Origin: a virus
Length of the DNA stretch: 64,000 nt
Direction: 5' to 3' (one strand)
Virus record (IMG/VR): IMGVR_UViG_3300032246_001892
Span: 1-64,000 of that record
Shown here: positions 1-64,000 of the stretch, in pieces
Numbering within the stretch: position 1 is the first letter of the stretch
How the letters are laid out: every line of letters begins with the position of its first letter
Made by a program: the position numbers and the translations under genes
The notes under the pieces: generated by a model
Database searches by the model: none
Seen by the model: only the letters and a program-made list of their open reading frames with translations
Told to the model about the DNA's origin: nothing

Positions 1-198
1 AATGCTCTGGTCTATGGTAATGCTTGGGTCTATGGTGATGCTAGAGTCTATGGTAATGCTCTGGTCTGTGGTAATGCTGAGGTCTATGGTGATGCTAAGG
101 TCTATGGTGATGCTAAGGTCTATGGTGATGCTAAGGTCTATGGTGATGCTAAGGTCTATGGTAATGCTCTGGTCTATGGTGATGCTGAGGTCTATGGT
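1..198 (+). repeat. 18-bp tandem repeat array (coding)
   Basis: Eleven consecutive 18-bp units with the pattern RATGCTNNGGTCTATGGT run from the window start to 198. They encode the hexapeptide repeat. Units at 91-162 are identical to one another, which suggests recent unit duplication or slippage. Confidence 0.9.
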
Positions 199-357
199 GA
201 TGCTGAGGGAGTTCCTAAAAAGGAAATCAAATCAGAATACATCTGTGAGGATGATTTTCAAAGAATCATTTCTGGTGATGTTGATGAGGTTATTGTTGAT
301 GGAGTCAAGTATAAGAAGGTTGCTCAGACAATTACTTCTTGGAGAAAGATTTCTTGA
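1..357 (+). CDS. Hexapeptide-repeat beta-helix protein, 5' truncated
   Basis: The true reading frame begins at base 1 and ends at TGA 355-357; the 5' end lies outside the window. Residues 1-66 are eleven copies of a six-residue repeat (N/D)-A-x-V-Y-G, followed by about 50 non-repetitive residues. Short repeats with regular small and aliphatic positions are typical of left-handed parallel beta-helix (hexapeptide) folds, seen in acyltransferases and in phage proteins of unknown role. No catalytic His or other active site is visible in this part. The frame shifted by one base is also open and begins with ATG, but it reads only a low-complexity Met/Val/Ser repeat. A virion or enzyme role cannot be decided. 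Confidence 0.7.
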   Translation, partial: NALVYGNAWVYGDARVYGNALVCGNAEVYGDAKVYGDAKVYGDAKVYGDAKVYGNALVYGDAEVYGDAEGVPKKEIKSEYICEDDFQRIISGDVDEVIVDGVKYKKVAQTITSWRKIS

Positions 358-388
358 CACCTCCTCCTAAAGCATATAGAATAAGATT
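354..388 (+). promoter_or_regulatory. Early-type promoter, copy 1
   Basis: TTGACA (354-359), 17-bp spacer containing CCTCCTCCTAAAG, then TAGAAT (377-382) and six bases before the ATG at 389. The -35 box overlaps the stop codon of the preceding gene. Predicted transcription would start at or next to the ATG. Confidence 0.75.
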
Positions 389-703
389 ATGAAAATTACA
401 GACAAGGACAAGATTACAATGTATGAAGCTTTTCTTCACAAGATTAATATGGCTTGTGTCTGTGGAGATAATTTAGCAATTCAAGAGCTTGTTCAGAATG
501 CTGATGCTTGGTCATATGCCCATAGACAAGGTAATGGGGAGATCTCTGATAAGCAGCAGCAGGAGCTTATTGATAATAGGTTCTTTAAGCTCTGCGATAC
601 ACCTAAAGCTGTTGCAGCTAATGAGTCAATGAAAGCAAAGAGAAAGGTTATTCTCGATAAATTAACAGAACAGGCACAAGAGCTTCAAATGGGTTATGAA
701 TAA
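389..703 (+). CDS. Hypothetical small protein (104 aa)
   Basis: A 104-residue, mostly polar, probably helical protein with no motif I recognise. Cysteines at the CVCGD segment (about residues 23-27) are too few for a zinc site on their own. The start is set by the promoter directly upstream, whose -10 box ends six bases before the ATG. The end overlaps the next gene by 8 bp (696-703), so the two are probably co-transcribed. Position in an array of small, individually promoted genes suggests an early host-takeover role; this is inference from context. Confidence 0.7.
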   Translation: MKITDKDKITMYEAFLHKINMACVCGDNLAIQELVQNADAWSYAHRQGNGEISDKQQQELIDNRFFKLCDTPKAVAANESMKAKRKVILDKLTEQAQELQMGYE

Positions 704-1043
704 ACAAGGATCAACAGTTTGTGAATGTGGTAGAGATGATGTTCATTCAACAAGAGATTGTTGGACATTAGAAAATAAAATGAAAAAGTATACAGATCTG
801 AATATTTGGATTCATAAGCTTAAACAGATTATGGATGAGAAGAAAGTATTGATATGGCTCTGTACACCTAATAAAGCATTTAATGATAGAACACCAATGA
901 GTATGATTATGGAAGGGCAAACCGAATTATTAAATGCTGCTAGACAAGATAGATCAAAACTTATAGATGTTTTGGTTAAATTATTAACTGTGTTAAAACT
1001 TGACATCTCCTCTCAAGCCATGTATAATAAGGATTATGAATGA
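696..1043 (+). CDS. Small protein with possible MbcA/ParS/Xre-type (DUF2384-like) motif
   Basis: 115 residues. The N-terminus has a Cys/His-rich segment (CECGRDDVHSTRDC, residues 9-22) that could bind a metal. Near residues 55-75 it reads WLCTPNKAFNDRTPMSMI, which resembles the WL-x-TPN-x-A-(L/F)-x-x-x-(S/T)-P motif of the toxin-binding C-terminal domain of Xre/MbcA/ParS antitoxins. That assignment is from memory of the motif only. It overlaps the preceding gene by 8 bp and its 3' end overlaps the promoter and start of the next. No adjacent RES- or MbcT-type toxin is visible, so a solitary antitoxin-like or anti-toxin role is possible but unproven. Confidence 0.6.
   Translation: MNKQGSTVCECGRDDVHSTRDCWTLENKMKKYTDLNIWIHKLKQIMDEKKVLIWLCTPNKAFNDRTPMSMIMEGQTELLNAARQDRSKLIDVLVKLLTVLKLDISSQAMYNKDYE
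1000..1035 (+). promoter_or_regulatory. Early-type promoter, copy 2
   Basis: TTGACA (1000-1005), 17-bp spacer beginning TCTCCTCTCAAG, perfect TATAAT (1023-1028), seven bases to the ATG at 1036. It lies inside the 3' end of the preceding gene. Confidence 0.75.
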
Positions 1044-1242
1044 ACTAAAAAATATAACAAGAGAATCTAAAAGAGAACTACAGGAAATTGCTTTATCTGA
1101 GTTTAAAGAATACCTTGAAAAGGCAATAAGGTATAAAGATTTCAACTTTATTATTGTCCCAATTAATGACAAATATCATTATAGTGTAGAGCAATATCTT
1201 GATTTTTTGGAGTATTATCATATTTCCATTAAACTGTCCTAA
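1036..1242 (+). CDS. Hypothetical small protein (68 aa)
   Basis: 68 residues, charged N-terminal helix followed by a hydrophobic and aromatic C-terminal half. Function unknown. A longer frame opens at TTG 1000, but that codon is the -35 box of the promoter, so the ATG at 1036 is chosen. It overlaps the end of the preceding gene by 8 bp. Confidence 0.7.
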   Translation: MNELKNITRESKRELQEIALSEFKEYLEKAIRYKDFNFIIVPINDKYHYSVEQYLDFLEYYHISIKLS

Positions 1243-1266
1243 AATTACTAGGGAAGCTATATTCTC

Positions 1267-1301
1267 TTGACATCTCCTCCTAAAGCATATAGAATAAGAT
1301 T
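1267..1301 (+). promoter_or_regulatory. Early-type promoter, copy 3
   Basis: TTGACA (1267-1272), 17-bp spacer with CTCCTCCTAAAGCATA, TAGAAT (1290-1295), six bases to ATG 1302. Nearly identical to the copies at 354 and 1713. Confidence 0.75.
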
Positions 1302-1469
1302 ATGACATACGAAGAACTTCTAGAAGAGAACAAAAGATTAAAAGAACTGGTTAATAGGCAAACAGATGCTCTTGCAAAGAATTGTGCAAAGCTAATCTTA
1401 GAAGCAGAAAAGTATATTGAAGAGCATACTAAAAAAGAAGAAGATGGTGCAGATTGGTGGAAGAAATAA
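1302..1469 (+). CDS. Small coiled-coil protein (55 aa)
   Basis: A 55-codon gene (MTYEELLEENKRLKELV at its start) that is almost entirely a charged helix with Leu heptads, ending in DWWKK. Its first three residues match those of the gene at 2137, and both follow copies of the same promoter. The promoter and coiled-coil pattern support it despite its length. No function recognised. Confidence 0.65.
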   Translation: MTYEELLEENKRLKELVNRQTDALAKNCAKLILEAEKYIEEHTKKEEDGADWWKK

Positions 1470-1474
1470 TTTTC

Positions 1475-1509
1475 TTGCATTGTCCTAAAATTTTCAATAT
1501 ATTAAAGAC
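1475..1509 (+). promoter_or_regulatory. Early-type promoter, divergent copy
   Basis: TTGCAT (1475-1480), 17-bp spacer containing TCCTAAAA, TATATT (1498-1503), six bases to ATG 1510. The TCCTAAA element is shared with the other copies although the rest differs. Confidence 0.65.
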
Positions 1510-1707
1510 ATGAAAAAGAAACCCATTAAATCAAAAAATGAGCTTGAAAAAATTCTTGATATAAAAGATAATTTTATTGTAGATGCATATCTTAGAAATG
1601 TCAGTGTAAAAGACTTTCTTAAAGATCTTGAAGATTATGTGAATAAAATGAAAGAAGCTTCCTTTATGAAAGGATATAGTGAAGGTGGATTTGCAGGGTA
1701 TGAATAA
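1510..1707 (+). CDS. Hypothetical small protein (65 aa)
   Basis: 65 residues, Lys-rich N-terminus, predicted mainly helical, ending in a Gly-rich GYSEGGFAGYE segment. No family recognised. Start fixed by the promoter ending six bases upstream. Confidence 0.65.
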   Translation: MKKKPIKSKNELEKILDIKDNFIVDAYLRNVSVKDFLKDLEDYVNKMKEASFMKGYSEGGFAGYE

Positions 1708-1712
1708 TTTTA

Positions 1713-1747
1713 TTGACACCTCCTCCTAAAGCATATAGAACAAGATT
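1713..1747 (+). promoter_or_regulatory. Early-type promoter, copy 4
   Basis: TTGACA (1713-1718), 17-bp spacer with CCTCCTCCTAAAGCATA, TAGAAC (1736-1741), six bases to ATG 1748. Confidence 0.75.
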
Positions 1748-2119
1748 ATGAAAATAAATTATAGTGGACTCATTGCTGAAGAACAATGTATGAAAGCAAG
1801 TTCTTGGGAAGCTAATGAACCTGTAGCACATATTAATGTTGTACAGAGTTTAATTGATAGATTAAATGATGCAGAAGAAAGCAATCAGAAGCTTAAGGAA
1901 GATATTGAAAAGCTAGAAAGTCAAAAAATGCTTATGCAAGCGAAGTTAAATGAAGCTAGAAATATATCAGATAATTTTGCATACTCTATAAAAAATCTTG
2001 GGCATTATGCTGATAAGGCAATAAGTGATTACAATTCTAGTCTTTGGAGAATAACAGATGGTATACCTGTAAACAATATATTTACAGCATATAAAAAGTT
2101 GCTTGACACCTCCTCCTAA
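1748..2119 (+). CDS. Coiled-coil protein (123 aa)
   Basis: 123 residues. Residues about 35-75 form a clear coiled coil (DRLNDAEESNQKLKEDIEKL and following). The N-terminal segment carries WEANEPVAHINVV. No catalytic motif. The last codons overlap the next promoter copy (2103-2136), the same compact arrangement as at 354 and 1000. Confidence 0.7.
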   Translation: MKINYSGLIAEEQCMKASSWEANEPVAHINVVQSLIDRLNDAEESNQKLKEDIEKLESQKMLMQAKLNEARNISDNFAYSIKNLGHYADKAISDYNSSLWRITDGIPVNNIFTAYKKLLDTSS

Positions 2120-2136
2120 AACTATAGAATAAAATT
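2103..2136 (+). promoter_or_regulatory. Early-type promoter, copy 5
   Basis: TTGACA (2103-2108), 16-bp spacer with CCTCCTCCTAAA, TAGAAT (2125-2130), AAAATT, ATG at 2137. It lies within the end of the preceding coding region. Confidence 0.7.
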
Positions 2137-2304
2137 ATGACATACCCACTTAAAGTTCAAATTGCTATGGATCACTTACAAGAGTTTTCAGCTGATGTTA
2201 TTGCTTCTTTAACATTAGCCCGAGAATATGATCTTCAAAGGATTGCACATGATATTGATCTAGTGTTAAGAGAGATAGGACATATACCAAATCAAGAGGA
2301 ATAA
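2137..2304 (+). CDS. Hypothetical small protein (55 aa)
   Basis: A 55-codon gene directly after the fifth promoter copy. The product starts MTYPLKVQ and looks helical throughout. Its stop codon (2302-2304) overlaps a TAAGTA late-type element serving the next gene. Function unknown. Confidence 0.65.
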   Translation: MTYPLKVQIAMDHLQEFSADVIASLTLAREYDLQRIAHDIDLVLREIGHIPNQEE

Positions 2305-2312
2305 GTATTATT
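2302..2312 (+). promoter_or_regulatory. Late-type promoter element
   Basis: TAAGTA (2302-2307) followed by five bases and ATG 2313. Confidence 0.5.
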
Positions 2313-2516
2313 ATGAATAATGAAGCATTGCTATTTCCAGTTCATATAGCAATGCTTTTAATGGCAATAGGCTTCTTGGTATTCTTTTTTATGGCTCTTG
2401 GTGGAGTAAAGAAAGTTAGAAAGATAACAAGAAAGGCAAATAAGAGAGCTAAGAAGGCAGCAGTTTGGATAAAGAATAATGATGCTTATAAGAAGAGTTG
2501 GTTTTATCAGATATGA
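2313..2516 (+). CDS. Small single-pass membrane protein (67 aa)
   Basis: One strongly hydrophobic segment (about residues 9-30), then a very basic tail (KKVRKITRKANKRAKKA) predicted to stay in the cytoplasm. The type fits small phage inner-membrane proteins, with no specific role recognised. Its TGA overlaps the next start as ATGA. Confidence 0.65.
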   Translation: MNNEALLFPVHIAMLLMAIGFLVFFFMALGGVKKVRKITRKANKRAKKAAVWIKNNDAYKKSWFYQI

Positions 2517-2680
2517 GTGGCTTAAAGATAGCTTCAGTTTGGATTGAGGATCTAATACAATGGGTTCCAATGTCTCATATAAAGGTTATTCAATGGTATA
2601 CCCACGAAGGTAAGAGTTGTGTCCAGTTTTCTTTTGATGACAAAGTACAGGAAAGCTATGTTGAGTATAAGAATTTTTAA
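2513..2680 (+). CDS. Hypothetical small protein (55 aa)
   Basis: Starts at ATG 2513 within an ATGA overlap with the preceding stop, which suggests translational coupling. 55 residues rich in beta-forming and aromatic residues (WIEDLIQWVPMSHIKVIQWY). It converges with the metallophosphoesterase gene, overlapping by 4 bp. Function unknown. Confidence 0.6.
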   Translation: MSGLKIASVWIEDLIQWVPMSHIKVIQWYTHEGKSCVQFSFDDKVQESYVEYKNF

Positions 2681-3342
2681 ATCTCTTTTAGGGTAACCTT
2701 ACCTTCCTTGTCAATGATTAAATAATGACAAGGTGAGTCACAGAATGAACCTGTGTTGTAATAGTTCTTATTCATCTTAGTACAGAAATACTCTTCAGCA
2801 TAATGTACATGCCCACCAAAGATAGCATCATAATGAGTATTCTCAATATGCTTTAATGCTCTCATTTTTATCTTTTCCCTGACATCAAGAAATGTTTTAC
2901 TATTTCTCTTTAACCATCTTGAAACTGGTTTTGAATAAGTCTGGAAAAAATAATAGACCTTCTCAGCTAAATGGGTTATAAATGGATGACTATCAATAAA
3001 AGTATCAAAGATATCTAAATGTAAAAACAGCATATGCTTTTCATTTACTGTTAATTCATACTGATGAACAAATTCAATACCAAGAATATTAGCTAACACT
3101 TCTGAATTCTTGTCATGATTTCCAGCTATAAGGATAACCTCTTTTTTCTTTGATATCTTTCTAATAGCATCTAAAACCTTCCAATGCTTCTTTTTATATC
3201 TGTTAAAGCTTTCATTGTCCAATAAATCCCCATTAATAATGAGTTTATAAAAGTCTTCCTTTTCAAGTACTTTTAATAATGCATCAGTTATACAAACAGG
3301 ACTTCCTAAATGAATATCAGAGATAACTAGAATATTGGACAT
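2677..3342 (-). CDS. Metallophosphoesterase, LpxH-like calcineurin fold
   Basis: 221 residues with the dimetal phosphoesterase motifs in order: DIHLG (8-12), NGDLLD (about 38-43), AGNHD (73-77) and GGHVHYAE (about 176-183). The layout resembles LpxH/UDP-2,3-diacylglucosamine hydrolases and related phage enzymes. The true substrate (nucleotide, nucleic acid or lipid) cannot be read from the sequence. It is transcribed against its neighbours from a late-type element and diverges from the gene at 3391, with only 48 bp between the two starts. Confidence 0.85.
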   Translation of the reverse strand: MSNILVISDIHLGSPVCITDALLKVLEKEDFYKLIINGDLLDNESFNRYKKKHWKVLDAIRKISKKKEVILIAGNHDKNSEVLANILGIEFVHQYELTVNEKHMLFLHLDIFDTFIDSHPFITHLAEKVYYFFQTYSKPVSRWLKRNSKTFLDVREKIKMRALKHIENTHYDAIFGGHVHYAEEYFCTKMNKNYYNTGSFCDSPCHYLIIDKEGKVTLKEI

Positions 3343-3354
3343 CTATACTATTTA
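3343..3354 (-). promoter_or_regulatory. Late-type promoter element
   Basis: On the minus strand TAAATA (plus-strand 3349-3354) is followed by six bases and the ATG at 3342. Confidence 0.55.
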
Positions 3355-3355
3355 T

Positions 3356-3390
3356 TTGACTTTTCTCTCCTTTGCTCTATAATTCTGAAT
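3356..3390 (+). promoter_or_regulatory. Early-type promoter
   Basis: TTGACT (3356-3361), 16-bp pyrimidine-rich spacer, TATAAT (3378-3383), seven bases to ATG 3391. It abuts the divergent late element of the metallophosphoesterase. Confidence 0.7.
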
Positions 3391-4329
3391 ATGTTCAATA
3401 TTTTCTCAAGCTTCTCAGCACCTATTAGTCCAAAGGAAAATAATAATTTGTACCCATCTTGGTCCTGGTCAACTGTTATCAAAGATGCTGATGGTAAGGA
3501 TGTACCTGTTTCTGAGCTTATTAACAAGTACAATAGACTCAATGAATCTGCAGAGCATCTAAGAGGTGAAGCTGAGAAATTCTATGAAGAGAACAAAAAG
3601 CTCAAAGATCAACTCAACTCTATTGAAGAGGATGGTACATATGAGCACAATAATGCCATTAAGCTCAGAGAAGAGAATGCTGTATTAAAGAATAGAAACA
3701 CTGAGCTTCTTGAGAAGTATAATGGTTTTGTTACAATGGGTGGTTTAAAGTATATGGAAGCAAAGCTTCAGATTGTTCAGAATGATTATAAGAAGTGTGC
3801 AGAACAAAGAGATGAATATAAGCATCAGCTCAATGCTGCTAATAAAGAGATTGTGGTATTAAAGAAAGATATTGTTGTATTAAAGAAAGATATTGTTGTA
3901 TTAAAGAAAGATATTGTTGATTATGTCTTTGACAAGGATGAAGAGATTGAAAAAATGAAAACAGAAAAGTATTATGTCTGTAATCACTGTGGATACAAAG
4001 TAGCTCACGATACCAATTATTATGGTGGCTGTGGGTTTTGTAAAGATGGTATAATGATTGAGAAGGAAGAAACTATAGATAACCCTATGTACCCTATTCA
4101 TTGGGGCACTCTAGACCCTGATATATACGAAAAAGCTAAAAACATGAGCATTGAAGAAGCTATTAAAGATGTAGCAAAAGCAGAAGTAGAGAACGAAGAT
4201 TCTTTCGAATGTCCGTGTAATAGGTGCAAGGAACCAGAAGAAAATTTAGTAGATAGAGTATCAAAGCTTGAAAAGAAAATAGAAGAGCTTACAATCATTA
4301 AAAAGAGCAAAAAAGCAATAAGACTATAA
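3391..4329 (+). CDS. Coiled-coil zinc-ribbon protein (312 aa)
   Basis: Residues about 50-190 are a long coiled coil that includes three exact heptad units IVVLKKD encoded by a 21-bp tandem repeat. Then follow a zinc-ribbon-like segment (CNHCGYKVAH, CGFCKDG) and another Cys group (CPCNRC), ending in a Lys-rich helix. This suggests a scaffold or nucleic-acid-associated protein. No named family recognised. It is driven by its own early-type promoter. Confidence 0.75.
   Translation: MFNIFSSFSAPISPKENNNLYPSWSWSTVIKDADGKDVPVSELINKYNRLNESAEHLRGEAEKFYEENKKLKDQLNSIEEDGTYEHNNAIKLREENAVLKNRNTELLEKYNGFVTMGGLKYMEAKLQIVQNDYKKCAEQRDEYKHQLNAANKEIVVLKKDIVVLKKDIVVLKKDIVDYVFDKDEEIEKMKTEKYYVCNHCGYKVAHDTNYYGGCGFCKDGIMIEKEETIDNPMYPIHWGTLDPDIYEKAKNMSIEEAIKDVAKAEVENEDSFECPCNRCKEPEENLVDRVSKLEKKIEELTIIKKSKKAIRL
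3850..3912 (+). repeat. 21-bp tandem repeat x3 (coding heptads)
   Basis: Three consecutive 21-bp units (3850-3870, 3871-3891, 3892-3912); the second and third are identical and the first differs by one base. Each encodes one coiled-coil heptad, so unit gain or loss would keep both frame and heptad phase. Confidence 0.9.
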
Positions 4330-4332
4330 TAT

Positions 4333-4566
4333 ATGCCAAAAGGAAAACTAGAATTTAATTTACCAGAAGAGCAAGGAGACTTCGAACTCGCATCAAATGC
4401 CACAAAGTGGTATTTAGTTGCTTGGGATATGGATGAGTATCTGAGAAGTTTAACCAAGTATGCTTCAGATAATGAGACTCAAGAACGCATTGATGCCTTT
4501 CAAGAAGTAAGAGATAGGTTTTGGGAGATTATGAACGATAGAAATTTAACTTTTGACGAAAGCTAA
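4333..4566 (+). CDS. Conserved phage protein of unknown function (77 aa)
   Basis: Short protein with the pattern FNLPEEQGDFELA...VAWDMDEYLRSLTKY...FQEVRDRFWEIM. I recognise this as a small protein family found in many unrelated phages (acidic N-terminus, then a WDMDxYLR helix). No function is established that I know of. Confidence 0.75.
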   Translation: MPKGKLEFNLPEEQGDFELASNATKWYLVAWDMDEYLRSLTKYASDNETQERIDAFQEVRDRFWEIMNDRNLTFDES

Positions 4567-4570
4567 TAAA

Positions 4571-4882
4571 ATGACAAAGGAACTATTTGAAGAGATTATT
4601 CTTAACATCCAGCTTTTGTCTGAAAAGAATAGACAGATATATGAACTTGGAATTGATTTAATGGAATATATAGAACCATATGAAAAGATTAATGATCTTC
4701 TGTTTAAGTCACACTTTAATGACGAACAGATTGAATGGATTGATTGGTATCTATATGAGAGACCATCACTGACTAGAAACGGAAAACCAAACCAGGCTTG
4801 GAGTACTGTTGATGGGCAGAAGGTAGAAATTTGCCACACCATCGATTCTCTTTGGGAAACTATACAAGAGTATAATAAATAG
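4571..4882 (+). CDS. Hypothetical protein (103 aa)
   Basis: Acidic, helical, Trp- and Tyr-rich C-terminal half. A longer frame begins with TTG at 4553 inside the preceding gene, but the ATG at 4571 is the simpler start. No recognised motif. It sits between two small conserved genes in one plus-strand unit. Confidence 0.6.
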   Translation: MTKELFEEIILNIQLLSEKNRQIYELGIDLMEYIEPYEKINDLLFKSHFNDEQIEWIDWYLYERPSLTRNGKPNQAWSTVDGQKVEICHTIDSLWETIQEYNK

Positions 4883-4888
4883 TCGTTA
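4876..4888 (+). promoter_or_regulatory. Late-type promoter element
   Basis: TAAATA (4876-4881), seven bases, ATG 4889. Confidence 0.5.
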
Positions 4889-5245
4889 ATGAGTCTAGAA
4901 TCAAAATTAAAAACACTTCGTAAAAAATTAGATAAATGTTTCAGCGCAGAGACTGTTACCTATTTCAGTGAAGAAATCCCTAGTACAGGACACTGTGCTG
5001 TTGTATCAGCAATTATACATAAACGGTTTGGTGGTATATTTCGTAGTACATATGTAAATGGAATTAAGCATTGGTTTAATGAAATCGATGGACTTCAAAT
5101 CGACTTAACTGGCGACCAATTCGGCTTTAAGAAGGTACAGATTAAAAAAGATTTATACGTTGATTCTATTCCTAGAGTATGGGATGATTTAAACGAAACA
5201 ACTCTTAAAAGAGTTGTAATTATGGAGGAAAAATTAAAAATATGA
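4889..5245 (+). CDS. YunG-like protein with Cys-His-Asp pattern
   Basis: 118 residues. The segment STGHCAVVSAIIHKRFGG, then KHWFNEIDG and IDLTGDQFG, follows the conserved order of the YunG family (GQCA..., HxW/YN, DLTxDQF). The Cys, His and Asp spacing recalls papain- or transglutaminase-like triads, but activity is not established. Its stop overlaps the next start (ATGA), so it is probably translated together with the kinase gene. Confidence 0.65.
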   Translation: MSLESKLKTLRKKLDKCFSAETVTYFSEEIPSTGHCAVVSAIIHKRFGGIFRSTYVNGIKHWFNEIDGLQIDLTGDQFGFKKVQIKKDLYVDSIPRVWDDLNETTLKRVVIMEEKLKI

Positions 5246-5793
5246 AGAAGACAGTAATTTGGTTAACAGGTTTATCTGGTGCTGGTAAAACAGAAATTGC
5301 CAATACTTTGTTTGAAAAGTATAAGGATCAACACAAAATAGGTGTTGTTGATGGAGATGCTTTGCGAGCAAAGTATGATAAGCCATTTGGCTTTGATATG
5401 ACAAGCAGACAGAGAATGGTATCTGAAGCTATTTATTGTGCGAAGAACATGCTAGTTTTTCAAAAGGTGAATTTAGTTATTGTAGCAATGATCTCGCCTT
5501 TAAAGTCAATGAGAGACAATGCACGTGAGCTTCTAACAAAGTATTGTGATGCCAATTTTGTTGAAGTATTCGTTGATACACCACTCTGGTTATGTGAAGA
5601 AAGAGACCCAAAAGGCCTTTATAAAAAGGCTCGTGCTGGAGAAATTAAAGACTTTACTGGTATTGATTCACCTTATGAAAGACCAGTTTTACCTGAAGTT
5701 CATTTACACCATGAAACAACATTAGATAAAATGACAGTTGAAAAAGCTGTTGATATCATCTATAATAGAATCAAGCAACCAACAATATTATGA
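5242..5793 (+). CDS. Adenylylsulfate kinase (CysC) homologue
   Basis: 183 residues with P-loop GLSGAGKT (10-17), VVDGDALR (about 36-43) and the lid region RDPKGLYKKARAGEIKDFTG, the signature order of APS kinases. The family phosphorylates adenosine 5'-phosphosulfate using ATP. Phage versions may act on another substrate, since no other sulfate-assimilation gene is in view. The start lies in an ATGA overlap, with GGAGG about 13 bases upstream. The 3' end overlaps the next gene by 4 bp. Confidence 0.8.
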   Translation: MKKTVIWLTGLSGAGKTEIANTLFEKYKDQHKIGVVDGDALRAKYDKPFGFDMTSRQRMVSEAIYCAKNMLVFQKVNLVIVAMISPLKSMRDNARELLTKYCDANFVEVFVDTPLWLCEERDPKGLYKKARAGEIKDFTGIDSPYERPVLPEVHLHHETTLDKMTVEKAVDIIYNRIKQPTIL

Positions 5794-6245
5794 TCAAGAA
5801 AACTCTAACTCCTACCAACGATATGTATATGCAGTTCACAGAAGATGAACTTGCGGAACTTAATATGGCACCCGGTGATAAGTTTAGTGTTAAACATCTT
5901 GAAGATGGCTCCATTAAACTTGAAAAGTATGTCAAGATGGAAGTTGATATGGGAGATTGGCCTCGGGAGGTGCTTGAACAGATTATTAGTATGTCCTGCG
6001 AAGAAGATATTTCAGCCAATGAAGTTATCAGTAATCTGCTTAAAAAGTCGTTGGAGACAGTAAAAACCTCGTCTACAGACGTGATAAATGATTTCATGAA
6101 AGGAAAACATTTGTTAAATGAGACTTATCACAATACAGAAGTCATAGGTAAAGAATATAATTTCCCTACTCCGTGGAATGTGCCTCCGGTTTATGCTACC
6201 ACAGAAGATGTTTTACCCGAACATAGAACTCATAATTCTCTGTAG
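5790..6245 (+). CDS. Protein with AbrB/MazE-like N-terminal segment
   Basis: 151 residues. Residues about 14-45 (FTEDELAELNMAPGDKFSVK followed by DGSIKLEK) match the general pattern of the swapped-hairpin AbrB/MazE fold: an x-PGDxxxV core, then DGSIxLxK. The rest is helical with a Pro-rich tail (FPTPWNVPPVY). It could be a small DNA-binding or regulatory protein; this is inference. ATG overlaps the stop of the kinase gene. Confidence 0.6.
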   Translation: MIKKTLTPTNDMYMQFTEDELAELNMAPGDKFSVKHLEDGSIKLEKYVKMEVDMGDWPREVLEQIISMSCEEDISANEVISNLLKKSLETVKTSSTDVINDFMKGKHLLNETYHNTEVIGKEYNFPTPWNVPPVYATTEDVLPEHRTHNSL

Positions 6246-6274
6246 GTAACACTGGCAGTTATGGGGGTATATCC

Positions 6275-6285
6275 TAAATAGGAAT
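6275..6285 (+). promoter_or_regulatory. Late-type promoter element for lysis cassette
   Basis: TAAATA (6275-6280), five bases, ATG 6286. Confidence 0.55.
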
Positions 6286-6864
6286 ATGAAAAAACTTATT
6301 TTAATCATCCTGACATTGGGATGCATTGTGGGGTGTACATACTATACAGAAAAACAATCAGAAACATTGAGTCGTAATGTATATGCAACATCAGATTCTT
6401 TAAACACAGCACGCGTTGATCTGGCCAATTACTATTCTGAACAAACAACACGTTTGGTTAAATCTCCTAAAAAAAGAATTAGCATTCACGCTGTTTATGA
6501 AGCAGGCAAAGTAGCAGCGGAAAATTCAAAGACAAGAGTTATCGTTGTACCAGAAGCATATAGGAATGATAAAGTTGTAGTTGTAAATTCATCAGAATAT
6601 CAAGAGCTTCTTAAAGACAAAGCAATTGCCGAACAGTTAAAGAAAGATAATGAAAACATTATTAAATCAAAGATTGAAACAGATAAGGAATTAGCAAAAC
6701 AAGCGGAATATAATAATAAGATGATAATAGATCTTAATAACATGCAGAAAAAATTGGTAGAAAAGGATTTAGCTATTCTTTGGAGAAACATTATTATTGT
6801 AGGTTTACTCGTTTCTATCGGTGGATACATATATTTGAGAATGAATAGTTTCTTAGTTTTTTGA
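6286..6864 (+). CDS. Probable unimolecular spanin (lipoprotein plus C-terminal TM)
   Basis: 192 residues. The N-terminus is a lipoprotein signal with lipobox IVGC (Cys17). A periplasm-length region with a coiled coil (about 110-160) follows, then a hydrophobic C-terminal segment (about 168-185). A protein anchored by lipid in the outer membrane and by a TM helix in the inner membrane is the architecture of T1-type unimolecular spanins, which fuse the two membranes at lysis. The neighbouring holin-like and lysozyme genes support this. It implies a Gram-negative host. An ordinary two-anchor lipoprotein is the alternative. Confidence 0.65.
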   Translation: MKKLILIILTLGCIVGCTYYTEKQSETLSRNVYATSDSLNTARVDLANYYSEQTTRLVKSPKKRISIHAVYEAGKVAAENSKTRVIVVPEAYRNDKVVVVNSSEYQELLKDKAIAEQLKKDNENIIKSKIETDKELAKQAEYNNKMIIDLNNMQKKLVEKDLAILWRNIIIVGLLVSIGGYIYLRMNSFLVF

Positions 6865-6886
6865 TGAATACCCCCTACTTTATCCG

Positions 6887-6897
6887 TAAGTATTAAT
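6887..6897 (+). promoter_or_regulatory. Late-type promoter element
   Basis: TAAGTA (6887-6892), five bases, ATG 6898. Confidence 0.55.
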
Positions 6898-7026
6898 ATG
6901 GATAAGTTCATTAAAACAATTTCATCTACGGTCAATTCAATTATTGACTGGATTGCTGTACACCCAAAGACCGCTCTCATGGTTTTTGTGTTTGTAGTCG
7001 GCTTTATTTTGGGCACTCTCTTTTAA
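6898..7026 (+). CDS. Small membrane protein (42 aa)
   Basis: Short gene supported by the late-type element just upstream. Product MDKFIKTISSTVNSIIDW then one hydrophobic segment (about residues 27-42). Its place between the spanin-like and holin-like genes suggests a lysis accessory such as an antiholin or pinholin; this is inference only. Confidence 0.55.
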   Translation: MDKFIKTISSTVNSIIDWIAVHPKTALMVFVFVVGFILGTLF

Positions 7027-7042
7027 GGGAGTCCATATTCAT

Positions 7043-7150
7043 ATGTATTTTAAAAAACATTCATACTACCGTTCTGCCTTTTGGTGTACATATAGTTTGC
7101 TTTTAGGTTTTGTTGTTGCGAGAGGTATTTTATTTCATTTATATAGGTAA
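7043..7150 (+). CDS. Very small membrane protein (35 aa)
   Basis: 35 codons from ATG 7043; basic N-terminus (MYFKKHSYYR) followed by one hydrophobic segment. Its stop overlaps the late element of the next gene. Small size makes it tentative, but its position in the lysis cassette and positive-inside pattern fit a real gene. Confidence 0.4.
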   Translation: MYFKKHSYYRSAFWCTYSLLLGFVVARGILFHLYR

Positions 7151-7160
7151 GTAGTTATAT
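7148..7160 (+). promoter_or_regulatory. Late-type promoter element
   Basis: TAAGTA (7148-7153), seven bases, ATG 7161. Confidence 0.5.
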
Positions 7161-7574
7161 ATGTGGCAAAATATCATTAATGTGACTAAATCAGCCGCAG
7201 CATTTCTTCAGAATGGTAAAGCACCTCCAAACACCCCCGCACACTTGGAAAAACAGATAGAAGATACAAATCATCTATCTTCAAAAAAGTTCTTTATTAT
7301 CTTTACATCGGTATTAATGCTCAGTCTTTTATATTACTCTAGTGTAGCAATTCTCTTATCAATTAGTATGGTTGAGCATATTACTGCATTTGTTACTATA
7401 TTCTCCAAAACAATAGAAATATTTGCAGTTATTATAGCATCCTATCTAGGCGTTCAAGCTGTTGTTGATTTGAAATATAACAGTTCGTCAAACGTTAGTC
7501 TTGAAGGTGATATAGATGTTGAAGAAGAAATATTAACATACAACACGAAAGAGGATGACTATGTATTAAAATGA
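7161..7574 (+). CDS. Holin candidate, two TM segments
   Basis: 137 residues. A polar N-terminus of about 45 residues precedes two hydrophobic helices (about 46-70 and 78-105) joined by a short loop, ending in an acidic tail (DIDVEEEILTYNTKEDDY). Its stop overlaps the start of the lysozyme gene (ATGA). The topology, the position directly before the endolysin and the lack of other domains make it the best holin candidate here, though phage holins share little sequence. Confidence 0.55.
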   Translation: MWQNIINVTKSAAAFLQNGKAPPNTPAHLEKQIEDTNHLSSKKFFIIFTSVLMLSLLYYSSVAILLSISMVEHITAFVTIFSKTIEIFAVIIASYLGVQAVVDLKYNSSSNVSLEGDIDVEEEILTYNTKEDDYVLK

Positions 7575-8182
7575 AATCGCCATCAGAAGAATCTTTAAAA
7601 TTATTATTGGAATATGAAGTAGGAGGAGGCAAACCATATTATGATAAATTCTTGTCGAAATTTACTTGGCCCGGAGGAGCTAGTGGACCTACAATAGGAA
7701 TTGGAGTAGATTGTGGTTATTACTCTAAAGAAGAGCTTTCAAAAATCTTTGCATTTTTATCAAAGAAAGAAATTGATTTAGTTAGAAACGCTTCTGGTAA
7801 AACCGGTCAAGCAGGGAAGGAATATACAATAATATTAAAAAATGCTGGTATAACGGTTTCCTGGGATCAAGCTTCAAATATATTTAAAACTCTTACATGG
7901 CCTAAATTCTCAAAATTAGCAGAAAAGACTTTCCCGGGTCTTGATCAACTCTGTGATAATGCATATGGAGCTATAGTTTCTTTGGTTTTTAATAGAGGTA
8001 CTTCATTATCAGGAGATAGTAGAAGAGAAATGAAAAATATAAAAGATTTAATACCCAATAAAGACTATAAAAATATTGCAAAAGAGTTTCGTAAAATGAA
8101 AAGAATATGGGAAGGAAGAGGTTTAGATGGACTTATTACCAGAAGAGAAGCCGAAGCCAAGCTTGTTGAGACCTGTATTTGA
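7571..8182 (+). CDS. Endolysin, lysozyme-like muramidase
   Basis: 203 residues. The N-terminus carries YEVGGGKPYYDKF then SGPTIGIGVDCGY, the Glu...Tyr-Asp...TIGxG arrangement of lysozyme-fold muramidases. The later AYGAIVSLVFNRG and RREAEAKL match the conserved second half of the GH24-type fold. No signal peptide is seen, consistent with holin-dependent release. It is translationally coupled to the holin candidate. A second lysozyme domain in this genome is in the tail protein at 46603. Confidence 0.8.
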   Translation: MKSPSEESLKLLLEYEVGGGKPYYDKFLSKFTWPGGASGPTIGIGVDCGYYSKEELSKIFAFLSKKEIDLVRNASGKTGQAGKEYTIILKNAGITVSWDQASNIFKTLTWPKFSKLAEKTFPGLDQLCDNAYGAIVSLVFNRGTSLSGDSRREMKNIKDLIPNKDYKNIAKEFRKMKRIWEGRGLDGLITRREAEAKLVETCI

Positions 8183-8183
8183 T

Positions 8184-8441
8184 ATGAATTTGAGTGATGT
8201 TTATTCTAATAGGGTAAAAAAAACCTCCGTATCCTCTCTCGGAGTAGGAGGTTCTTTCCCGACTATAGAAAAAGACCCCACTATTAACAAGTTAGAAAGA
8301 GATGTTATGTCTCAAATGGCTTCTCTTATGCCTAAAGAAACTATTGCTACAGTTATTAATTCTCCTTCCGTTAAAATATTAACCCCGGAAGAAGCGATAA
8401 AAGAGTTGATAGAACTAGAAAAATCCCAGATAATGTCTTAA
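8184..8441 (+). CDS. Hypothetical protein (85 aa)
   Basis: An in-frame ATG at 8127 would lie inside the endolysin gene; the ATG at 8184, two bases after its stop, is preferred. Polar protein with Ser/Thr-rich N-terminus and acidic C-terminal helix. It overlaps the next start at TAATG. Function unknown; possibly part of the late lysis transcript. Confidence 0.6.
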   Translation: MNLSDVYSNRVKKTSVSSLGVGGSFPTIEKDPTINKLERDVMSQMASLMPKETIATVINSPSVKILTPEEAIKELIELEKSQIMS

Positions 8442-8740
8442 TGGATTTATTCGCAATTAATGAAAAAATAAAAGACGAAATGTTATTAAATCATAAGGCA
8501 TTTTTTGCCAAAACGATTTTCCTTTCTGCCGGTGCAGTTATTTTACCAGAGCCCTTTTACGAAACCACTGTCTTATGGGACAAAGAAGAAGATATAGAAA
8601 CTATTCAAAAAGCTGTTAAGAGTACTTCAAAACTTCAAAAGAAATTAAAAGATCATATGACTGAAATGATTTTTGAGTACAACCTGGGTCATCCAGCACT
8701 CGTTTGGGCTACATTTATTACACCAGAACCACCAATTTAA
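8441..8740 (+). CDS. Hypothetical protein (99 aa)
   Basis: 99 residues. Contains FFAKTIFLSAGAVILPEPFY (moderately hydrophobic), then a Lys-rich helix and a C-terminus ending FITPEPPI. Probably soluble or peripheral. Start in a TAATG overlap with the preceding gene. No family recognised. Confidence 0.6.
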   Translation: MDLFAINEKIKDEMLLNHKAFFAKTIFLSAGAVILPEPFYETTVLWDKEEDIETIQKAVKSTSKLQKKLKDHMTEMIFEYNLGHPALVWATFITPEPPI

Positions 8741-8788
8741 AAACTTTGATAAATGGACTAATATTACATAAGTAGATTAAATTGACTT

Positions 8789-9196
8789 ATGAGTTCAGCT
8801 CCCGATATTGACCCAGTTGGTGAAAATTTTATAGAAAAACTTAATATTTTTGAAACAAGACATCGATCATTTATAAATTTAATTGTAAAGCCGATGATGA
8901 CAATGCTGATATTTTTGTCAGTGGGTTATTACACACTTTGGATGTCAACCAATTATGTCAAGCAGGATAAATTTGGGTCTTTCGTCGAAAAACAAATAGA
9001 GGCAGATAAAAGACAAGACGAAATAACAAAAAATAGATTTGAAGTTACACAGGTTAAATTAGAAACCATTATAAATCAACAAGTTGCCTACGGAGAACAA
9101 TTAAAAGCGTATAACCAGCTTTTATCAAACCAGCAAAAACAAATAGATTCTTTAGATAATAGAGTAATGTATCTGGAGAGAAAGAACACCCAATAG
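8789..9196 (+). CDS. Single-TM coiled-coil protein (135 aa)
   Basis: One hydrophobic segment (about residues 30-50), then a long charged coiled coil to the end (QVKLETIINQQVAYGEQLKA and following). The topology would place a coiled coil in the periplasm if inserted N-in, resembling inner-membrane spanin (Rz-like) subunits. With a spanin candidate already at 6286 it may be an accessory lysis or superinfection protein. Function not established. Confidence 0.6.
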   Translation: MSSAPDIDPVGENFIEKLNIFETRHRSFINLIVKPMMTMLIFLSVGYYTLWMSTNYVKQDKFGSFVEKQIEADKRQDEITKNRFEVTQVKLETIINQQVAYGEQLKAYNQLLSNQQKQIDSLDNRVMYLERKNTQ

Positions 9197-9199
9197 AGG

Positions 9200-9211
9200 T
9201 AAATAGGTCAT
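9200..9211 (+). promoter_or_regulatory. Late-type promoter element
   Basis: TAAATA (9200-9205), six bases, ATG 9212. Confidence 0.5.
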
Positions 9212-9394
9212 ATGCCTTACAAGATTAAAAAGATAAATGGGGGTTACAAAGTTTGTAAGACCTCCGGTAAATGTTTTAGTAAAAAACCTCTTTCAAAAAA
9301 GACAGCCGTGGCACAAAGAGCAGCCATAGCAATAAATGCTTACGAATCTTCTAAAGTTTCCTTAATTAAACTTATTGAAGACAATTTAACATAA
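9212..9394 (+). CDS. Small basic conserved phage protein (60 aa)
   Basis: Begins MPYKIKKINGGYKVCKTSGK and continues with a KKPLSKKTAVAQRAAIA helix. I recognise this pattern (Tyr-Lys-Val-rich strand, then a K-T-A-x-x-Q-x-x-A helix) from short, uncharacterised proteins of large phages. Strongly basic, so nucleic-acid binding is possible. Confidence 0.65.
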   Translation: MPYKIKKINGGYKVCKTSGKCFSKKPLSKKTAVAQRAAIAINAYESSKVSLIKLIEDNLT

Positions 9395-9406
9395 AGATAT
9401 AACATT

Positions 9407-9583
9407 GTGAAAAACAAAAGATTTTGTTATCGCAATGGTGTGGTGTTAATTGACACGCATCCACATCTTTTGTTAGGCCAAGTAGTAGAAATTATAGATG
9501 AAAGTGATAATGCCTTTAAAGTGAGGGTATGCCATAATAGTGTGGTCTTTGTAGTAAATAAAGAAAATATTTTAGTTAATTGA
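9407..9583 (+). CDS. Small protein, GTG start (58 aa)
   Basis: An open frame from GTG 9407 to TGA 9581-9583. The product is a beta-rich domain (VLIDTHPHLLLGQVVEIIDE, then FKVRVCHNSVVFVVNKENI) resembling small SH3-like or DUF-type folds. A promoter-like pair TTGAAG-17-TATAAC ends three bases before the GTG. Tentative because of size and rare start. Confidence 0.5.
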   Translation: MKNKRFCYRNGVVLIDTHPHLLLGQVVEIIDESDNAFKVRVCHNSVVFVVNKENILVN

Positions 9584-9585
9584 TC

Positions 9586-9621
9586 TTGACTTAACCTAAT
9601 AATATATCATATATTAATTAT
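9586..9621 (+). promoter_or_regulatory. Early-type promoter
   Basis: TTGACT (9586-9591), 18-bp spacer, TATATT (9610-9615), six bases to ATG 9622. Confidence 0.65.
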
Positions 9622-10017
9622 ATGATTCACGTAGCATTAGCTAATATTGAAAGTCAAGTAATCAAAGGAATGGTTCTTGAGGCTCCTGTTAATTCTATTG
9701 CCTATAACGATTTAGATATTCCAGTTTTAATTCAAGAAGGAGCCATATTCAAAGTTACTCATAATAACAGAGTTGGAGTCAATAGATATCGCATTAATCT
9801 GCAGGATATTAAGACTGGCGAGAAGCGTTATCAGATGAATTATGGTATTGGTAAGAATAATAAAGGCAATCCAGTTTGGTCTCGTAGGAAGGATCTAGAG
9901 AATCCAGAAGATATTCCTCTTTGCTATTCTTTGAAAACAAAAAATCCTCTTTTTAGAAAAGTTCCCGGAGAAAAAAGATATATCTTTACTAAATTAGATA
10001 CACCTATAAGATTTTAA
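9622..10017 (+). CDS. Hypothetical protein (131 aa)
   Basis: 131 residues, predicted mixed beta/alpha, basic C-terminal half (SRRKDLENPEDIP; KVPGEKRYIFTKLD). No family recognised. It has its own early-type promoter and ends two bases before the first tRNA. Confidence 0.6.
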   Translation: MIHVALANIESQVIKGMVLEAPVNSIAYNDLDIPVLIQEGAIFKVTHNNRVGVNRYRINLQDIKTGEKRYQMNYGIGKNNKGNPVWSRRKDLENPEDIPLCYSLKTKNPLFRKVPGEKRYIFTKLDTPIRF

Positions 10018-10018
10018 T

Positions 10019-10092
10019 GCCTGGTTAGTTTAATGGTAAAACGGTTGATTTGTAATCATCAAACAAGAGTTCGATTCTCTTACTAGGCTCCA
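10019..10092 (+). tRNA. tRNA-Thr(UGU), CCA encoded
   Basis: Acceptor GCCTGGT/ACTAGGC (7 pairs, one G-T), anticodon loop TTTGTAA with anticodon TGT, canonical T-loop TTCGATT, discriminator T and encoded CCA. It directly precedes an HNH endonuclease gene that ends at an orphan tRNA 3' half. Confidence 0.9.
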
Positions 10093-10118
10093 TTTTATAA
10101 AAATAGTCACCGATAGGA

Positions 10119-10130
10119 TAAATATGATAT
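10119..10130 (+). promoter_or_regulatory. Late-type promoter element
   Basis: TAAATA (10119-10124), six bases, ATG 10131. Confidence 0.55.
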
Positions 10131-10580
10131 ATGAGTCCTACAGGCCTTAATATAACACAATATATTAATTTACGTAAAATAACTGGCAATGTTACATCTA
10201 CTTGTTGTTGTGGGAAACCCTTTACAAGGCAAAAACATAGAGCTGGTAAATACTGCAGTTTACAATGTTTAGCTGAAGCAAAAAAGCAAAAAGTTGGGGA
10301 ACAAAATATATCTTTGTTCAAAGAAGGTAAATTAACACATAGAAAAATTATAAAAAGAGTTATGCTAGCTATGGGAGTTGAACACAAATGTCAAATATGT
10401 GGACTAACTGAATGGTTAGATAAACCTATTTCAATGGTATTAGATCATATTAATGGTCGAGCGGATAATAATAGACCAGAAAATCTGCGACTTATTTGTC
10501 ATAATTGTGATTCTCAAACAGAACATTATAAAGGACGCAACAAAGGTAGAGGACGTAAATCATTGGGTTTAATTAAATAA
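10131..10580 (+). CDS. HNH homing-type endonuclease
   Basis: 149 residues. N-terminal zinc-like fingers (CCCGKPFTRQKHRAGKYC) are followed by CQICGLTEW, LDHINGRADNNRPENLRLICHNC, the HNH core with metal-coordinating Cys pairs. Free-standing HNH enzymes of this type are common mobile genes in T4-like phages. It sits between an intact tRNA-Thr and an orphan tRNA 3' half, consistent with insertion at a tRNA locus. Own late-type element upstream. Confidence 0.85.
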   Translation: MSPTGLNITQYINLRKITGNVTSTCCCGKPFTRQKHRAGKYCSLQCLAEAKKQKVGEQNISLFKEGKLTHRKIIKRVMLAMGVEHKCQICGLTEWLDKPISMVLDHINGRADNNRPENLRLICHNCDSQTEHYKGRNKGRGRKSLGLIK

Positions 10581-10614
10581 AAGCTTCGTGAGTTCGAATC
10601 TCACCTCAGGCTCT
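10581..10614 (+). pseudogene. Orphan tRNA 3' half
   Basis: Immediately after the HNH stop: T-stem GTGAG (10588-10592), canonical loop TTCGAAT, stem CTCAC, then acceptor strand CTCAGGC (10605-10611). No matching 5' half is adjacent. It pairs with the tRNA-Thr 5' acceptor at six of seven positions (one G-T), so it may be the displaced original 3' end of that tRNA. Confidence 0.6.
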
Positions 10615-10634
10615 CTTACCGCAATTAAGGGGGA

Positions 10635-10645
10635 TAAGTATATAT
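10635..10645 (+). promoter_or_regulatory. Late-type promoter element
   Basis: TAAGTA (10635-10640), five bases, GTG 10646. Confidence 0.45.
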
Positions 10646-10774
10646 GTGTTGGATCCATTAGAGGCTGCAATGACTGGGTTGATGTTACTCCCGTTTGTAA
10701 TTTGTTATACAATCTTTTTAATAATCAAATATTCACGTAAGATTCTTCTTGCAATTTCTCGTAAGGTGTTTTAA
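10646..10774 (+). CDS. Small membrane protein, GTG start (42 aa)
   Basis: From GTG 10646 the frame gives MLDPLEAAMTG, a hydrophobic helix of about 17 residues, and a basic tail (IIKYSRKILLAISRKVF). An overlapping ATG at 10644 leads to a stop after five codons, so GTG is the likely start; the TAAGTA element five bases upstream fits. Function unknown. Confidence 0.5.
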   Translation: MLDPLEAAMTGLMLLPFVICYTIFLIIKYSRKILLAISRKVF

Positions 10775-10806
10775 TATACATCATAGCAATAAGTCCTCAT
10801 AGTGTA

Positions 10807-10884
10807 GCTCCTGTAGTGTAATTGGTTAACACATCCCCCTTTCACGGGGAAGACTTACGGGTTCGAACCCCGTCAGGAGTACCA
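10807..10884 (+). tRNA. tRNA-Glu(UUC), CCA encoded
   Basis: Acceptor GCTCCTG/CAGGAGT, anticodon loop CTTTCAC with TTC, T-arm ACGGG-TTCGAAC-CCCGT, discriminator A and CCA. Canonical D-arm with GG. Confidence 0.93.
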
Positions 10885-10933
10885 TATAATTTATACAGAA
10901 GCTTACAGAAGTGATAAAGGAAGAAAATTGAAC

Positions 10934-11021
10934 GGAGCGATGCCTGAGAGGTTTAAAGGAGAATTCTACTAAAATTCCGAGGTCTAATACACCTCCGTGG
11001 GTTCGAATCCCACTCGCTCTT
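10934..11021 (+). tRNA. tRNA-Ser, anticodon read as ACU
   Basis: Acceptor GGAGCGA/TCGCTCT (7 pairs, one G-T), D-stem CCT/AGG, anticodon stem GAATT/AATTC with loop CTACTAA, long variable arm, T-arm GTGGG-TTCGAAT-CCCAC. The class II shape fits Ser. The loop places ACT at the anticodon, with A at position 34, unusual for bacterial tRNAs. CCA is not encoded. Confidence 0.75.
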
Positions 11022-11024
11022 AAT

Positions 11025-11116
11025 GGCAGGTTGGTAGAGTCTGGTTTATTGCACCGCACTTGAAATGCGGAGAACTTTTATCGGTTCCGTGGGTTCGAAT
11101 CCCACACCTGCTTCCA
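11025..11116 (+). tRNA. tRNA-Ser(UGA), CCA encoded
   Basis: Acceptor GGCAGGT/ACCTGCT, anticodon stem CCGCA/TGCGG with loop CTTGAAA (TGA), long variable arm, T-arm GTGGG-TTCGAAT-CCCAC, CCA encoded. Three bases separate it from the preceding tRNA-Ser, so they are probably co-transcribed. Confidence 0.88.
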
Positions 11117-11122
11117 TTTTTT

Positions 11123-11194
11123 GCCTGATGAGACAGCAAGAGAAGTCCACGGTCTGCAAAACCGTTATGTTCGGAGCGTTACCGAAATCAGGCT
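11123..11194 (+). tRNA. Non-canonical tRNA-Cys(GCA)
   Basis: Perfect acceptor GCCTGAT/ATCAGGC, anticodon stem ACGGT/ACCGT with loop CTGCAAA (GCA), perfect T-stem TTCGG/CCGAA. The T-loop is AGCGTTA instead of TTCRANY, and the D-arm (GAC...GTC, loop AGCAAGAGAA) lacks the GG that normally docks with the T-loop. Discriminator T as in Cys tRNAs; CCA not complete in DNA. The only other tRNA here with this T-loop pattern is Val at 16629. It lies just before a GIY-YIG gene. Confidence 0.7.
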
Positions 11195-11225
11195 CATTTT
11201 TTATGATTTTTAGACCCTTGCTTAG

Positions 11226-11238
11226 TAAGTATATGTAT
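11226..11238 (+). promoter_or_regulatory. Late-type promoter element
   Basis: TAAGTA (11226-11231), seven bases, ATG 11239. Confidence 0.5.
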
Positions 11239-11853
11239 ATGAATAATTTTTACTATCTATACAAAATAACCAATTTAATTAATAAAAAATATTATATAGG
11301 TGTCCATAGTACTAATAATTTAGATGATGGGTATATGGGATCTGGAAAATTGATATTAAAAGCTATAAAAAAATATGGAAACAAAAATTTTAAAAAAGAA
11401 ATATTAGAGTGGTTTAATACAGAAGAAGAAATGTACAAAAAAGAAATTGAAATTGTTAATGAAGAATTCGTAAATGATAAAACAAACTACAATGTCAAGC
11501 TTGGCGGGCCAGCTAATTTTTATTATATAAATAAAAACAAATTAAACCATAAAAAAAATCAACACTTAATACATGCTAACAAATTAAAATCTGATCCAGA
11601 ATATAGAAAAAGATTTGTTGAAAAAATGAAAAATGCCTTATCAAAGGAAAAGCGATTAGAGTATAGCAAAAGGATGAAAGAGAATAATTGTAATAGAAAT
11701 AGATTTTGGATATCAAACGATTTTTATAAAAAATCTAAAATGGTAACACAAGAACAGTTTGATGTTCTGTTAAATCAAAATTGGTATAAGGGTGTAAAAT
11801 ATAGAAAGAATAGATCGGTTCAAATCCAGTCCGGCGCTCCATATATGGGGTAA
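11239..11853 (+). CDS. GIY-YIG homing-type endonuclease
   Basis: 204 residues from ATG 11239. The GIY-YIG core is at the N-terminus: FYYLYKITNLINKKYYIGVH, then an AIKKYGNKNFKKEILEWF helix typical of the domain. A basic DNA-binding region follows. The frame stays open upstream to 11065 through tRNA genes, which I reject as fortuitous. The last codons (about NRSVQIQSGAPYMG) read through an orphan tRNA 3' half, suggesting the gene inserted at a tRNA. Mobile endonucleases of this type are frequent in T4-like phages. Confidence 0.85.
   Translation: MNNFYYLYKITNLINKKYYIGVHSTNNLDDGYMGSGKLILKAIKKYGNKNFKKEILEWFNTEEEMYKKEIEIVNEEFVNDKTNYNVKLGGPANFYYINKNKLNHKKNQHLIHANKLKSDPEYRKRFVEKMKNALSKEKRLEYSKRMKENNCNRNRFWISNDFYKKSKMVTQEQFDVLLNQNWYKGVKYRKNRSVQIQSGAPYMG
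11813..11841 (+). pseudogene. Orphan tRNA 3' half with CCA
   Basis: T-loop TTCAAAT (11819-11825) flanked by a weak T-stem, acceptor strand CCGGCGC (11831-11837), T discriminator and CCA. The required 5' strand GCGCCGG is not found nearby. It overlaps the 3' end of the GIY-YIG coding region. Confidence 0.55.
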
Positions 11854-11861
11854 GTATTAAT
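11851..11861 (+). promoter_or_regulatory. Late-type promoter element
   Basis: TAAGTA (11851-11856), five bases, ATG 11862. Confidence 0.55.
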
Positions 11862-12215
11862 ATGTTTACAAGAATTAAAGACGCTCTTCAAGGCAAAGCT
11901 CCTATAACAGCTTCACGTTCCCCTAAATGGGCTGGTGTGAGAGAAAGTCATTTAAAACAACATCCTACTTGTGCAGTATGTGAAGGAAACGAAAATCTTA
12001 ATGTTCATCATATTAAACCCTTTCACTTACATCCAGAATTAGAATTAGAACCCACTAATCTTGTAACTCTTTGTGAATGTGAAAAACATGGTGTAAATTG
12101 CCATTTGCTTATAGGTCATATAGGTAATTTTCACAATATTAATCCTCATGTATTAGAAGATATTCCAATTTGGAACGAGAGATTAAAAGAAAAAAACGAT
12201 AACCCAGACGTATAG
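11862..12215 (+). CDS. HNH endonuclease
   Basis: 117 residues. SPKWAGVRESHLKQHPTCAV then CEGNENLNVHHIKPFH, LEPTNLVTLCE and CHLLIGHIGNF: a compact HNH nuclease with paired Cys ligands. This short version is widespread in phages, sometimes with a packaging or DNA-processing role rather than homing, so a mobile nature is not certain. It lies between tRNA genes and has its own late-type element. Confidence 0.82.
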   Translation: MFTRIKDALQGKAPITASRSPKWAGVRESHLKQHPTCAVCEGNENLNVHHIKPFHLHPELELEPTNLVTLCECEKHGVNCHLLIGHIGNFHNINPHVLEDIPIWNERLKEKNDNPDV

Positions 12216-12255
12216 TCATTGCTTTATCAGCTAAAACGTATTAATATAAATAATA

Positions 12256-12329
12256 CGTGATGTAGCCCAATGGTTAAGGCGCCTGGTTTGGGACCAGGAG
12301 ATTTGAGAGTTCGAGTCTCTCCATCACGA
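12256..12329 (+). tRNA. tRNA-Pro(UGG)
   Basis: Acceptor CGTGATG/CATCACG, anticodon stem CCTGG/CCAGG with loop TTTGGGA (TGG), T-loop TTCGAGT, discriminator A; CCA not encoded. A perfect TATAAATA box (12245-12252) lies just upstream. Confidence 0.92.
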
Positions 12330-12339
12330 TAAAGTTCAT

Positions 12340-12415
12340 TCCTCGGTAGCTCAATTGGTAGAGCATGCGACTGTTAATCGCAGGGTTGCTGGATCGTACC
12401 CAGCCCGGGGAGCCA
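12340..12415 (+). tRNA. tRNA-Asn(GUU), CCA encoded
   Basis: Acceptor TCCTCGG/CCGGGGA (one T-G), anticodon arm TGCGA-CTGTTAA-TCGCA, T-arm GCTGG-ATCGTAC-CCAGC, discriminator G, CCA. The T-loop carries A54 and T58 in place of the usual T54 and A58. Confidence 0.9.
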
Positions 12416-12441
12416 CTTTTAAAAACAATAATTTAATCTAT

Positions 12442-12476
12442 TTGATTTAACTATCTAAATCCCTTATAATAAAAAC
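12442..12476 (+). promoter_or_regulatory. Early-type promoter of purA
   Basis: TTGATT (12442-12447), 17-bp spacer, TATAAT (12465-12470), six bases (AAAAAC) to ATG 12477. No Shine-Dalgarno site fits in the interval. Confidence 0.75.
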
Positions 12477-13472
12477 ATGATTGAATATGTAGACATCATC
12501 GTGGGTCTTGCTTGGGGTGATGAAGGTAAAGGTAAAATCTCAAGTGCTCTTGCAGAGAACTATGATATGGTATGTCGTTGGAACGGAGGTCCTAATGCAG
12601 GGCATACTGTTTACATAGATAATAAAAAATACAAGACGCATCTTATCCCATCTGGAGTGTTTCATGGTAAGCCTTCTATCATCGGTCCTAATTGTGTAAT
12701 AAATCTTGAAAAATTTAATGAAGAATTAATTTATCTTGATGATAATGGATTTGATGCAAGTTTAGTAAAAGTGCATCCCAACGCTCACATTATTACAGAA
12801 GATCATATTCAATATGATTTAAATTATCTTAAACCTAAATTAGGAACTACTGGACAGGGTATAGCTCCTTGTTATGCAGATAAAGCAAATAGAGTTGGTA
12901 TTCAAGCATGGACTCAATTAGATAAAAAATATATATGGGACATGAAGTTGAAAGGTAAGATTCTTTGTGAAGGAGCGCAAAGCATTTGGCTTGATATTAA
13001 TTGGGGAGATTATCCTTATGTAACAAGCAGTGAGACATTTCCTCATAATGCATGCTCTCTTGGATTCTCGCCAAAGAAGATTCGAGACATTATAGGTGTA
13101 GCAAAAATTTACGATACTAAAAGTGGTGTAGATCCTTTATTCCCCGAGACTCTCTGGGATGATCCAATTCTTAATAAGATCATAGAGATTGGCAATGAAA
13201 AGGGAACCACCACCGGAAGAAAGCGAATTGTTAATTGGTTGAATGTATCAAAACTTATTAATGCAATTAATCTTTCAGGTGTTAATAAATTAATCATTAA
13301 CAAATGTGATGTATTAGATCAAGTAGGAGAGTTTAAATTATATCATAAAAATGGATTTATGACTTTTGAACATTTACATGCTTTGCAAGTATGGTTAGAA
13401 ATTTTTATCATAGAAGCTACAGAAATCAAAAGAAAAGATATTGTATTTTCTGGAGACGTGACTAAGATATGA
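12477..13472 (+). CDS. purA: Adenylosuccinate synthetase (short viral/archaeal form)
   Basis: 331 residues, about 100 shorter than bacterial PurA. It keeps WGDEGKGK with catalytic Asp15, GGPNAGHT, LIPSG, GTTGQGI, EGAQSIWLD, YPYVTSSET and the guanine-binding NKCDVLD. The Asp-binding loop reads GTTTGRKR. The family joins IMP and aspartate with GTP to give adenylosuccinate. PurZ, which acts on dGMP for 2-aminoadenine DNA, is described as replacing the catalytic Asp; Asp is present here, so PurA chemistry is more likely. It has its own leaderless-type promoter and sits between tRNA genes. Confidence 0.85.
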   Translation: MIEYVDIIVGLAWGDEGKGKISSALAENYDMVCRWNGGPNAGHTVYIDNKKYKTHLIPSGVFHGKPSIIGPNCVINLEKFNEELIYLDDNGFDASLVKVHPNAHIITEDHIQYDLNYLKPKLGTTGQGIAPCYADKANRVGIQAWTQLDKKYIWDMKLKGKILCEGAQSIWLDINWGDYPYVTSSETFPHNACSLGFSPKKIRDIIGVAKIYDTKSGVDPLFPETLWDDPILNKIIEIGNEKGTTTGRKRIVNWLNVSKLINAINLSGVNKLIINKCDVLDQVGEFKLYHKNGFMTFEHLHALQVWLEIFIIEATEIKRKDIVFSGDVTKI

Positions 13473-13478
13473 AAGCAA

Positions 13479-13551
13479 TACGGAGTAGCTCAATTGGTAG
13501 AGCAGCAGAATTTGGATCTGCTGGTTCTAGGTTCGATTCCTAGCTCCGTAG
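13479..13551 (+). tRNA. tRNA-Gln(UUG)
   Basis: Acceptor TACGGAG/CTCCGTA beginning with the T-A pair typical of Gln, anticodon arm GCAGA-ATTTGGA-TCTGC (TTG), T-loop TTCGATT, discriminator G; CCA not encoded. It starts six bases after the purA stop. Confidence 0.92.
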
Positions 13552-13559
13552 CTTTTTTA

Positions 13560-13594
13560 TTGATATTCCTGATTAATTAATTTAATATATACAC
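13560..13594 (+). promoter_or_regulatory. Early-type promoter
   Basis: TTGATA (13560-13565), 17-bp spacer, TAATAT (13583-13588), six bases to ATG 13595. Confidence 0.7.
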
Positions 13595-13951
13595 ATGAAT
13601 GAAGAACAAAAAGTGATTGTTATTACTATGATGGAATCGTATACCACTTACGAAAATCATGGCACACTTAAGATTGATTTAGAAAATTGGGTAGAACTTG
13701 ATGGCAAGGATAAAAATGAAATTGCAGAATGGTTAAATAATAATTCTGATAATCTTTTTGTTGATACAACTACCGGTGAGATTAAAAGAGATCAATTTTA
13801 TAAATATGATCAAGAAGAATTGGATGATATGTTAGTAAACGGAGAAGAAAAAGAAGTTGATGAAGATATTATTCCTTTATATGAATATCGGCAGAACACA
13901 GAAGTAATCTCAGATAGAATTAAAAACGAACAGAAATATCTTTATATTTAA
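13595..13951 (+). CDS. Acidic hypothetical protein (118 aa)
   Basis: Strongly acidic (many Asp/Glu, for example GEEKEVDEDIIP). Begins MNEEQKVIVITMMESYTT, predicted alpha/beta. No family recognised. It has its own early-type promoter and lies between tRNA-Gln and tRNA-Tyr. Confidence 0.65.
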   Translation: MNEEQKVIVITMMESYTTYENHGTLKIDLENWVELDGKDKNEIAEWLNNNSDNLFVDTTTGEIKRDQFYKYDQEELDDMLVNGEEKEVDEDIIPLYEYRQNTEVISDRIKNEQKYLYI

Positions 13952-13958
13952 AATAAAT

Positions 13959-14041
13959 GGGTCGGTACCGAAGTGGCCAAACGGGGAGCTCTGTAAAAGC
14001 TTTGTCATTCGACTTCGAAGGTTCGAATCCTTCCCGGCCCA
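13959..14041 (+). tRNA. tRNA-Tyr(GUA)
   Basis: Acceptor GGGTCGG/CCGGCCC (one T-G), anticodon arm GAGCT-CTGTAAA-AGCTT (GTA), long variable arm as in bacterial Tyr tRNAs, T-arm GAAGG-TTCGAAT-CCTTC, discriminator A; CCA not encoded. Confidence 0.92.
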
Positions 14042-14082
14042 CATTAAATAATATTATTTACAAAAAAAATGTAAATCCATGG

Positions 14083-14093
14083 TAAGTAATTAC
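14083..14093 (+). promoter_or_regulatory. Late-type promoter element
   Basis: TAAGTA (14083-14088), five bases, ATG 14094. It decides between two in-frame starts. Confidence 0.5.
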
Positions 14094-14474
14094 ATGGAAA
14101 AAACATGCACTCAATGTAAACAAACAAAATCAATAGACTCCTTTACGAAAAAGAAGAGTAAAATAGGAAAATATTATAGTTGGTGTAAAGTATGTTTGAG
14201 CATATACAATCGTAAGAAGTTTAAAAACAGAAAACAAGAAATATTAGATATATTAAAAATTAAAGAATGTGTTAGATGTGGATATAAAAAGTATTTAGGG
14301 GCTTTAGAATTTCACCATGAAAAGGGGGATAAAAAATTTAATTTATCTAAAAATCAATCAATAGAACGAAGTATAGAAGAAGCAAAAAAATGTATAGTTT
14401 TATGCTCTAATTGTCACAAAGAAGAACATTATTTTTTACATAATAAAAAACGCCCACCATTTTATGAAAATTAA
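14094..14474 (+). CDS. HNH homing-type endonuclease with zinc finger
   Basis: 126 residues from ATG 14094 (another ATG lies at 14079). N-terminal finger CTQCKQTKSIDSF...YSWCKVC, then CVRCGYKKYLGALEFHHEK and IVLCSNCHKEEH, the HNH metal core with Cys pairs. It follows tRNA-Tyr directly, matching the tRNA association of the other mobile endonuclease genes here. Its end overlaps the next gene by 11 bp. Confidence 0.82.
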   Translation: MEKTCTQCKQTKSIDSFTKKKSKIGKYYSWCKVCLSIYNRKKFKNRKQEILDILKIKECVRCGYKKYLGALEFHHEKGDKKFNLSKNQSIERSIEEAKKCIVLCSNCHKEEHYFLHNKKRPPFYEN

Positions 14475-15141
14475 AACAGATCTCACAAAAATATGTGACG
14501 GAATTTATCTATGTGAAATGGATAATAGATATGATCTTGCAATGACTTTTTGTAGAGTACAAGAATTTTATGAGTCTGCTTTTAAAGAAATAAGAGGTAA
14601 AAGTTTTTCTATGATGAAATTCCAAAGATTATATTCTTTGAAACGGGAAGGTTGTTTTTCATATCCACTAGATTGGGCAGGATTCAATATCCCAAGTAGT
14701 ATATTGGAAAAGTTTTATAAGGGAGATTGGATGTCTAATGACTGGAATGAATATGATGGTGTCTTTAAAAAAATTGTGAATCAAATAGGCGAAGATAAAC
14801 CATTTTATTTAATTGCTTCAGAAAAGAATCAAAAACAAACCGTAGATCATGAGTTATGCCATGCTTTTTATAATTTAAATAAGGATTATAAAAGTAGTGT
14901 TGATAAAATGATTAATAGTATTCCCAAGACTCTTCTCAATAAAATGAAGAAGGTTCTTAAAGATACCGGCTACTGTGATAGAGTGATGAAAGACGAGATA
15001 CAGGCATACCTTTCCTGTGACCATAATTATTTTTCACACCAAGGACGTTTGTCTGATATAGATGATAAAAGAATAGAAAAATTTGAAAAGTTATTTCAAA
15101 ACCATTTTAACAAACACATATCCCTAAATATAACAAAATGA
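14464..15141 (+). CDS. HExxH protein, putative metallopeptidase-like
   Basis: 225 residues. The segment TVDHELCHAFYNLNKDYK contains HELCH (HExxH) followed by a helical region and a conserved-looking KDEIQAYLSCD. HExxH plus a downstream Glu is the minimal zincin pattern, but I cannot place it in a named family. I recall similar uncharacterised proteins in T4-like phages next to the HAD-domain gene, as here. It overlaps the next gene by 4 bp, suggesting coupling. Confidence 0.65.
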   Translation: MKIKTDLTKICDGIYLCEMDNRYDLAMTFCRVQEFYESAFKEIRGKSFSMMKFQRLYSLKREGCFSYPLDWAGFNIPSSILEKFYKGDWMSNDWNEYDGVFKKIVNQIGEDKPFYLIASEKNQKQTVDHELCHAFYNLNKDYKSSVDKMINSIPKTLLNKMKKVLKDTGYCDRVMKDEIQAYLSCDHNYFSHQGRLSDIDDKRIEKFEKLFQNHFNKHISLNITK

Positions 15142-16301
15142 ATTTTAAAGATTTCTACAATAATGAAGAGGGGTATATGGTTCTCCTTAAAGACATACCG
15201 GTAAGCGAGGCTCTTTCTTATCACTTAAAACATAAATTAACTTTATGTGAAAACCACTTTAGAATATATTCTAAAGCATATTTTGATTTAATTGCTGAAG
15301 CAAGAGATCTTTATAATAGGAATCTTTTATCTTTAAATGATGAAGATGCAGAAATGGTAGAGTCAAATCTAGGAGAAAAGGCATTATATGAAGGAAGAGA
15401 AGTGTTTTTAGAGGCTCCTCTTACATTCAATGAAGATGTAATAACGGAAGCGATCGCGGTTATTCCTCATAATTCAATTCATACCAAAATCTTTGTTGAT
15501 ATGGATGGCGTGCTTTGTGATCTATATAATGTAGTGGCTTCAGAATTGAACATCCCTCTTGAAGAATTGACTCCTGGGGATTATGCTGGATTTTTCAAAT
15601 CTCATGCTGATGATGCAGATGATGTTTTTGCTAATTTGCCAAAATACGAATCAGCAGATTTCTTAATTAAAATAGTCAATGATTTAGCAGGAGAATATCG
15701 TATTTGCTCCGCTCAACTTAAAAATCACGATTCGACAAAAGTGATATCTGGAAAGAATCAATGGCTTGATAATAATTTAGAGGATCAGCCAGTTGAGAGA
15801 ATTTTTACCAGGGAAAAATATAAACATGCTACTACAGACGGCAAACCTAATATTTTAATTGATGATTGGAAAGAAAATATCAATGATTGGAATGATGCCG
15901 GCGGAATAGGAATTCTTTATTCAGCTGAGAGAGATGGTCTAGATACTTTAATAGAGAAATTATTAGAAGCTAAAGAACTTCTTGACAATAGATATAAAGG
16001 TGTGGTCATGACTGAAGCCAAAGTACATGGTAAAAATGTAAAGCTTAATAAACCCTTTAGAACTCCAGGAGGTCCTAAGAAGTTTGCAGTTTATGTAAAA
16101 ACTCCTAAAGGCACAGTTAAGAAAGTTACATTCGGAGATCCTAATATGAGAGTTCGTAATGCTAGTAAAGCAAGAGCGAAGTCTTTTAGAGCAAGACATA
16201 AATGTTCTCAGAAAAAGGATAGAACGACTGCTGGGTATTGGAGCTGTAATGTATCAAGATATAGAAAAGCATTAGGGTTAAAATCAACAAGAGCCTGGTA
16301 A
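15138..16301 (+). CDS. HAD-family phosphatase fused to basic C-terminal domain
   Basis: 387 residues. An N-terminal region of about 115 residues precedes the HAD motif IFVDMDGVLCD (118-128), with a later acidic motif NILIDDWKENI (about 235-245). This is the layout of 5'-nucleotidase-like HAD enzymes. From about residue 290 a separate basic domain follows, with KKVTFGDPNMRVR, KSFRARHKCSQKKDRTTAGY and WSCNVSRY. The RARH...YWSC pattern recurs in uncharacterised virion-associated phage proteins. The fusion could link nucleotide trimming to a DNA- or virion-binding module. Overlaps with both neighbours support one operon. Confidence 0.75.
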   Translation: MNFKDFYNNEEGYMVLLKDIPVSEALSYHLKHKLTLCENHFRIYSKAYFDLIAEARDLYNRNLLSLNDEDAEMVESNLGEKALYEGREVFLEAPLTFNEDVITEAIAVIPHNSIHTKIFVDMDGVLCDLYNVVASELNIPLEELTPGDYAGFFKSHADDADDVFANLPKYESADFLIKIVNDLAGEYRICSAQLKNHDSTKVISGKNQWLDNNLEDQPVERIFTREKYKHATTDGKPNILIDDWKENINDWNDAGGIGILYSAERDGLDTLIEKLLEAKELLDNRYKGVVMTEAKVHGKNVKLNKPFRTPGGPKKFAVYVKTPKGTVKKVTFGDPNMRVRNASKARAKSFRARHKCSQKKDRTTAGYWSCNVSRYRKALGLKSTRAW

Positions 16302-16564
16302 TGAGTCAACCTTATCAAGAAGAAATAATTTCTAGTAAAGAAGTTATTAGGAATTTCTCAGAAACTTTAGACGAGGAAGATCTGAAGTGGCACTTTGACA
16401 ACGAAGATAGAGTCGTTGAAGTTTTAGAACCAACGGACTGGCTTATTCAATTTGATAATCTATTGCCCGAATCTATAGAAGGTACATTATATATCCCAGC
16501 AGGAGTTTATCATAGAGTTATAAAAGGAACAAAAGATTTTAAAATAAAAATTAAAAAATCTTGA
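16301..16564 (+). CDS. Small cupin-like protein (87 aa)
   Basis: 87 residues. The acidic N-terminal half is followed by YIPAGVYHRVIKGTKDFKIK, reminiscent of the PxGxxHxV strand of cupin folds. Metal ligands are incomplete (one His). It starts at the stop of the HAD gene (TAATG). Function unknown. Confidence 0.6.
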   Translation: MSQPYQEEIISSKEVIRNFSETLDEEDLKWHFDNEDRVVEVLEPTDWLIQFDNLLPESIEGTLYIPAGVYHRVIKGTKDFKIKIKKS

Positions 16565-16600
16565 TCTTTCTGCAAAGGCGTGTTAATATAATCATGTCAA

Positions 16601-16620
16601 GCACGAGTAGCTTAGCGGTA
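16601..16620 (+). pseudogene. Orphan tRNA 5' fragment
   Basis: GCACGAG-TA-GCTTAGCGGTA looks like a tRNA 5' acceptor strand, T8-A9 and the first half of a D-arm, after which the sequence breaks. The acceptor strand pairs fully with CTCGTGT at 17572-17578, the 3' end of a tRNA-like gene about 970 bp downstream. Confidence 0.45.
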
Positions 16621-16628
16621 TAAAATAT

Positions 16629-16702
16629 GGGGATTTAGTTAAAAAGTATAACGCCTGATTTACACTCAGGAGTCGTTGGAGCATTACCATCAGTCCCTAC
16701 CA
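16629..16702 (+). tRNA. Non-canonical tRNA-Val(UAC), CCA encoded
   Basis: Acceptor GGGGATT/AGTCCCT (7 pairs, two G-T), T8-A9, D-stem GTTA/TAAC, anticodon arm CCTGA-TTTACAC-TCAGG (TAC), T-stem GTTGG/CCATC (4 of 5), discriminator A, CCA. The T-loop is AGCATTA and the D-loop AAAAGTA lacks GG, the same departures as in tRNA-Cys at 11123. The 3' end of a minus-strand endonuclease gene overlaps it. Confidence 0.65.
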
Positions 16703-17413
16703 CTTTAATAATAGATTCTTTTATTAAATGTTTTTTCCCTAGAATAATAATTTTAACATTATTTTGTTCTGCTGTTCTTTTAATTTTATCTATATCAGTT
16801 TTAATTAAGAAATCATTTTTTGGATCAAGATATACATTATACATAGGTAGATAAAAATCTGGGTAATATCTTCTTTGTTGGTTTTTATTATCTTTGTACC
16901 AAAAAAAGAAGGTCTGATCCATAATATTTTTAAATTATTCAATATATTTGAAAGAGTAACTTCATATGAACTTTCTGCCACAAAAATTTCACCCTTTATG
17001 TTTGAAATTTTGCTTCTGTGTGTATGCTTTTGACCGCCACATTTAGGATTTATAGTTGATGTTATTTTATTCCAATTTACAAGACAATCTTTGCAGCAAG
17101 TTTTTAAATAAGGAGACCCTGTGTCTTTTTGACAAAAATTACATAGAAGATTCGGTTTATCGCACGTGGGTGTTATACCTCTTTTTCTTAAAGATTCTAT
17201 ACATTTTTGTTTGGTTTTTTCTGATTGTTTATATCCTAAAAGTTTTTCTTTTACCTTTTTCTTAAATTCTTCAGTTCTTGCGCCTCTACTATTAGAACAA
17301 GATCTAGAACAAAATCTTAAAGGAGTATTAATAGCTTTTTTGTCTTTTCTCCATTCATGTTTTATTTTTTTACAACATTTTAAACAAATATTTGAACCTG
17401 TAAAAGTTTTCAT
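16635..17413 (-). pseudogene. Endonuclease with internal frameshift (zinc-finger plus PD-(D/E)XK/Vsr-like)
   Basis: Two overlapping minus-strand frames make one protein. The first (17413 down to about 16905) has Cys fingers (CLKCCKK, CNFCQKD), a NUMOD-like basic helix and SSYEVTLSNILNNLKILW. The second continues with FFWYKDNKNQQRRYYPDFYL, YLDPKNDF and IIILGKKHL, as in Vsr-like homing nucleases (E...PDFYL...E/D-x-K). The join falls at an A7 run on the plus strand (16901-16907); one base more would restore the frame. It may be a decayed gene, a sequencing error or a slippage site. The tail reads into tRNA-Val. Confidence 0.65.
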
Positions 17414-17507
17414 AACAAAATTTTAAATACTTACGTGATAAGGGTTCGAATATAAGTAAATTATATAAATGTTAGATATATATATACAAATTTGTATTTA
17501 AATGAAT

Positions 17508-17582
17508 GGGGGTGTAGTGCTAATGGTAACACGCAGCCTTAGCAAGGCCGAGTTAAGGGTTCGAATCCCTCCTCGTGTACCA
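17508..17582 (+). tRNA. tRNA-like gene, anticodon read as AGC (Ala), broken acceptor
   Basis: D-arm GTG...CAC with GG, anticodon arm CAGCC-TTAGCAA-GGCCG (one A-C mismatch) giving AGC, T-arm AAGGG-TTCGAAT-CCCTC, discriminator A, CCA. The acceptor strands GGGGGTG and CTCGTGT do not pair (three mismatches), while CTCGTGT pairs with the orphan 5' fragment at 16601. It is probably a chimeric or inactive tRNA. Confidence 0.5.
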
Positions 17583-17594
17583 CGCCTCTATCCC

Positions 17595-17606
17595 TAAATA
17601 AAAATC
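17595..17606 (+). promoter_or_regulatory. Late-type promoter element
   Basis: TAAATA (17595-17600), six bases, ATG 17607. Confidence 0.55.
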
Positions 17607-17933
17607 ATGAATCTAGGGGATTTTGTGATTTTGACAAGCATTTTTTATCTGCTGTCATTTTTCTGCTTTTTTATATATAGACATTTTTATCCCAGTAAAG
17701 CATTTTTAGTTGAAGGTGGTTATCAATATGTATTGTGGGATATGAGACAATACAGACATAAAAAATATGAATTGAATCCCAAAGTATTGAGAACCTCTAT
17801 TAGGATTTACGTTAGGGGTGTAGATAAACATAATAGCAGAGAAATTACTAAGTGTGTTTTGCAAAAATTAATAGATAATAATATATTGGAATTGGATACT
17901 AATGGTAATAAAGACATATATTATAAAAAATGA
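17607..17933 (+). CDS. Single-TM protein (108 aa)
   Basis: One N-terminal hydrophobic segment (about residues 6-26), then a soluble basic domain of about 80 residues (DMRQYRHKKYELNPKVLRTS) that looks winged-helix-like in pattern, though this is a weak impression. It overlaps the next gene by 4 bp. No family recognised. Confidence 0.6.
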   Translation: MNLGDFVILTSIFYLLSFFCFFIYRHFYPSKAFLVEGGYQYVLWDMRQYRHKKYELNPKVLRTSIRIYVRGVDKHNSREITKCVLQKLIDNNILELDTNGNKDIYYKK

Positions 17934-18157
17934 AATTTTTAATCTTGTTTTTGATGTGCGTTAATTTATCGGCATCAGAATATATAAACACCAACAATAT
18001 AAACACAGAAGAATTTTTAAATGAAATGCAAAAGGTTTATCATTTAAAGATACATAAAACTCACAAAATAGATTTTATCTTAACGGGTCAAACTATTTTT
18101 GACTATAGAAACAACCGAAACAACACTTATAGCTGTTTTAAACTAAATTTTTGGTAA
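17930..18157 (+). CDS. Small secreted protein (75 aa)
   Basis: Clear N-terminal signal peptide (MKFLILFLMCVNLSAS, likely cut after SAS), then about 58 polar residues rich in Asn, Lys and His. Probably exported to the periplasm by the host. Function unknown. It starts in an ATGA overlap with the membrane protein upstream. Confidence 0.6.
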   Translation: MKFLILFLMCVNLSASEYINTNNINTEEFLNEMQKVYHLKIHKTHKIDFILTGQTIFDYRNNRNNTYSCFKLNFW

Positions 18158-18159
18158 AT

Positions 18160-18690
18160 ATGAAAGACGTGCATTGCGATATACAAAACATACTGTTTAG
18201 TAAAACAGTCATTAGTGCTAAAATAAAATCACTAGGGAGAACGATTACCAAGGACTATGCTGGTAAAGATTTAACAATTATTAGTTTAATGACAGGCAGC
18301 TTGTTGTTTACAGCTGATTTAATAAGAGAAATTAATATTCCAATCTCTCTTTATACAATAACAGTCTCAAGTTACAATGGTGCTAAAATAAGCTCAGGGA
18401 CACTTAATATCAAAGACTCTCTCCCTGATTGTAAAGATAAGGATGTGTTGATTGTTGATGATATATTAGATACCGGATTAACTCTTTCTTCTCTTAAAAC
18501 AATTATAGGAGCCCTTCAACCTGCTTCTATTAAGACTTGTGTTCTATTAAACAAAAAAATAGAGCGTACTAATTTGCAGCATCCGGATTATTTTGGATTT
18601 GAAATAGATAAAGAATTTGTAGTAGGTTATGGATTGGATTTTAACGGCACATATAGAAATCTGCCTTATGTTGGTATTTTAAAAAATTAA
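18160..18690 (+). CDS. Hypoxanthine phosphoribosyltransferase homologue
   Basis: 176 residues from ATG 18160, two bases after the previous stop (a TTG at 18151 is also in frame). PRPP-binding motif VLIVDDILDTGLT, an SLMTGSLLFTADLIR loop and the C-terminal FVVGYGLDFNGTYRNLPYVG are characteristic of HPRT. The family converts hypoxanthine or guanine plus PRPP to IMP or GMP. It is rare in phages; with PurA it would supply IMP-derived purines. Substrate preference cannot be read. Confidence 0.85.
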   Translation: MKDVHCDIQNILFSKTVISAKIKSLGRTITKDYAGKDLTIISLMTGSLLFTADLIREINIPISLYTITVSSYNGAKISSGTLNIKDSLPDCKDKDVLIVDDILDTGLTLSSLKTIIGALQPASIKTCVLLNKKIERTNLQHPDYFGFEIDKEFVVGYGLDFNGTYRNLPYVGILKN

Positions 18691-18692
18691 AG

Positions 18693-18732
18693 TTGTAATA
18701 TCTTTAATTTATTAATATAATAACCAGACCAT
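18693..18732 (+). promoter_or_regulatory. Early-type promoter
   Basis: TTGTAA (18693-18698), 17-bp spacer, TATAAT (18716-18721), eleven bases to ATG 18733. Confidence 0.5.
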
Positions 18733-19323
18733 ATGAATTTGGAACATCTTAGAAGAGAGACCGTTTTAGTTTTAAATAGGAATTGGCAAGCAATTCACGT
18801 TAAGTCCCCTGCAGAAGCATTGTCAATGATGTTTACAGATACTGCTACAGGTTTAGATATTAGAGGAAATGATGACATGGCTCCTTATAAATGGGACAAA
18901 TGGATTGGTCTTCCATATGATGAAAATGCTTTTTATATTAAAACTATAAGAGGCGAAATTAAGATTCCTAAAATTATCATCTTATCATCCTTTGATAAAG
19001 TGCCACAAAAAAGACCTAAATTTTCAAGCAGAGGTGTTTGGATGAGAGACGGAGGTGTGTGTCAATACACTGGTCAAAAATTAACTCCTAATGAAGGGAA
19101 TATAGATCATATTATTCCAAGGTCTCGGGGAGGAGCTACTAATTGGTCCAATTGTGTTCTGGCACATAAAGAAGTTAATGCCAAGAAAGCAGATAAAACT
19201 CCTCAAGAAGCTGGGTTGAAATTAATCAGGACTCCTAAAGAACCCAAATCAATGCCTACTACTTTTTACATCAGGAACAAACACAAGATTAAAGAATGGG
19301 ATATGTTTTTAAAATATGAATAG
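18733..19323 (+). CDS. HNH endonuclease domain protein
   Basis: 196 residues. N-terminal TVLVLNRNWQAIHVKSPAEA is a conserved opening of a bacterial and phage HNH family. The core lies at VCQYTGQKLTPNEGNIDHII, PRSRGGATNWSNCVLAHKEV, with NAKKADKTPQEAGL after it. Role unknown: these proteins are often not mobile and may serve in recombination or defence. It overlaps the dCMP deaminase gene by 8 bp. Confidence 0.8.
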   Translation: MNLEHLRRETVLVLNRNWQAIHVKSPAEALSMMFTDTATGLDIRGNDDMAPYKWDKWIGLPYDENAFYIKTIRGEIKIPKIIILSSFDKVPQKRPKFSSRGVWMRDGGVCQYTGQKLTPNEGNIDHIIPRSRGGATNWSNCVLAHKEVNAKKADKTPQEAGLKLIRTPKEPKSMPTTFYIRNKHKIKEWDMFLKYE

Positions 19324-19720
19324 AATAAGCTGGGAAGAATACGCTTTAAAAATAGCAGAGGTTGCATCATTGCGATCAGAAGACCCACGTACTAAAGTAG
19401 GTTGTTGCTTATTAAGACACGACAACACTATAGCTAGTTTAGGTTATAATGGTGCTCCTGCAGGAGTAGAAATAGAATGGGATAATCGTGTAGAGAAACA
19501 TAAAAGAGTCATACATGCAGAGATTAATGCTTTGCGTATGGTTAAACCTGGAGAATGTTATTTGGCTGCTATAACATTATCACCTTGTAATGATTGCATT
19601 AAGTCTTTAGCAGCTTACGGCATCAAAAAAATCGTATACAGAAATGTATACGATTGTGGTACTTCTTATTGCTTCAAAGAGATAGCAAAAGATTTTGGAA
19701 TAGAACTTATTAAACTTTAA
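19316..19720 (+). CDS. dCMP/deoxycytidylate deaminase
   Basis: 134 residues with zinc-binding HAEINAL and SPCNDCIKS, and the SLGYNGAPAG substrate loop typical of phage dCMP deaminases. It converts dCMP to dUMP and so feeds the ThyX encoded at 59934. The length is short compared with T4 Cd, lacking the extra N-terminal zinc region. The 3' end overlaps the minus-strand gene at 19717 by 4 bp. Confidence 0.88.
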   Translation: MNRISWEEYALKIAEVASLRSEDPRTKVGCCLLRHDNTIASLGYNGAPAGVEIEWDNRVEKHKRVIHAEINALRMVKPGECYLAAITLSPCNDCIKSLAAYGIKKIVYRNVYDCGTSYCFKEIAKDFGIELIKL

Positions 19721-20304
19721 GTCCAGAAATACTGTCTATTACGGATTATATTTTCCAATACTACAGTATCCTTATCTTCGATAAGTTTTTCTATGCGATC
19801 TACTTCTGAGTAAAGATCTTTATAAGATTTTTCTCCAAGAGTCATCTTATAAAGATTGGTACCTTCAACTTTTTTGAACATATCATTAAAAGGCCTTAAT
19901 GGAGGATAAGCGCCATTAAGATCCTTTTCTAATTGAGGTCTTTCTACAGTGATATATCTATAAGAATCTTCTAACCAATTAGCAAATTTTTGATGATTTT
20001 CTGTGGCGCTCCAATCAGTAGATCCGTTCAAGTATTCGTCCTCATAAAAACCTTTGACAAATTCAAAATTAACCTTTTCTATAAGAGATGATACATCATT
20101 CCATTTTTTGGGAATAATTTTACGATATCTTTTATTTTGAGGATCTATGATCGGATCAATTTTATCATAGTAAAAATGTCTCCAGCTTCCAGGGAAGGCA
20201 TTGAATAGATCAATTCTCCCTAAAAATTTATAATTCCATAATATATTCTGTATGAAATTAAAATGTTTTAAAACTGGTTTAGATGAGATCTTTTGAATGT
20301 CCAT
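19717..20304 (-). CDS. Hypothetical protein (195 aa)
   Basis: 195 residues, rich in aromatic and charged residues (LFNAFPGSWRHFYYDKIDPI), with a C-terminal acidic helix. No motif recognised. It is transcribed from a promoter embedded in an 18-bp inverted repeat and lies downstream of nrdA on the same strand. Confidence 0.65.
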   Translation of the reverse strand: MDIQKISSKPVLKHFNFIQNILWNYKFLGRIDLFNAFPGSWRHFYYDKIDPIIDPQNKRYRKIIPKKWNDVSSLIEKVNFEFVKGFYEDEYLNGSTDWSATENHQKFANWLEDSYRYITVERPQLEKDLNGAYPPLRPFNDMFKKVEGTNLYKMTLGEKSYKDLYSEVDRIEKLIEDKDTVVLENIIRNRQYFWT

Positions 20305-20338
20305 GTTTTAATTCTATAATATTTTTAATATTAATCAA
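20305..20338 (-). promoter_or_regulatory. Early-type promoter within inverted repeat
   Basis: On the minus strand TTGATT (20338-20333), 16-bp spacer, TAGAAT (20316-20311), six bases to the ATG at 20304. Confidence 0.6.
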
Positions 20339-20357
20339 GAATATTATAGAATTAAAA
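20306..20357. repeat. 18-bp perfect inverted repeat
   Basis: TTTTAATTCTATAATATT (20306-20323) is repeated as its exact reverse complement at 20340-20357, with 16 bp between. It fills the gap between the nrdA stop and the next minus-strand gene and contains a -10 box in each arm. It could be an operator or an RNA hairpin after nrdA. Confidence 0.85.
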
Positions 20358-20361
20358 TTAA

Positions 20362-22035
20362 TTAAGCTTCACAACTTTTACAAGTCATAATAGAACGCGC
20401 CAATTCTTTTGCTGGATTAGAACTTCTCTGATAATAGAGACTCTTAATTCCATTCTCCCATGCAAATATAATAAGCTCATTAACTGCTTTGGGGGATGTA
20501 CCTGCTGGAATCATAAGATTCAAGCTTTGACCCTGATCAATATACTTTTGTCGTGAAGACGCCTGAATAACTATTTCCTTTTGAGAAGTCTCAGCAAAGG
20601 TTTTAAACACATCCTTTTCTTCTTGAGTAAGGAAATCTAAATGTTGAACCGATCCACCATGTGTAAGAATGTCTTTCCAGGTATCTTCATCATTCTTATT
20701 TTTATTTTTAAGAAGTAATTTAAGATAAGGGTTCTTATAGGTAAATTTGCCTTTTGCTAAATCTTTAACAAAGTAATTGGATTCAAGTGGTTCAATACTA
20801 GGAGACACTTGTCCAAGAATAAATGAACTGGATGTAGTTGGAGCAACTGCAAGAGTTGTAGTATTTCTACGATTATAACCCTTGAGTAATTCCGGTTCAC
20901 CAATTAATTCTGAAAGGTCTTTAGTAGCTTTATCTGCTCTATCACGAATAGTTTTCCAAATAGTCGTATTGAGAAGTTTCGCTTCCATAGACTCGAATGC
21001 AATCATTTTCGATTGTAATAATGAATGCCATCCCAGAATACCGAGACCCAATGCTCGATGTCTTAACGCAAAGTTTCTAGGAGCATCCATGAAAGGCATA
21101 TCCTTGGTTTTATTAATAAACTCGGTCATCACTGCATCTAGGAAATATATCATCGTCTCAACTGCATCTGTATCTTTCCACTCCTCCCACTTTTCTAGAT
21201 TCATAGAAGAGAGGTCACAAACAAATGATTCATCATCATTATTAGGAAGCATGATTTCTGTACAAAGATTAGAATGGTTAATCTTCATCTTTGTGTCTTT
21301 ATAAACCTGAGGAGCTTGATTGTTTACGTTATCGGTAAAGAAAAGATAAGGATAACCAGACTCAAAGCGCTTCTTAAGAACAAGACCCCAAATTCTACGC
21401 TTTTCTTTATCACCTTCAATCATTGATTTCATCCACTCATCGGTGATAGTAACACCGATAGAAAGGTTTTGAATACTATTTCCTTCTGAGCGAATAGATA
21501 AGAATTCTTCTATGTCCTTATGGTCAATAGGCAGATAAGACGCAAAAGACCCACGGCGAACATTTCCCTGGGAAATGACACTCATAAGACTTTCAAAAAG
21601 CTCCATGAAATGAACCGTGCCAGTAGATTCTCCACCAGATGAAATAGGTTCACCTCTACCTCTTAAAGCACCGAAATAAGCTGAAGTACCTCCTCCACCT
21701 TTTGTCATCATTCCTACTTCGGAAACTTTGGCTAAGATACCTTCCATGGTATCAGGAATATGAGAACCAAAACAAGAAATAGGAAGACCTCTCTTGCGAC
21801 CAAAGTTTGACCAGATAGGAGATGCAAGAGAATAAAAACCTCTATGCATATAGTCTTCAAACTTCTTTGCAAACTTTGTATCTCCTGTGAAATCTACTAA
21901 AATTTTTTGAGCAGCCTTTGCTATATCATGGATTCTCTGTTCCGGTGTTTCGTCTTCTAAAAGATAACCTCTTTGAAGAAATTTCCTTGAATCCTTGTTT
22001 AGCCAATAAATGTTGCTTGTTGCTTCTGTAATCAT
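20362..22035 (-). CDS. nrdA: Ribonucleoside-diphosphate reductase large subunit, short form
   Basis: 557 residues. Catalytic elements are visible: ISCFGSH (first redox Cys), NLCTEI (Asn/Cys/Glu radical site), FVCDLSSMNL (second redox Cys), LYYQRS (radical-transfer Tyr pair) and a C-terminal CKSC that regenerates the active site. It lacks the roughly 100-residue N-terminal ATP-cone of E. coli or T4 NrdA, so the usual dATP shut-off is probably absent. A GIY-YIG gene lies between it and nrdB. Confidence 0.92.
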   Translation of the reverse strand: MITEATSNIYWLNKDSRKFLQRGYLLEDETPEQRIHDIAKAAQKILVDFTGDTKFAKKFEDYMHRGFYSLASPIWSNFGRKRGLPISCFGSHIPDTMEGILAKVSEVGMMTKGGGGTSAYFGALRGRGEPISSGGESTGTVHFMELFESLMSVISQGNVRRGSFASYLPIDHKDIEEFLSIRSEGNSIQNLSIGVTITDEWMKSMIEGDKEKRRIWGLVLKKRFESGYPYLFFTDNVNNQAPQVYKDTKMKINHSNLCTEIMLPNNDDESFVCDLSSMNLEKWEEWKDTDAVETMIYFLDAVMTEFINKTKDMPFMDAPRNFALRHRALGLGILGWHSLLQSKMIAFESMEAKLLNTTIWKTIRDRADKATKDLSELIGEPELLKGYNRRNTTTLAVAPTTSSSFILGQVSPSIEPLESNYFVKDLAKGKFTYKNPYLKLLLKNKNKNDEDTWKDILTHGGSVQHLDFLTQEEKDVFKTFAETSQKEIVIQASSRQKYIDQGQSLNLMIPAGTSPKAVNELIIFAWENGIKSLYYQRSSNPAKELARSIMTCKSCEA

Positions 22036-22043
22036 AACCTGTT

Positions 22044-22787
22044 TTATATTTTATCTACTAATTGATTATTATCAATGTTATTCGTTTGGGTTTTTCTTTT
22101 AGCCCAAGCTAGTTTCATCTTTTCTTTGGTTGATTCTTTATGCTTTTTACCAAACATATTATTATTTTCACCAGAATTAACATCTTTTAATTTCTTTCTG
22201 GTTTCTTCAGAAATTGAATTTTTCTTATAGAATTCTACCATTCTAAGTCTTTGTTCTTCTTTTGTTTTTTCGTTCCAATATCTTTTGTTGAATTCTTTTC
22301 TTTGTTGTCTTTGTTCATCTGAAACCCAAGGTAAACCTTTTTTTCTGCGAGTTTCTACCGTTTTTTTCCAAGACTCTTTATTTCTTTTCTTTAAAGCTTC
22401 TTTCATTTTTCTTATGGTTTCTTCTGATTTTGGTTTTCTCATTTTATTTTTAGTGGTTTCTGATAGTTTATAACCACCCTTATTTACGAAGTTTTTACCT
22501 CCATTATGTTTATTAAAAAATCTCGTATTTTCAGCAGCATTTACTTTCATTAAGAATCTTGATTCATATAATAAAGTTTCTTCTGATGTTTTAAAATGTT
22601 TTATTTTTAAAACTTCAAATGAATGTAGACCATCTTTCTTTATCAAATCTTTTATGATTTTTGAAGTGGTCTTATATCCAGATTCGGTCATTAGATTTGA
22701 TGAATCTGCTGATGAATTTATTTTACAACCAGCATAATATTTTTTAGTTGGTTTATGTCTTATAATATAAAAATATGGTATTGCCAT
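22044..22787 (-). CDS. GIY-YIG homing-type endonuclease with NUMOD3 repeats
   Basis: 247 residues. FYIIRHKPTKKYYAGCK is the GIY-YIG start, with a Cys-containing variant of the second motif. The C-terminal half has repeated basic helices (LSETTKNKMRKPKSEETIRK; KHKESTKEKMKLAW) of the NUMOD3 type used by Seg and Mob endonucleases for DNA binding. Insertion between nrdB and nrdA repeats a known T4-like hotspot. Own late-type element upstream. Confidence 0.85.
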   Translation of the reverse strand: MAIPYFYIIRHKPTKKYYAGCKINSSADSSNLMTESGYKTTSKIIKDLIKKDGLHSFEVLKIKHFKTSEETLLYESRFLMKVNAAENTRFFNKHNGGKNFVNKGGYKLSETTKNKMRKPKSEETIRKMKEALKKRNKESWKKTVETRRKKGLPWVSDEQRQQRKEFNKRYWNEKTKEEQRLRMVEFYKKNSISEETRKKLKDVNSGENNNMFGKKHKESTKEKMKLAWAKRKTQTNNIDNNQLVDKI

Positions 22788-22798
22788 ATTTATACTTA
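22788..22798 (-). promoter_or_regulatory. Late-type promoter element
   Basis: Minus-strand TAAGTA (22798-22793), five bases, ATG at 22787. Confidence 0.55.
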
Positions 22799-22819
22799 CT
22801 CTACTAGACCAGTGGAATA

Positions 22820-23791
22820 TTAAAATAATTCAGATTCATCAAAACATTGATTCTTTTTTGCGTATTCTGTTGGACGCTGGTGGAAAAAATCGGTTAAATT
22901 ATTTCCAAGTAGTTCTTCTTCAAACCATTTGGTCTTTTTTAACAACTCTTTATCAACCTCAAATGCTTCTTTAAACTTAATTTGTTTAAGGGATTCATTA
23001 ATACGATTCTTGATGAATTCCTTGAGAATAGGAGCTGTTAAATTTTCTTCATCGATTCCGTTAACCATCCAATCAACAATCTCTGATTCGGATTCAAATG
23101 CTTGCTTTGCTTCGTGTGCAATCTTGGCTTCTAATTCTTCATCAAATAATTCTGGATATTCTTCTCTGATTGTGTTGATAATTTTAGTACCAACGAGACC
23201 GTGTATCTGTTCTTCGTTACGAGTATATTTGACCTGCTGATCTGTATCCTTTAGAACATTCTTAAAACGTGCAAACCAATTAATAACGTAGAATTGTGAA
23301 AATAAAGAAACGTTCTCAACAAAGAGAGTAAAGAGGATAAGTGCATAGAGGTATTGTTTTTTAGAATCTTTGTAATACCTATGAGTGTACTTTCTAAGAT
23401 ACTTAACTCGGCCTTCAATCCAGTCAAGTTTTAAATTCTCTTCAAAGACATCTTCAAGACCAAGAGCAGAAATCAAACGCTCATAAGCGTTATTATGAAT
23501 AACTTCCACGTTTGCCATTACATACCCAAGATCAGATAAAGACGGATGAGGAAGATTTTCTCCCAATTTAGCCCAAAAGGTTTTGACTGCAATTTCAATT
23601 TGACCAATAGCTGAAAGGGTACGAATAACAATTTCCTTTTCTTGTTCTGTCAAATTAACTTTAAATTGTTGTATATCAGACTTAAATGAAAATTCTTTAT
23701 CTGTCCAAAAACCATTATGCATGGCTTCAATAAATTCATCTGTCCAGGGGTATAAGTTAGGTTTACGGGAAATTTGTTCGTCGAATATCAT
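22820..23791 (-). CDS. nrdB: Ribonucleoside-diphosphate reductase small subunit
   Basis: 323 residues. EVIHNNAY gives metal ligands Glu and His and the radical-bearing Tyr in class Ia spacing. FTLFVENVSLFSQF and RNEEQIHG supply the remaining metal ligands. The C-terminal CFDESELF resembles the tail that docks on NrdA. Together with NrdA it reduces ribonucleotides for phage DNA synthesis. Confidence 0.92.
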   Translation of the reverse strand: MIFDEQISRKPNLYPWTDEFIEAMHNGFWTDKEFSFKSDIQQFKVNLTEQEKEIVIRTLSAIGQIEIAVKTFWAKLGENLPHPSLSDLGYVMANVEVIHNNAYERLISALGLEDVFEENLKLDWIEGRVKYLRKYTHRYYKDSKKQYLYALILFTLFVENVSLFSQFYVINWFARFKNVLKDTDQQVKYTRNEEQIHGLVGTKIINTIREEYPELFDEELEAKIAHEAKQAFESESEIVDWMVNGIDEENLTAPILKEFIKNRINESLKQIKFKEAFEVDKELLKKTKWFEEELLGNNLTDFFHQRPTEYAKKNQCFDESELF

Positions 23792-23840
23792 ATATTTGTC
23801 TTCTATTTAGTAATAGATTATCTTTATTTTAAGATAATAA

Positions 23841-24266
23841 TCACTTAATTTTTGAGTTATTTTTTTTATTCGATAACTTTTTGATTCTCAAAGGTTTACG
23901 TTTTTTGTATTTGGATTTTTTTTCTATTTTCTCTAAAAAATTTCTTTGTATCTCAGATTTATAAATTTTAGATGATATATGTTTTAAAAATGCTGCATTT
24001 TCTAATTGAGATACTCCGTTAATAACTCTTTTTTCCGTATAGAGTACTTGAGTTTCACTCCATTCCGGAAACAAATAATGAATACACTCATGATAAGCTG
24101 TAGCTAAAAATTCACCACTAGGATTGAATACTAGGTCAGTCCAATTACATATTCCGTGTGTACCCCTCATTTTTCTCAACGAGAAAAATTCTGCCGGTTT
24201 ACGTTTAACCAAATTTAAACATCTTTTATATATAATTGATATTTCTGTTTTGGTTATCTTTTTCAT
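23841..24266 (-). CDS. Small HExxH protein with basic tail
   Basis: 141 residues. ATAYHECIHYLFPEWSETQV contains HECIH (HExxH) with a nearby Glu, followed by a very basic C-terminus (KKSKYKKRKPLRIKKLSNKK). The pattern suggests a compact zinc metallopeptidase-like domain with DNA affinity, loosely like SprT-type proteins. It is the second HExxH protein in the window. Confidence 0.65.
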   Translation of the reverse strand: MKKITKTEISIIYKRCLNLVKRKPAEFFSLRKMRGTHGICNWTDLVFNPSGEFLATAYHECIHYLFPEWSETQVLYTEKRVINGVSQLENAAFLKHISSKIYKSEIQRNFLEKIEKKSKYKKRKPLRIKKLSNKKNNSKIK

Positions 24267-24277
24267 TCCAATACTTA
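24267..24277 (-). promoter_or_regulatory. Late-type promoter element
   Basis: Minus-strand TAAGTA (24277-24272), five bases, ATG at 24266. Confidence 0.5.
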
Positions 24278-24307
24278 GATTATAGAAGCCTTTTAAATCA
24301 TTTCAAG

Positions 24308-24344
24308 TTGATAGTTATCTGTATTGCTCTATATTGATAGAAGT
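24308..24344 (+). promoter_or_regulatory. Early-type promoter
   Basis: TTGATA (24308-24313), 16-bp spacer, TATATT (24330-24335), nine bases to ATG 24345. It supports ATG over the in-frame TTG at 24324. Confidence 0.55.
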
Positions 24345-25556
24345 ATGTTTAATCTAAACAGTAAAAACGTAATAAAATTGTCTAAAGATAAAGGTGAACT
24401 TTATTATAACCTTGTCAATGACAATGAATTTCCTATAAGGAGATACATTGAAAACACCTATGGGGTAGCTCCTAGTTTCTGTTATCCAGATGAAGAATTC
24501 ACAGGTGATATATTAACCTTTTTATTAAAAAACGGAAAATTGATGAACTTTACATCAACTGGTAAAATAGAATTATTAGAAAAGGATAATATTAAAGGAT
24601 TGAGAGGAGGCACTTTTTGGATTGCTTATAAAAAGGTCTATGTAAGATTAACAGTTAAAAATCAAACAGATGAAAAAGAACATCTTACAATTTCAGCAGG
24701 ATTCAGTCATGCATTGGAATGGTCGGAAAACGAAAAGGATAAAGAATACTCACCAGCTCAGATTTTTAGTTTAGGTTTTATATTTCCATCCAATGTTATG
24801 GATGTTCCTTTTAACGATTTTATTGAATTTATTCATAAACCAACAAAAGGCCGAGTTCATCTTTTTATTAAGAATCAATACGGTGAATATGATTTTGAAC
24901 CCATTTCTGTAGATATACCAGATAATGTTGATCTGTCTTTAAATTACGGAAAGGATTTTGTTGAAATAGATAAAACTATTAAAGAAAGACTTTCTGAAAA
25001 ATCCAGTGGTTTGTATATGTTTCATGGACCTCCCGGAACAGGTAAAACTACCTATATCAAGTATTTAGCAGGACAGATTGATAGAGATTTTATCTATATT
25101 CCTACAAGCATGTTAGAATTCTTTACTTCAGATCCTAACAGTTTATCAGTTCTTTTACAAAAACCAAATTCAGTTCTTATATTAGAAGATGCCGAGAAAG
25201 CTATCATAAAAAGAGAAGACAATGGAATGGCATCATCGGTATCATCTCTTTTAAATCTGTCTGATGGTATCATGAGTGATATTTTAAAAACAGCTGTTGT
25301 CTTGACTTATAATTGTTCAAGACAAGAAGTAGATGAGGCTTTAAGAAGGAAAGGAAGACTCCGTGTTGATTATGAATTTGATCTTTTAAAAGTGAGTGAT
25401 GCTAAAACATTAGCAAAGTCCTTGAATTATTCCGATAAACTAATAGAATCAGAAATTAAAGAAAAAATGTCTATTGCTGATGTTTACAATTTAAAAGATA
25501 AAGTTAATTTTTACGAAGAACCCTCAGAAGAAGAAACGCGTATTGGATTTAGATAA
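24345..25556 (+). CDS. AAA+ ATPase (BCS1-like)
   Basis: 403 residues. The N-terminal 220 residues are unrecognised. Then follow Walker A FHGPPGTGKTT, Walker B VLILEDAEKA, a sensor-1-like VLTYNCS and an Arg-finger region EALRRKGRLRVDY, as in BCS1/FtsH-like AAA domains. It shares a TAATG overlap with a RecB-like nuclease gene, so the two products may act together on DNA or protein remodelling. It is not an obvious clamp loader, and no gp44/gp62 pair is in this window. Confidence 0.8.
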   Translation: MFNLNSKNVIKLSKDKGELYYNLVNDNEFPIRRYIENTYGVAPSFCYPDEEFTGDILTFLLKNGKLMNFTSTGKIELLEKDNIKGLRGGTFWIAYKKVYVRLTVKNQTDEKEHLTISAGFSHALEWSENEKDKEYSPAQIFSLGFIFPSNVMDVPFNDFIEFIHKPTKGRVHLFIKNQYGEYDFEPISVDIPDNVDLSLNYGKDFVEIDKTIKERLSEKSSGLYMFHGPPGTGKTTYIKYLAGQIDRDFIYIPTSMLEFFTSDPNSLSVLLQKPNSVLILEDAEKAIIKREDNGMASSVSSLLNLSDGIMSDILKTAVVLTYNCSRQEVDEALRRKGRLRVDYEFDLLKVSDAKTLAKSLNYSDKLIESEIKEKMSIADVYNLKDKVNFYEEPSEEETRIGFR

Positions 25557-26350
25557 TGGAAGATTTAATTAAATTAGAAAAGAGCTTTGACCATATTCTC
25601 TTTGTAGATAAAGATCATAGTTATCGCATTAACGGAGAAATTGCAAAATATTCAGTTACCAAACTTCTTAAAAAATATGAGAAGCCCTTTCCAAGAGATG
25701 AAATGGCTAAGCACGTTGCAAGAAAGAAAGGAATGCTTATAGAGGATATTCTACATGAATGGGATTATAAGAGAGATTATTCATCCCACAAAGGATCCGA
25801 ATTCCATTTATTTGCAGAGAATTATCTTCAGAGAAGACAAATGCCTTTGAATAAAAAAGCATTTATTTCTTTTTTAACGCAAGGATGTGATTACTATGAA
25901 GAATCTAAAATCGTTAAATATTATGAAGAGCAAGCACATCTTATCACCAATTTTATAAATTTTTATAATTGGTGGAAAGTTGATCACATCTTAGTTAAAC
26001 CTGAATTTGTGGTTGGGGATGATGAAGCTAGCGTCTGTGGAACAATTGATAATCTTTCATATAATATTAAAACAAAGAAATTTGTTATATTTGATTATAA
26101 AACTAATAAAGCAATTGATAAAAAAAATTCGAGAGGAGAATGTCTTCTTCCGCCTTTTAATTATTTGCCTTCTTGTGAGTTGTCCAAATATAGCTTACAG
26201 CTACATCTCTACAAACATATCATAGAAAAAAATACTGGTATGGCTGTTGAAGGGTGTTATATTGTATGGGTTAATGGTAAAGAGAATTATGAATTAATTG
26301 AATGTTTAGATCTAAGTAAAGAAGTCATTCAAATTCTAAAAGAAGCTTAA
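25556..26350 (+). CDS. PD-(D/E)XK nuclease, RecB/Cas4-like
   Basis: 264 residues. KGSEFHLFAENYL (conserved His helix), SVCGTIDNLSYN, VIFDYKTNKA (Asp...Asp-x-Lys) and SLQLHLYKHIIEKNTGM (QxxxY helix) are the motifs of RecB-family exonuclease domains. Start overlaps the ATPase stop. Likely processes phage or host DNA ends in recombination or replication. Confidence 0.8.
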   Translation: MEDLIKLEKSFDHILFVDKDHSYRINGEIAKYSVTKLLKKYEKPFPRDEMAKHVARKKGMLIEDILHEWDYKRDYSSHKGSEFHLFAENYLQRRQMPLNKKAFISFLTQGCDYYEESKIVKYYEEQAHLITNFINFYNWWKVDHILVKPEFVVGDDEASVCGTIDNLSYNIKTKKFVIFDYKTNKAIDKKNSRGECLLPPFNYLPSCELSKYSLQLHLYKHIIEKNTGMAVEGCYIVWVNGKENYELIECLDLSKEVIQILKEA

Positions 26351-26386
26351 ATATAAAAAAATATTTGAAATGGACACAGTGTAAGG

Positions 26387-26404
26387 TAAATATATTCACA
26401 TTAT
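26387..26404 (+). promoter_or_regulatory. Late-type promoter element
   Basis: TAAATA (26387-26392) followed by twelve bases and ATG 26405; a slightly longer leader than at most late genes. Confidence 0.45.
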
Positions 26405-27148
26405 ATGTCACTCATTAAATCATACCTCTCCGTATTGAACGAAGACACAAAGAAGCCCTCCGGAGTCGCTGCCGACAATACTGGGGAACTTGAAGGTGCA
26501 GAGAAAGCAAAGTCTTTCCCTAAGAGTACTGGTCCTGAATCAGTATCAACACCAGAACCAGTTGAAGGCCCTTCACAAGAAGACGTAAAGGCAGAGGAAT
26601 CTGCACCTAAGTCAGTGAAAGCCGAATCAACAAATCCTTTTGACGTACTTTATAGTAAAGTATTAGCCCAGGAAAATTGGGAATTGGAAGAAGAAGAGGA
26701 AGAAGCCAATGCTGAACACGGCAGTGAATTTGAATTTGCTGGTTTAGAGTCTCCTGAAGGTTCAGAAGAACATGAAGAAGCTGAGGAAGAGGGTTTAGAA
26801 GCCGTTTTAACACACCTCAAGAGTGCTGTTGAAGCCTTAGAGAGATTAGTATCCGGCGCCGAAGAGGAAGAGGGTGAAGAAGAAACCGAAGAAACCGAAG
26901 AGAGTTCAGTTCCTATGTCCGAAGAGGGTGTAGAGATCGAAGAGCTTAAGGGTACAGAAGACCTTTCAGACAAGAGCAAACAAGAAGTAAAGGGTGCAGT
27001 ACCTGTTTCTAAAGGTGCAGCAACAGTCGTTAAAGGACACGAAGTAAACGGAAAGCCAACAGAGCTTAAGGGAACAGAAAGCCTTGATGATAAGAAAAAG
27101 CAGAACGTAGGTGGAGTGAAGACAGGTAAGTTCTCATTTGACCAATAA
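26405..27148 (+). CDS. Highly acidic protein, possible prohead scaffold
   Basis: 247 residues, largely Glu/Ser/Pro, with runs such as EEEEEEANAE and EEEEGEEETEETEE. Two related C-terminal units (ELKGTEDLSDKSKQEVKG and ELKGTESLDDKKKQNVGG) repeat. Base composition is richer in G+C than in its neighbours, as in the sheath gene. Acidic, low-complexity, helical proteins at this position recall prohead core or scaffold proteins, but no head gene is adjacent here, so the role is uncertain. A strong terminator follows. Confidence 0.7.
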   Translation: MSLIKSYLSVLNEDTKKPSGVAADNTGELEGAEKAKSFPKSTGPESVSTPEPVEGPSQEDVKAEESAPKSVKAESTNPFDVLYSKVLAQENWELEEEEEEANAEHGSEFEFAGLESPEGSEEHEEAEEEGLEAVLTHLKSAVEALERLVSGAEEEEGEEETEETEESSVPMSEEGVEIEELKGTEDLSDKSKQEVKGAVPVSKGAATVVKGHEVNGKPTELKGTESLDDKKKQNVGGVKTGKFSFDQ

Positions 27149-27169
27149 TATAAAATATTAAATCAAAAA

Positions 27170-27198
27170 ACTCCGTCCACAAGACGGAGTTTTTTTTT
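27170..27198 (+). terminator. Rho-independent terminator
   Basis: 8-bp stem ACTCCGTC/GACGGAGT with a 5-base loop followed by eight T residues. It ends the acidic-protein transcript. Confidence 0.92.
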
Positions 27199-27210
27199 AC
27201 CCAAATTCCC

Positions 27211-27223
27211 TAAGTATCTTTAC
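27211..27223 (+). promoter_or_regulatory. Late-type promoter element
   Basis: TAAGTA (27211-27216), seven bases, ATG 27224. Confidence 0.5.
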
Positions 27224-27559
27224 ATGGAAAGCTTTTCTTCATTTTTTAAAACCTCTACGCCTCATACTAGAGAGCATCAACAGAACCCTATGAGGTCTAT
27301 GAATAGAAAGCATTTAAATCAAGTTCCTTATTCGAAGGGTCAACAAGCCAATGACCCAATGGTAGATAGAATTGTAAAGAATAATAAGTTTGGCAAGTGG
27401 CCTAATGTTGGTACATCTACAGGTTTAAGGTTAGCTAAAACATATCATATAACCCATACACCTGATAAAGCCTATTCAAAATCTCTTAATAGAACTGGTA
27501 TAACTTTAAGTTACAATCCTCAGACTAAGAAATTTAGTTTAGAGAGGTTAAAAAAATAA
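27224..27559 (+). CDS. Hypothetical basic protein (111 aa)
   Basis: 111 residues, strongly basic, rich in His, Asn and Lys (RKHLNQVPYSKGQQ; LRLAKTYHITHTPD). No motif recognised. It is followed after 1 bp by a virion-type gene, so a structural or assembly role is plausible. Confidence 0.6.
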   Translation: MESFSSFFKTSTPHTREHQQNPMRSMNRKHLNQVPYSKGQQANDPMVDRIVKNNKFGKWPNVGTSTGLRLAKTYHITHTPDKAYSKSLNRTGITLSYNPQTKKFSLERLKK

Positions 27560-27560
27560 T

Positions 27561-28190
27561 ATGGAAACTTTAAGATTTTTAAATAAACAAGTCAATCTAA
27601 ACGAAAGACAAAATTTTAATGGTTGGTGGAAAGAACAAATTAGTATTAATGGACAAGAAATTGCTTATTATGCAAATACTACAACATTATCTGGTTCAAG
27701 TTTTCTTTACGGTGAAGATACGGGAGCAGGTTTTCAATCACCACAGAATTTAATTGTATTATTAAATCTTAATAATGAATCTATATTGCTATCTAAATTT
27801 GGTATTATAGCAGATAGCGATCTTTCAGGTGTTATACACTATGAACATTATACAGAGGTCTATGGATTATCATCTGAGCCAAAAGCCGGTGATGTTATGT
27901 CTTTAACAGAATTTGGTTCAGACCGTTTAAATTATCCTCGCAGAGGTCCTAATAGCTTTCAAATTACAGAAGTCATTGATGAATTTCAAGGCAATCCTTT
28001 AGGAGGTCACTATGTCTGGTTTTTCAAGGCTAAGAGATATGATTATAGCTTTGAGACTAATGGACCAGGTGCTGGTGTCGGTAATACTGCTCTAGATGAT
28101 AATGCAGCTGCCGATGCCGCTGGTATTAAAAACTTTGATTATCTTTTAGACAATCCTTGTAGTGATACCAGCGTATACGGCGGTTATTAA
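27561..28190 (+). CDS. Probable neck/head-completion protein (gp14-like)
   Basis: 209 residues. The segment EVYGLSSEPKAGDVMSLTEF, RLNYPRRGPNSFQITEV and PLGGHYVWFFKAKRYDYS resembles, from memory, the neck protein family (gp13/gp14) of T4-like phages. The assignment rests on that pattern and on position before the tail genes. It ends 4 bp inside the convergent gene at 28187. Confidence 0.5.
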   Translation: METLRFLNKQVNLNERQNFNGWWKEQISINGQEIAYYANTTTLSGSSFLYGEDTGAGFQSPQNLIVLLNLNNESILLSKFGIIADSDLSGVIHYEHYTEVYGLSSEPKAGDVMSLTEFGSDRLNYPRRGPNSFQITEVIDEFQGNPLGGHYVWFFKAKRYDYSFETNGPGAGVGNTALDDNAAADAAGIKNFDYLLDNPCSDTSVYGGY

Positions 28191-28528
28191 CCAATAACCT
28201 CAGCGTAAGATTCGTCTAAACTTTTAGCAGTATCTTCTGAATAACATACTTTAATTCTATACTGTTCTTCAAGAATTTTCATTAGAATAATGTTCTCAGT
28301 AGACTCCATATATTTGTGAATAGCTAGAGGTTTAAACTCAACCTTCTCGATAGGTATTCCTCTCTCTTCTGCTTTATCAGCAATAATATTAACTGCTTCA
28401 TAAAGAGCAATCCAACGGGATAGAGTAGAAGCATCTTGATGAGTCTTATCCCACCAAGCCAATGGGCTTTGCATAGGTCCTAGATCAGAGGTAGGGTTCT
28501 TTTCTTTTTTACGTGTTTGTGTTGTCAT
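28187..28528 (-). CDS. Hypothetical protein (113 aa)
   Basis: 113 residues. Basic N-terminus (MTTQTRKKEKNPTSDLG), Trp-containing middle and a helical C-terminus. The start is preceded by AGGA about seven bases upstream, inside the end of the adjacent gene, so it is an operon-internal gene with a normal ribosome site. Unknown function. Confidence 0.6.
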   Translation of the reverse strand: MTTQTRKKEKNPTSDLGPMQSPLAWWDKTHQDASTLSRWIALYEAVNIIADKAEERGIPIEKVEFKPLAIHKYMESTENIILMKILEEQYRIKVCYSEDTAKSLDESYAEVIG

Positions 28529-28532
28529 ATTA

Positions 28533-28964
28533 TTATCCTTCGATGATTGCTGGAGGAGTGGGAAGAGAAGGTTCTGATACTGTAATAGGATCTGTAACTC
28601 TTGCCACCGTGAAATTCATTGTAACTACATTTTTACCACTGCAATGATCACATAAAAATTCTATGCGTTCATTTTGATCTGGTATAAAGGTAATCACATT
28701 AGGCTTTTGACAGAATGCACATAATAGAATACTAGAGAGTTGTTCTAGCTTGTCCAACTCTTTAAGTTTGGTCTTCTGTGCAAAGTAACTGTTAATGACG
28801 TAAGCCAAGAATGTAAACAGTATATACTGCACACAAACCGCTAATGTAAATGCTACTAGGAAACTATTTCCTGCTAATTTGGATGTTAACCCGATAACAG
28901 ACGAGATAAACAGGACTATTAAAGTGGACTTGATAAATGACAATGTATTTTTATTAATCTTCAT
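28533..28964 (-). CDS. Membrane protein with zinc ribbon (143 aa)
   Basis: Two N-terminal hydrophobic segments (about 12-32 and 38-60) followed by a cytoplasmic Cys4 ribbon (LCAFCQKPN and FLCDHCSGKN) and a Pro-rich tail (SEPSLPTPPAIIEG). Unknown family. It may tether a factor to the inner membrane. Confidence 0.65.
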   Translation of the reverse strand: MKINKNTLSFIKSTLIVLFISSVIGLTSKLAGNSFLVAFTLAVCVQYILFTFLAYVINSYFAQKTKLKELDKLEQLSSILLCAFCQKPNVITFIPDQNERIEFLCDHCSGKNVVTMNFTVARVTDPITVSEPSLPTPPAIIEG

Positions 28965-29006
28965 AAGGAAGATATTGTATCAAAATACAGGGAACGTCAA
29001 GTTAAA

Positions 29007-29450
29007 TTATCCTTCGCCTGGTGATTGTGGGGGTAGGGGTCCTGCTAAGTCTGCAACTGATAAAAGTTTTTCGCCTATAGTTTTAATATACTCAAGAGTT
29101 TTTTGTGTTACTTGAGTAAGGTGTTCTATTTGAATTTTCTGATTTTTTGAAATAGAAGGATTTTGATCAACACATGTTTTCATCTTGTTATGTGCAGCTA
29201 CGAGATAAACAAAACTATCTCTTATATCATCCGATACTGTTTGAAGAGGCCAGGGAAGATCCGCAGTCTGATATGGCTGCGGTTCTGACGGAGGATATAC
29301 TGGAGGTGCATTATGCTGATAGGGAAAATTATACCCGTCCTTAGTACTGAATCCGACAAAGTCTTTACGAGGCTCTTCGCTAGTTGCTCCATAATGAGCA
29401 TTATTCCAAATATCGCCTACTGCCTCGCTTAATACTTTGTCCAAATTCAT
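29007..29450 (-). CDS. Hypothetical proline-rich protein (147 aa)
   Basis: N-terminal half rich in Pro, Tyr and Gln (PPVYPPSEPQPYQT), C-terminal half a helical region ending in a Pro-rich tail (LAGPLPPQSPGEG). No motif recognised. It lies one base from the downstream zinc-ribbon gene's coding end, so the two are probably one transcript. Confidence 0.6.
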   Translation of the reverse strand: MNLDKVLSEAVGDIWNNAHYGATSEEPRKDFVGFSTKDGYNFPYQHNAPPVYPPSEPQPYQTADLPWPLQTVSDDIRDSFVYLVAAHNKMKTCVDQNPSISKNQKIQIEHLTQVTQKTLEYIKTIGEKLLSVADLAGPLPPQSPGEG

Positions 29451-29451
29451 A

Positions 29452-29634
29452 TTAAGAAGGTCTTCCTTGTCTTACAAGATTACCACATCGACCACATTGC
29501 CAACGGATTGTCTTTTCTACTTTCTTGGATCTAGGATCCATACTTTCTGCCACTCTCCCTTGTACATGTGCACCACAAAAGGTACATGCTATAGGAGTAT
29601 TTGACAGAGTTTGATATTCTGGTTTATTGTTCAT
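29452..29634 (-). CDS. Small zinc-ribbon protein (60 aa)
   Basis: CTFCGAHVQG and WQCGRCGNLV give two CxxC knuckles, the minimal zinc ribbon, with a basic linker between. Such single-domain ribbons may bind nucleic acid or RNA polymerase. A TAAATA element lies eight bases upstream of the start on the minus strand. Confidence 0.7.
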   Translation of the reverse strand: MNNKPEYQTLSNTPIACTFCGAHVQGRVAESMDPRSKKVEKTIRWQCGRCGNLVRQGRPS

Positions 29635-29645
29635 ATTAGATATAT

Positions 29646-30479
29646 TTACTTAGTTTCGCTTGGTTTCCAAGTGTTTTGATCATGTTTATGTTGGTCTTGG
29701 ATATATAATTCTTTAAACTTGTGTGTAATGAACTTACAAAGTTCTGAACGAACAATATCTTCTTCGCCTAATTCCATACAGAATATACCTTGAGCCTTTG
29801 CTTCATCATTATTAAAAAGATTGTACACCTTATCAAAACCAGACTTTCCAAAAGGAAGATCACTTTGTTCAGGGTCACCACAAAGGAATACTTTAGAAAA
29901 TTCTCCAATACGACTCATAATAGTATGAATCTCTCTTTTGGAGAAATTTTGAATTTCATCTGCACATACAAACTTTGCAGAGAAGTGGAGACCTCTTGCG
30001 AAGTTGATAGGACAAATAGTTAATCTGTTATCCTTCTCTAATCTGTCAAGAGTGGGTTTTGATAACAACTCTGAAAATTTATCATGGAAGGGGGTGAGAT
30101 ATACACCAAACTTTTCTGCTATGTCACCTGACAGGAATCCTAGTTTTGAATCTGAAGATTCAACTGCTGATCTAACCAATACTAAATCAGAAATTCTTCT
30201 CATATTGAGAAGTGTTAATCCACAATACATTGCTAAGGTAGTTTTAGAGGTTCCTGCCGGACCCTTTAAAAACAATACTTTAGTGCCTTTGTCCAAAAAC
30301 AGTTTAATGATTTGTTTTTGTTTATCTGTCCAAGGTAAATCCTTAACAGATAAATCAAAGGATATTTTATCCCTTTGAAAAACATAAGGTGAATTGTCTT
30401 CCGACTTTTTAGGGTCAGAAATATTGTTAGTGGAAACAAGTGGTTTCACTTGTTTTTTAACGCGGGGTTTTTTTCCCAT
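29646..30479 (-). CDS. phoH: PhoH-like ATPase
   Basis: 277 residues. Walker A LKGPAGTSKTT, KFVCADEIQNFSKREIHTIM (Walker B) and FLCGDPEQSDLP are the signature of PhoH-family P-loop ATPases, found in many marine phages. A Lys/Arg-rich N-terminus precedes the domain. Its exact role in infection (RNA metabolism or stress response) is not established. Confidence 0.88.
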   Translation of the reverse strand: MGKKPRVKKQVKPLVSTNNISDPKKSEDNSPYVFQRDKISFDLSVKDLPWTDKQKQIIKLFLDKGTKVLFLKGPAGTSKTTLAMYCGLTLLNMRRISDLVLVRSAVESSDSKLGFLSGDIAEKFGVYLTPFHDKFSELLSKPTLDRLEKDNRLTICPINFARGLHFSAKFVCADEIQNFSKREIHTIMSRIGEFSKVFLCGDPEQSDLPFGKSGFDKVYNLFNNDEAKAQGIFCMELGEEDIVRSELCKFITHKFKELYIQDQHKHDQNTWKPSETK

Positions 30480-30491
30480 ATGTAATTGTAT

Positions 30492-30896
30492 TTAGACTAC
30501 TGCCCCTGGAACTGTTGTAGGAATTTTAGGTGCTGTAGCATTTTGTGTTGGAGTTGAAGGGGTTACTGTGCTAGCAGGTGTTTTTGGTTCTTCTGCTGCT
30601 GCCGTTTCTGGTTTCTGAATAGGTACTCCAGCTTTAATTAATAAATCCATAGCTTTGGATTTGGTATTATCATCAAGGTCTGCAAATTTAGAAGGAGTTT
30701 TGTCATTTAATATATCTGCCATTTTAACTAAGATATCATGATTAGCACCTGATTGTGTTCCAATTTTATTAAGTGTTGTGTTTAATATTGATTGAACATT
30801 TGCTGGTGATGATTTAATAGCATTTTGTACTAGTGATAAAGCCGGATTGCTTACAGCAACTTCAGCCTCTTTTAATATTTGATCGAACTTTGACAT
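30492..30896 (-). CDS. Hypothetical Ala/Thr/Pro-rich protein (134 aa)
   Basis: The helical N-terminal part (FDQILKEAEVAVSN and later helices) is followed by a disordered AAAEEPKTPASTVTPSTPTQ tail. ATG 30896 is preferred over the GTG one codon upstream because a TAAATA element sits exactly six bases before it on the minus strand, as at other late genes. It diverges from the tail sheath gene. Confidence 0.6.
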   Translation of the reverse strand: MSKFDQILKEAEVAVSNPALSLVQNAIKSSPANVQSILNTTLNKIGTQSGANHDILVKMADILNDKTPSKFADLDDNTKSKAMDLLIKAGVPIQKPETAAAEEPKTPASTVTPSTPTQNATAPKIPTTVPGAVV

Positions 30897-30960
30897 CACT
30901 ATTATTTACTATAATTCTTGTGTTTTTCAAAAAAAATATTAAAACGTGCCAAACAAAGGA

Positions 30961-30981
30961 TAAATAATCACATAAAATTAT
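30961..30981 (+). promoter_or_regulatory. Late-type promoter of tail sheath
   Basis: TAAATA (30961-30966) followed by fifteen bases to ATG 30982. On the other strand a TAAATA (30908-30903) serves the divergent gene. Confidence 0.5.
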
Positions 30982-33186
30982 ATGTCTACTTTAACCTTAG
31001 CATCACCCGGTGTACAAATTAATGAAGTCGATCTGAGTCTTTTAGCCAAGACTTCAGGTCAAACAAACGTTTTCGTTACAGGATTCGCCGATAAGGGCCC
31101 TACAGATGAAATCGTCAACGTCGGAAGCATTTCAGAATATGAAGATGTTTTTGGAACCCCTACCAACGCAGCTGAAAGATATCTTTATCAATCTGCCCGC
31201 CAGGTATTAACTCAATCAAACGGCAATCTGTTAGTAACAAGAATGCCTTACGGTTCCGGTTCAGGTGCAGGTTTCTCAAATACATATAGTGCATTGGTAT
31301 ATGGCATATCAGCAAACGCAGCCAATTACTCAGATGCAACTTCATATACAATCTTAGAGCCACAATCCATTCTTCTTTCAGAGGACCAATACACATCCTT
31401 ATTATCAAATGATGTTACATGGAGCACAGGTTTCAATAGTGCTTCTGCTAATATCACAGACGCGTCTGGTATCGGAAGAGCTGGTTTAGTTGTTGTCAAT
31501 CCTTCAAAACTTTCTGTTAATAATCTTTTCGAAGGATATTATATTGGTATAGCGGATAATTCAAATAATAACCCAGCAACTGATTTCAATGCCATAACAG
31601 GTATTAAATCAGCTAACACAGTAGTAAACGGTTCTTATCAAACATTTGCAACTGTTCCACAATCAAGACTCAACTTCAGCTTGACTCAAGCTTATTCAGC
31701 TGCTGGAACAAGTATCTCAGAGGTAGTGGAGAAATTCCCAACCTCATATGATTTCGGTTCAAGTTCATTCAATGATTGCCTTACCCTTACAGTATTCAAG
31801 ATTCGTTCTTCTATATATGCACAGGACACAATCGTATTGGATTATGTAACACAAGAAGGTTATACAGGTTCATTGTATTCTCTCAGAACACAAAACAACC
31901 CAAGTGGTGGAGCACCTGTTACATTCAATTTAGATGCAGTAGCTAATCAACGTTCTAATAACGTAAAGGTTATCACAAACCCGTACATAGCCAATACAGG
32001 TAACTGGATTGGATCTAATGGTGTGCCTCTCAAGACTGTAAGAGTCTCTAATGCAGCCAAGAATCTTTATTCAGAGGGTGTTTATATCTCTGATACAAAT
32101 GACGCCGCTAAGGACGTTGGTAACGTTCCACAAAAATTACAACGCATTTTAAATAATGTTGATGTTCTTGATGTTTCGTTAGACGTTACAGCAGAAGCCG
32201 GTTTAGGAACAATATGGGCAAGTGCCAAGGCTCGTTGGTCAGATCCTGTATATGGAAATAGTTCAACCGGACAACCTTATGTGTATGATGAATCTTACAC
32301 AATAGATCTTACAGGTCTTAAGAATCAAAGTACAGGATCAAGCGATTCAGTAGCTCTTAATTATAATTCAGTAGCATCCCAATTCGTTGCGTTTGCAGAA
32401 CAGACTCGTAAAGATCATGTATTCTTAGCTGATCCGTTAAAGGGTATCTTTGTATCTGGTAAAGACATAAAGGTGTCTAAGGGTACTGGATATGTGTTCT
32501 CTTCAGATGTATATTGGACCATCAAGAATCTTTACGCTTCTTCGATCTCAAGTTACACTGCAGTTTACGGCAACTGGCTTAAGATTAATGATACAGCATC
32601 AAACTCACAAGTATGGGTACCTGCTTCTGGATGGGCTGCAGCAGTCTTTGCACAAAGTGCACAGACATCATTCCCATGGTCAGCACCTGCTGGCTTCAAC
32701 AGAGGGGCTCTTACAAACGTTCTTGATTTGGCTATTAACCCAACTCAAAAGCAAAGAGATCTTCTCTACAGAATAAACATTAACCCAATTGCCTTCTTCC
32801 CTGGTGATGGATATGTGATATATGGACAAAAGACACTCTTCACAAAGCCTTCAGCTTTTGATAGAATCAATGTTCGTAGACTTTTCCTAACATTAGAAAA
32901 GAGTACACAGTCTCTCTTAAAGTACTTCGTGTTTGAACCAAATTCATTCACAACAAGAACTCGATTGGTGAACTCCCTCACACCTATCTTTAATCAAGCC
33001 AAAAACAATAACGGCTTATATGATTATAAGATTGTTTGCGATGAGAGAAACAATACACCAGATGTAATTGATGCAAATCAATTGAAGGTTTCAATTTATA
33101 TCCAACCCGTAAGAACCTCAGAATTCATTTTAGCCGACTTCATTGCTACGCAAACAGGAGTCAACTTTAGTGAGTTGATTGGTTAA
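30982..33186 (+). CDS. Tail sheath protein (gp18-like)
   Basis: 734 residues. The N-terminus TLASPGVQINEVDLS and the C-terminus QPVRTSEFILADFIATQTGV are the conserved ends of contractile-tail sheath proteins, which polymerise around the tube and contract at injection. The long variable middle (about 200-450) would form the surface domains. Base composition is more G+C rich than average. It is followed 20 bp later by the tube gene. Confidence 0.92.
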   Translation: MSTLTLASPGVQINEVDLSLLAKTSGQTNVFVTGFADKGPTDEIVNVGSISEYEDVFGTPTNAAERYLYQSARQVLTQSNGNLLVTRMPYGSGSGAGFSNTYSALVYGISANAANYSDATSYTILEPQSILLSEDQYTSLLSNDVTWSTGFNSASANITDASGIGRAGLVVVNPSKLSVNNLFEGYYIGIADNSNNNPATDFNAITGIKSANTVVNGSYQTFATVPQSRLNFSLTQAYSAAGTSISEVVEKFPTSYDFGSSSFNDCLTLTVFKIRSSIYAQDTIVLDYVTQEGYTGSLYSLRTQNNPSGGAPVTFNLDAVANQRSNNVKVITNPYIANTGNWIGSNGVPLKTVRVSNAAKNLYSEGVYISDTNDAAKDVGNVPQKLQRILNNVDVLDVSLDVTAEAGLGTIWASAKARWSDPVYGNSSTGQPYVYDESYTIDLTGLKNQSTGSSDSVALNYNSVASQFVAFAEQTRKDHVFLADPLKGIFVSGKDIKVSKGTGYVFSSDVYWTIKNLYASSISSYTAVYGNWLKINDTASNSQVWVPASGWAAAVFAQSAQTSFPWSAPAGFNRGALTNVLDLAINPTQKQRDLLYRININPIAFFPGDGYVIYGQKTLFTKPSAFDRINVRRLFLTLEKSTQSLLKYFVFEPNSFTTRTRLVNSLTPIFNQAKNNNGLYDYKIVCDERNNTPDVIDANQLKVSIYIQPVRTSEFILADFIATQTGVNFSELIG

Positions 33187-33194
33187 TACAAGGA

Positions 33195-33206
33195 TAAATA
33201 TAGTAT
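33195..33206 (+). promoter_or_regulatory. Late-type promoter of tail tube
   Basis: TAAATA (33195-33200), six bases, ATG 33207. Confidence 0.6.
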
Positions 33207-33749
33207 ATGCCCAACTTATTCCAAAACCAAGACATTAATAATTTCTATCAGAATGCGTTCAATAGAGATTTCGCAAGAACAAATCTATTCAGAATTCTGA
33301 ATATTAATTCTGGAGCAACAAACATTAACTTTGATGAATCAGATTTAGTTTATGTTACTTCAACAACCTTACCTCAGCGTGCCATTAACAATGTACAGGT
33401 TCCTTTCATGGGAATGCAGTTCAATGTTCCTGGTACAGCCAACTATCCTAATAGTGCTGGTTGGAATGTAACATTCAGAATGCCTCAGGATCTTGGAATT
33501 AGAGCTAAGCTTGAAGCCTGGTCAAGAGGCACATTTGATGACCAGACAAGTACTGGAGCATATGAAGTTAAGAATCTCGGTACTGTAACTTTAGCCCTTA
33601 TGGGTAAGAATGGTAATCCATTATCAATCTACACATTGGTAGGTGCTTATTGTACAAATATCGGTGATTACGCATTAGATATCACACAGGCCGGTGAGAT
33701 TGTCACACAGCCTGCTACTATCGCTTACCAATTCTGGGTAAACGAATAA
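33207..33749 (+). CDS. Tail tube protein (gp19-like)
   Basis: 180 residues with DLVYVTSTTLPQRAINNVQV, PFMGMQFNVPGTANYP and a conserved NVTFRMPQDLGIRAKLEAW, matching T4-type tube monomers that stack as hexamers inside the sheath. Short length and position after the sheath confirm it. Confidence 0.9.
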   Translation: MPNLFQNQDINNFYQNAFNRDFARTNLFRILNINSGATNINFDESDLVYVTSTTLPQRAINNVQVPFMGMQFNVPGTANYPNSAGWNVTFRMPQDLGIRAKLEAWSRGTFDDQTSTGAYEVKNLGTVTLALMGKNGNPLSIYTLVGAYCTNIGDYALDITQAGEIVTQPATIAYQFWVNE

Positions 33750-33772
33750 TAGACAAACTTTGAGTATCTAGA

Positions 33773-33784
33773 TAAATATTCTAT
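33773..33784 (+). promoter_or_regulatory. Late-type promoter element
   Basis: TAAATA (33773-33778), six bases, ATG 33785. Confidence 0.6.
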
Positions 33785-34486
33785 ATGGCATCAAGTCCCT
33801 ATAGGTTTTATCTAGATATTTTAAGTAATTGGTCTTCAACTATTGCTCTTGAGAGTCAATGGTTCATGTATTTTAATCTAGACTCCGTCAATGCTTTAAA
33901 AGGAGATTTAGGTAGTGCTGTAAGAAATTATGATTCTGGTAATTCAGCAGCTTGGTCGATCGGAAGTAATATAGTTAGTCAATTAACTAAGACAGAGTAT
34001 CAACTCACAACAGAAAGTTTAATAGGTTGTGTATTCGCAAGACAGATTACTCTGCCAGGTGAAACTATAGGAACTTCTAACGAAGGTGTTGATTATGCAG
34101 GTTATTTAGGACCTGCAACATCCTCTAATAGAGACACTTATAAAAAACTTTCAATAGTCTTTACAGAAACAAATGCTTCGTTCATAGATTTAATTTTAAG
34201 ACCCTGGTCTATATTGGTTGGATACAATGGTTTAATAGCGAGGCAACCTGGATCGCCTAAAAATGTAAAGTGTGATTACGCAGATATAGTCTTTTTAGCC
34301 AAGACCGGAGCCAATAGTCCAATGGCTAAACGTAAAATATTTAGATTCTATAATATTGTGCCTTCTATAGTTCCTGGCATGTCACAAACATACGCATCAG
34401 AAGGTATGATATATGGAGCAGTTGATTTTGCTTATGACTATTACAGTGTATTAGAAGCTGATTCTCCCACATTCGCCAATCAATAA
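33785..34486 (+). CDS. Tube-fold virion protein (second gp19-like)
   Basis: 233 residues. YQLTTESLIGCVFARQITLP and the C-terminal YASEGMIYGAVDFAYDYYSV suggest the beta-barrel tube fold shared by gp19, gp48 and gp54. Position after the main tube gene suggests a tube-end or baseplate-proximal protein. Sequence similarity is only general. Confidence 0.6.
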   Translation: MASSPYRFYLDILSNWSSTIALESQWFMYFNLDSVNALKGDLGSAVRNYDSGNSAAWSIGSNIVSQLTKTEYQLTTESLIGCVFARQITLPGETIGTSNEGVDYAGYLGPATSSNRDTYKKLSIVFTETNASFIDLILRPWSILVGYNGLIARQPGSPKNVKCDYADIVFLAKTGANSPMAKRKIFRFYNIVPSIVPGMSQTYASEGMIYGAVDFAYDYYSVLEADSPTFANQ

Positions 34487-34521
34487 TTGATTTAATCGAT
34501 TATTAAACTAATATATTAGTA

Positions 34522-35484
34522 ATGTCTTATTATCTACATAATGTAGAAATGCCTTTTTGTGGTAAAAATATTTGTTTTAGAGAAATAAAATCTAAAGAAC
34601 AATTAGCTCTTGCCAAGGCTAACTTTTCAATTCCATCTGAGAATGGTGAACCTAAATTATACACCTCTTTCTTAAAGAAGATAATTTTTGATTGTGTTGA
34701 GAATAAAGAAGATTTAAAAGATTTGAATCTTATAGAGTATATATTATTTGCCACTAAATTAAGAATGGTTTCTTTCGGTTCTAGTTTGGAATTACAACTC
34801 AATCAAGAAAATGAAGAAAACGGGATTAAGACAGCTAAAATAGTACTGGATTTAAATTTCTTTTTGAGGAATTTGTATGATGCTTCTTCTAATTTATTAT
34901 CCCATCGTATAGAGATGGAAGGGATGAATATATTACTATCTTGGCCAGATCAAGCGTCTGAAAATTATTTTCTTGGTTTGGGTTCTATTAAATCCATTAC
35001 AGAGTCCCTACCTTATTTTATAAAGTCTATAAAAATAAAAGATAATATTATAGACTTATGGTCTTTCTCTTTTGAAGAAAGAGAAGATATATTCAATAAT
35101 TTACCAATTTCAATTAGAGTAAAGGTACAAACAGAGTTATTAAAAGCTCTAGAACACCAAGCATCGTGTGATTTATTTGGTGTTAAACAATTATCTGATT
35201 ATAGGTTTAGTTTTTTTAATAAGACCTATGTAGAGATTTTAAGACTTTTTTTCACCTTTGATTTAAAGAGTATATATAGGGAATATTATGTTCTAGGTAC
35301 TAAAAAAATGGATTTAAATTTTGTTGATGAAATGACGACTACGGAGAGAAAGGTTTATCTATCCTATGTAGAGGAAGAGAGGGCAAGTAGAGAAACTCCT
35401 AATAATCAAAGTAATAATATACCGATAGGTGGTAATACTTTAGAAAGTTTAGCTCGTGAATTTGGTGATTCTATGCCTAATTAA
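34522..35484 (+). CDS. Baseplate/tail assembly protein (gp26- or gp51-like)
   Basis: 320 residues, largely helical. The C-terminal YVEILRLFFTFDLKSIYREY resembles T4-type baseplate hub assembly proteins. It lies between tube and tape-measure genes, where tail chaperones are usually found. The ATG follows AT-rich sequence without a clear late element. Assignment by position and faint pattern. Confidence 0.5.
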   Translation: MSYYLHNVEMPFCGKNICFREIKSKEQLALAKANFSIPSENGEPKLYTSFLKKIIFDCVENKEDLKDLNLIEYILFATKLRMVSFGSSLELQLNQENEENGIKTAKIVLDLNFFLRNLYDASSNLLSHRIEMEGMNILLSWPDQASENYFLGLGSIKSITESLPYFIKSIKIKDNIIDLWSFSFEEREDIFNNLPISIRVKVQTELLKALEHQASCDLFGVKQLSDYRFSFFNKTYVEILRLFFTFDLKSIYREYYVLGTKKMDLNFVDEMTTTERKVYLSYVEEERASRETPNNQSNNIPIGGNTLESLAREFGDSMPN

Positions 35485-35489
35485 ATTAT

Positions 35490-36317
35490 ATGTCAGAAGA
35501 TACTACAGAAGTTAATCCCCCAGCTTTATCATTTAAAGATGCTCTTAATGCATTGGATACGGTTTCGAAAGATTCATTTATCAGCGAGGTCTGGATACCT
35601 TCTTTGAATAGAAGTGTTACTGTTAAAGAAATTAATGCTAGACAACAAAAGAATTTGTTAGAAGCAGCTATAGATTCTTCAGTTTATAAGACCACCTTTT
35701 CAAAAGCTTTTTATGATATAATAATATCCAATATTTCAGAGCCTAGAGAAGTATTGGATTCATTAACTATTGCAGACAAGATTGCCATTGCAGTTGCATT
35801 AAGATCACAAATTTCTCCTACTATTAAAGTAGAGTTTGAAGACAGTGATATCACAGAAGATATCTCATTAAAAACCATTACAGATAAAATCAAGCATTAT
35901 GTTACACCACCAGAGGAATCTTTTGAGGTAGTTAAAAATGGTGTTTCTATTTCTGTAAATGTCATTCTACCTACTATTCATTCTGAGGTTCAATTTGATA
36001 CTTTCTTATTAAAGAATAAGAAAAAGACTGATGATACAGAAGAAGTTAAGACCATTATTACAGATGCTTTCTTAGGAGAGACATCAAAGTATATAAAGAA
36101 TGTATCTATCGACGGGGGAGATTTAAATTATTCATCCTTTTCAATTCATCAAAAAATTCAGTTTGTAGAAAAATTACCAGCTGCAGTTATACAAAAGATT
36201 CTTGATATTGTCGCTAAATGGAAGAAAGAATTGGAAGCCGTAATAACAATAAAGGCTTCAACTGGTGATTATACAAAATTATTAGAAGTTGATAGTTTAT
36301 TGTTTTTAACTAATTGA
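35490..36317 (+). CDS. Baseplate hub/tail assembly protein (gp26-like)
   Basis: 275 residues. EVWIPSLNRSVTVKEINARQQKNLLEAAID, quoted here only as its pattern WIPSLNR...EINxRQQK, is typical of hub assembly proteins that precede the tape measure in T4-like phages. C-terminal helices follow. It is 5 bp from the upstream gene, probably co-translated. Confidence 0.55.
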   Translation: MSEDTTEVNPPALSFKDALNALDTVSKDSFISEVWIPSLNRSVTVKEINARQQKNLLEAAIDSSVYKTTFSKAFYDIIISNISEPREVLDSLTIADKIAIAVALRSQISPTIKVEFEDSDITEDISLKTITDKIKHYVTPPEESFEVVKNGVSISVNVILPTIHSEVQFDTFLLKNKKKTDDTEEVKTIITDAFLGETSKYIKNVSIDGGDLNYSSFSIHQKIQFVEKLPAAVIQKILDIVAKWKKELEAVITIKASTGDYTKLLEVDSLLFLTN

Positions 36318-36340
36318 GGTTAGGTTTCGGCTATAGAGTC

Positions 36341-36352
36341 TAAGTATTCTAT
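36341..36352 (+). promoter_or_regulatory. Late-type promoter element
   Basis: TAAGTA (36341-36346), six bases, ATG 36353. Confidence 0.6.
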
Positions 36353-38503
36353 ATGCCTCCTGATGCATTTAAAGAACTTTTAGCTAAATTAGAAGTAGCT
36401 GGTCCCATAAACTCTAAGGACTTTCTCAAAATCCTACTGGGTAACGACACTTCATCTCTTAATTTAAAAGATGAGATTAAAAGAACTGTTTTAACTAAAG
36501 TAAAGGAAATAGTAGGTTCAACCTTTATTATAAAAGATGCTGCTGAAAATTCAGTCGAGCAAATTAAAACAGCTACGGATAATATAAAGAAAGCTGCAAA
36601 ACAGTATGGTGTTGATCTTAAAAGAATTCAAACCAACATTCCTACAGTAGAAGTTAAATTACCTTCCACGCCATCTTCACAAGAAGAACCCAAACTTTAC
36701 AAAACAAAACCAGATGAGATTAATTTAGGTGATGATACTATTCAAAAACTTGCTAAAATTGTAGGTTTATCAAATAAAGAATCAAACTCCTTATTAAAAG
36801 GACTTAAGAAATCTATAGATGATGAGAATGAGCATTTAAGTGGATTGGACAAGTATCTATCGAGTAAATCTGGCGGTTTATTAGAGACTCTCTACAGCTT
36901 CGGTTCTTTGCTTTTTAAAGGTGGATTGGCTTTATTAGCAGGGAGTACATTTGGTCCTATTATAACGAAGACCATTGATAATATTTTTGGTACTAATCTT
37001 ACTGGGCTATTCTCACCATTTAGAGAATCTTTAGCAAAATGGCAAGGATGGATAGATGGATTTGGGAAATGGAGTACATTGCTTGGCTTAAAAATGATGG
37101 GAGCAGCTGCTTCCTTAACATCAAAACTCGCTGGTGGTGTGTTTGGATCCAAAGCAGCTAAGGCAGTTAAAGCCTCTACAACAATTGCAGCTAAGGCTGG
37201 TGGGGGTGTTGTATCACTTGCAGCTAAAGCAGTAGGATCAGCTGTTGCTAAAAAACTTTTACCTGCACCCAAAGCGTCTACTCCTAAAGCACCGGTGACT
37301 AAACCAGCTGTTAGAACTCTTCCTCTGCGTGATGCTAGAGGTCGATTCGTGAAGGCTGCTGCAAAAACTGCTACCAAAGCAGCACCCTCTCTTCCTAAGG
37401 TTATAGGAACTGTAGCCAAAGGAGCTGCTAAATTAGGTGGAAATCTTTTAGGTACTATTGGCAAGAGACTCCTTACTAAGATTCCAGGTATAGGTCTCCT
37501 CATCAGTGCTGGTATAGGTATTAAAAAATTAATAGATGGTGATATAGTGGGTGGTCTTTTAGACATAACATCTGGTATAGTGGGTTTAATACCATTTGCT
37601 GGTATACCTCTTTCCATTGCGATAGATCTTTTAAGTGCCAACATAACAGAAAAAGCAGAAGGTGATCCGAAACGAAAGGGCGCGGCTCTAGGCAATATGT
37701 TTGGTGGACTCATGTCTTGGATTAAAAATAAAATATTTGCTATACCAGGTGTAAAGGCTATAACTGCAATTGGATCTTCTATAATGAAAGGAGATTGGAA
37801 ATCTTTCTTGAGTAATGTTTCCTTTTTAATCCCTTCTTTTGGATTCTTGTCTAATTTATTCAATGATGTTAAAGCAGGTATTACACCCAAAGATAAACCT
37901 TTAACATTTAGTAATTTCTTTTCTAATATAGGAAAAATTCTAATGCAAACCGTTTTGAAGATGTTGCCAGAAAGTATTTTAGGAGTTAGTGTAAGAGCAA
38001 GAGCAGCCAAGCTTTTGGGAGTTGAAGGATTTGGAGAACCTACAGATGGCAAAACACCTCCAACCAAAGAACCTCCTCAAAACCAACAAGAACAAAAACA
38101 TTGGTGGAGCTGGGGTAAAAATAAAGATAAGCCGGCTGTTTCAGTATTGCCTCCAGCAGATGCAGCTGCTATCACAGCACTTTCAGCTTCTATAAATAGT
38201 TATGAGCAGGGTATAAATGCTGATAACGTACCTCAGACTCAACCGGTATTTCAAGATCCTGGTTTGAAATTAACTCAAGATTTACAGGCTCACTTAAGTT
38301 CTATGAAAGAGGTTATGTTTAATATGTCTAGTAATTTTAAAGACTTAAATCAAAATCTATCGTCACAGAGTGGGGGATCTTTAGTAAATATTAGCAATTC
38401 AAGTTCTAATCAGTCATCAGACTCTTATATAAGTGGATCAAGGGATCCTATATTTGATGCTCGTTCTGATTGGTGGAATATTACAAATAGAAGAGGACAA
38501 TAA
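36353..38503 (+). CDS. Tail tape measure-like protein (gp29 position)
   Basis: 716 residues: helical N-terminus, then long Ala/Gly/Lys-rich hydrophobic stretches (about 190-440, for example TTIAAKAGGGVVSLAAKAVG) and a Gln/Ser-rich C-terminus. Position after the assembly proteins and before gp48/gp53-like genes matches T4 gp29. Hydrophobic segments are common in tape measures, which may enter the host membrane. A 391-codon frame on the other strand is a shadow. Confidence 0.7.
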   Translation: MPPDAFKELLAKLEVAGPINSKDFLKILLGNDTSSLNLKDEIKRTVLTKVKEIVGSTFIIKDAAENSVEQIKTATDNIKKAAKQYGVDLKRIQTNIPTVEVKLPSTPSSQEEPKLYKTKPDEINLGDDTIQKLAKIVGLSNKESNSLLKGLKKSIDDENEHLSGLDKYLSSKSGGLLETLYSFGSLLFKGGLALLAGSTFGPIITKTIDNIFGTNLTGLFSPFRESLAKWQGWIDGFGKWSTLLGLKMMGAAASLTSKLAGGVFGSKAAKAVKASTTIAAKAGGGVVSLAAKAVGSAVAKKLLPAPKASTPKAPVTKPAVRTLPLRDARGRFVKAAAKTATKAAPSLPKVIGTVAKGAAKLGGNLLGTIGKRLLTKIPGIGLLISAGIGIKKLIDGDIVGGLLDITSGIVGLIPFAGIPLSIAIDLLSANITEKAEGDPKRKGAALGNMFGGLMSWIKNKIFAIPGVKAITAIGSSIMKGDWKSFLSNVSFLIPSFGFLSNLFNDVKAGITPKDKPLTFSNFFSNIGKILMQTVLKMLPESILGVSVRARAAKLLGVEGFGEPTDGKTPPTKEPPQNQQEQKHWWSWGKNKDKPAVSVLPPADAAAITALSASINSYEQGINADNVPQTQPVFQDPGLKLTQDLQAHLSSMKEVMFNMSSNFKDLNQNLSSQSGGSLVNISNSSSNQSSDSYISGSRDPIFDARSDWWNITNRRGQ

Positions 38504-38505
38504 TA

Positions 38506-39495
38506 ATGGCTAAATTTAATTATTTTTATATCGACGAAGAAAGTACAGAAGTTAATAATCTGACTATAAAATACCCTATAGCAAGACCTACAGGTAGTGG
38601 TACTGTGGATGTACATGGTACATTAAGATGGAAAAATTCTGGAAGTGTTGATGAAGTTCCTCGTTTGGTGTTGACAGAATATTCATTAGATTATGGTGCT
38701 TGGACTTCTAATCTAGCTCGTTTATTAACTGGAGCAGCTCAATTGCAGCAAGGTCAATTAGATCCTTATCAAGCATTGTACACTGGGAATAAAACCGGTT
38801 TTTATTATTCATTACCATATCTAATAAGACCTGGAAGTTCGATAAGAGGTAATATATCCAATACTTGGTCGGATTCAACTCAGGGTATAACCGATATGGC
38901 TAAAGGCATTTTAGGTGGGGGTTCGTCTAAAAAGGCATTTGATATGCTTACTGGAGCCGGTGATGTTCTTGGTAATGTATTAACACCTGGATATGGGACA
39001 GAACCTGTGAAGTCTTTTGCTACTACTAGTGAAAATACAATAACAGTTTCGTTTCCTCTTTACAACACTGGATCCATTGAAGATGCTAATAATAATTTCA
39101 GCTTCGTAAGTTTATTAGCATTTCAAAATTTAAAAACCAGAACAACATTCTTATCGTATCTTCCTCCTAAAATATATACTGTCGATGGTTTATCTGATGG
39201 AAGTGTTTATATGCCAGCTGCTATTATCAAAGAACTAAATATAGAATCTATCGGAACAACAAGATCAATAACAGATTTAGGAGGCAATAGCAGTTCTGAT
39301 GGTAGAACATTAATACCTGAAGCTTATAAAGTTACTATAGTATTTCAAGAATTATTACCTCAAAGTTCTAATATTATGTGGGGAGCTTTAGGCGGACAAA
39401 AGGTTAAAGTTATAGTACCTGGAATAAATCCCTATGCTGGATCGTCTGGATCAACAGCAAATGCTAATAATATAAATATATTGACAACTGCATAA
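38506..39495 (+). CDS. Baseplate tail-tube cap (gp48-like)
   Basis: 329 residues. SFVSLLAFQNLKTRTTFLSY, PPKIYTVDG and the C-terminal LIPEAYKVTIVFQELLPQSS match the gp48/gp54 family that starts tube polymerisation on the baseplate. It follows the tape measure by 2 bp. Confidence 0.75.
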   Translation: MAKFNYFYIDEESTEVNNLTIKYPIARPTGSGTVDVHGTLRWKNSGSVDEVPRLVLTEYSLDYGAWTSNLARLLTGAAQLQQGQLDPYQALYTGNKTGFYYSLPYLIRPGSSIRGNISNTWSDSTQGITDMAKGILGGGSSKKAFDMLTGAGDVLGNVLTPGYGTEPVKSFATTSENTITVSFPLYNTGSIEDANNNFSFVSLLAFQNLKTRTTFLSYLPPKIYTVDGLSDGSVYMPAAIIKELNIESIGTTRSITDLGGNSSSDGRTLIPEAYKVTIVFQELLPQSSNIMWGALGGQKVKVIVPGINPYAGSSGSTANANNINILTTA

Positions 39496-39496
39496 T

Positions 39497-39856
39497 ATGA
39501 ATAGAAAAGACATATCAACTTTACCAAAATTATCCTTATACAGTTTTGAGAATTTTTTAAACGTATATACTGATGCAGATACAAATTACAATTTTTATAA
39601 TTTGCAAAGAGCTATTAACGTAGTCCCTACAAACAATGAATCAGTAGAAGATGAATATGTTGTTACCTACTCAGATACCTGGGTTTCTATTTCTTATAAA
39701 CAATACAATACTTTAGATTTATGGTGGTTGATATGTAACTATAATCAAATAGAAAATCCAACCAAAATGCCTACACCCGGAACAGTTTTAAAATTATTAA
39801 AATCTAAATATGTAGGGACCATATTATCGGAATTACAAAAACAGATTAGTCGATAA
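39497..39856 (+). CDS. Baseplate wedge protein (gp53-like)
   Basis: 119 residues. LSLYSFENFLNVYTDADTNY, YSDTWVSISYKQYNTLDLWW and PTPGTVLKLL resemble gp53 with its LysM-like C-terminal fold, which holds wedges together. It is shorter than T4 gp53 (196 residues). Follows the gp48-like gene by one base. Confidence 0.7.
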   Translation: MNRKDISTLPKLSLYSFENFLNVYTDADTNYNFYNLQRAINVVPTNNESVEDEYVVTYSDTWVSISYKQYNTLDLWWLICNYNQIENPTKMPTPGTVLKLLKSKYVGTILSELQKQISR

Positions 39857-40256
39857 ATTTTTGGACGTCAAAAAAGAATCTCACCATCATATGAGTTTCT
39901 GATATTTCTTTAATACTATAACAATAGATATCGTTGTCTATTTTAAAGTAAAAAGAATCTTGTATAATATCATTAAACATTTCATGCTCAAAATCTATTT
40001 CAGGATGATCATCTAGATATTCTTCTACTTCCTTATCAAAAATTTGCTCACTTCTACTTTCAAGCTTATCAATAGATTTTTTGAGCTTTAACCAAGTCCC
40101 TTCTTTGTCATTGTAATCCAGAAGGATTATGGGGTATCTACTTTTGTAGTTAAAAACCTTACTGTTTTTAGATAAAAACAAGTAATCTTGGGGTATTTCT
40201 TCTAAAACCATGAGATAATCAGCAAGGTCATCCCTTTTCTTTTTTGATTTCACCAC
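39846..40256 (-). CDS. Hypothetical protein (136 aa), GTG start
   Basis: The only minus-strand gene inside the plus-strand virion block apart from the kinase at 44677. Acidic and aromatic, with no recognised motif. Tandem GTG codons (40256 and 40253) are possible starts; the palindromic TAAATATTTA next to them acts as a late-type element on this strand too. No plus-strand frame covers the region. Confidence 0.6.
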   Translation of the reverse strand: MVKSKKKRDDLADYLMVLEEIPQDYLFLSKNSKVFNYKSRYPIILLDYNDKEGTWLKLKKSIDKLESRSEQIFDKEVEEYLDDHPEIDFEHEMFNDIIQDSFYFKIDNDIYCYSIKEISETHMMVRFFFDVQKFID

Positions 40257-40272
40257 TAAATATTTATTAATA
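40257..40272. promoter_or_regulatory. Palindromic late-type element, divergent
   Basis: TAAATATTTA (40257-40266) reads TAAATA on both strands: four bases from the minus-strand GTG 40256 (seven from GTG 40253) and ten bases from the terminase ATG at 40273. Confidence 0.5.
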
Positions 40273-42156
40273 ATGCCAAAATTACCTAGAGACGATGATG
40301 ATTATGAGACAGATCTTGATTCTGTTCCCTTGGATGAGATAGAAAATGGTGACATTTTAGTAGATGGCAAATATTTTCAAGGCAATGAAAATATATTAAG
40401 ACAGAACGCCACATTTAAATGGTCTGATGATATGATAGCAGAGCTTAAACTCTGTGCTAAAAGTATTTTGCATTTTGCGGAACATCATTTTTATATTACT
40501 ACATTGGATGAAGGTAAGAAGAAAATAGAACTTTATAAATATCAAAAAAAATTGTTAAAGGCTTTTAAGTCTAATAGATTTAATATAGTATTATCAAGTA
40601 GACAGTCAGGTAAAACAACTACTATTACTATATATGCTCTTTGGTTAGTCTGTTTCCAAGCGGATAAAAGAGTTACCATTATAGCAAATAAAGAATCTAC
40701 AGCCAAAGAAGTATTTGCTAGAATACGAATGGCATATGAACAATTACCGGTTTATCTCAAACCTAGTATGAAGTCTTGGCGTAAGGATGGATTTTTATTA
40801 GCAAATGACTCGGCTATCACCATCAGTACTACTTCTGCTGCAGGTCCTCGTGGTTCTTCCAGTAATCTTTTAATTATAGATGAGATGGCACATTGTCCTA
40901 CGGAATTGATGAAGGAATTATGGAAATCAGCTATTCCCATTATTTCATCTTCTAAGAAATCTCAGATAGTGGCAATTAGTACTCCTAATGGAACTGATAA
41001 CAAATTCTATGATCTTTATGAAGAAGCTTTAAAGAAAAATAGTGAGTGGAATTTAGAGAGAGTTGATTGGAATGATGTGCCTGGGAGAGACGAGGCTTGG
41101 AGATTACAAACAATAGCTTCTTTAGGTTCAGTAGAAGATTTCGAACAAGAATTTGGTAATGCATTTATACTGCCTGGTAAAAGCGTTGTAGATCTTTCAT
41201 ATCTAGATGCACTGAAAGCACAATCAAAAGATCCTATATTGGTTAATGATAATGGTTTTTATAAAATATATGAATTACCAAAGCCTGGTGATTTATATAT
41301 CATAGGAGTTGACGTAGGTGAGGGTATAGGAAGGTCTAATACCGTGGCTCAAATTTTAAATGTAACTAATTTACAAAATATAAAACAAGCGGCGGTTTAT
41401 GCAACTAACTCTATGTCACCGTTTCATTTCGGGACAAAATTGATGAGTGTATTGACTGACTGGGGTAGACCTCCTATTTTAATTGAGAATAATAATAATG
41501 GTCAACAGGTATTGGATGTATTATGCCAAACTCACCAATATGAAAATGTTGTATCTTATCAATTTGAAGGTAACAGTAAACATTATAACACTGAAAAGAG
41601 ATTAGGTATTCACAATCATACTAATACTAGATACAAAGGCATTGCTAATTTTAGATACTGGATTAATGGATTAAAAGTAGTAGGTTTGAGTGATATAGAT
41701 ACCATATTAGAACTTTATAATTTCGTTAGACTTCCTAATTTTACATATAGTAAAAGAAGTGATAAAGATTTAGATGATAGAATTTTTGGTTTGATTTGGG
41801 CTCTTTTTATATTAGATCCTTCTTTAGTAACAAGATATTTTGTCGTGTCTGAATTAGATGATCAGGGAAGACCTCTTAAAATACAGGCATTGTATGACAA
41901 TTCTGATATCATTTCTAAAAGTCCTCTTCTTATAGGTGGCGAATATAGTTTAGATAAAAATAAGAGATCTTCTGCTTTACCTAGTTTAATGCCTACTAAA
42001 GAATATAATGGCAATGCAGCTTTTGCAGATGAAGCTAATGATTTATGGAGATGGCTTCATACTCAAGCTTATACTGAAAAGGATAAATTCCGAAAAAACC
42101 CAGATGAAGAAGATAAGTCTTCTATAGAGGAATACAGACCCATAACACTTTTTTAA
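40273..42156 (+). CDS. Terminase large subunit (gp17-like)
   Basis: 627 residues. ATPase: Walker A LSSRQSGKTTT (107-117), Walker B LLIIDEMAH (about 199-207). Nuclease: IIGVDVGEGIGRS (about 343), LIENNNNGQQVLDVL and DLDDRIFGLIWAL, the RNase H-like acidic residues. The protein packages DNA into proheads and cuts it. An acidic N-terminus (DDDDYETDLD) is present. Placement among baseplate genes differs from T4, where it lies before sheath genes. Confidence 0.92.
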   Translation: MPKLPRDDDDYETDLDSVPLDEIENGDILVDGKYFQGNENILRQNATFKWSDDMIAELKLCAKSILHFAEHHFYITTLDEGKKKIELYKYQKKLLKAFKSNRFNIVLSSRQSGKTTTITIYALWLVCFQADKRVTIIANKESTAKEVFARIRMAYEQLPVYLKPSMKSWRKDGFLLANDSAITISTTSAAGPRGSSSNLLIIDEMAHCPTELMKELWKSAIPIISSSKKSQIVAISTPNGTDNKFYDLYEEALKKNSEWNLERVDWNDVPGRDEAWRLQTIASLGSVEDFEQEFGNAFILPGKSVVDLSYLDALKAQSKDPILVNDNGFYKIYELPKPGDLYIIGVDVGEGIGRSNTVAQILNVTNLQNIKQAAVYATNSMSPFHFGTKLMSVLTDWGRPPILIENNNNGQQVLDVLCQTHQYENVVSYQFEGNSKHYNTEKRLGIHNHTNTRYKGIANFRYWINGLKVVGLSDIDTILELYNFVRLPNFTYSKRSDKDLDDRIFGLIWALFILDPSLVTRYFVVSELDDQGRPLKIQALYDNSDIISKSPLLIGGEYSLDKNKRSSALPSLMPTKEYNGNAAFADEANDLWRWLHTQAYTEKDKFRKNPDEEDKSSIEEYRPITLF

Positions 42157-42159
42157 TAT

Positions 42160-42759
42160 ATGAACCAGACCGTTTTAAACAGAGCACGCAGTGATAAATT
42201 TCTTTTGGTATTAGATTTGCCTGAAGCTTTAAAGAATTCACAAGATGCTGTGATGCAATCTAACTATAAACCAAAGCAAATACAATTTACAGTATTTGGA
42301 TCTCCTGTGCCAGAAATTTCTGTACCAGAGATTTCGGTTGCTTATGGTGGCCAATCAATGAAAGTTTCAAGTATGTCTCGTCCTTCATATCCGCCTTTAG
42401 AAGTTAAATTCTTAGTAGATAATGGATATCAAAATTATTGGACTCTCTGGAAATGGTTAGATCTGTTTAACAATTCTAAGACCAGCTCGTCTGATTTAAA
42501 TGCTAATGTTAATATGCATGGAGAAGATATCAGATTAACAAATTCATTAGAAAAATATATATCCAACTTTTCTCTTTTTGCTTTAGATGAATATGATAAA
42601 CAAATCATATCATTTAAATATAGTGATGTGTTCATTACTAAATTAAGTCCTATAAATTATTCATACCAAGATCCTTCTGAAATTACCTGCAATGCAACTT
42701 TTGTTTATAATCAATTGCAGGTAGATCTTTTAAGAGATGTAAACGTATCTTCTTGTTAA
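42160..42759 (+). CDS. Tube-fold baseplate protein (gp54/gp19-like)
   Basis: 199 residues. Contains a tandem VPEISVPEISVAYGGQSM and PSYPPLEVKFLVDNGYQNYW, WKWLDLFNN. The late SYQDPSEITCNATFVYNQLQ is typical of tube-initiator folds. The name rests on fold-like pattern and location. Confidence 0.55.
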   Translation: MNQTVLNRARSDKFLLVLDLPEALKNSQDAVMQSNYKPKQIQFTVFGSPVPEISVPEISVAYGGQSMKVSSMSRPSYPPLEVKFLVDNGYQNYWTLWKWLDLFNNSKTSSSDLNANVNMHGEDIRLTNSLEKYISNFSLFALDEYDKQIISFKYSDVFITKLSPINYSYQDPSEITCNATFVYNQLQVDLLRDVNVSSC

Positions 42760-42760
42760 T

Positions 42761-44374
42761 ATGTCTGAAGATTTAAAATATATACATCAGATAAGAGACC
42801 AATATTACCATATAGAAATATGGTTATATAATCAAATAGAAGGCCAAGAGCCCTTTTTAGTTCCTTTCTTTTTTGTTAATTCATTAGCTATAGAAGAGAC
42901 TTTAATGAATTGGCCTACTAAAGGATGGATAGTTTTAAAAAATGATTATGAGATGTTTGAAAGAGGTGCTTTAGCTACTATTAAAAATAAAGAAGCTGAT
43001 AGGCCTAAAGTGGATGCTCCTTATATTTTCAGATCAGATGGACGTAATAGAATTAGTATAAAGATATATCCAGTAAATAAAAAACCATTAAAAGACAATG
43101 CTCGGGAGATAGCAGGTGATTTACCACCTGATCTTTGGGAAATGAATTATGACTTTGTGGTTTATGATATAGAAGATCTCCCTACAGAAGACCCTCAACG
43201 TAAATTGAGGAAATTATATTTTCAAGATGAACGTCTGCAGATCATGAGTGAAAGAAATTTAGAATGGTCTACTTCTTTATATGGTCCTAATAATGGCAAC
43301 TCCTCAACAAAAGATATACAGAGGACTATGCCAGCTAATTTGGCACTGAAGTCTATAATAAGTGCAGCAGCATCAAAAGATTCAAATCCTAATAATGCAG
43401 ACATGAAAGTGGGGTATGATAGTTCAGGTTCTATAAAGGATCCAAATATTAAATTTGATAATTTTGGAGAATGGGATGAGGGCCCATCGTCTATTATGAC
43501 TAATGATTTAGGTACTAATATTTTATATACATCCCCAGCCAATTCTAACGCCTTACAGGATTTAAATTATGTTTATAATAATGCAGTAGGCAAAGACGGG
43601 TCACCTGTAATATTAGATTTTGGAAGATGGACGGAGGATAAGAAATGGCATTTAAGACCTTTATCTAGTTATTTTAAAAATGCAGAGGACAATCAAATAG
43701 AAAGACTTTTATTAGAAGATGGATTAGATGCTACTACTTCACCTCCATATATAGCTAGAGCTCCAGACGGTAATGGTTCAGATACAAAAAATTTCATATC
43801 GGGTATAGCATCAAGAATTAAAAAATATAAATTTGCACCAATGGTTTCATCTGATGATGCTCGTATAACTAATAGACCTGTATATAACTACGATTTTAGT
43901 AAAGGTCAATTTAATTCGTATTTTAAAGGAAATAGAGCTGAAGATGTTTCTACTAAATTACAAGATTTGGCTAAGGAAGGTTTATATGCGTATAACCAAA
44001 AAGACAGTCAACAGATTTTATTAAACATTAATAAAACCAAATCAACTGGTTTGATGACTACTAATTATTTTACTCCCCAGACATTCTTTCCCAAAAATAA
44101 AACATCTCTTAGTATGATTAAAGATGCTTTATTTTTAAATGAAGCATTATATTTTCAGGCTCCGGGTTTGACTTTTAGAACACCAGGTAAATTTATTTTC
44201 GTAGATAGAACTACATCTAGTGATCGCAACCCCTTTGACGATAGGTTCTTAGGCCAGTGGCTCATGACTAGAGTTGTGCATTTATTCACACAGGATAAAT
44301 ATCTCTGTGATGTAGTTGCAGTTAAGGTAGATTCCTTTTCAAAGCTATGGGATCACATGGATACAAAATATTAA
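42761..44374 (+). CDS. Baseplate hub protein (gp27-like candidate)
   Basis: 537 residues. The opening IHQIRDQYYHIEIWLYNQIE with FVNSLAIEETLMNWPTKGWI suggests a hub domain that binds central spike proteins. The C-terminal FIFVDRTTSSDRNPFDDRFL, LGQWLMTRVVHLFTQDKYLC resembles the closing part of gp27-like or phage D-type hub proteins. Follows the gp54-like gene at once. Confidence 0.6.
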   Translation: MSEDLKYIHQIRDQYYHIEIWLYNQIEGQEPFLVPFFFVNSLAIEETLMNWPTKGWIVLKNDYEMFERGALATIKNKEADRPKVDAPYIFRSDGRNRISIKIYPVNKKPLKDNAREIAGDLPPDLWEMNYDFVVYDIEDLPTEDPQRKLRKLYFQDERLQIMSERNLEWSTSLYGPNNGNSSTKDIQRTMPANLALKSIISAAASKDSNPNNADMKVGYDSSGSIKDPNIKFDNFGEWDEGPSSIMTNDLGTNILYTSPANSNALQDLNYVYNNAVGKDGSPVILDFGRWTEDKKWHLRPLSSYFKNAEDNQIERLLLEDGLDATTSPPYIARAPDGNGSDTKNFISGIASRIKKYKFAPMVSSDDARITNRPVYNYDFSKGQFNSYFKGNRAEDVSTKLQDLAKEGLYAYNQKDSQQILLNINKTKSTGLMTTNYFTPQTFFPKNKTSLSMIKDALFLNEALYFQAPGLTFRTPGKFIFVDRTTSSDRNPFDDRFLGQWLMTRVVHLFTQDKYLCDVVAVKVDSFSKLWDHMDTKY

Positions 44375-44375
44375 A

Positions 44376-44693
44376 ATGAATAGAGATCAATTAAAAAATA
44401 GATTACAACAGACTCGTATTAATCAATTAGCTTCTTCAAATAAACAGCCTAATCAATTTCCATCCAAAATACAAATGGCAAAGAATATAGGTCAGAGTAT
44501 TGTGAGAAACGTGACTAGTGTAGCAGCCGGAAACGGTCTCAAGATATCTGAAGAAGATGCTCAGTCTAGATTAGCCATCTGCCGCGGTTGTGATTTCTTT
44601 AATAAAGACCAAGAGAGATGTACCAAATGTGGGTGTTATATGGCTACTAAAACATATCTCAAGGCTGAAAAATGTCCTATTGGAAAGTGGTAG
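44376..44693 (+). CDS. Small Cys-rich protein (DUF6171-like)
   Basis: 105 residues. The C-terminal CRGCDFFNKDQERCTKCGCY...KCPIGKW is a Cys-cluster motif I associate with a small phage family next to tail-spike genes. A zinc site is likely. Converges with the kinase gene by 17 bp. The role may be in baseplate assembly. Confidence 0.65.
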   Translation: MNRDQLKNRLQQTRINQLASSNKQPNQFPSKIQMAKNIGQSIVRNVTSVAAGNGLKISEEDAQSRLAICRGCDFFNKDQERCTKCGCYMATKTYLKAEKCPIGKW

Positions 44694-45270
44694 AGAAATA
44701 TTTGTCTATTACTTCTATTGCCTTTTCTCTTATTAATTTTTCATAATTAATATTATCTTTAGTATAGACTACAACATCAGCCTCTCTTTTTATTATCTCA
44801 TTATTAATTCTTTCGAATTCATTAGCAGGATTAAGTCCTTCTCTTTCTATATAAACTAATAATCCTTTCATTTCATTTTTTAACCAAAAAATTTCGTCTT
44901 TTGGATATTCTGTGTATCTCATATCTGTTATAATAGATATGTTATTGTTCCTGAATTCTTTATTACCTTGTAGATGCTCTATAAAATAGCGTCCTTCTGT
45001 AGTGTTTCTCATTAATCTCCCGTACTCAACCATGATAGGTCTAAGCAAGGTTTTTTCATTATCATCTTGTGTATATAATGATATATTAGTCTTGGATTGT
45101 ATCAGGTCGTTTAAATCTTTACGTATATAATCACCTGCTATAGAAAATCTTTTAGCTGGTATGTGGTATTCTGTTTTAAAAACTTCTATTAAAGCCTTTC
45201 CTAAGGAATCTTTACCAGCTCTTGCATGCCCTGCTAAACCTATAGGAGGGTAAAATATGCTGTTAACCAT
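44677..45270 (-). CDS. Deoxynucleoside monophosphate kinase-like
   Basis: 197 residues. IGLAGHARAGKDSLGKAL is a P-loop of the dNMP kinase/adenylate kinase-like fold (T4 gp1 type), followed by ITDMRYTEYPKDE and a C-terminal lid region with basic residues. Likely phosphorylates dNMPs, and could need to accept modified nucleotides if base modification happens before incorporation. Only 21 bp separate its start from the divergent gene. Confidence 0.7.
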   Translation of the reverse strand: MVNSIFYPPIGLAGHARAGKDSLGKALIEVFKTEYHIPAKRFSIAGDYIRKDLNDLIQSKTNISLYTQDDNEKTLLRPIMVEYGRLMRNTTEGRYFIEHLQGNKEFRNNNISIITDMRYTEYPKDEIFWLKNEMKGLLVYIEREGLNPANEFERINNEIIKREADVVVYTKDNINYEKLIREKAIEVIDKYFSTTFQ

Positions 45271-45291
45271 AAGTTATTATATTAGATTAAT

Positions 45292-46599
45292 ATGTCACAA
45301 AATCCAGAACTTATTATAAAGAATTTAGAATTAGCTGCTAATTTGAGTGCTAAAACTAAGCCTTCAAACAGCGCAATCAAAGCTTTGGCTTCTGATAGCA
45401 ATGAATATGCTGGTTTTTTAGCTATCTTCGCATATGGTCAAGATGCTATGTATCGTACATATAATTTAGTGCCTGGAAGAGCCTCCTATAAAATTACTCC
45501 AGAAGGTTATGGTAATTTAATGAGTAGGCTAGGGACCCTCAAATTGTTAGATCAATTAAAAACTCAGACACCTGCCGGGAAAAAGGGTGATTTGGTAATT
45601 CCAAATTATTTGGGTATTTCCAGTCGTATGGCACCACAAATGAATTTGAACCCAATGACCGGACCGGGAGTCAATACTCCTTGTCTAGGTGCAGATTTAT
45701 TAAACAGTATCCATCCTGGAATGGTAGACGCAATAGAAAATACTTGTAATATAATTCGTACTAGATCCTATCTTTCATTACCTCCAGGAGCATTTGGTGG
45801 TCTACAATCTGTACTTTATCAAATACAAGGTGCGGTCAATTCTTTTATGCAAGCCCTTTATGATTTATATCAAGGAGTGATGTTAGTAATGCAACAATTT
45901 GCTCAAGTTATAAACGGTATTATGGCATCTATAAACCAATATGTTTACAATTTAATATCGAGCATCATACCTTTGGATTTGATTTGTGCTATACTCGGTG
46001 CTGCTCAGAGTTTATTAGATGATATAGCATTTTTTGCTTCTCTCTTTAATGGGTCGGATAGTCTTTTTAATACTATTAATTCTATACAGACAGTTATAAA
46101 CTATGCTTCTATAGGTTTAAATTATGCTTATAATCCCATCAGTCTTTTAACTTTGATTCCGGGAGTGGGTGATGTGATAAATTCACTCTCAGATTTAACA
46201 GCAAATCCAGAAGCATTTTTAGGACAATTAATTTCTAATTTTGGATTTTCAGCCGGTGCTAATAATTCTGCATTACAAACAGCCAATGCAATTCTCTTAC
46301 ATTATGGGTTGATGGGTCAATTAGGTCCTTTAGGTGGCATAATGTTACAGGCAGGAGTTGCTGGTAATAATAGTCAATGGTATAGAACTTCAAATCCTGG
46401 CACTGGTGATTTTGGTATGGGGAGTGGAATAGTTCCTCCTAATCCAATGTATTTAAATCCTGATAATCCTCTAGCAGCACTGGATGTGAATTCTAATCCT
46501 TATTTCAAAGCTTTCAAAACTGATATTGGGGATTTTACGGCTGATGTAAGTAATTTAGCAAACCTTGCTAAAGATAGTGTAACTGATTTAGTTAAATAA
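45292..46599 (+). CDS. Putative virion protein, hydrophobic (435 aa)
   Basis: A central hydrophobic region (about 200-300; ISSIIPLDLICAILGAAQSL) is flanked by Asn/Gly/Pro-rich segments. Its place between hub and gp5-like genes suggests a hub or tail-tip component, perhaps membrane-active. No family recognised. Confidence 0.6.
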   Translation: MSQNPELIIKNLELAANLSAKTKPSNSAIKALASDSNEYAGFLAIFAYGQDAMYRTYNLVPGRASYKITPEGYGNLMSRLGTLKLLDQLKTQTPAGKKGDLVIPNYLGISSRMAPQMNLNPMTGPGVNTPCLGADLLNSIHPGMVDAIENTCNIIRTRSYLSLPPGAFGGLQSVLYQIQGAVNSFMQALYDLYQGVMLVMQQFAQVINGIMASINQYVYNLISSIIPLDLICAILGAAQSLLDDIAFFASLFNGSDSLFNTINSIQTVINYASIGLNYAYNPISLLTLIPGVGDVINSLSDLTANPEAFLGQLISNFGFSAGANNSALQTANAILLHYGLMGQLGPLGGIMLQAGVAGNNSQWYRTSNPGTGDFGMGSGIVPPNPMYLNPDNPLAALDVNSNPYFKAFKTDIGDFTADVSNLANLAKDSVTDLVK

Positions 46600-46602
46600 A
46601 AT

Positions 46603-47691
46603 ATGGAACCAATACACGGTATACATTTGGGGATGGTTGTAAGTGATGTAGCAGATCCAGAAGGAAGAAATAGAGTACAGGTTTATGTTCCTTATTTGAG
46701 TAATACTTTATATACTGGTGTAAATCAAGAATTGAAAGATATGTCTTTCAAGAGTCCAGCAGATCTTAAAAAATTTGGTCTCTGGGATAAACTTAAAAAA
46801 ATACTCCCTTGGGCAGAAGCTGCAGCCCCTTGTTTTGGTGGTTCGAGTGGTATGTTTAATTCTTCGACTGGTGCTGGAGCAGTTAATAGCGGATCTACGT
46901 TTAATGATGGTGGTAATGATGTTGACGTCACTAAAGAATTTCCTAGTAGTACTGCTAATATGGATCCATTAGGAAATACACAAACAGAATCAAAAAATGA
47001 ATATTTTAGCAGTTCTTTTATAAATTTTGTAAAGGCTAAGGAAGGTTTTAGTGCTAAAGCTTATGGAGATAATACTCAAACTTCAATAGGTTATGGTACA
47101 AGAGCTACGAGCCCCAATGAAGTTATAACAGAATCTGAAGCCGAAGCAAGGTTGGTCGCAGAATTATCTCAATCAGCATCAGAAACTGATCGAAGATTAT
47201 CTTCAAAGAATATACAATTAAACCAATATCAAAAAGAAGCTTTATATTCTTATACCTATAATAGAGGAGCTGGTGGATTAGATCAACTTTTGAATAATTC
47301 TGGATCATCATGGGAGAGTATTTCTGCTAATATGCCTGTGTATTGGGGGAGTTATACACCTGCTCAGAGCGGATTAATAAATCGTAGAAATGACGAAGTT
47401 CAATATGCCAATAGTGGTGGCACATCTTTTAGTTCGCCAACCCAAACATCTTCAACCAAATTAGTAAGAATAGCAGATCGCTCTGCCGCTGATATTCAGG
47501 CTACTAATATAGGTACTCCTGGATCACCTTCTGGAGTATTTTCAACACCGTTACCTGGAGATAAAGTGTGGGTATTTTTCTTGGGCGGAGATATTCAAAG
47601 ACCAGTTTACTTTGCTAAAGCAATTGAACCTGCTGATGCTTATGCTATGGCGGGTGAACCTCCTACTGGTGTTAACACCACTATTGCCTAA
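46603..47691 (+). CDS. Baseplate hub with tail lysozyme (gp5-like)
   Basis: 362 residues. The N-terminal OB fold (GIHLGMVVSDVADPEGRNRV) is interrupted by a T4-lysozyme-like domain (about 140-265): KAKEGFSAKAYGDNTQTSIG keeps the catalytic Glu and Asp spacing, with Ser in the place of the catalytic Thr. The OB region resumes as GDKVWVFFLGGDIQRPVYFA. It would dissolve peptidoglycan locally during injection. Unlike T4 gp5, no beta-helix follows in the same gene. Confidence 0.82.
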   Translation: MEPIHGIHLGMVVSDVADPEGRNRVQVYVPYLSNTLYTGVNQELKDMSFKSPADLKKFGLWDKLKKILPWAEAAAPCFGGSSGMFNSSTGAGAVNSGSTFNDGGNDVDVTKEFPSSTANMDPLGNTQTESKNEYFSSSFINFVKAKEGFSAKAYGDNTQTSIGYGTRATSPNEVITESEAEARLVAELSQSASETDRRLSSKNIQLNQYQKEALYSYTYNRGAGGLDQLLNNSGSSWESISANMPVYWGSYTPAQSGLINRRNDEVQYANSGGTSFSSPTQTSSTKLVRIADRSAADIQATNIGTPGSPSGVFSTPLPGDKVWVFFLGGDIQRPVYFAKAIEPADAYAMAGEPPTGVNTTIA

Positions 47692-47698
47692 ATAAAAT

Positions 47699-49744
47699 AT
47701 GCCCGATCCGCTTCAAATTTCAAAAAACCAAGAAACCACAACGAATTCTATTAATTCTCGTTATAGTGGTATACAAATGGTTGACAGTAAAGTGGTCGAT
47801 CCTAATGGTTCTCAAACCACAGATGATAGATCTTTTATTACTGGTCAGAATTCTTGGGGAACTCTTTGGAAGATGGTTAAAGGTAATTTCTTGGTAAGAG
47901 CCTATAATAATATATCTCTTAATGCCAGTGGTGATGTTCATGTAACCGGTCACAATAAACAAGAAACTTTAACCGGAGATAAAGGTATATACGTAAAAGG
48001 TAAAACCCAAAATCTCTCTGGAGAACAAGAAGATTCACATAAAGAGGCTTTATCAGAATATCAAACAGTTGTAAATGAAATTACAAAAAATTCTCATGAT
48101 GCAATGCATAATACACAAGCAGAAAGAGTTGCTTGTCCTATTTGTGCACAAAAACATTTAGTAGATGATAAGAGTGATAATTGGGCAACCATTTTTGATT
48201 ATCTTAATAAAATTTGTCCAGGTTATCTTGCAGGTCCTTTTCAAGCATTTAGGACTGTAATGAATAAGGTATATATACCTTTCTTAAGTCAAAAAAATAC
48301 CATAGGCATGAATAGTGGTGAAGGATGTGGACCGGGTTGTGAAAATGGTATGCGTGAAGGATTATCTAATAAATTCCAAGCAAGTCAGAAGGCTGTTGAG
48401 AAAGGGTTTAAAGATAATGAAGATAAATTAAATAAAATATCAGAAAAATTAGGCAATCCTAGTCCTGTAGTACAAGGTCATAAAGACAATGAAGTACAAA
48501 TATATGGTCTTCCTGGGTCTGGTCAAGAAGTGAGTCCTTATGTACAAGTTAAAGGACAGTATAATACGATTCCTACACACTTCCTTGTTTCGCCTACTCA
48601 AAAGAATTCCTTAATTACAAAAACAAAAGGATCTTGCCCTAAGATTATATTTGTTCCTCCTACACAAATACCTACAGGGGCGTTGATGTTTAATATTCAA
48701 AACAAATTTGATATTATTACTGGGGTAGGTGGCACTAATATTATTTCAACAGGGGAGATAGCTTTGAAAGGAGGATCAGCTCATATTAATGGATCCCAAG
48801 GAGAAGCATCTATTACTTCTAACAATCTCACAACCATTGGAGGTAAAAATGTATTAATAACGGCAGATGATAGATCCGGAGATACTGGAGTCATGATACA
48901 ATCAAAGCATACCTTTGTAGGAGGATCTTTAAATGTTACTGGTGATGTGGCACTTAAAGGCCATTTAACTACAGACGGTGCTCTTTCAGTTCCTTATATT
49001 ATAGCACCTACACAAAGTGCAGAAACCACTTTAGCAGCTTCTTCTAAATACGCAACAGAGGGAGCTAATTGGGTTGGGGTTGGATTGGGTTTAAATACTA
49101 CAAATTTTGTAAAAGATTTAGCAACTCAGTTTTTATTAAGACCTAGTTTTGCAATGACCGTGGATGGTATAACTAAAATAACCATGGAAACTTTTAATTT
49201 AATTATGATGGCTAGAACATTAGAATGGCCAGTACCAACCGGCATATTCTGGGGAGTTGGTGCAGGTTTCGGTGTTGTCGAAGTGCAAGGATTTGTTTGG
49301 AACTTTACACATAATCATACATTAGCCGGAAATAGTCACACTCATCAATTTGATCAGGTAAAGGGTAGCTATTATAAAACATTACAAGGTTGGGGTGGAC
49401 AGAGAACTGCTGGTAGTCCAGCACCAACACCAGCACCGACACATGGAGATTATCCTTCACCAGGCCCTAATGCTAAGGGAGGTGGTTGTGGCGGTGGTGG
49501 TTTATATACCAAGGCACGTAACACGAAATATAATCTCGGGGATGGTGATCCTTTCAATGGTGGTAATTATGTGCCAGTTACTATTAATAGAAATCCGGAC
49601 GGTTCTTTAAACCCATCACCGTATTTTTCATGGACCGATACATACCCAGCACCTAAAATAACTCCTGGAGGTACAGATCCAAATACTGGAAATATTATCC
49701 CAATTACAGACACTACAATACCCAGTGTTTCAGCTAATTGTTAA
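47699..49744 (+). CDS. Tail spike/needle protein (VgrG/gp5 C-terminal-like)
   Basis: 681 residues. ITGQNSWGTLWKMVKGNFLV and the beta-repeat region (ISLNASGDVHVTGHNKQETL; IISTGEIALKGGSAHING; GGSLNVTGDVALKGHLTTDG) resemble beta-helical spike proteins. CPICAQKH and GEGCGPGCENG are Cys clusters. HNHTLAGNSHTHQF may bind iron at the tip. A Gly/Pro-rich end follows. Probably completes the puncturing device begun by the preceding gp5-like gene. Confidence 0.65.
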   Translation: MPDPLQISKNQETTTNSINSRYSGIQMVDSKVVDPNGSQTTDDRSFITGQNSWGTLWKMVKGNFLVRAYNNISLNASGDVHVTGHNKQETLTGDKGIYVKGKTQNLSGEQEDSHKEALSEYQTVVNEITKNSHDAMHNTQAERVACPICAQKHLVDDKSDNWATIFDYLNKICPGYLAGPFQAFRTVMNKVYIPFLSQKNTIGMNSGEGCGPGCENGMREGLSNKFQASQKAVEKGFKDNEDKLNKISEKLGNPSPVVQGHKDNEVQIYGLPGSGQEVSPYVQVKGQYNTIPTHFLVSPTQKNSLITKTKGSCPKIIFVPPTQIPTGALMFNIQNKFDIITGVGGTNIISTGEIALKGGSAHINGSQGEASITSNNLTTIGGKNVLITADDRSGDTGVMIQSKHTFVGGSLNVTGDVALKGHLTTDGALSVPYIIAPTQSAETTLAASSKYATEGANWVGVGLGLNTTNFVKDLATQFLLRPSFAMTVDGITKITMETFNLIMMARTLEWPVPTGIFWGVGAGFGVVEVQGFVWNFTHNHTLAGNSHTHQFDQVKGSYYKTLQGWGGQRTAGSPAPTPAPTHGDYPSPGPNAKGGGCGGGGLYTKARNTKYNLGDGDPFNGGNYVPVTINRNPDGSLNPSPYFSWTDTYPAPKITPGGTDPNTGNIIPITDTTIPSVSANC

Positions 49745-50460
49745 AGCTTGGTGTAATCAGGAAGAGGAGCTCCCATCATTTCAATAATGGTTGGGAGGTC
49801 TGCTTCACTTTCACCTGGAGTCGTTCCTAATCTTGTATAAGGAGTAACTCCTAATTGAGATGCGATATAATTCATTTGATCGTAGTAGTAACGATAATAT
49901 CTATTGCTTTGACCACTTTTTGTCAATTTAATGTACATCACCTTAATAAGTGACATATCTACTAAAGAAATAGTCCATCCTTTTATCACTTCTCTTTGAA
50001 GAAATGCTACAAAATTATTAACATGGTTTTGTAAGGTGACTGCTGATAAATTTTGGATGAATGTAATAATTTCTTGTGGTTGTATTACATTTAAATTGAC
50101 ATTAGATGAACAGTTTGTGGTGGTTTTAACAATAGGGTTTCCGTCGGTGTCACAAATATATTCGTTTATAATTTGACACCCACCAGCTGCTGCTACTTCC
50201 TCGTACAACTGTATTCTGGGAATAAATTCTGCATAAACTGCTGACAATACAATACCCAAAGACAATCTACCATCACCTACATCCATGAAGTCCAAAGGAT
50301 TTACGCCTAAATCATTGTTATCAACCTCGTTGTTTCTAATCCAAGGATCATACGAACCATCCCCTCCAAGTGCGTCCTGAGATAAATCCGTAAAAAACGC
50401 CTGACTATTAAAATTTAATGGATTGGATGTTAGATAAGGAAAACTAGTGGATAACGACAT
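49741..50460 (-). CDS. Hypothetical protein (239 aa)
   Basis: 239 residues. Contains GGDGSYDPWIRNNEVDNNDL and a long helical middle with Tyr-rich YYRYYYDQMNYIASQLGV. No family recognised. It overlaps the spike gene's stop by 4 bp in convergent orientation. Confidence 0.6.
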   Translation of the reverse strand: MSLSTSFPYLTSNPLNFNSQAFFTDLSQDALGGDGSYDPWIRNNEVDNNDLGVNPLDFMDVGDGRLSLGIVLSAVYAEFIPRIQLYEEVAAAGGCQIINEYICDTDGNPIVKTTTNCSSNVNLNVIQPQEIITFIQNLSAVTLQNHVNNFVAFLQREVIKGWTISLVDMSLIKVMYIKLTKSGQSNRYYRYYYDQMNYIASQLGVTPYTRLGTTPGESEADLPTIIEMMGAPLPDYTKL

Positions 50461-50468
50461 ATATCTAA

Positions 50469-50873
50469 TTAGTCTAAAAAGTTATTTTGCTGTTGCTGTT
50501 GTATAAAGATAGTTTTTAAGAACTCTAATATTGCGTCCTTGTCTTTTGGAGACTTGTAATGTTGTACTACAACTCTCTCACCATCGGTATTATATCCAAA
50601 TAACATAAATGTATCTAGATATTCTGTAATAACATTTCTTAAGACTGTTAAGTCTCTTATTGCTATTTTAGTTTCAAATTCTGATTCTTTGGACCACTTG
50701 TCAAGACCTTTCTGCAACTCAGCGTTATTAATAGCATTAAACAGATTATTTTTAATTTCATCCAGAGATTTGGGGTTTTTATGTGTTTGCAGAGAGGCAG
50801 AAAGAGAAGGAACTACTGTTAAAGATAGTTCCTTCTTTTTTGTTTTTTTAGGCCTTTTTTTAGGCTCCGGCAT
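50469..50873 (-). CDS. Hypothetical protein (134 aa)
   Basis: Start chosen at the ATG giving MPEPKKRPKKTKKKELSL, an extremely basic N-terminus; a longer frame reaches 50900. The C-terminus ends with a Gln run (FIQQQQQNNFLD). No function recognised. It overlaps the end of the upstream gene by 14 bp. Confidence 0.6.
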   Translation of the reverse strand: MPEPKKRPKKTKKKELSLTVVPSLSASLQTHKNPKSLDEIKNNLFNAINNAELQKGLDKWSKESEFETKIAIRDLTVLRNVITEYLDTFMLFGYNTDGERVVVQHYKSPKDKDAILEFLKTIFIQQQQQNNFLD

Positions 50874-51183
50874 AGGTCGAAGCCTTATTATTGATACCAA
50901 ATTTCACCAGGTATTCAACAATGACTTCAATTGAGCTGGTCCTAATCTTGAAATGATCTGGAATAAACTGACCTCCATCATGCATTTCAAAATACTCTTC
51001 ACCAATATCATTATGATTATTAAAACAAGTAATGAAGATGGTTGCTACTTGTGGATCTACAATAACCGTCCAAGAACGAGGATCCTGGAAACCATAGTCG
51101 CTAAAAAGCTTATCGGCTACGTATCCACTATCTCTCAGTCGCTTGATAAAGTAACTGCATGTTGTTATTTTGTTCTTTGCCAT
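50860..51183 (-). CDS. Hypothetical protein (107 aa)
   Basis: 107 residues of mixed alpha/beta pattern (KLFSDYGFQDPRSWTVIVDP; VATIFITCFNNHNDIGEEYF). Its placement next to the clamp gene and recurrent pattern suggest a conserved phage protein, but I know no function. A TAAATA element lies six bases upstream. Confidence 0.65.
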   Translation of the reverse strand: MAKNKITTCSYFIKRLRDSGYVADKLFSDYGFQDPRSWTVIVDPQVATIFITCFNNHNDIGEEYFEMHDGGQFIPDHFKIRTSSIEVIVEYLVKFGINNKASTYAGA

Positions 51184-51195
51184 ATATTTTATTTA
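51184..51195 (-). promoter_or_regulatory. Late-type promoter element
   Basis: Minus-strand TAAATA (51195-51190), six bases, ATG at 51183. Confidence 0.55.
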
Positions 51196-51206
51196 ATTAG
51201 TTGTGT

Positions 51207-51962
51207 TTATTTTACTAGAGCTGAAACAATATATTTCAACTCAACTTCATCATCTTCTTTATTTTGAAAGATGAAAACTTTATACTGATTATTAATTTTT
51301 ACTTTAATATCAGTTTTGCACGAAGCAAGATTTTTAAAGATCTCTACGTTTACAGGAAGAGCTTCTGAGATATCTGAACCAATAAATGAATCTGATATAA
51401 CTAACGTCATATTATCAACATTCTGTAATGTTCGGTCATTGATCTCTGCATATACCTTTCCTTCTTTGGTAAAGAAGTAGATCTTAGTAAGATCTGAAGC
51501 AAACGCATAACCTGCCATGATCTGTTTGATTTTACTTGTGCTTAAAACAAATTCTGTATCAAACTTAATCTGTGAAAATTTATTAAGATTTACAGGTGTT
51601 TCTCTAATAACACTGTCATCAACTAAATGGTATTTGAAGAAAGTCTTTTCATTATCTGGAGACTTAACTTCACACTTAATACTATTGATATTGTACTCTA
51701 TAGAGAACTCTCCATCATCTCCTAGACATTCCAGTCCAGATAGTAATTTCTTTATACTAATGAGATTTAGTCTTACTGCTTCATTCAAAGTGAATGGAAG
51801 CGTAGTTTTAGCGTAAAGAATCACGGTATTATCCGGAGACGAACAGACAGAATACAAATCATTCTTGTCTGCTTTTAACACACAACTCTCAGTAAGCCTA
51901 TTTACAGGCTTGAGTAACTTCTCTAAGAAGCTCTTAGGAAGCGGTATATGAATGGCTGACAC
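51207..51962 (-). CDS. DNA polymerase sliding clamp (gp45-like)
   Basis: 251 residues. IPLPKSFLEKLLKPVNRLTE and VKINNQYKVFIFQNKEDDEV frame two-domain clamp topology; size is close to T4 gp45 (228). The clamp tethers the polymerase and, in T4, activates late promoters together with gp33 and gp55. The start is GTG (51960-51962). Its presence agrees with the late-promoter pattern seen across the window. Confidence 0.8.
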   Translation of the reverse strand: MSAIHIPLPKSFLEKLLKPVNRLTESCVLKADKNDLYSVCSSPDNTVILYAKTTLPFTLNEAVRLNLISIKKLLSGLECLGDDGEFSIEYNINSIKCEVKSPDNEKTFFKYHLVDDSVIRETPVNLNKFSQIKFDTEFVLSTSKIKQIMAGYAFASDLTKIYFFTKEGKVYAEINDRTLQNVDNMTLVISDSFIGSDISEALPVNVEIFKNLASCKTDIKVKINNQYKVFIFQNKEDDEVELKYIVSALVK

Positions 51963-51975
51963 TTAAATTAATAGG

Positions 51976-52461
51976 TTAATTGGTTTTATTTTTTTCATTA
52001 AAGGTATTAAATACCTTGCCGAGCATTCCGGCCATCTTAGTTAGAGTAGCATTCATCCTTTCTAACTGAGATCTAATTGCTTGAATATCTTCATTGGTAG
52101 CTGCTACAGTCGGTTGAGGAGCTGCATTCTGTACTAATGGAGTTACGTTGGGTTGATTCGGTAATGATACTGGAGGAGGCATTGGAATCATCTGAGCTCC
52201 AATGGATGTATCAGGTACTTGCTCTAAGGCTAGCCTCTCTACATCTTCATAAGCCTTTAACATAGCCGGTGACACTCCTGTGGTCACCGGCTGGTTAAAG
52301 TTGGCTGGTTGGCCTACAATAGAAGCAACAAACTTATTCATGTCGATTTTATTAGCAGGGTTATTACTTCTCTCCATAGTCATATTATCTACTCCGTGAA
52401 GATGGGTTCCTACCATTCTGGCTAACATAGCCGCTTCGTATGCTTGTTGCTTCTGGTCCAT
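51976..52461 (-). CDS. Hypothetical protein (161 aa)
   Basis: Pro/Met/Gln-rich middle (PMPPPVSLPNQPNVTPLVQN) and a C-terminal coiled coil (IRSQLERMNATLTKMAGML). GAGG lies seven bases upstream inside the folE2 end, a normal operon-internal ribosome site. Function unknown; co-expressed with FolE2 and the clamp. Confidence 0.65.
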   Translation of the reverse strand: MDQKQQAYEAAMLARMVGTHLHGVDNMTMERSNNPANKIDMNKFVASIVGQPANFNQPVTTGVSPAMLKAYEDVERLALEQVPDTSIGAQMIPMPPPVSLPNQPNVTPLVQNAAPQPTVAATNEDIQAIRSQLERMNATLTKMAGMLGKVFNTFNEKNKTN

Positions 52462-52465
52462 ATTT

Positions 52466-53311
52466 TTACCTCAGGTCTCTACCTGCGTTGATTACACTGA
52501 CTGCAATAGAGGAATGGATACTCTCGAAGTGATTAACAATTACGAGGTAATCATTAATACGACCATCAAGATCAGTATCTAACTCTACTGCAACCTTACG
52601 GACCATATCTTCGACGAAGACTGGATTCTCATACATAAGCTCTGTCTGATAAGCCTCATCAACACGCTTAAGGGCGTTAACGATAGGTGCTGAGCAACTA
52701 CGCTCAACTGCACCAATAAGCTCCTCAAACCAATATACATCCTTACCGTCAACACCTGTGTGGTTGAGTTCAACGGTAACGTCTGCATAAGACTGCTGAT
52801 TATGAGCTCCATAATCACTGATCTCCTTAGAGCAGGGGCAGAGGGAAGCGTAAAGAACATTAGCGTGGAGATAGAACTTCTTCTCTCCGTTAATGAGTCT
52901 ACCCTCAAATGAACCTTGATAATCCATATGAGACTTGACCTTAGAGACTGGTGCCTCCTTGATCATGAAGTAATCAAACTTGATCTTAATGTAAGCGTTC
53001 TGAGACTTCAGACGATTCTTACACTCATCAAGGAGAAGATCCATAACCTGATCAATACGATGGGTCTTGTTAGCAAGAACCTCTTCAACCAGGATACGAT
53101 AGCGACTCATGTTTGTACCCTTAACCTCTGGAGTGAGATCGGTATACATACTAATGATTGCTTTAGTAGGGTTAATGGTTCCATCTTGTCTAATAATTTC
53201 CATAGGAACTACGATATTCCTAGAACCAACTTTAGGAATATACTTCTTAGGGAAACCATCCAGCGTATTTTGAATGTCTGGAATGTCGTCGTTTGTTTTT
53301 ACTCTTGGCAT
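52466..53311 (-). CDS. folE2: GTP cyclohydrolase IB (FolE2)
   Basis: 281 residues from the ATG giving MPRVKTNDDIPDIQN. SLCPCSKEISDYGAHNQQSY is the FolE2 signature with the metal-binding Cys; VPMEIIRQDG and EVLANKTHRIDQVMDLLLDE agree. The family turns GTP into dihydroneopterin triphosphate, first step for folate and for 7-deazaguanines. G+C content (roughly 35-47% in sampled lines) exceeds that of neighbours, like virion genes, suggesting strong expression. Starts in an AAC/AAA-rich leader similar to that of the gp32-like gene upstream. Confidence 0.9.
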   Translation of the reverse strand: MPRVKTNDDIPDIQNTLDGFPKKYIPKVGSRNIVVPMEIIRQDGTINPTKAIISMYTDLTPEVKGTNMSRYRILVEEVLANKTHRIDQVMDLLLDECKNRLKSQNAYIKIKFDYFMIKEAPVSKVKSHMDYQGSFEGRLINGEKKFYLHANVLYASLCPCSKEISDYGAHNQQSYADVTVELNHTGVDGKDVYWFEELIGAVERSCSAPIVNALKRVDEAYQTELMYENPVFVEDMVRKVAVELDTDLDGRINDYLVIVNHFESIHSSIAVSVINAGRDLR

Positions 53312-53339
53312 ATATTTGTTTGTTTGTTGTTTAATTGAA

Positions 53340-54206
53340 TTAAAGATCCTTGAGAATATCTTGGATACGGTCATTTTGATCTGAAAGAACATCGTTATTA
53401 TCATCTACAACTGTAGAAGATGCAACCGACTTTGTTGTAGTAGGAACAATATATTCCTCTTCAACTTCTAATACAGAAGCTACAGAAGCTGCTGGTGCTT
53501 CTTCCTCACCAAGGAAGTGAACCTTAAGCATCTTGTTAATGTCTTCTGTAGTCTTATGCTCAAAGATAGAATCAAGAGGCTTGAAAGACTTATAAATCTC
53601 TTCAAGATCCGTTGCACCTTCAAGAGGAGAAGCAGAAATGAACTTGGAAGAAACATATGTAGGATATCCACCCTCATTTGCCTCTACCTTGATACGGAGA
53701 TTACAACCCTTCTCTGAGAGATCAAAGATCCTAGATCCGAATTCATCTGCATCATCACCGCTAATAGCATCTGTAATGACTTTATTAAGCTGCTTACCAA
53801 AACGAAGAATCTTGGTCTGACCCTGATTGTCAGGGTTAGTTGGATCCTTAATAACGTAAACATTGGCTAACCAATTTTCATTACGCTTGATTGGAGCAAT
53901 GCGCTTAATCTCACCCTCATTATTGGTACGATAAATCTTGGAGCGATACTCATCAATAGGGCAACGTTCGCCATATGTCGTAGGACACAAGACTGAAACA
54001 AGTTGATTAGTGACAACACTCTTCCAGAGATGATGGAAGTAGTGAAAGAGCGTACGCTCTGGTGCTTCAATGTTAGGAATCAGGCGTACCAAATAGGTAT
54101 TACCAATCTCCAGTTTCATAAAGTCTCTGAATCCGCTCTCTGCGGTAGAAGACTTCTTATTAAGAGCCTCTTTAATAGACTCGAATAGGTTGTTGTTGTA
54201 TTTCAT
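53340..54206 (-). CDS. Single-stranded DNA-binding protein (gp32-like)
   Basis: 288 residues. FHYFHHLWKSVVTNQLVSVL followed by CPTTYGERCPIDEYR is the zinc-containing core of gp32-type SSBs. The acidic C-terminus (VDDNNDVLSDQNDRIQDILK) would contact replication partners. The leader is A/C-rich and unstructured (ACAAACAACATATG before the ATG), a context in which T4 gp32 represses its own translation; similar control here is inference. Confidence 0.88.
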   Translation of the reverse strand: MKYNNNLFESIKEALNKKSSTAESGFRDFMKLEIGNTYLVRLIPNIEAPERTLFHYFHHLWKSVVTNQLVSVLCPTTYGERCPIDEYRSKIYRTNNEGEIKRIAPIKRNENWLANVYVIKDPTNPDNQGQTKILRFGKQLNKVITDAISGDDADEFGSRIFDLSEKGCNLRIKVEANEGGYPTYVSSKFISASPLEGATDLEEIYKSFKPLDSIFEHKTTEDINKMLKVHFLGEEEAPAASVASVLEVEEEYIVPTTTKSVASSTVVDDNNDVLSDQNDRIQDILKDL

Positions 54207-54243
54207 ATGTTGTTTGTTTTGTTTTTGTTTGTTTAATATTATA

Positions 54244-54900
54244 TTAAGATGAAACCCTTTTCAACTCTTCTATAATAAAATTCTTAATTTTGTTTGTAGC
54301 CTCTTTAGTAAAGGCTTTTGTTTTTGGTGAATTGTGATATCTGGTTTTGTAAGCATTTAAATTATCTGTTAAATTAGGAGCCCATAAAGCCTGTTCATCT
54401 TCGCTTAAATTATAAACACTAGATAGATCACCAAGCTCCATTATACTATAAGGACTTATATTATGCTCCCTATAATGTTGAGTCCAAGCTGGCATTCTAC
54501 CAATTTTAAAATTTAAGTATTGATTCAGAGTTATTTTATTCCTGAGACAGAAAAGAGCAACGAAGCGTAAACTATCTTTAATCTTGTCTAATTGTTTATC
54601 CGGAGACTGACTCTCTAATTGTTGTTGATAGAGGCTATAAGTTCTAATTGCTGCACGAGTGATGAAAAATTTAAGTGGAGGGCACTTTTCATCTGGGTGT
54701 AATCCACGAGGAGCACCGAAGAATTCATCCCATTTAATATGAGAAAATTTAGCAAAGAAATTACTCAGTCTCTTGAGCAAGACTACATTTTCAGGAGTAA
54801 TATCTGAAAAATCTTTTCTAGGTTGATAAGGCAACCCATTACGGAAATGTTTAAGAAAGCAATTATATATATCTTGCTCTACTTTATTCAATTGATTCAA
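54244..54900 (-). CDS. Helicase-loader candidate (gp59 position)
   Basis: 218 residues, nearly all helical, basic; almost the same length as T4 gp59 (217). It lies between a small gene and the gp32-like gene in the order small gene, this gene, gp32, as in T4 33-59-32, and overlaps the upstream gene by 17 bp. Sequence similarity to gp59 is not evident by eye, so the name is a synteny-based inference. Confidence 0.5.
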   Translation of the reverse strand: MNQLNKVEQDIYNCFLKHFRNGLPYQPRKDFSDITPENVVLLKRLSNFFAKFSHIKWDEFFGAPRGLHPDEKCPPLKFFITRAAIRTYSLYQQQLESQSPDKQLDKIKDSLRFVALFCLRNKITLNQYLNFKIGRMPAWTQHYREHNISPYSIMELGDLSSVYNLSEDEQALWAPNLTDNLNAYKTRYHNSPKTKAFTKEATNKIKNFIIEELKRVSS

Positions 54901-55204
54901 TTTGTTTGGATTTTGGCTTGTTTAGTTTTGATCGGAAAATCTTTTTATAAATATTAGGAGTACTTCCTAAATAGGCACGCATAATATTTTGTAAACTATA
55001 GTCTCCGAGTATTTCAAAATATAATTTTTGCGTTCTTTTGTCTTCTATAAGGAATTTAAGAAAATTTAAATAATTGAATTTCTTGCCTCGTGCAATGCAT
55101 ACGAAAGAAGCAAACTTCATAGTAATGTCTTCAAATTCTGAAAGATCAAATACATCTGAAGGGTTTACATTTTCGTCTATCTGTTGTGAAGATGTGATAA
55201 TCAT
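54884..55204 (-). CDS. Small protein at gp33 position (106 aa)
   Basis: 106 residues: acidic N-terminus, a helical middle (ITMKFASFVCIARGKKFNYL), a Lys-rich end. In T4 the late co-activator gp33 (112 aa) occupies this place before gp59. The C-terminus lacks the LDFLL-type clamp-binding tail of T4 gp33, which weakens the match. It overlaps the DHH gene stop (ATGA). Confidence 0.45.
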   Translation of the reverse strand: MIITSSQQIDENVNPSDVFDLSEFEDITMKFASFVCIARGKKFNYLNFLKFLIEDKRTQKLYFEILGDYSLQNIMRAYLGSTPNIYKKIFRSKLNKPKSKQIESIE

Positions 55205-56091
55205 AGTGGTTTTAAATTCTTAGTAACTTCCATAAAGAGAGGTGTTATTTTACCTCCAGCGGCATATTCATGGCCACCACCTTCACATAATCTTTCTGCA
55301 AAAGCCCCTACATCAATAGGGTCGGTTTTAGTACATTGTCTTATAGATACCTTTTCGTTTTTGGTATTTATAAAAAAGAAAATATCTGGTGCATATTTTT
55401 GAATTAGAATATCCATTACCTGTGGTACTATTCTTTCAACCATACCTGCATATACTTTCTTCTGCTTTCCTCCTATGGTAAGTTCTCCATAAAAAAGAGG
55501 TATTTTTTCAGCTTCTATTGAAGCTTCTCTCTTTATAAAATCTATGGCTCTCCTTTGTTCAGGAGTTATTTTTTTAAATCCTTTACTATAATCTTTAATA
55601 AATTCTGAGAACTTATTACGATATTGAGACCAAAATAAAATGTTTAAATCGTAAGAATCTGGAATTTGTAATTTATAAGAATCAAAATCATCAGCCAAGG
55701 CTATTAACATTTTTTGTTCTTGTGTTAATTCTGGAGAGGAGTCAGCAAATAATTTCCTTACTAAAAGAGAATTTGAAGAATATTCCTTACACAACACTTT
55801 AGATTTATTAAATCTATTAACAAAATTTAATGATGTTTTGTGATGATCTATAATAGTAATATTACTTTCATTTAAAAAAGGTAAAAATTCTTCTCTTAAA
55901 GCAATATCTAAAACAAAGGTAGTTGGCTTATTATGAGTATTAGAAATATTATCTCTAATTTTATCTACTACTTCTAAATTATTGACCGGAAAATAATGGA
56001 AAGTATCATCAGGTCTTGACCACATTAATGTCAAAAGGCTTACAGCTCCATCTAAATCATTATGAGTAAATACGTGATAGCATTTTGACAT
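55201..56091 (-). CDS. DHH-family phosphoesterase
   Basis: 296 residues. THNDLDGAVS, FVLDIALREEF, ITIIDHHKTS and the C-terminal DHHA1 GGGHEYAAGGKI motifs. Such proteins are oligonucleotide/pAp phosphatases or RecJ-like exonucleases. The short length fits NrnA-like nanoRNases. It might clear short RNA or cyclic oligonucleotide signals, but this is speculative. A late-type element precedes it. Confidence 0.85.
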   Translation of the reverse strand: MSKCYHVFTHNDLDGAVSLLTLMWSRPDDTFHYFPVNNLEVVDKIRDNISNTHNKPTTFVLDIALREEFLPFLNESNITIIDHHKTSLNFVNRFNKSKVLCKEYSSNSLLVRKLFADSSPELTQEQKMLIALADDFDSYKLQIPDSYDLNILFWSQYRNKFSEFIKDYSKGFKKITPEQRRAIDFIKREASIEAEKIPLFYGELTIGGKQKKVYAGMVERIVPQVMDILIQKYAPDIFFFINTKNEKVSIRQCTKTDPIDVGAFAERLCEGGGHEYAAGGKITPLFMEVTKNLKPL

Positions 56092-56103
56092 ATCTACTAT
56101 TTA
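56092..56103 (-). promoter_or_regulatory. Late-type promoter element
   Basis: Minus-strand TAAATA (56103-56098), six bases, ATG at 56091. Confidence 0.55.
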
Positions 56104-56121
56104 ATATGAGGTTATTAACTT

Positions 56122-57510
56122 TCACCCCTCATCGTCTAAATTTTCTATAAGATTAAGAGTATCAGCGATACTTTGAATACCTGATGTTGCTGATCCTGGT
56201 ATATTTCTCCTAGAAGAATTAAATGATTGTGACACACTATCCGGATCACTAAGGATTAATGTAGGATAATCAATTTCTAATACGGTATGACATTCCCTCG
56301 GACCAAAACGATTTTTAGTAATACCAAGATGAATAATGCCCAATTCAAAATCCTCTTCTTCCGTCCAAATAGAGAATTGTGCATCTGCTGTATGAGCTAG
56401 TCCCATAGATTCTGACATGGTCTCTAATCCAGGGTTTGATTCTCCATAGGCAGATCTATTAGTCTGAGTCGCAGAAATTACCGGACATTCAAACCAATAA
56501 GACATGGCTCTAATTATTTCTGTAATCTTTTTAATAGACTCATAAGAGTTATGTCCCTTTTCTGGAGGTGCTACTAGATTTAAGTAATCTAATACAATAG
56601 CATCTGGCTTAATACCTTTCTTAACCAATCTTTCAATATAGGTTTTAATTTGTATTGGAGTAACACTTTGAGGAGGAAATTCTTTAATAATAAGCTTGGC
56701 ATCTTGATGTTTTAATTTATATGCATTTAATGAATCCTTAAGAGGTTCAATCTGCATAGGTAAATCATTCATAGCAATGCGAGACAATTGAGAACTAATA
56801 CGTTTTGCGTATACTTGCTCTGCCATCTCCAAAGTAATAAGGACAACGGTTTTATTCTGACTAAGAATATTCGTAGCGATGTTCCCTAAGAATATAGACT
56901 TACCTACGTTCGTGACTCCATAGAACACATAAAGAGCTCTACCTTCTGCCATGAAACCGCCACCAATTTTATCATCTAACCATTTCCATCCCGAAGGAAT
57001 GGTTTTAAATACCTTCTGTAAATCCTCACAATGAGAGTCTACACTTTCTAAATAATCTAAACCGTAACTTTCAACTAAAGATATACCACAAGCCTTTTCA
57101 AAATCTTCTAATATTTTAGTAGAATCTATTTGACCGGATTGTACATCTATAGAGGTTTTAAGAACTGTATTATATACAGCTTTTTCTTTGAGAAATCTTT
57201 CAGTATTCTTTAATAAGACTTCTTTGTCATAGGTTTTATCAATGCTACTAAAGCTCAAAGCAACATCTCTAAGAGCATCTCTTTTTTCTGGTTCAACTAA
57301 ATGAACCTTAAGCTCTGTAACATTAGGTACTTTATTATACGTTTCGTAATAACTACTCAGTGCTTCAAACACTACCTTAATATTCTTGTCCTGGAAATAA
57401 GAAGGTTTTGCATGTTCTATGATACTTTCCAAATATATTGGATCCATCAAAGAATTGTAAATAACAATCTTTTCAAAAAGACTTAAATCTAAAGGTAGTG
57501 TTTTACTCAC
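56122..57510 (-). CDS. Replicative DNA helicase (gp41/DnaB-like)
   Basis: 462 residues. A DnaB-type N-terminal domain, then Walker A VFYGVTNVGKSIFLGN, VVLITLEMAEQVYAKRISSQ, Walker B region IVLDYLNLVAPPEKGH and a VISATQTNRS sensor: the RecA-like motor of hexameric replicative helicases. The start codon is GTG (57508-57510). The acidic tail ends NLDDEG. Confidence 0.9.
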   Translation of the reverse strand: MSKTLPLDLSLFEKIVIYNSLMDPIYLESIIEHAKPSYFQDKNIKVVFEALSSYYETYNKVPNVTELKVHLVEPEKRDALRDVALSFSSIDKTYDKEVLLKNTERFLKEKAVYNTVLKTSIDVQSGQIDSTKILEDFEKACGISLVESYGLDYLESVDSHCEDLQKVFKTIPSGWKWLDDKIGGGFMAEGRALYVFYGVTNVGKSIFLGNIATNILSQNKTVVLITLEMAEQVYAKRISSQLSRIAMNDLPMQIEPLKDSLNAYKLKHQDAKLIIKEFPPQSVTPIQIKTYIERLVKKGIKPDAIVLDYLNLVAPPEKGHNSYESIKKITEIIRAMSYWFECPVISATQTNRSAYGESNPGLETMSESMGLAHTADAQFSIWTEEEDFELGIIHLGITKNRFGPRECHTVLEIDYPTLILSDPDSVSQSFNSSRRNIPGSATSGIQSIADTLNLIENLDDEG

Positions 57511-57546
57511 TCAGTTATAATAGTTAAAAGAAACAATAAAGCAATC

Positions 57547-57732
57547 TTATTTTGATCCCCAACTAGTCCCATTAAAGAGACCAGAAAACCCAGTTGTAGG
57601 TGTATTACCTATAGCAGCGGCACTCGGAGGCTGAGGATTAATAATTCTTGCAATTTCTTGTATTTCTACATCGTCTTGTAATCTACTGGCTGGTAGATGG
57701 TTTAATATATCTTTTAATTGTTGATATGTCAT
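57547..57732 (-). CDS. Hypothetical small protein (61 aa)
   Basis: 61 residues, helix then Pro/Gly-rich tail (NPQPPSAAAIGNTPTTGFSG). AGGAG lies eight bases before the ATG, inside the queD-like gene's end. The opening MTYQQLKDILNHLP recalls small phage proteins that bind partners through a helix. Unknown function. Confidence 0.6.
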   Translation of the reverse strand: MTYQQLKDILNHLPASRLQDDVEIQEIARIINPQPPSAAAIGNTPTTGFSGLFNGTSWGSK

Positions 57733-57735
57733 AAA

Positions 57736-58236
57736 TTATACTCCTTGTCTTTTGGGCTGAGATGGACTTCCGTAACTAACAGAATGAACTGATACTGGTT
57801 TAGATTTTTCAAAAAGAGCAGAATTATTTTCATGTTCAAAAACTTCTACTTTCTCCACCCAACATCTATCACCCGTTGTCGTTCTAATATAATCATTCAT
57901 CTGATTGAAGCACCATTCTGCGGTTTTTTCAATACCAACAGACTCCATGATTCTGAGTTGGCATCCTCTTTGATTGTTAAGTTCTTGCCAAAATGGAAGT
58001 AAAGGATCGTCCTGTGCCACACAAAGAGTGTGATCAAATTGATCATTTAGAATTTTTTTAATTTCTTTAAGACCTCCAAAATCAACCACCCAATTCTTTT
58101 CATCTAAGGTATTGGCACCAAACCAGAACTTTGCTCTGAGTTGGTAACCATGAATAAATTGACAATGGCTATGGACTGCCCTCCATTGACGGAAGGCACA
58201 AGATCCTAATTCTATAATTTTGGTAGATGTATACAT
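57736..58236 (-). CDS. queD: QueD/6-pyruvoyltetrahydropterin synthase-like
   Basis: 166 residues from ATG at 58236 with GGAGG nine bases upstream. HSHCQFIHGYQL corresponds to the catalytic Cys and HGH zinc motif, VVDFGGLKEIKK to the DFxxLK strand, FDHTLC to the LDHxxLN motif, and GIEKTAEWCF to the PTAE motif. The second His of HGH is Tyr and the first zinc His is not obvious, so metal binding may differ. The family makes 6-carboxytetrahydropterin from the FolE product. It overlaps no gene but is coupled to uvsX. Confidence 0.78.
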   Translation of the reverse strand: MYTSTKIIELGSCAFRQWRAVHSHCQFIHGYQLRAKFWFGANTLDEKNWVVDFGGLKEIKKILNDQFDHTLCVAQDDPLLPFWQELNNQRGCQLRIMESVGIEKTAEWCFNQMNDYIRTTTGDRCWVEKVEVFEHENNSALFEKSKPVSVHSVSYGSPSQPKRQGV

Positions 58237-58237
58237 T

Positions 58238-59431
58238 TTATTCTTCCTCCGTTTCAGAATATAAAACATTATCAACTGGTGTTAATGTCTCTGAGATTGT
58301 GTCTTCAGAGTCTGTATCTTCAACAGTCAAAGAATCATTATTAAAACAAAGCTTTGTTCGTAATTTCTCTTCTAATGCTGGTAGAATTTTATCCCAAACT
58401 TTAACATCGGTTTTCCAATCTTTAAAGAATCCTAACATTTCTCCATTGAACGTATGACGATGACCTTGTTTTTCTACAACACCGTAACCTTCACACATCT
58501 CGAGTAATCCTGAATATCTATTGAGACCGGTCCTAAAGTTTAGATACATCTCTGTCTCTAAATAAGGTGGCACAAATCGATTCTTAGTTGTAAAGGCTCT
58601 AAGGGTCAAACCATTAATGTCTTTGGATAAAGGAGTAACATCTGTATTGGAATCTTTATTCTTACTATCACTTGATCTTTCAGCTTTCTTAGCCATCTGA
58701 ACAATAACGGATGCCATATAAAGAGGTCCGGATCCACCAGCCTGCTTCTTAATTGCTGAAGGATGCATCTGCGATGGATCTTCGTATATATGATTAGTAA
58801 ATACTACTGGGCAATTAGCTTTGGCTGCTGAATGAGTAATTGCTCTCATCATACTCTTAAGAGCTTTTGCCCTATTACCCATATCTGGAGTATCACTTCC
58901 TTCATCTATCTTCTTCTTTTCTTGTGTAGTAATAAGATTACCAAGAGAATCAATAACGATAAGAACCTTGCCGTGTAATTTCTTCTCAACAACGTTTTCT
59001 AAAAACTTGACGATTTGATTTCTACATCCTTCGGTAATTTCTGTAGGTATGTGTTTAATCTTAGAAGGATCACATCCAAGTCTTGATGCAGTACTTTCAT
59101 CCAAAGCTCCCTCTGTATCAAAATATGCAATATGCATACCTTTCTTTTGTGCATTGGCCATGACCTTATTGCACATAAGAGTCTTACCACAAGATTCTGG
59201 TCCAATGAATCCCGTAAGTCTACCCATAGGGATTCCTCCATATATAGAACCTGAGATAATAGCATTAAGAGCCATTGAACCGGTATCAATCCATTCCTTA
59301 ACTGTAGATAAACTATTCTTATCTAAATAAGATGCCTCAGGATTAAGATCCTCTAAAACCTTAAAAGCATCTTCAATGCTTCCACTACTTGTTTCTTCTA
59401 CGTCTGCTTCGTTTTTCTTTTTGTATGCCAT
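58238..59431 (-). CDS. uvsX: UvsX/RecA-like recombinase
   Basis: 397 residues from the ATG giving MAYKKKNEADVEE. Walker A FIGPESCGKT (75-84), a VLIVIDSLGNLI Walker B, and FTNHIYEDPSQMHPS, ALKSMMRAITHSAAK loop regions match UvsX. An acidic tail (DTDSEDTISETL) ends the protein. A frame open to 59521 runs back through a terminator and is rejected. It catalyses strand exchange for recombination-dependent replication. Confidence 0.9.
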   Translation of the reverse strand: MAYKKKNEADVEETSSGSIEDAFKVLEDLNPEASYLDKNSLSTVKEWIDTGSMALNAIISGSIYGGIPMGRLTGFIGPESCGKTLMCNKVMANAQKKGMHIAYFDTEGALDESTASRLGCDPSKIKHIPTEITEGCRNQIVKFLENVVEKKLHGKVLIVIDSLGNLITTQEKKKIDEGSDTPDMGNRAKALKSMMRAITHSAAKANCPVVFTNHIYEDPSQMHPSAIKKQAGGSGPLYMASVIVQMAKKAERSSDSKNKDSNTDVTPLSKDINGLTLRAFTTKNRFVPPYLETEMYLNFRTGLNRYSGLLEMCEGYGVVEKQGHRHTFNGEMLGFFKDWKTDVKVWDKILPALEEKLRTKLCFNNDSLTVEDTDSEDTISETLTPVDNVLYSETEEE

Positions 59432-59445
59432 ATAATATATAATAA

Positions 59446-59481
59446 CAAAAAACCTCAGAAAGTCAAAGACTTTCTGAGGTT
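59446..59481 (-). terminator. Rho-independent terminator
   Basis: Perfect 14-bp stem (59451-59464 with 59468-59481) and AAA/TTT loop; read on the minus strand it ends in a T-run. It separates the 59511 gene from uvsX. Confidence 0.88.
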
Positions 59482-59510
59482 TTCCTGGTTTCTTTTTTTT
59501 TAACGATCGA

Positions 59511-59903
59511 TTACTCGTCAAAAAGATTCACGACACCACCTGTAGGTGCTCCTGATACACCACCGGCTGGAACAAAGAGGTTACTCTTGTTGAACATCTG
59601 GCTGTACTGAGCCTGAAGTCTGAAATCGATGGCATCGATGTCGGCCTCGGTGATGTTGTCCTTCTTGTAGAGGAATACCACGTCACCAGTCTTATCAGGG
59701 AGAAACTCTCTGAAGAAGATAGGAAGGAGTTGAACAGACATTCTTCCGCTCTGATCCTGTGGCACTACGTTGAGGACAACTGGGTTCTTTAATGCAAGAA
59801 CCTTGTCGGTTGTCTTTTCAAGAACCGTCTCGCCCAAAATGGTGCGACCTACGGTATCTAATATGGTTGTTAATGTTGTTGTTGTTGTTGTTTCTTCACT
59901 CAT
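59511..59903 (-). CDS. Abundant-type unknown protein (130 aa)
   Basis: Thr-rich N-terminus (EETTTTTTLTTILDTVGR), beta-rich middle (VVLNVVPQDQSGRMSVQLLP; VVFLYKKDNI) and a Gly-rich C-terminus (PAGGVSGAPTGGVVNLFDE). G+C is about 50% in its first 60 bases, well above the surrounding sequence. Own promoter and a strong terminator make a monocistronic unit, as expected for a highly made protein, but function is unknown. Confidence 0.7.
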   Translation of the reverse strand: MSEETTTTTTLTTILDTVGRTILGETVLEKTTDKVLALKNPVVLNVVPQDQSGRMSVQLLPIFFREFLPDKTGDVVFLYKKDNITEADIDAIDFRLQAQYSQMFNKSNLFVPAGGVSGAPTGGVVNLFDE

Positions 59904-59941
59904 GGGTTTTAATATTATACTTGTACTGAATTATTATTCAA
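59904..59941 (-). promoter_or_regulatory. Early-type promoter
   Basis: Minus-strand TTGAAT (59941-59936), 16-bp spacer, TATAAT (59919-59914), ten bases to the ATG at 59903. The -35 overlaps the thyX stop region. Confidence 0.6.
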
Positions 59942-60584
59942 GAGGCAAATTCCAATTTAATGCTTCTGAAATATTTGGAAATGCATCTATAAAAATATTT
60001 TTAATATCATTGGCAATTTCTCTATGCTCTTTTTGAGTATCTTCATTACATCTAAGATCTATATAATGTATCCAACTTCTCAAGGTGCCACTCATATACA
60101 AAGTTGTTTGAGTACAAAGAGGTAAAACCATTCTTGCACATTCTTTAGCAACTCCTTTAGATAAAAGCTTTTCATATAAAGAAGCACCCTGGATAAGATG
60201 ATTTTTAACAGCTTCTTTATCCTCACCTAAATCTAATAAATTCGTACTAGATTGTCTGTTCTTTTCAGACTGTTCTCTAATTTCAAATGATTCAAAATTA
60301 GTAACACTACTATACCGTTGACTAAATTCTTGAAACGCAAAACTTCTATGTCTTAAAATTTGTGCTGCTATTGCACGAGATGTTTGGATCTCAACCGTTG
60401 CACTTACCATTTCTAATGGACTCCAGTGTTTATGTTTTATCAAATACTTTAACAGTTTAGGTGCTGTTTGAGTATTCATTTGATTATCCGGATTGGATAC
60501 TCTAGCACAATAACTAACAAAGTCTTCTGCTGATTCTAAACCTTCTATTAAAGGTTGAGTTATACCTACTAGTCTCACTTGCAT
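59934..60584 (-). CDS. thyX: Flavin-dependent thymidylate synthase (ThyX)
   Basis: 216 residues with RHRSFAFQEFSQRY, the ThyX motif RHR-x7-8-S-x-R, and LPLCTQTTLYMSGTLRSW for FAD/dUMP contacts. It makes dTMP from dUMP produced through dCMP deaminase. AGGAG seven bases upstream lies within the end of the DpdA-like gene (10-bp overlap), so the two are translated together. Confidence 0.92.
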   Translation of the reverse strand: MQVRLVGITQPLIEGLESAEDFVSYCARVSNPDNQMNTQTAPKLLKYLIKHKHWSPLEMVSATVEIQTSRAIAAQILRHRSFAFQEFSQRYSSVTNFESFEIREQSEKNRQSSTNLLDLGEDKEAVKNHLIQGASLYEKLLSKGVAKECARMVLPLCTQTTLYMSGTLRSWIHYIDLRCNEDTQKEHREIANDIKNIFIDAFPNISEALNWNLPLE

Positions 60585-61444
60585 AAAATATTCTCCTTGA
60601 AAAATAAAATGTTATTTTCAATACATGATAATTGTTCTTCGTTCACTTCTTCTTCAAATATATGAACCATTTTCTCTATAATTTTATGTTCTAGATTAGA
60701 AGCTCTCTCATAATTCTTATTATTGAATCCCATTAATACTGGATGAGATGTATCTATGGTTTCTATGAAAGAATAAAGATCACCTGTATAATTTATAAAT
60801 TCTGTTGGTAACCCACAACCTAGTAAATGGTGTGATTTTGTATAGTCTATAATACCGTCATCTATAAATCTCTTAAGAAGCTGAGGTCTAAAGGTAGCAA
60901 ATGCTGTTGGTTTCCATACTTCTTTTAATTTCTTTTTATTTTTTAAAGGATTATCTGTAATTGCTTTATATATAGATTCTTCACAATTCTCTAATGCTTG
61001 CTGCCAATAATAGTCATAACCAAAGCTAATTGCTATCTTATCAGCATATTGAGACATGAATAAATAGGAATCTTTTAATTCCTGGTAATTCTTTCCCTGA
61101 ATAACTCCTATGCGTGTACCTCTTGCTGAATGAGTATCAAATTTACCTAGGAACTGTTCAAAACATTTAACATTAGCTTCATAATCTTGAAATACATCCG
61201 GAATTATATATTCATCTGGCTCTAATTGAAGAACCCAATTAAAAAATAAATCGTGATTATATGCTTCACCAAGCTCATAGAGACTATTATCTAAAATAAT
61301 TTTACGCCCCATCTTTTTAGACTCAAAGAAAAAGTCTCTATATTCTTTGCTTTCTTCAAGTAAATGAACTAAAGCATAGTCATAATCCGTTAATTCACGG
61401 ACTCTCTTCATTATTTTTAAAGGTGCTTCATGTGCTACTAACAT
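60575..61444 (-). CDS. TGT/DpdA-like DNA guanine transglycosylase
   Basis: 289 residues. IILDNSLYELGE (49-60), YIIPDVFQD (79-87), RIGVIQGKNY (111-120), KIAISFGYDYY, HHLLGCGLP (205-213) and ETIDTSHP (228-235) follow the TIM-barrel of tRNA-guanine transglycosylases, with Asp231 at the place of the catalytic nucleophile. The usual Cys3-His zinc subdomain is not seen. Such short TGT paralogues are the DpdA type, which inserts 7-deazaguanines into DNA. Neighbours are thyX and the DNA polymerase, not tRNA genes. A tRNA-modifying role is the alternative. Confidence 0.75.
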   Translation of the reverse strand: MLVAHEAPLKIMKRVRELTDYDYALVHLLEESKEYRDFFFESKKMGRKIILDNSLYELGEAYNHDLFFNWVLQLEPDEYIIPDVFQDYEANVKCFEQFLGKFDTHSARGTRIGVIQGKNYQELKDSYLFMSQYADKIAISFGYDYYWQQALENCEESIYKAITDNPLKNKKKLKEVWKPTAFATFRPQLLKRFIDDGIIDYTKSHHLLGCGLPTEFINYTGDLYSFIETIDTSHPVLMGFNNKNYERASNLEHKIIEKMVHIFEEEVNEEQLSCIENNILFFKENILCK

Positions 61445-61465
61445 ATCTTTGTTTATTATACTCCA

Positions 61466-63808
61466 TTAACTGAACAAATCAAATAAATCTGTACATACTT
61501 CTGCACTCATTGAAGGCAGATTCCATCCAATACACTCATATACTCTTTGAATAGGTGGTGCTACTATTTTATCAAACATTAACTGATGGTTAATTTTAAT
61601 GAAATCATTAAGCTCTGGAGGATATTGATCTATAAAAGCCATTACTTTAAAATTGTAAGGGTTCTTAGAGGCATAAAAGTATTTCATTTTCATACCGCTG
61701 GTAATAGATTCATATACATTATCTATATTATGCTTCTTGAGGAGCCCATTATAATGAATAGCAGCCTTGGCATGAATGGGTGTGCCTTTACCTATCTTAC
61801 CAAAACTATCCACTTTAGCTTCTTGTTTCTCGATATCCGAAATCTTACTACGAATAGAGATATCTTCCGCCTTCATTTCTTTAAAATTCTCATATGCATC
61901 TCTAAAGATTTCATTAGATCTCTTTTTATCTTCGACAAGCATTGCGGATTCGATTACATTTTTAATTAATTTCTTAACTGTATCGGAAATAGATGACCGT
62001 GCTACTTCAACTCCTACATACTTAAAAGGATCTTTTGGTGTATATCCTTCTTTATCTAATACGTGAAGTATATATCTCTTCTTTTCCATGAAGAGACCCA
62101 CATCACATATAGTCTCCTGCTTAAAGACAAAACGTGCATCTGTAGATTTTAATTCATTTATAGCCCATACAATAATTTCTCTATTAAGATACTCATCAAT
62201 TTCCTTGGCTACTTCTCTTGCCTCAGTAGATAGCTTGCCTTCCTTAATAAGATCTACATTCAAGTGTGATAAAATAGGTTGCATAGAAAAATAACAACTA
62301 TCCGTATCACCATAAAGGTATATATTCTCCTTACCCACTTTACATCCCTTCTCAATTGCATATTTATAAACTATTTCTGCTGCTTGTTTAACAACCGCTT
62401 GGCCGGTGAGAGTAATACTAGCTGAGTGATCTATATCAAAAAGAGGAGAATACTTTTGTGCAAATACTCCGTAAATGGAATTCAACACGAGCTTATAAAC
62501 ATTCTGTAGAGTATCTAAATTAAGAATCTCTTCTTCAATTTTATCTCTTTCGGTTTTATCCTTTACCGAAGATACCATCTTCTCTCTTTTAATCATCTCA
62601 TTCTTGGCTTCTACTCTCTCATTATAAAGACGATCAATGAGATTAGGAATGACTCCTTTAAATTTTTGAGTATAAAGAACATTGTATTTGGATATCGAAA
62701 GGCTCTCCTTTTGGACCAGTCTATTGAATTTCTCTTCTGATAAAGTAACCGTTTTCTCATTAGCTAACTTTATAGTATATTCTCCATCCTGACTATTGAT
62801 AACTTTACCTATCTTAGTCTCTGGAGATATGTTCAAGGTGATAATGGTATTAGGATATAGACTGTTAGCATCATAACTAACAACTGCCTTGCTTAAACCT
62901 CTTTCTGGTTCATGAACGTATCCACCTACATACTCATCTCTCACTCCGTCATTCTTAAAGGTAGGTATTTTATATCCTTGAATAGCTGCTTGATGAGCCA
63001 CTGCACCTGTAATCATGGATACCTTACCCATAGATTGTTCAAAAGGTATAAATCCTTTGTATGAAAGTGTGCGAATGAGTTTAATAAATTTGAGCTTCTC
63101 ATCCAACTTTACAAGTATTCTTACGTCTTGAATATTGTAATCTACAAATAACTCCCAATTATCAATTGATAATTGAGCCAGGTTTGCTCCTCCAGTATCT
63201 ATTTTACCTTCTTTTAATTCGTATTCGCCAATGAAATTCAAAGCATAAGATTCTCTATCGCCTCTTGTAAAGGTTCTATAAACTTCCATGTAATCAATAT
63301 TACTAACTCCTCTAATGTACCAACGATTGATCATCTTACCAAATTTATTCATAGCTACATTCTCTCTATAATAAAGGGAATTAACTGGTGATAATCTTGC
63401 AGCATCTTCTTCACCAAATAAATTATGAAGTCTATTCATAATGTAAGGAATATCAAATCCTTCGCCGTTCCATGTACTAAGAATATCGGGAGGCTCCTTC
63501 TCCCAGAAAGAAAGAAATGCCTGAAGCATGTCTGTTTCTTTCGGATGACAGAAATATGTTACATTACTATCTTTAGGTGTATAAGGTTTCTGACCCCATG
63601 AATAATATTTCTCCTCAATAGTATCATAAATGGTAATGAGATTGATAGGGTAGTCTGCCTTTTCAGGTTCAGGAAAAGAACTGTCATTTGCATAACAGGA
63701 ATCTTTATATTCTACCCATTTTTTCTTTTTTTCGTCCCATACTTCGTAATCATCTCTCAAGGACTTATTATTCCTAATATCCCCCAATGTTATAATTTGT
63801 TCTTCCAT
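61466..63808 (-). CDS. DNA polymerase, family B (gp43-like), N-terminally short
   Basis: 780 residues. Exo II WNGEGFDIPYIMNR, Exo III region VDYNIQDVRILVKL, Pol A SYDANSLYPNTI, Pol B KLVLNSIYGVFA and Pol C YGDTDSCYF are all present. T4 gp43 has about 110 residues before FPDP (here FPEPEKADYP at about residue 46), including the Exo I DIE; here the ATG at 63808 is preceded by an in-frame stop and no DxE is visible. The missing N-terminus may be a separate gene upstream. The C-terminus ends DLFDLFS, a clamp-binding type. Confidence 0.9.
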   Translation of the reverse strand: MEEQIITLGDIRNNKSLRDDYEVWDEKKKKWVEYKDSCYANDSSFPEPEKADYPINLITIYDTIEEKYYSWGQKPYTPKDSNVTYFCHPKETDMLQAFLSFWEKEPPDILSTWNGEGFDIPYIMNRLHNLFGEEDAARLSPVNSLYYRENVAMNKFGKMINRWYIRGVSNIDYMEVYRTFTRGDRESYALNFIGEYELKEGKIDTGGANLAQLSIDNWELFVDYNIQDVRILVKLDEKLKFIKLIRTLSYKGFIPFEQSMGKVSMITGAVAHQAAIQGYKIPTFKNDGVRDEYVGGYVHEPERGLSKAVVSYDANSLYPNTIITLNISPETKIGKVINSQDGEYTIKLANEKTVTLSEEKFNRLVQKESLSISKYNVLYTQKFKGVIPNLIDRLYNERVEAKNEMIKREKMVSSVKDKTERDKIEEEILNLDTLQNVYKLVLNSIYGVFAQKYSPLFDIDHSASITLTGQAVVKQAAEIVYKYAIEKGCKVGKENIYLYGDTDSCYFSMQPILSHLNVDLIKEGKLSTEAREVAKEIDEYLNREIIVWAINELKSTDARFVFKQETICDVGLFMEKKRYILHVLDKEGYTPKDPFKYVGVEVARSSISDTVKKLIKNVIESAMLVEDKKRSNEIFRDAYENFKEMKAEDISIRSKISDIEKQEAKVDSFGKIGKGTPIHAKAAIHYNGLLKKHNIDNVYESITSGMKMKYFYASKNPYNFKVMAFIDQYPPELNDFIKINHQLMFDKIVAPPIQRVYECIGWNLPSMSAEVCTDLFDLFS

Positions 63809-63996
63809 GTTTCTCTTAAATTTTTAAAACGGTTCCAAACATAATGTGATTTACTTTTTATATATTCTTCAAAAGCTTTATCAGACATTGAAGCAAGTCT
63901 TTTGCCTGTTATCTCATTCTGATTGGTTTTCTTTCCTTTTTTGGAAAGAGATATTTTCTTTCCTCTCATTATATGATCAACATTAGAGTTATGCAA
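63790..63996 (-). CDS. C-terminal part of a probable homing endonuclease (NUMOD-like), truncated by window
   Basis: Basic repeats (MRGKKISLSKKGKKTNQN) followed by RLASMSDKAFEEYIKSKSHY look like the DNA-binding tail of a GIY-YIG or similar mobile endonuclease. The frame may continue beyond the window end. It overlaps the polymerase start by 19 bp, which fits a mobile gene inserted into the polymerase gene. Confidence 0.5.
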   Translation of the reverse strand: MHNSNVDHIMRGKKISLSKKGKKTNQNEITGKRLASMSDKAFEEYIKSKSHYVWNRFKNLRETWKNKL

Positions 63997-64000
63997 ACTT

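Follow-up and report, generated by a model that had tools for sequence, protein, structure and literature searches.

Position and abundance of the hexamers

Why should the hexamers TAAATA and TAAGTA (jointly, TAARTA) stand directly before so many start codons in the DNA of an uncultured relative of phage T4? In the window—the whole stretch of 64,000 nucleotides analysed here, part of a 91-kb record—a sequence-only reading had noted them 5–7 bases before many starts on both strands, and that observation is confirmed, all 21 of the listed sites having been verified at spacings of 5–7 nt. When genes were called blind to the motif across the window and the remainder of the record, TAAATA occurred 4–8 nt before the start of 15 genes versus 0.33 expected, and TAAGTA before 11 versus 0 expected, which two hexamers were the most enriched of all at that distance. 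The search upstream of all genes that the same reading had called for thus revealed a positional bias: TAARTA was present at a gap of 5–8 nt in 23 of 120 genes, against 0–2 in ten control windows (binomial P about 3e-31); over 1000 shuffles of the upstream sequences the count averaged 2.2 and never exceeded 7. In the 20 nt preceding starts, 33 copies of the motif were on the sense strand and 4 on the antisense; 14 of the 27 TAAGTA copies in the record were situated 5–15 nt before a start; and the start codon at the tight sites was ATG in 25 of 26 instances and GTG in one. Counts of TAARTA-N5-7-ATG over the whole genome were barely above a reversed-pattern control, which measure is uninformative in AT-rich DNA.

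On the plus strand, putative late promoters at a gap of 5 are TAAGTA at 2302–2307 (ATG 2313), 6887–6892 (ATG 6898), 11851–11856 (ATG 11862), and 14083–14088 (ATG 14094)—the last two before genes judged HNH-like upon sequence inspection—and TAAATA at 6275–6280 (ATG 6286). At a gap of 6 we located TAAATA at 9200–9205 (ATG 9212) and 10119–10124 (ATG 10131, an HNH-like homing endonuclease by the same inspection), and at a gap of 7 TAAATA at 4876–4881 (ATG 4889) along with TAAGTA at 7148–7153 (ATG 7161; kept in genome G001 at gap 8) and 11226–11231 (ATG 11239, GIY-YIG-like by inspection). A further TAAATA at 17595–17600 (gap 6 to ATG 17607) had no visible counterpart at the relative's locus, and one at 26387–26392 lies at gap 12 from ATG 26405, the gaps in relatives being 12–14. 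On the minus strand, TAAGTA stands at gap 5 at 22793–22798 (ATG 22787, a homing endonuclease, phrog_314) and 24272–24277 (ATG 24266; motif kept in four relatives), the latter site adjoining a sigma70-like TTGAAA-N16-TATAAT. TAAATA occupies gap 6 at 3349–3354 (ATG 3342), 30903–30908 (ATG 30896; kept in 2 of 2 gene-bearing relatives), 51190–51195 (ATG 51183; identical gap in G001), and 56098–56103 (ATG 56091, DHH phosphoesterase); gap 8 at 29643–29648 (ATG 29634; kept in nearly all gene-bearing relatives); and gap 12 at 23804–23809 (ATG 23791, small subunit of ribonucleotide reductase, RNR; identical gap in G001).

The starts at 6286 and 11239 differ from those of the motif-blind caller. The former looks the better choice because its orthologue in a 177-kb relative likewise reads TAAGTATTATT-ATG (TAAGTA, gap 5), and the latter because the alternative start at 11233 would fall upstream of +1. 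The product of 6286 is a small protein with a lipoprotein-like N-terminus, whose gene adjoins an endolysin-like one. We set aside two sites at gap 4 (46603 and 47699) as probably fortuitous—the TAA of the 47699 site serves as the stop codon of the upstream gene—and a site at gap 18 (39497) that was not conserved in relatives.

The probable promoter core and its sigma factor

The T4 late box is numbered with its T at -13, and hence spans -13 to -6 (PMC2988020); since five bases separate that box from +1, a gap of 5 places +1 on the A of ATG. In this frame the present sites have the TAARTA core, with A or G at -8, but TA at -13/-12 without a T4-like conservation; a late box varying at -13/-12 is known from the T4 relative Aeh1. 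No strong conservation was found at -35, there being only a slight preference for A/T between about -32 and -27, and the segment directly downstream of the box (-5 to -1) was 82–91% A/T. At the gap-6 sites the base at the T4-like +1 was often T, so that the exact start may slide by 1–2 nt.

The factors that would read such a box appear to be encoded. Outside the window, at 82448–83158 of the record (minus strand), sequence homology identifies a late sigma factor of the gp55 family (phrog_234, E=7.6e-27; T4 gp55 chain 7d7c_F, E=3.8e-20); a search of 11 records recovered gp55 in 9, and the two without a hit are fragments of 50 and 65 kb. A putative sliding clamp of the gp45-type fold at 51207–51962 (minus strand) was recognised by fold matches to PCNA and to the beta clamps of bacteria (E between 1e-8 and 1e-10; model pLDDT 67). 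The 106-aa helical protein encoded at 54884–55204 (minus strand) may be gp33, as its size and its place in a 33-59-32 gene order, which we take to be that of T4, would suggest; sequence and fold comparisons of this candidate returned no gp33 match. A gp32-type ssDNA-binding protein (phrog_224) is encoded at 53340–54206 on the minus strand.

The early promoters, for their part, are of the canonical sigma70 type: TTGACA-N17-TAGAAT at 354–388 and 1267–1301, with hexamer pairs ending 6 nt before ATG 389 and 1302; TTGACA-N17-TATAAT at 1000–1035 (7 nt before ATG 1036); TTGACA-N17-TAGAAC at 1713–1747 (6 nt before ATG 1748); and TTGACA-N16-TAGAAT at 2103–2136 (6 nt before ATG 2137), all on the plus strand. 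Further sigma70 promoters are TTGACT-N16-TATAAT at 3356–3390 (plus strand, 7 nt before ATG 3391), whose layout is alike in G001 (8083), and TTGACT-N16-TATTAT at 59432–59466 (minus strand, 7 nt before ATG 59431 of a UvsX-like recombinase), again with a like layout in G001 (63231, minus strand); a sigma70-like TTGACT-N18-TATATT lies at 9586–9621 (plus strand, 6 nt before ATG 9622). The -10 boxes of this type (TTGACA-N16-18-TATAAT) thus cluster at gap 6–7 before ATG, and the start-proximal layout is therefore not specific to late genes.

Might TAARTA, then, be the start-proximal -10 box of a host or other sigma factor rather than of gp55, the transcripts still being leaderless or nearly so? The missing TA at -13/-12 and the common G at -8 would agree with that idea, as would the shared position with the sigma70 -10 boxes and the occurrence of replication genes among the motif bearers, which include such not obviously late genes as those of the RNR small subunit and the DHH phosphoesterase. 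We nevertheless consider it unlikely, in view of the near-constant company of gp55 in the records searched, of the resemblance of TAARTA without a strong -35 to the T4 and S-PM2 late boxes, and of the different, canonical hexamer pair found at this phage's own early promoters.

Spacing, conservation and translation

In the gaps pooled from 11 phages of this kind, which are related and not independent genomes, 4 sites fell at gap 4, followed by 65, 54, 33, 20, and 23 at gaps 5, 6, 7, 8, and 9: a sharp step up at 5 with a long upper tail. TAARTA was again the top start-proximal hexamer signal in the 177-kb relative, and it recurred at 69 of 88 orthologous starts of motif genes versus 7 of 112 of genes lacking the motif, distant relatives retaining a layout that T4 itself does not have. 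The tail tube and adjoining genes are among its bearers: TAAATA at 33195–33200 (gap 6 to ATG 33207, tail tube) was present in 15 of 15 relatives compared, TAAATA at 33773–33778 (gap 6 to ATG 33785) in 14 of 14 at gaps 5–7, and TAAGTA at 36341–36346 (gap 6 to ATG 36353) at gaps 6–7 in 5 of 6. The tail sheath, with TAAATA at 30961–30966 (gap 15 to ATG 30982), keeps a gap of 11–15 in nearly all relatives and of 7 in one. Ahead of TAAGTA at 27211–27216 (gap 7 to ATG 27224) an intrinsic terminator stops 25 nt short of the ATG, so that an mRNA initiated past the terminator begins inside those 25 nt; these last five sites are all on the plus strand.

That TAARTA might instead be a translation or mRNA-processing element within longer leaders, with no promoter involved, could be argued from its tight position relative to ATG and from the rarity of Shine–Dalgarno (SD) sites; yet the sharp lower limit and long tail of the gaps, the second class maintained by the tail sheath, the terminator immediately upstream of the 27224 site, and the less frequent location of motif genes under 15 nt behind a same-strand gene (6 of 23 vs. 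51 of 95 other genes, p=0.02) render that proposal very improbable. Chance in a genome of 67% AT together with a biased choice of starts, to which the uninformative whole-genome counts might lend colour, is already refuted by the enrichment seen with motif-blind starts, control windows, and shuffles alike, by the motif's retention at orthologous starts, and by the absence of the gap 5–8 pattern from T4, S-CAM1, and C48C1.

We accordingly favour, with a probability of about 0.86, the reading of TAARTA as T4-type late promoters giving leaderless or nearly leaderless mRNAs. The hexamer would be a -10-like late promoter core lacking a -35 element and read by the host RNA polymerase bearing the phage gp55 sigma, with activation presumably through gp33 and the sliding clamp. 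Transcription would begin on the initial nucleotide of the start codon or 1–4 nt earlier, a minority such as the tail sheath (gap 11–15) having a leader of about 6–10 nt, and translation would probably start at or beside the 5' end without an SD. The earlier proposal of T4-type late promoters placed for leaderless transcripts therefore largely stands, upheld by the gp55 homologue, the clamp fold, the lack of a -35, the step at gap 5, the conservation, and the contrast with T4; its placement of +1 on the A of ATG, carried over by analogy from T4, would hold at gap 5, whereas gaps 6–9 imply a leader of 1–4 nt.

That most motif genes lack an SD was likewise borne out, a 5-mer SD occurring in 2 of 25 (control windows, 0–3). 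The companion claim that operon-internal genes are SD-led was correct for 52461, 57732, 58236, and 60584, which carry one; yet among the 95 genes without the motif just 9 do (controls, 1–3), and in the 177-kb relative 9 of 212 genes versus 5–13 in control windows. The division into two translation modes—leaderless first genes and SD-led internal ones—is not supported in that form, with SD sites being rare in every gene class and the early sigma70 promoters being start-proximal too, which boxes would extend the leaderless layout to early transcription. The phage as a whole seems designed to initiate translation without an SD; a genuine two-mode arrangement was seen in other relatives (G024, G026, and Mosig). 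A phage-encoded bS21 is rejected as a general cause, since searches of this record and of leaderless relatives recovered none here and none in most of those relatives.

Relation to known systems and significance

With the T4 late promoters (consensus TATAAATA, -13 to -6) the present sites have the TAAATA core in common, and with the gp55/gp33/gp45 system the lack of a -35, an encoded gp55 sigma and clamp, and late structural targets. In T4, however, TATAAATA lies mostly at gap 17–28 with the SD in between (SD in 15 of 56 genes vs. 0.75), whereas here the boxes lie 5–9 nt before ATG with no SD, TA at -13/-12 is not conserved, and TAAGTA is nearly as common as TAAATA. The late box of the cyanophage S-PM2 type, NATAAATA, also has a TAAATA core resembling the boxes described here.

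In Deinococcus-Thermus and Actinobacteria, leaderless genes carry a TANNNT box some 10 bp ahead of the start (PMC3160421, PMC12340547) and, as here, couple the -10 box to the start codon with little or no SD; a -10 box at about 10 bp, no SD, and an AUG start were all found in the phage, whose sigma70 promoters fit the TANNNT pattern directly. Those cellular genes rely on a cellular sigma, whereas the phage would also employ a late sigma of its own. The Thermus phage phiYS40, of a different phage group, is cited as having leaderless mRNAs such as those proposed here, along with changes in translation factors (PMC3594737). In the cultured Pelagibacter phage Mosig EXVC030M, gp55 and a clamp are annotated and 7 TAAATA boxes lie at gap 5, among them those of the tail tube (24338–24964 of the Mosig record) and of the DNA end protector (106113–106670); unlike the present phage, Mosig also has boxes at gap 15–28 with SD-like sites, a mixed state. 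The prediction of late promoters in pelagimyophages was reported to be unsuccessful (PMC7029224), and in the open-licence literature searched we found no account of T4-type late promoters fused to start codons. With respect to the host, two scans for relatives of the sheath and the clamp among bacterial and archaeal genomes yielded nothing, and a member of the Bacteroidota, which the lack of SD had suggested, is argued against by the canonical TTGACA/TATAAT early promoters.

Late transcription in T4 is a textbook example, and in this phage the same machinery appears to be coupled to leaderless mRNA. On balance we lean toward the view that an entire clade of large aquatic T4-type phages initiates translation free of SD leaders, with host-sigma70 early and gp55 late promoters fused to the starts and internal genes mostly SD-free; T4, with late genes that have leaders and depend on an SD, would then represent only one of the two layouts that gp55 phages use, Mosig, G024, and G026 being mixed forms between them. 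TAARTA at 5–9 nt before ATG provides a sequence rule by which, in T4-type phages not yet cultured, late promoters can be located and start codons corrected, and raises the testable question of how the host translates leaderless phage mRNAs, which the cultured Mosig/Pelagibacter system could answer.

TAARTA boxes in the record and its relatives

All 21 occurrences of TAAATA or TAAGTA (collectively TAARTA) that the sequence-only reading had placed 5-7 bases before start codons were present with that spacing. We analysed the entire virus record of 91,286 bases, namely the window plus the other 27 kb, the latter as two stretches; and gene calling that was blind to the motif, being based on codon score and start-codon preference, gave 123 genes with predicted starts. 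Among all the hexamers 4-8 nt before starts, TAAATA (15 genes versus 0.33 expected) and TAAGTA (11 versus 0) were the two most enriched. At gaps of 5-8 nt between box and start codon, TAARTA preceded 23 of 120 genes; ten control windows placed further upstream had 0-2 each (binomial P about 3e-31), and 1000 shuffles of each gene's own 30 upstream bases averaged 2.2 and never exceeded 7. The boxes are thus in excess of chance. Within 20 nt of a start, 33 boxes were in the sense and 4 in the antisense orientation.

Searches with the tail tube and tail sheath recovered 28 related loci from IMG/VR, in which TAARTA again occupied the same place. The orthologues of motif genes carried the box 3-18 nt upstream at 69 of 88 comparable starts, as against 7/112 for genes lacking the motif, which conservation reached down to 30-43% protein identity. 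In a 177-kb relative, analysed in pieces, the same two hexamers ranked highest (19 versus 0.67 and 13 versus 0.33).

The surroundings of the boxes also favour a promoter. A same-strand gene lay at most 15 nt upstream of only 6/23 motif genes but of 51/95 others (p = 0.02). Upstream of 27224, the T-run of an intrinsic terminator stops 25 nt short of the ATG, and the box lies within this interval; an mRNA not read through that terminator must therefore start there. Between the divergent genes 40273 (+) and 40253 (-), the self-reverse-complementary TAAATATTTA (40257-40266) could be one late box serving both directions. Apparent free-standing homing endonuclease genes, each with its own TAARTA, were seen at 10131, 11239, 11862, 14094 and 22787(-) and, on the separately numbered stretch L001, at 1657 and 4720; of these, 22787(-) had a family match and the remainder were judged by sequence inspection. 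Several are scattered among tRNA genes, and a tRNA-3'-end-like sequence precedes 11862.

Spacing, predicted transcription start and Shine-Dalgarno use

Pooled over 11 related phages of the same kind, the counts were 4, 3, 4, 6 and 4 sites at gaps 0-4, and 65, 54, 33, 20 and 23 at gaps 5-9. Since the T4 late box spans -13 to -6 (PMC2988020), +1 is the sixth base after the box, where a gap-5 start codon begins exactly and below which the AUG would fall outside the transcript; the step in the counts thus sits at the position that a promoter predicts. Were TAARTA an element of translation, there would be no evident reason for a step at gap 5. The predicted +1 of these promoters is transferred from T4, and the gene starts are themselves predictions. 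Of 53 gap-5 sites, 47 have an A at +1, which mostly follows from the definition, this base being the first of ATG; at gap-6 sites a T is often found there, and the start point may shift by 1-2 nt. The transcripts are therefore more cautiously described as leaderless or nearly so. For the sheath gene, a gap of 11-15 is retained by nearly every relative, which would imply a leader of 6-10 nt.

The sequence-only reading proved mostly correct, in that its T4-type late promoter at start codons is supported, but the Shine-Dalgarno (SD) sites that it had ascribed to operon-internal genes are no general feature: they precede 9/95 non-motif genes here versus 1-3 in control windows, and 9/212 in the 177-kb relative versus 5-13. 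In T4 (70-119 kb examined), in contrast, most exact copies of the box are found 17-28 nt ahead of the start codon and separated from it by an SD site, and a 5-mer SD occurs in 15/56 genes versus 0.75 expected; S-CAM1 and C48C1 likewise had zero sites at gap 5-8. The related contigs G013, G014 and G022 combine start-proximal boxes with absence of the SD, whereas G024 and G026 have such boxes together with SD sites at other genes. In the cultured Pelagibacter phage Mosig EXVC030M, seven boxes stand at gap 5 and further ones at 15-28. Ribosomal protein bS21 is encoded by Mosig (record 9983-10132), G014 (134233-134376) and G024 (182325-182483); a search of the present record did not find it.

Predicted late transcription proteins and early promoters

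A homologue of the T4 late transcription protein gp55 is encoded at record 82448-83158 (-) (phrog_234, 7.6e-27), and its family profile matched T4 gp55 in structure 7d7c at 3.8e-20. The protein at 51207-51962 (-) is predicted, with moderate model confidence, to adopt a PCNA/beta clamp-like fold. In the place of T4 gp33, beside a gp59-sized protein of 218 aa and a gp32-type protein, lies a 106-aa helical protein (54884-55204), whose identity as gp33 neither sequence nor fold comparison confirms. As in T4, the box lacks a strong -35 signal and is followed by an A/T-rich segment; unlike that of T4, it shows no TA at -13/-12 and tolerates G at -8.

Consensus sigma70 promoters (TTGACA-N16-18-TATAAT/TAGAAT) in the early region all end 6-7 nt before an ATG (389, 1036, 1302, 1748 and 2137), close variants are so placed at 3391, 9622 and 59431(-), some recur in the 177-kb relative, and in genes that lack TAARTA the commonest gap of -10-like hexamers is 6-7; from this placement, the leaderless design appears to extend to early genes as well. 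The repeated early promoter unit TTGACACCTCCTCCTAAAGCATATAGAATAAGATTATG (350-396, 996-1042, 1263-1309, 1709-1755 and 2094-2145) has in its spacer a CCTCCT, as in the 16S rRNA 3' tail, which would nevertheless lie outside the transcript of that promoter. At 24266-24306 (-) a sigma70-like TTGAAA-N16-TATAAT adjoins a TAAGTA late box, which pair fits the idea of overlapping early and late promoters for middle genes (PMC2984593); related contig G001 has the same arrangement near 27486 (-).

Among other features, an 18-bp unit is tandemly repeated in at least nine copies at 2-244, within the first open reading frame. At 57736-58236 (-), 52466-53404 (-) and L001:3870-4634 (-), a QueD-like gene (family match), along with FolE-like and QueE-like candidates recognized by inspection of the sequence alone, suggests 7-deazaguanine DNA modification.

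Significance

Leaderless cellular genes are well known (PMC3160421, PMC12340547), and leaderless phage mRNA is known from phiYS40, as cited in PMC3594737. One study reported late-promoter prediction in pelagimyophages as unsuccessful (PMC7029224), and searches of the open-licence literature found no paper describing T4-type late promoters that are leaderless. The boxes, best read as a T4-type late promoter joined directly to start codons and conserved across a diverse group of uncultured phages, are a real finding; the parallel early promoters add to its interest, as does the existence of a cultured phage in which the proposed leaderless layout is testable.

Follow-up and report, generated by a model that had tools for sequence, protein, structure and literature searches.

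Evidence for a rewired elbow in two virus-encoded tRNAs, tRNA-Cys(GCA) and tRNA-Val(UAC), and in a wider class of phage and array tRNAs

The 64,000-nucleotide stretch of viral DNA analyzed here (positions 1 to 64,000 of IMG/VR record IMGVR_UViG_3300032246_001892, referred to as the window) encodes a tRNA-Cys and a tRNA-Val that are very probably working elongator tRNAs, in which the elbow is held by different, mutually fitting tertiary contacts. Sequence comparison shows that the 54-58, 18-55 and 19-56 positions covary over hundreds of tRNAs, and that the stems, U33, the discriminator and the G3-U70 pair of tRNA-Ala are conserved as in canonical tRNAs. The tRNA features of the window are as follows.

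11123 to 11194, plus strand: tRNA-Cys(GCA) with putatively rewired elbow and U73 discriminator (sequence; covariance model R1, 47.8 bits, E 1.4e-12)
11138 to 11140, plus strand: D-loop AAG of tRNA-Cys, with A18 at 11139 and G19 at 11140 in the numbering that we infer (sequence; AG/G55 covariation)
11175 to 11181, plus strand: T-loop AGCGTTA of tRNA-Cys, read as A54 G55 C56 G57 U58 U59 A60 (sequence)
12340 to 12415, plus strand: tRNA-Asn(GUU) with GG and T-loop ATCGTAC (12393 to 12399), a half-way type with 54-58 swapped and 18-55 canonical
16629 to 16702, plus strand: tRNA-Val(UAC) with putatively rewired elbow and A73 (Rfam RF00005, 49.6 bits; model R1, 73.7 bits, E 1e-20)
16642 to 16648, plus strand: D-loop AAAAGTA of tRNA-Val, with A18 at 16645 and G19 at 16646 (sequence)
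16680 to 16686, plus strand: T-loop AGCATTA of tRNA-Val (sequence)

The coordinates, anticodons, T-loops and GG-free D-loops of both tRNAs are as the first-pass annotation had described them, as is the CCA encoded in tRNA-Val; tRNA-Cys has no encoded CCA, and carries TCAT instead. That annotation had further concluded that both sides of the elbow were lost together and the normal elbow abolished. The D-loop and T-loop changes are indeed linked, but what changed is limited to 18-55 and 54-58: the canonical U54-A58 is replaced by A54/U58 in tRNA-Cys, tRNA-Val and tRNA-Asn, and G18-U55 by A18/G55 in tRNA-Cys and tRNA-Val. Since the latter two retain the bases G19 and C56 (from which the 19-56 contact itself is predicted), the two sides appear to be swapped rather than lost, which points to a rewired elbow where A54 would pair with U58, A18 with G55, and G19 with C56. 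The tRNA-Asn had been set aside as a small exception; its altered T-loop is real, and identical in the tRNA-Asn of relative L357, but its A54/U58 combined with a retained G18-U55 suggests that it belongs to the same elbow-swap system.

Detection of the two tRNAs depended on the model used. ARAGORN missed both on the window, and the relaxed Infernal-type search proposed earlier was half successful, as the Rfam tRNA model found tRNA-Val above its gathering score and did not find tRNA-Cys, even at a relaxed E-value. When R1, a covariance model trained on members of this class, was run on the window without filters, it ranked tRNA-Val first and tRNA-Cys second, with canonical tRNAs at 37 bits or less. 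The two had also been said to fold well. Both do have 5-bp anticodon stems with the anticodons GCA and UAC, but tRNA-Val has a U50-U64 mismatch in its T-stem and a minimum-energy fold that is not a cloverleaf, so the support for its predicted structure is comparative.

For this comparison, we used a structure scan in which the D-loop and T-loop were both left free, and obtained 3353 distinct tRNAs, 2098 of which could be numbered. tRNA-like folds numbered 2639 in 2.68 Mb of real loci, and 0 in 1.04 Mb of shuffled sequence. The type at 55-56 was closely matched by the type of D-loop (association examined by Fisher test): U55C56 tRNAs had GG in 1410 cases and another D-loop in 9, G55C56 tRNAs had AG (or AG/GA) in 535, GG in 53 and another in 7, and U55U56 tRNAs had G18A19 (GA or AG/GA) in 35 of 38 and GG in the remaining 3, although these sequences are related and the counts are not independent events. 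Nearly all isotypes for which enough tRNAs could be numbered showed the covariation, and in many cases A56 tended to accompany U19, and G56 to accompany C19. AAAAGTA, the D-loop of the window tRNA-Val, is the most frequent D-loop in the AGCRTTA class. Two other possibilities were considered and rejected. A chance match of the T-loop heptamer was ruled out, as all 8 Cys pattern matches (8/8) fold as tRNA-Cys and shuffled sequence gives no folds; antiparallel Y20-G55 pairing was ruled out as a general rule, as the base after AG varies freely.

Apart from the elbow, the class looks like working elongator tRNAs, as indicated by its stem covariation, isotype-fitting discriminators and the Ala G3-U70 pair. 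In 95 AGCRTTA tRNAs, 97.3% of stem positions are paired and stem covariation is 1.11 (0.23 when shuffled). Identity elements fit the anticodon in 686 of 803 G55 tRNAs, compared to 1547 of 1733 canonical ones, and G55 tRNAs have, as in canonical tRNAs, U73 in Cys (36/36), A73 in Ile (78/78), G73 in Asp (49/49) and G3-U70 in Ala (28/28), and encode CCA at the same rate. The mismatch in tRNA-Val and the failure of ARAGORN to find either gene might be taken as signs of decaying pseudogenes, which the first-pass annotation had named as grounds for abandoning its reading; since stems covary strongly and identity elements are conserved in the class, and its tertiary covariation is near-perfect, we consider decay extremely improbable. 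The compensatory changes in related phages, whose absence it had named as another such ground, are present as the elbow covariation.

Elbow changes are also known from tRNAs dedicated to tasks outside translation. The staphylococcal peptidoglycan tRNAs, all of them tRNA-Gly, evade EF-Tu through changes in the T-stem. Their elbow bases are replaced (PMC9976931), and by analogy the present class could consist of non-translational or decoy tRNAs. This is very unlikely, as the class covers nearly all isotypes (Cys and Val in the window) with full T-stems, correct discriminators and CCA encoded as often as in canonical tRNAs, and its members replace canonical tRNAs in the same slots.

If the preferred reading of working tRNAs with a rewired elbow is correct, the host would charge and use them. 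Enzymes that read the elbow do so at positions 18, 54, 55 and 58, and the conserved elbow modifications are m5U54, Psi55, Gm18 and m1A58. Lacking U54, U55, G18 and A58, the rewired tRNAs could not, judging by sequence, carry any of these, and the class thereby makes the purpose of the modifications and of elbow recognition testable. Toxins, nucleases and decay factors specific to the canonical T-loop may also recognize such tRNAs poorly, and their advantage might then be that of modification-free, poorly recognized spares while the tRNA pool is under attack, a role we propose tentatively while leaning against it. We know of no T-loop tRNase that acts on the present class. One T-loop tRNase is known, CdiA-CT E479 (PMC9086364). 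Escape from host anticodon nucleases in particular, which had been suggested before, is argued against by the canonical anticodon stem-loops of tRNA-Cys and tRNA-Val.

The AGCRTTA type extends over most isotypes. Phages known from metagenomes carry it, as does the cultured Pseudomonas phage 16Q (tRNA-Ile with AGCGTTA; tRNA-Pro with AGCGTAA), and it also occurs in Verrucomicrobiota, in accessory tRNA arrays. LPS-5, a phage of P. aeruginosa PAO1, has a tRNA-Phe with the T-loop ATCGTTA. The AGCRTTA type is not a trait of one host phylum, which was ruled out since only 4 of 145 sampled Verrucomicrobiota genomes gave a strong match (stricter filters may lose some). A plasmid search with one Val(GAC) member of the class gave no match. 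Some of the arrays have TROVE or RtcB genes nearby, a setting compatible with a spare-tRNA role. One may go further and propose that phages and mobile arrays keep a second, elbow-orthogonal tRNA set, selected to escape host enzymes, toxins and nucleases that recognize the canonical T-loop and D-loop, yet charged and used by the host ribosome. We regard this general form as doubtful. Where phage loci were selected solely for carrying one canonical tRNA, the remaining tRNAs are 88% canonical and 12% noncanonical, and escape thus cannot act as a strong pressure across phages in general.

The same 12% speaks for neutral compensatory drift, in which phage and mobile tRNAs, being of brief use or spare copies, tolerate intermediates, and the elbow, structured as in the preferred reading, shifts from one equivalent solution to another without benefit. 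Many solutions do coexist, with UA (1845), AU (384), GG (144), CA (55), AA (40) and CC (12) at 54-58 and four pair types at 19-56; half-way T-loops (TGCRA, ATCRT) occur, and syntenic slots switch between types, the tRNA-Cys slot carrying TTC, TGC or AGC T-loops across the window and its relatives. Drift is a fair possibility, though somewhat less likely than not. On the other hand, the AGCRTTA type alters at least 4 bases as a block, and the Verrucomicrobiota arrays look directional: U55 has been abandoned in almost all isotypes (361 G55 and 64 AGCRTTA compared to 29 canonical). Of the array tRNAs, 7.4% are canonical (search-seed type left out), compared to 32 of 32 tRNAs at the other sites of one array-bearing genome.

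Both window genes had been reported to adjoin endonuclease genes, and the surroundings of tRNA-Val contain remnants of its canonical counterpart.

11230 to 11853, plus strand: GIY-YIG (Seg-like) homing endonuclease beside tRNA-Cys (Pfam PF01541, E 6e-4; PHROG 314, E 1.6e-41)
16601 to 16623, plus strand: 5' remnant of a canonical tRNA-Val gene, GCACGAGTAGCTTAGCGGTATAA, 18/20 identical to the first 20 nt of the canonical tRNA-Val of L355 and L357
16635 to 17413, minus strand: two overlapping open reading frames in different frames (16635 to 16922 and 16805 to 17413)
17557 to 17582, plus strand: 3' remnant of a canonical tRNA-Val gene, GGGTTCGAATCCCTCCTCGTGTACCA, 26 nt identical to the canonical tRNA-Val of L355

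The report holds for tRNA-Cys. Beside tRNA-Val is an ORF pair, probably one frameshifted mobile gene, whose 3' end overlaps the tRNA on the opposite strand; it has no match to an endonuclease family, and a motif (PDFYLP..YLDPK) suggests an endonuclease nature. The rewired tRNA-Val lies directly behind the truncated start of a canonical tRNA-Val, between two pieces of a gene that is intact in relatives. Upstream of the 5' remnant is a stretch similar to that of L355 and L357, and the 3' remnant GGGTTCGAATCCCTCCTCGTGTACCA is fused to a degenerate 5' part. The rewired gene took the place of the canonical one in the window, and its location between the two pieces bears out in part, for tRNA-Val, the earlier idea of a mobile tRNA lineage. 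A sigma-70 scan upstream of tRNA-Val gave no site above chance.

No part of a tRNA gene is more conserved than its T-arm and D-arm, and homing endonucleases and integrases target these, so rewired RNA contacts might instead let the DNA of the gene change without loss of function and so evade these enzymes. Both window genes adjoin mobile genes, and the canonical Val gene is broken exactly where the rewired one replaces it. However, homing endonucleases are abundant in phage tRNA clusters anyway, and in the array neighborhoods examined, none of the 30 flanking proteins scanned had an endonuclease match, so we consider escape at the DNA level unlikely.

Compared to the canonical elongator tRNA (RF00005), the class shares the 7-bp acceptor, 5-bp anticodon and T arms, 7-nt T-loop, U33, isotype-specific discriminator, G19 and C56, and differs in A54/U58, A18/G55, A60 for Y60 and the GG-free D-loop AAAAGYA. 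tRNA-Pyl also lacks G18 G19 and TPsiC (PMC7609411), but it has a long (6-bp) anticodon stem, a short D-loop and a CUA anticodon, and is one lineage with no covarying solution set; the window pair, with 5-bp stems and the anticodons GCA and UAC, is not of this kind. In type II mitochondrial tRNAs, GG and TPsiC are not conserved (PMC7609411) and the D/T contact is lost, whereas in the present class it seems to be replaced base for base. Clusters of phage and mobile tRNAs (T5, jumbo phages, the Anabaena trn operon), for which a spare-tRNA idea exists, likewise contain homing endonucleases; the papers concerned describe no rewired elbow (PMC7824862, PMC10272220). The open-access literature that we searched, including a 2020 review of noncanonical tRNAs, does not mention the class; preprints and subscription papers were outside the search.

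Positions 18, 19, 54, 55, 56 and 58 are taught to be all but invariant, and because of this their pairing is hardly visible by comparison. In combinatorial work by the Steinberg group on suppressor tRNAs, selected mutants reportedly carried alternative 54-58 pairs. In the present class, all three elbow contacts covary naturally, with 19-56 occurring in several Watson-Crick types, and this reveals elbow solutions accepted by evolution; an elbow contact thought universal in tRNA can, it appears, be rewired, and some phage tRNAs escape standard tRNA finders. The tRNA-Ile1 of T5 has an A19/U56 swap, and its GenBank record calls an anticodon-changed form an amber suppressor.

The window, 64 kb out of a 91-kb virus record, comes from a T4-like phage. 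ARAGORN listed eight ordinary tRNAs in it and missed the two under study, of which Rfam found Val (49.6 bits) and did not find Cys in the window.

The two tRNAs under study, with their sequences:
11123-11194, plus strand: tRNA-Cys(GCA), GCCTGAT GAGACAGCAAGAGAAGTCC ACGGT CTGCAAA ACCGT TATG TTCGG AGCGTTA CCGAA ATCAGGC T
16629-16702, plus strand: tRNA-Val(UAC), GGGGATT TAGTTAAAAAGTATAACG CCTGA TTTACAC TCAGG AGTC GTTGG AGCATTA CCATC AGTCCCT ACCA

Reading the window sequence confirmed both genes as described in the first-pass annotation: each has the T-loop A54 G55 C56 R57 U58 U59 A60 (referred to as the AGCRTTA type), and their D-loops contain AAG and lack GG. That annotation considered the pairing of G18/G19 with T55/C56, and with it the normal elbow, lost in both; the canonical contacts are U54-A58, G18-U55, and G19-C56. 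A fold scan that left the T-loop and D-loop free, so that neither was preset, recovered 2639 tRNA folds in the collected loci; 1.04 Mb of shuffled sequence yielded no fold. After adding loci there were 3353 distinct tRNAs, and in the 2098 whose D-loop can be numbered (cells with both AG and GA at 18-19 being assigned to the expected type), GG accompanies U55C56 in 1410 cases, against 9 with other bases; G55C56 comes with AG in 535, GG in 53, and others in 7; for U55U56 the counts are 35 GA and 3 GG. The selection pattern for genome loci included A18 G19, which makes the D-loop of their AGCRTTA members circular; the viral loci alone, a majority of them selected by T-loop and CCA end with the D-loop unused, give UC:GG (bases 55-56:18-19) in 1361 of 1369 and GC:AG in 260 of 285. 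This split persists inside nearly every isotype with enough cases, related sequences being counted repeatedly. In small sets judged by eye, U19 is often available in the D-loop of A56 tRNAs (AATTGTATA), and C19 in that of G56 tRNAs (AATTACAA). At 54-58 the combinations UA, AU, GG, CA, AA, and CC occur, base 60 being almost always A with AU or GG. Half-way types also occur: TGCRANY has G55 with A18 and an unchanged U54-A58, and ATCRTNN, the kind of the window tRNA-Asn, has A54/U58 and an unchanged G18-U55. The covariation at 18-55, 19-56, and 54-58 therefore argues that the elbow of Cys and Val is swapped rather than lost, with the bases G19 and C56 kept in both. We infer from it that the swapped bases contact each other, the A18/G55 contact being putative.

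Carrying the AGCRTTA search beyond the window, as the first-pass annotation had suggested, found well-folded members in viral and bacterial loci. A tRNA-Cys pattern with this T-loop type matched eight viral contigs, all eight folding as tRNA-Cys without GG, and two general patterns gave at least 120 matches each. Structural parsing of the collected loci yielded 253 well-folded members with 30 anticodons. Among 84,980 bacterial and archaeal genomes scanned, 84 contigs matched, mostly from Verrucomicrobiota, the remainder including some alphaproteobacteria, candidate-phylum, and Firmicutes members. In an alignment of 95 members, 97.3% of cells are paired and the covariation score is 1.11 vs. 0.23 in shuffles; run on the window, the resulting model scored Val at 73.7 bits and Cys at 47.8 bits, both above every canonical tRNA. 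Judged by sequence, Cys and Val are thus members of a wider class, not two oddities. In Pseudomonas phage 16Q, which is in culture, tRNA-Ile has the T-loop AGCGTTA and the D-loop AAAAGTA, and tRNA-Pro has the T-loop AGCGTAA. In a base-rate sample of 79 viral contigs, selected by one canonical tRNA only, 332 of the 376 other tRNAs are canonical and 44 (12%) have an altered key T-loop position.

A Val(GAC) tRNA with an AGCGTTA T-loop is nearly identical across many alphaproteobacterial assemblies, and is the sole tRNA of its locus (L252, L270, L279, L293, and others). CAU tRNAs with this T-loop type and a minimal D-arm, directly 3' of the acceptor stem and consisting of four pairs and an AAGN closing loop, were found in L033, L038, L105, L120, L247, and L255. 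Genes resembling tRNA-Tyr have the AGCRTTA T-loop without a D hairpin (L247, L248, L250, L257, L263, L274, L275, L289, L292, L298, L314, L320, L321, L333, and viral L070 and L087). Their 5' D strand has its pairing partner inside the variable region, followed by AAG, and a GTC/GAC variable stem crosses this pairing as a pseudoknot; their alignment (A3) has a covariation of 0.547 vs. 0.176 shuffled, with five of six D pairs varying on both sides.

The swapped-elbow tRNAs look functional from their sequence features. The discriminator fits the isotype in 686 of 803 G55 tRNAs vs. 1547 of 1733 canonical ones, identity elements are present in G55 tRNAs (Cys U73 36/36, Ile A73 78/78, Asp G73 49/49, Ala G3-U70 28/28), and CCA is encoded at an equal rate in both groups. 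The tRNA-Cys slot holds TTC types in the relatives L355 and L357, TGCAAAT types in L353 and L364, and AGCGTTA in the window; these relatives were located via the adenylosuccinate synthetase gene. This gene, short (331 aa) and lying within the tRNA cluster of the window (12477-13472), matches PurA models better than PurZ, both below curated cut-offs. The T5 tRNA-Ile1 has the G18 A19/U56 form, and according to its GenBank entry an anticodon-changed form suppresses amber codons, which bears on the 19-56 swap and not on the AGCRTTA type.

In Verrucomicrobiota, the noncanonical-elbow tRNAs form single-locus arrays of ~13-23 tRNAs with as many as 22 noncanonical-elbow anticodons. Once the AGCRTTA type, used as search seed, is left out, canonical tRNAs make up 7.4% of those in the arrays. 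Elsewhere in the Chthoniobacter flavus genome, the 32 tRNAs read are all canonical. Strong matches occurred in only 4 of 145 sampled Verrucomicrobiota genomes, and the arrays are therefore accessory. TROVE/Ro60-like genes lie near two arrays, and RtcB and a kinase-like gene near one. TROVE/Ro60-like and RtcB genes belong to RNA repair (PMC7790460, PMC7824862), and such neighbors fit a spare-tRNA role during tRNA damage. The accessory arrays L337, L339, and L344, with almost only noncanonical elbows, have TROVE/Ro60-like, RtcB, kinase-like, and ADP-ribosylglycohydrolase neighbors.

Positions U54, U55, G18, and A58 are modified by TrmA, TruB, TrmH, and TrmI. The swapped tRNAs lack these four bases, which are elbow-modification positions (PMC7912444), and the T-Psi step of the T-loop is the cleavage site of at least one tRNase (PMC9086364). 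A tRNA with a swapped elbow would evade enzymes or tRNases that read the canonical bases, and such escape is the advantage we tentatively prefer. Drift among equivalent elbow solutions is quite possible, being about as likely as escape. Canonical T-loop bases have been called hallmarks of all tRNAs (PMC7912444), and a review of noncanonical tRNAs covers tRNA-Sec, allo-tRNA, tRNA-Pyl, and mitochondrial forms (PMC7609411). In the open literature, with preprints and subscription papers outside the search, we found no account of natural elbow covariation or of a phage class with a swapped elbow.

Besides escape from elbow readers and drift, a third possibility is that the gene DNA escapes homing endonucleases. 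Both tRNAs had been described as adjoining endonuclease genes; this holds for Cys, whose 3' neighbor is a GIY-YIG homing endonuclease gene in family searches, and was not borne out for Val, where the same searches matched no endonuclease family for the frameshifted gene beside it. L355 and L357 contain a canonical tRNA-Val, GCACGAG...CTCGTGTACCA, pieces of which are present in the window.

Pieces of the canonical tRNA-Val:
from 16601: 5' piece, first ~20 bases; a similar stretch lies upstream, as in relatives
17557-17582: 3' piece, last 26 bases

Within this region (16601-17582), the two pieces flank the AGCATTA tRNA-Val and a pair of antisense ORFs that differ in frame. Most simply, a mobile segment with this tRNA and a now frameshifted gene may have broken the canonical Val gene and replaced its product.

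Two further window genes suggest a partial 7-deazaguanine pathway:
52466-53404: FolE2-like GTP cyclohydrolase
57736-58275: QueD-like protein
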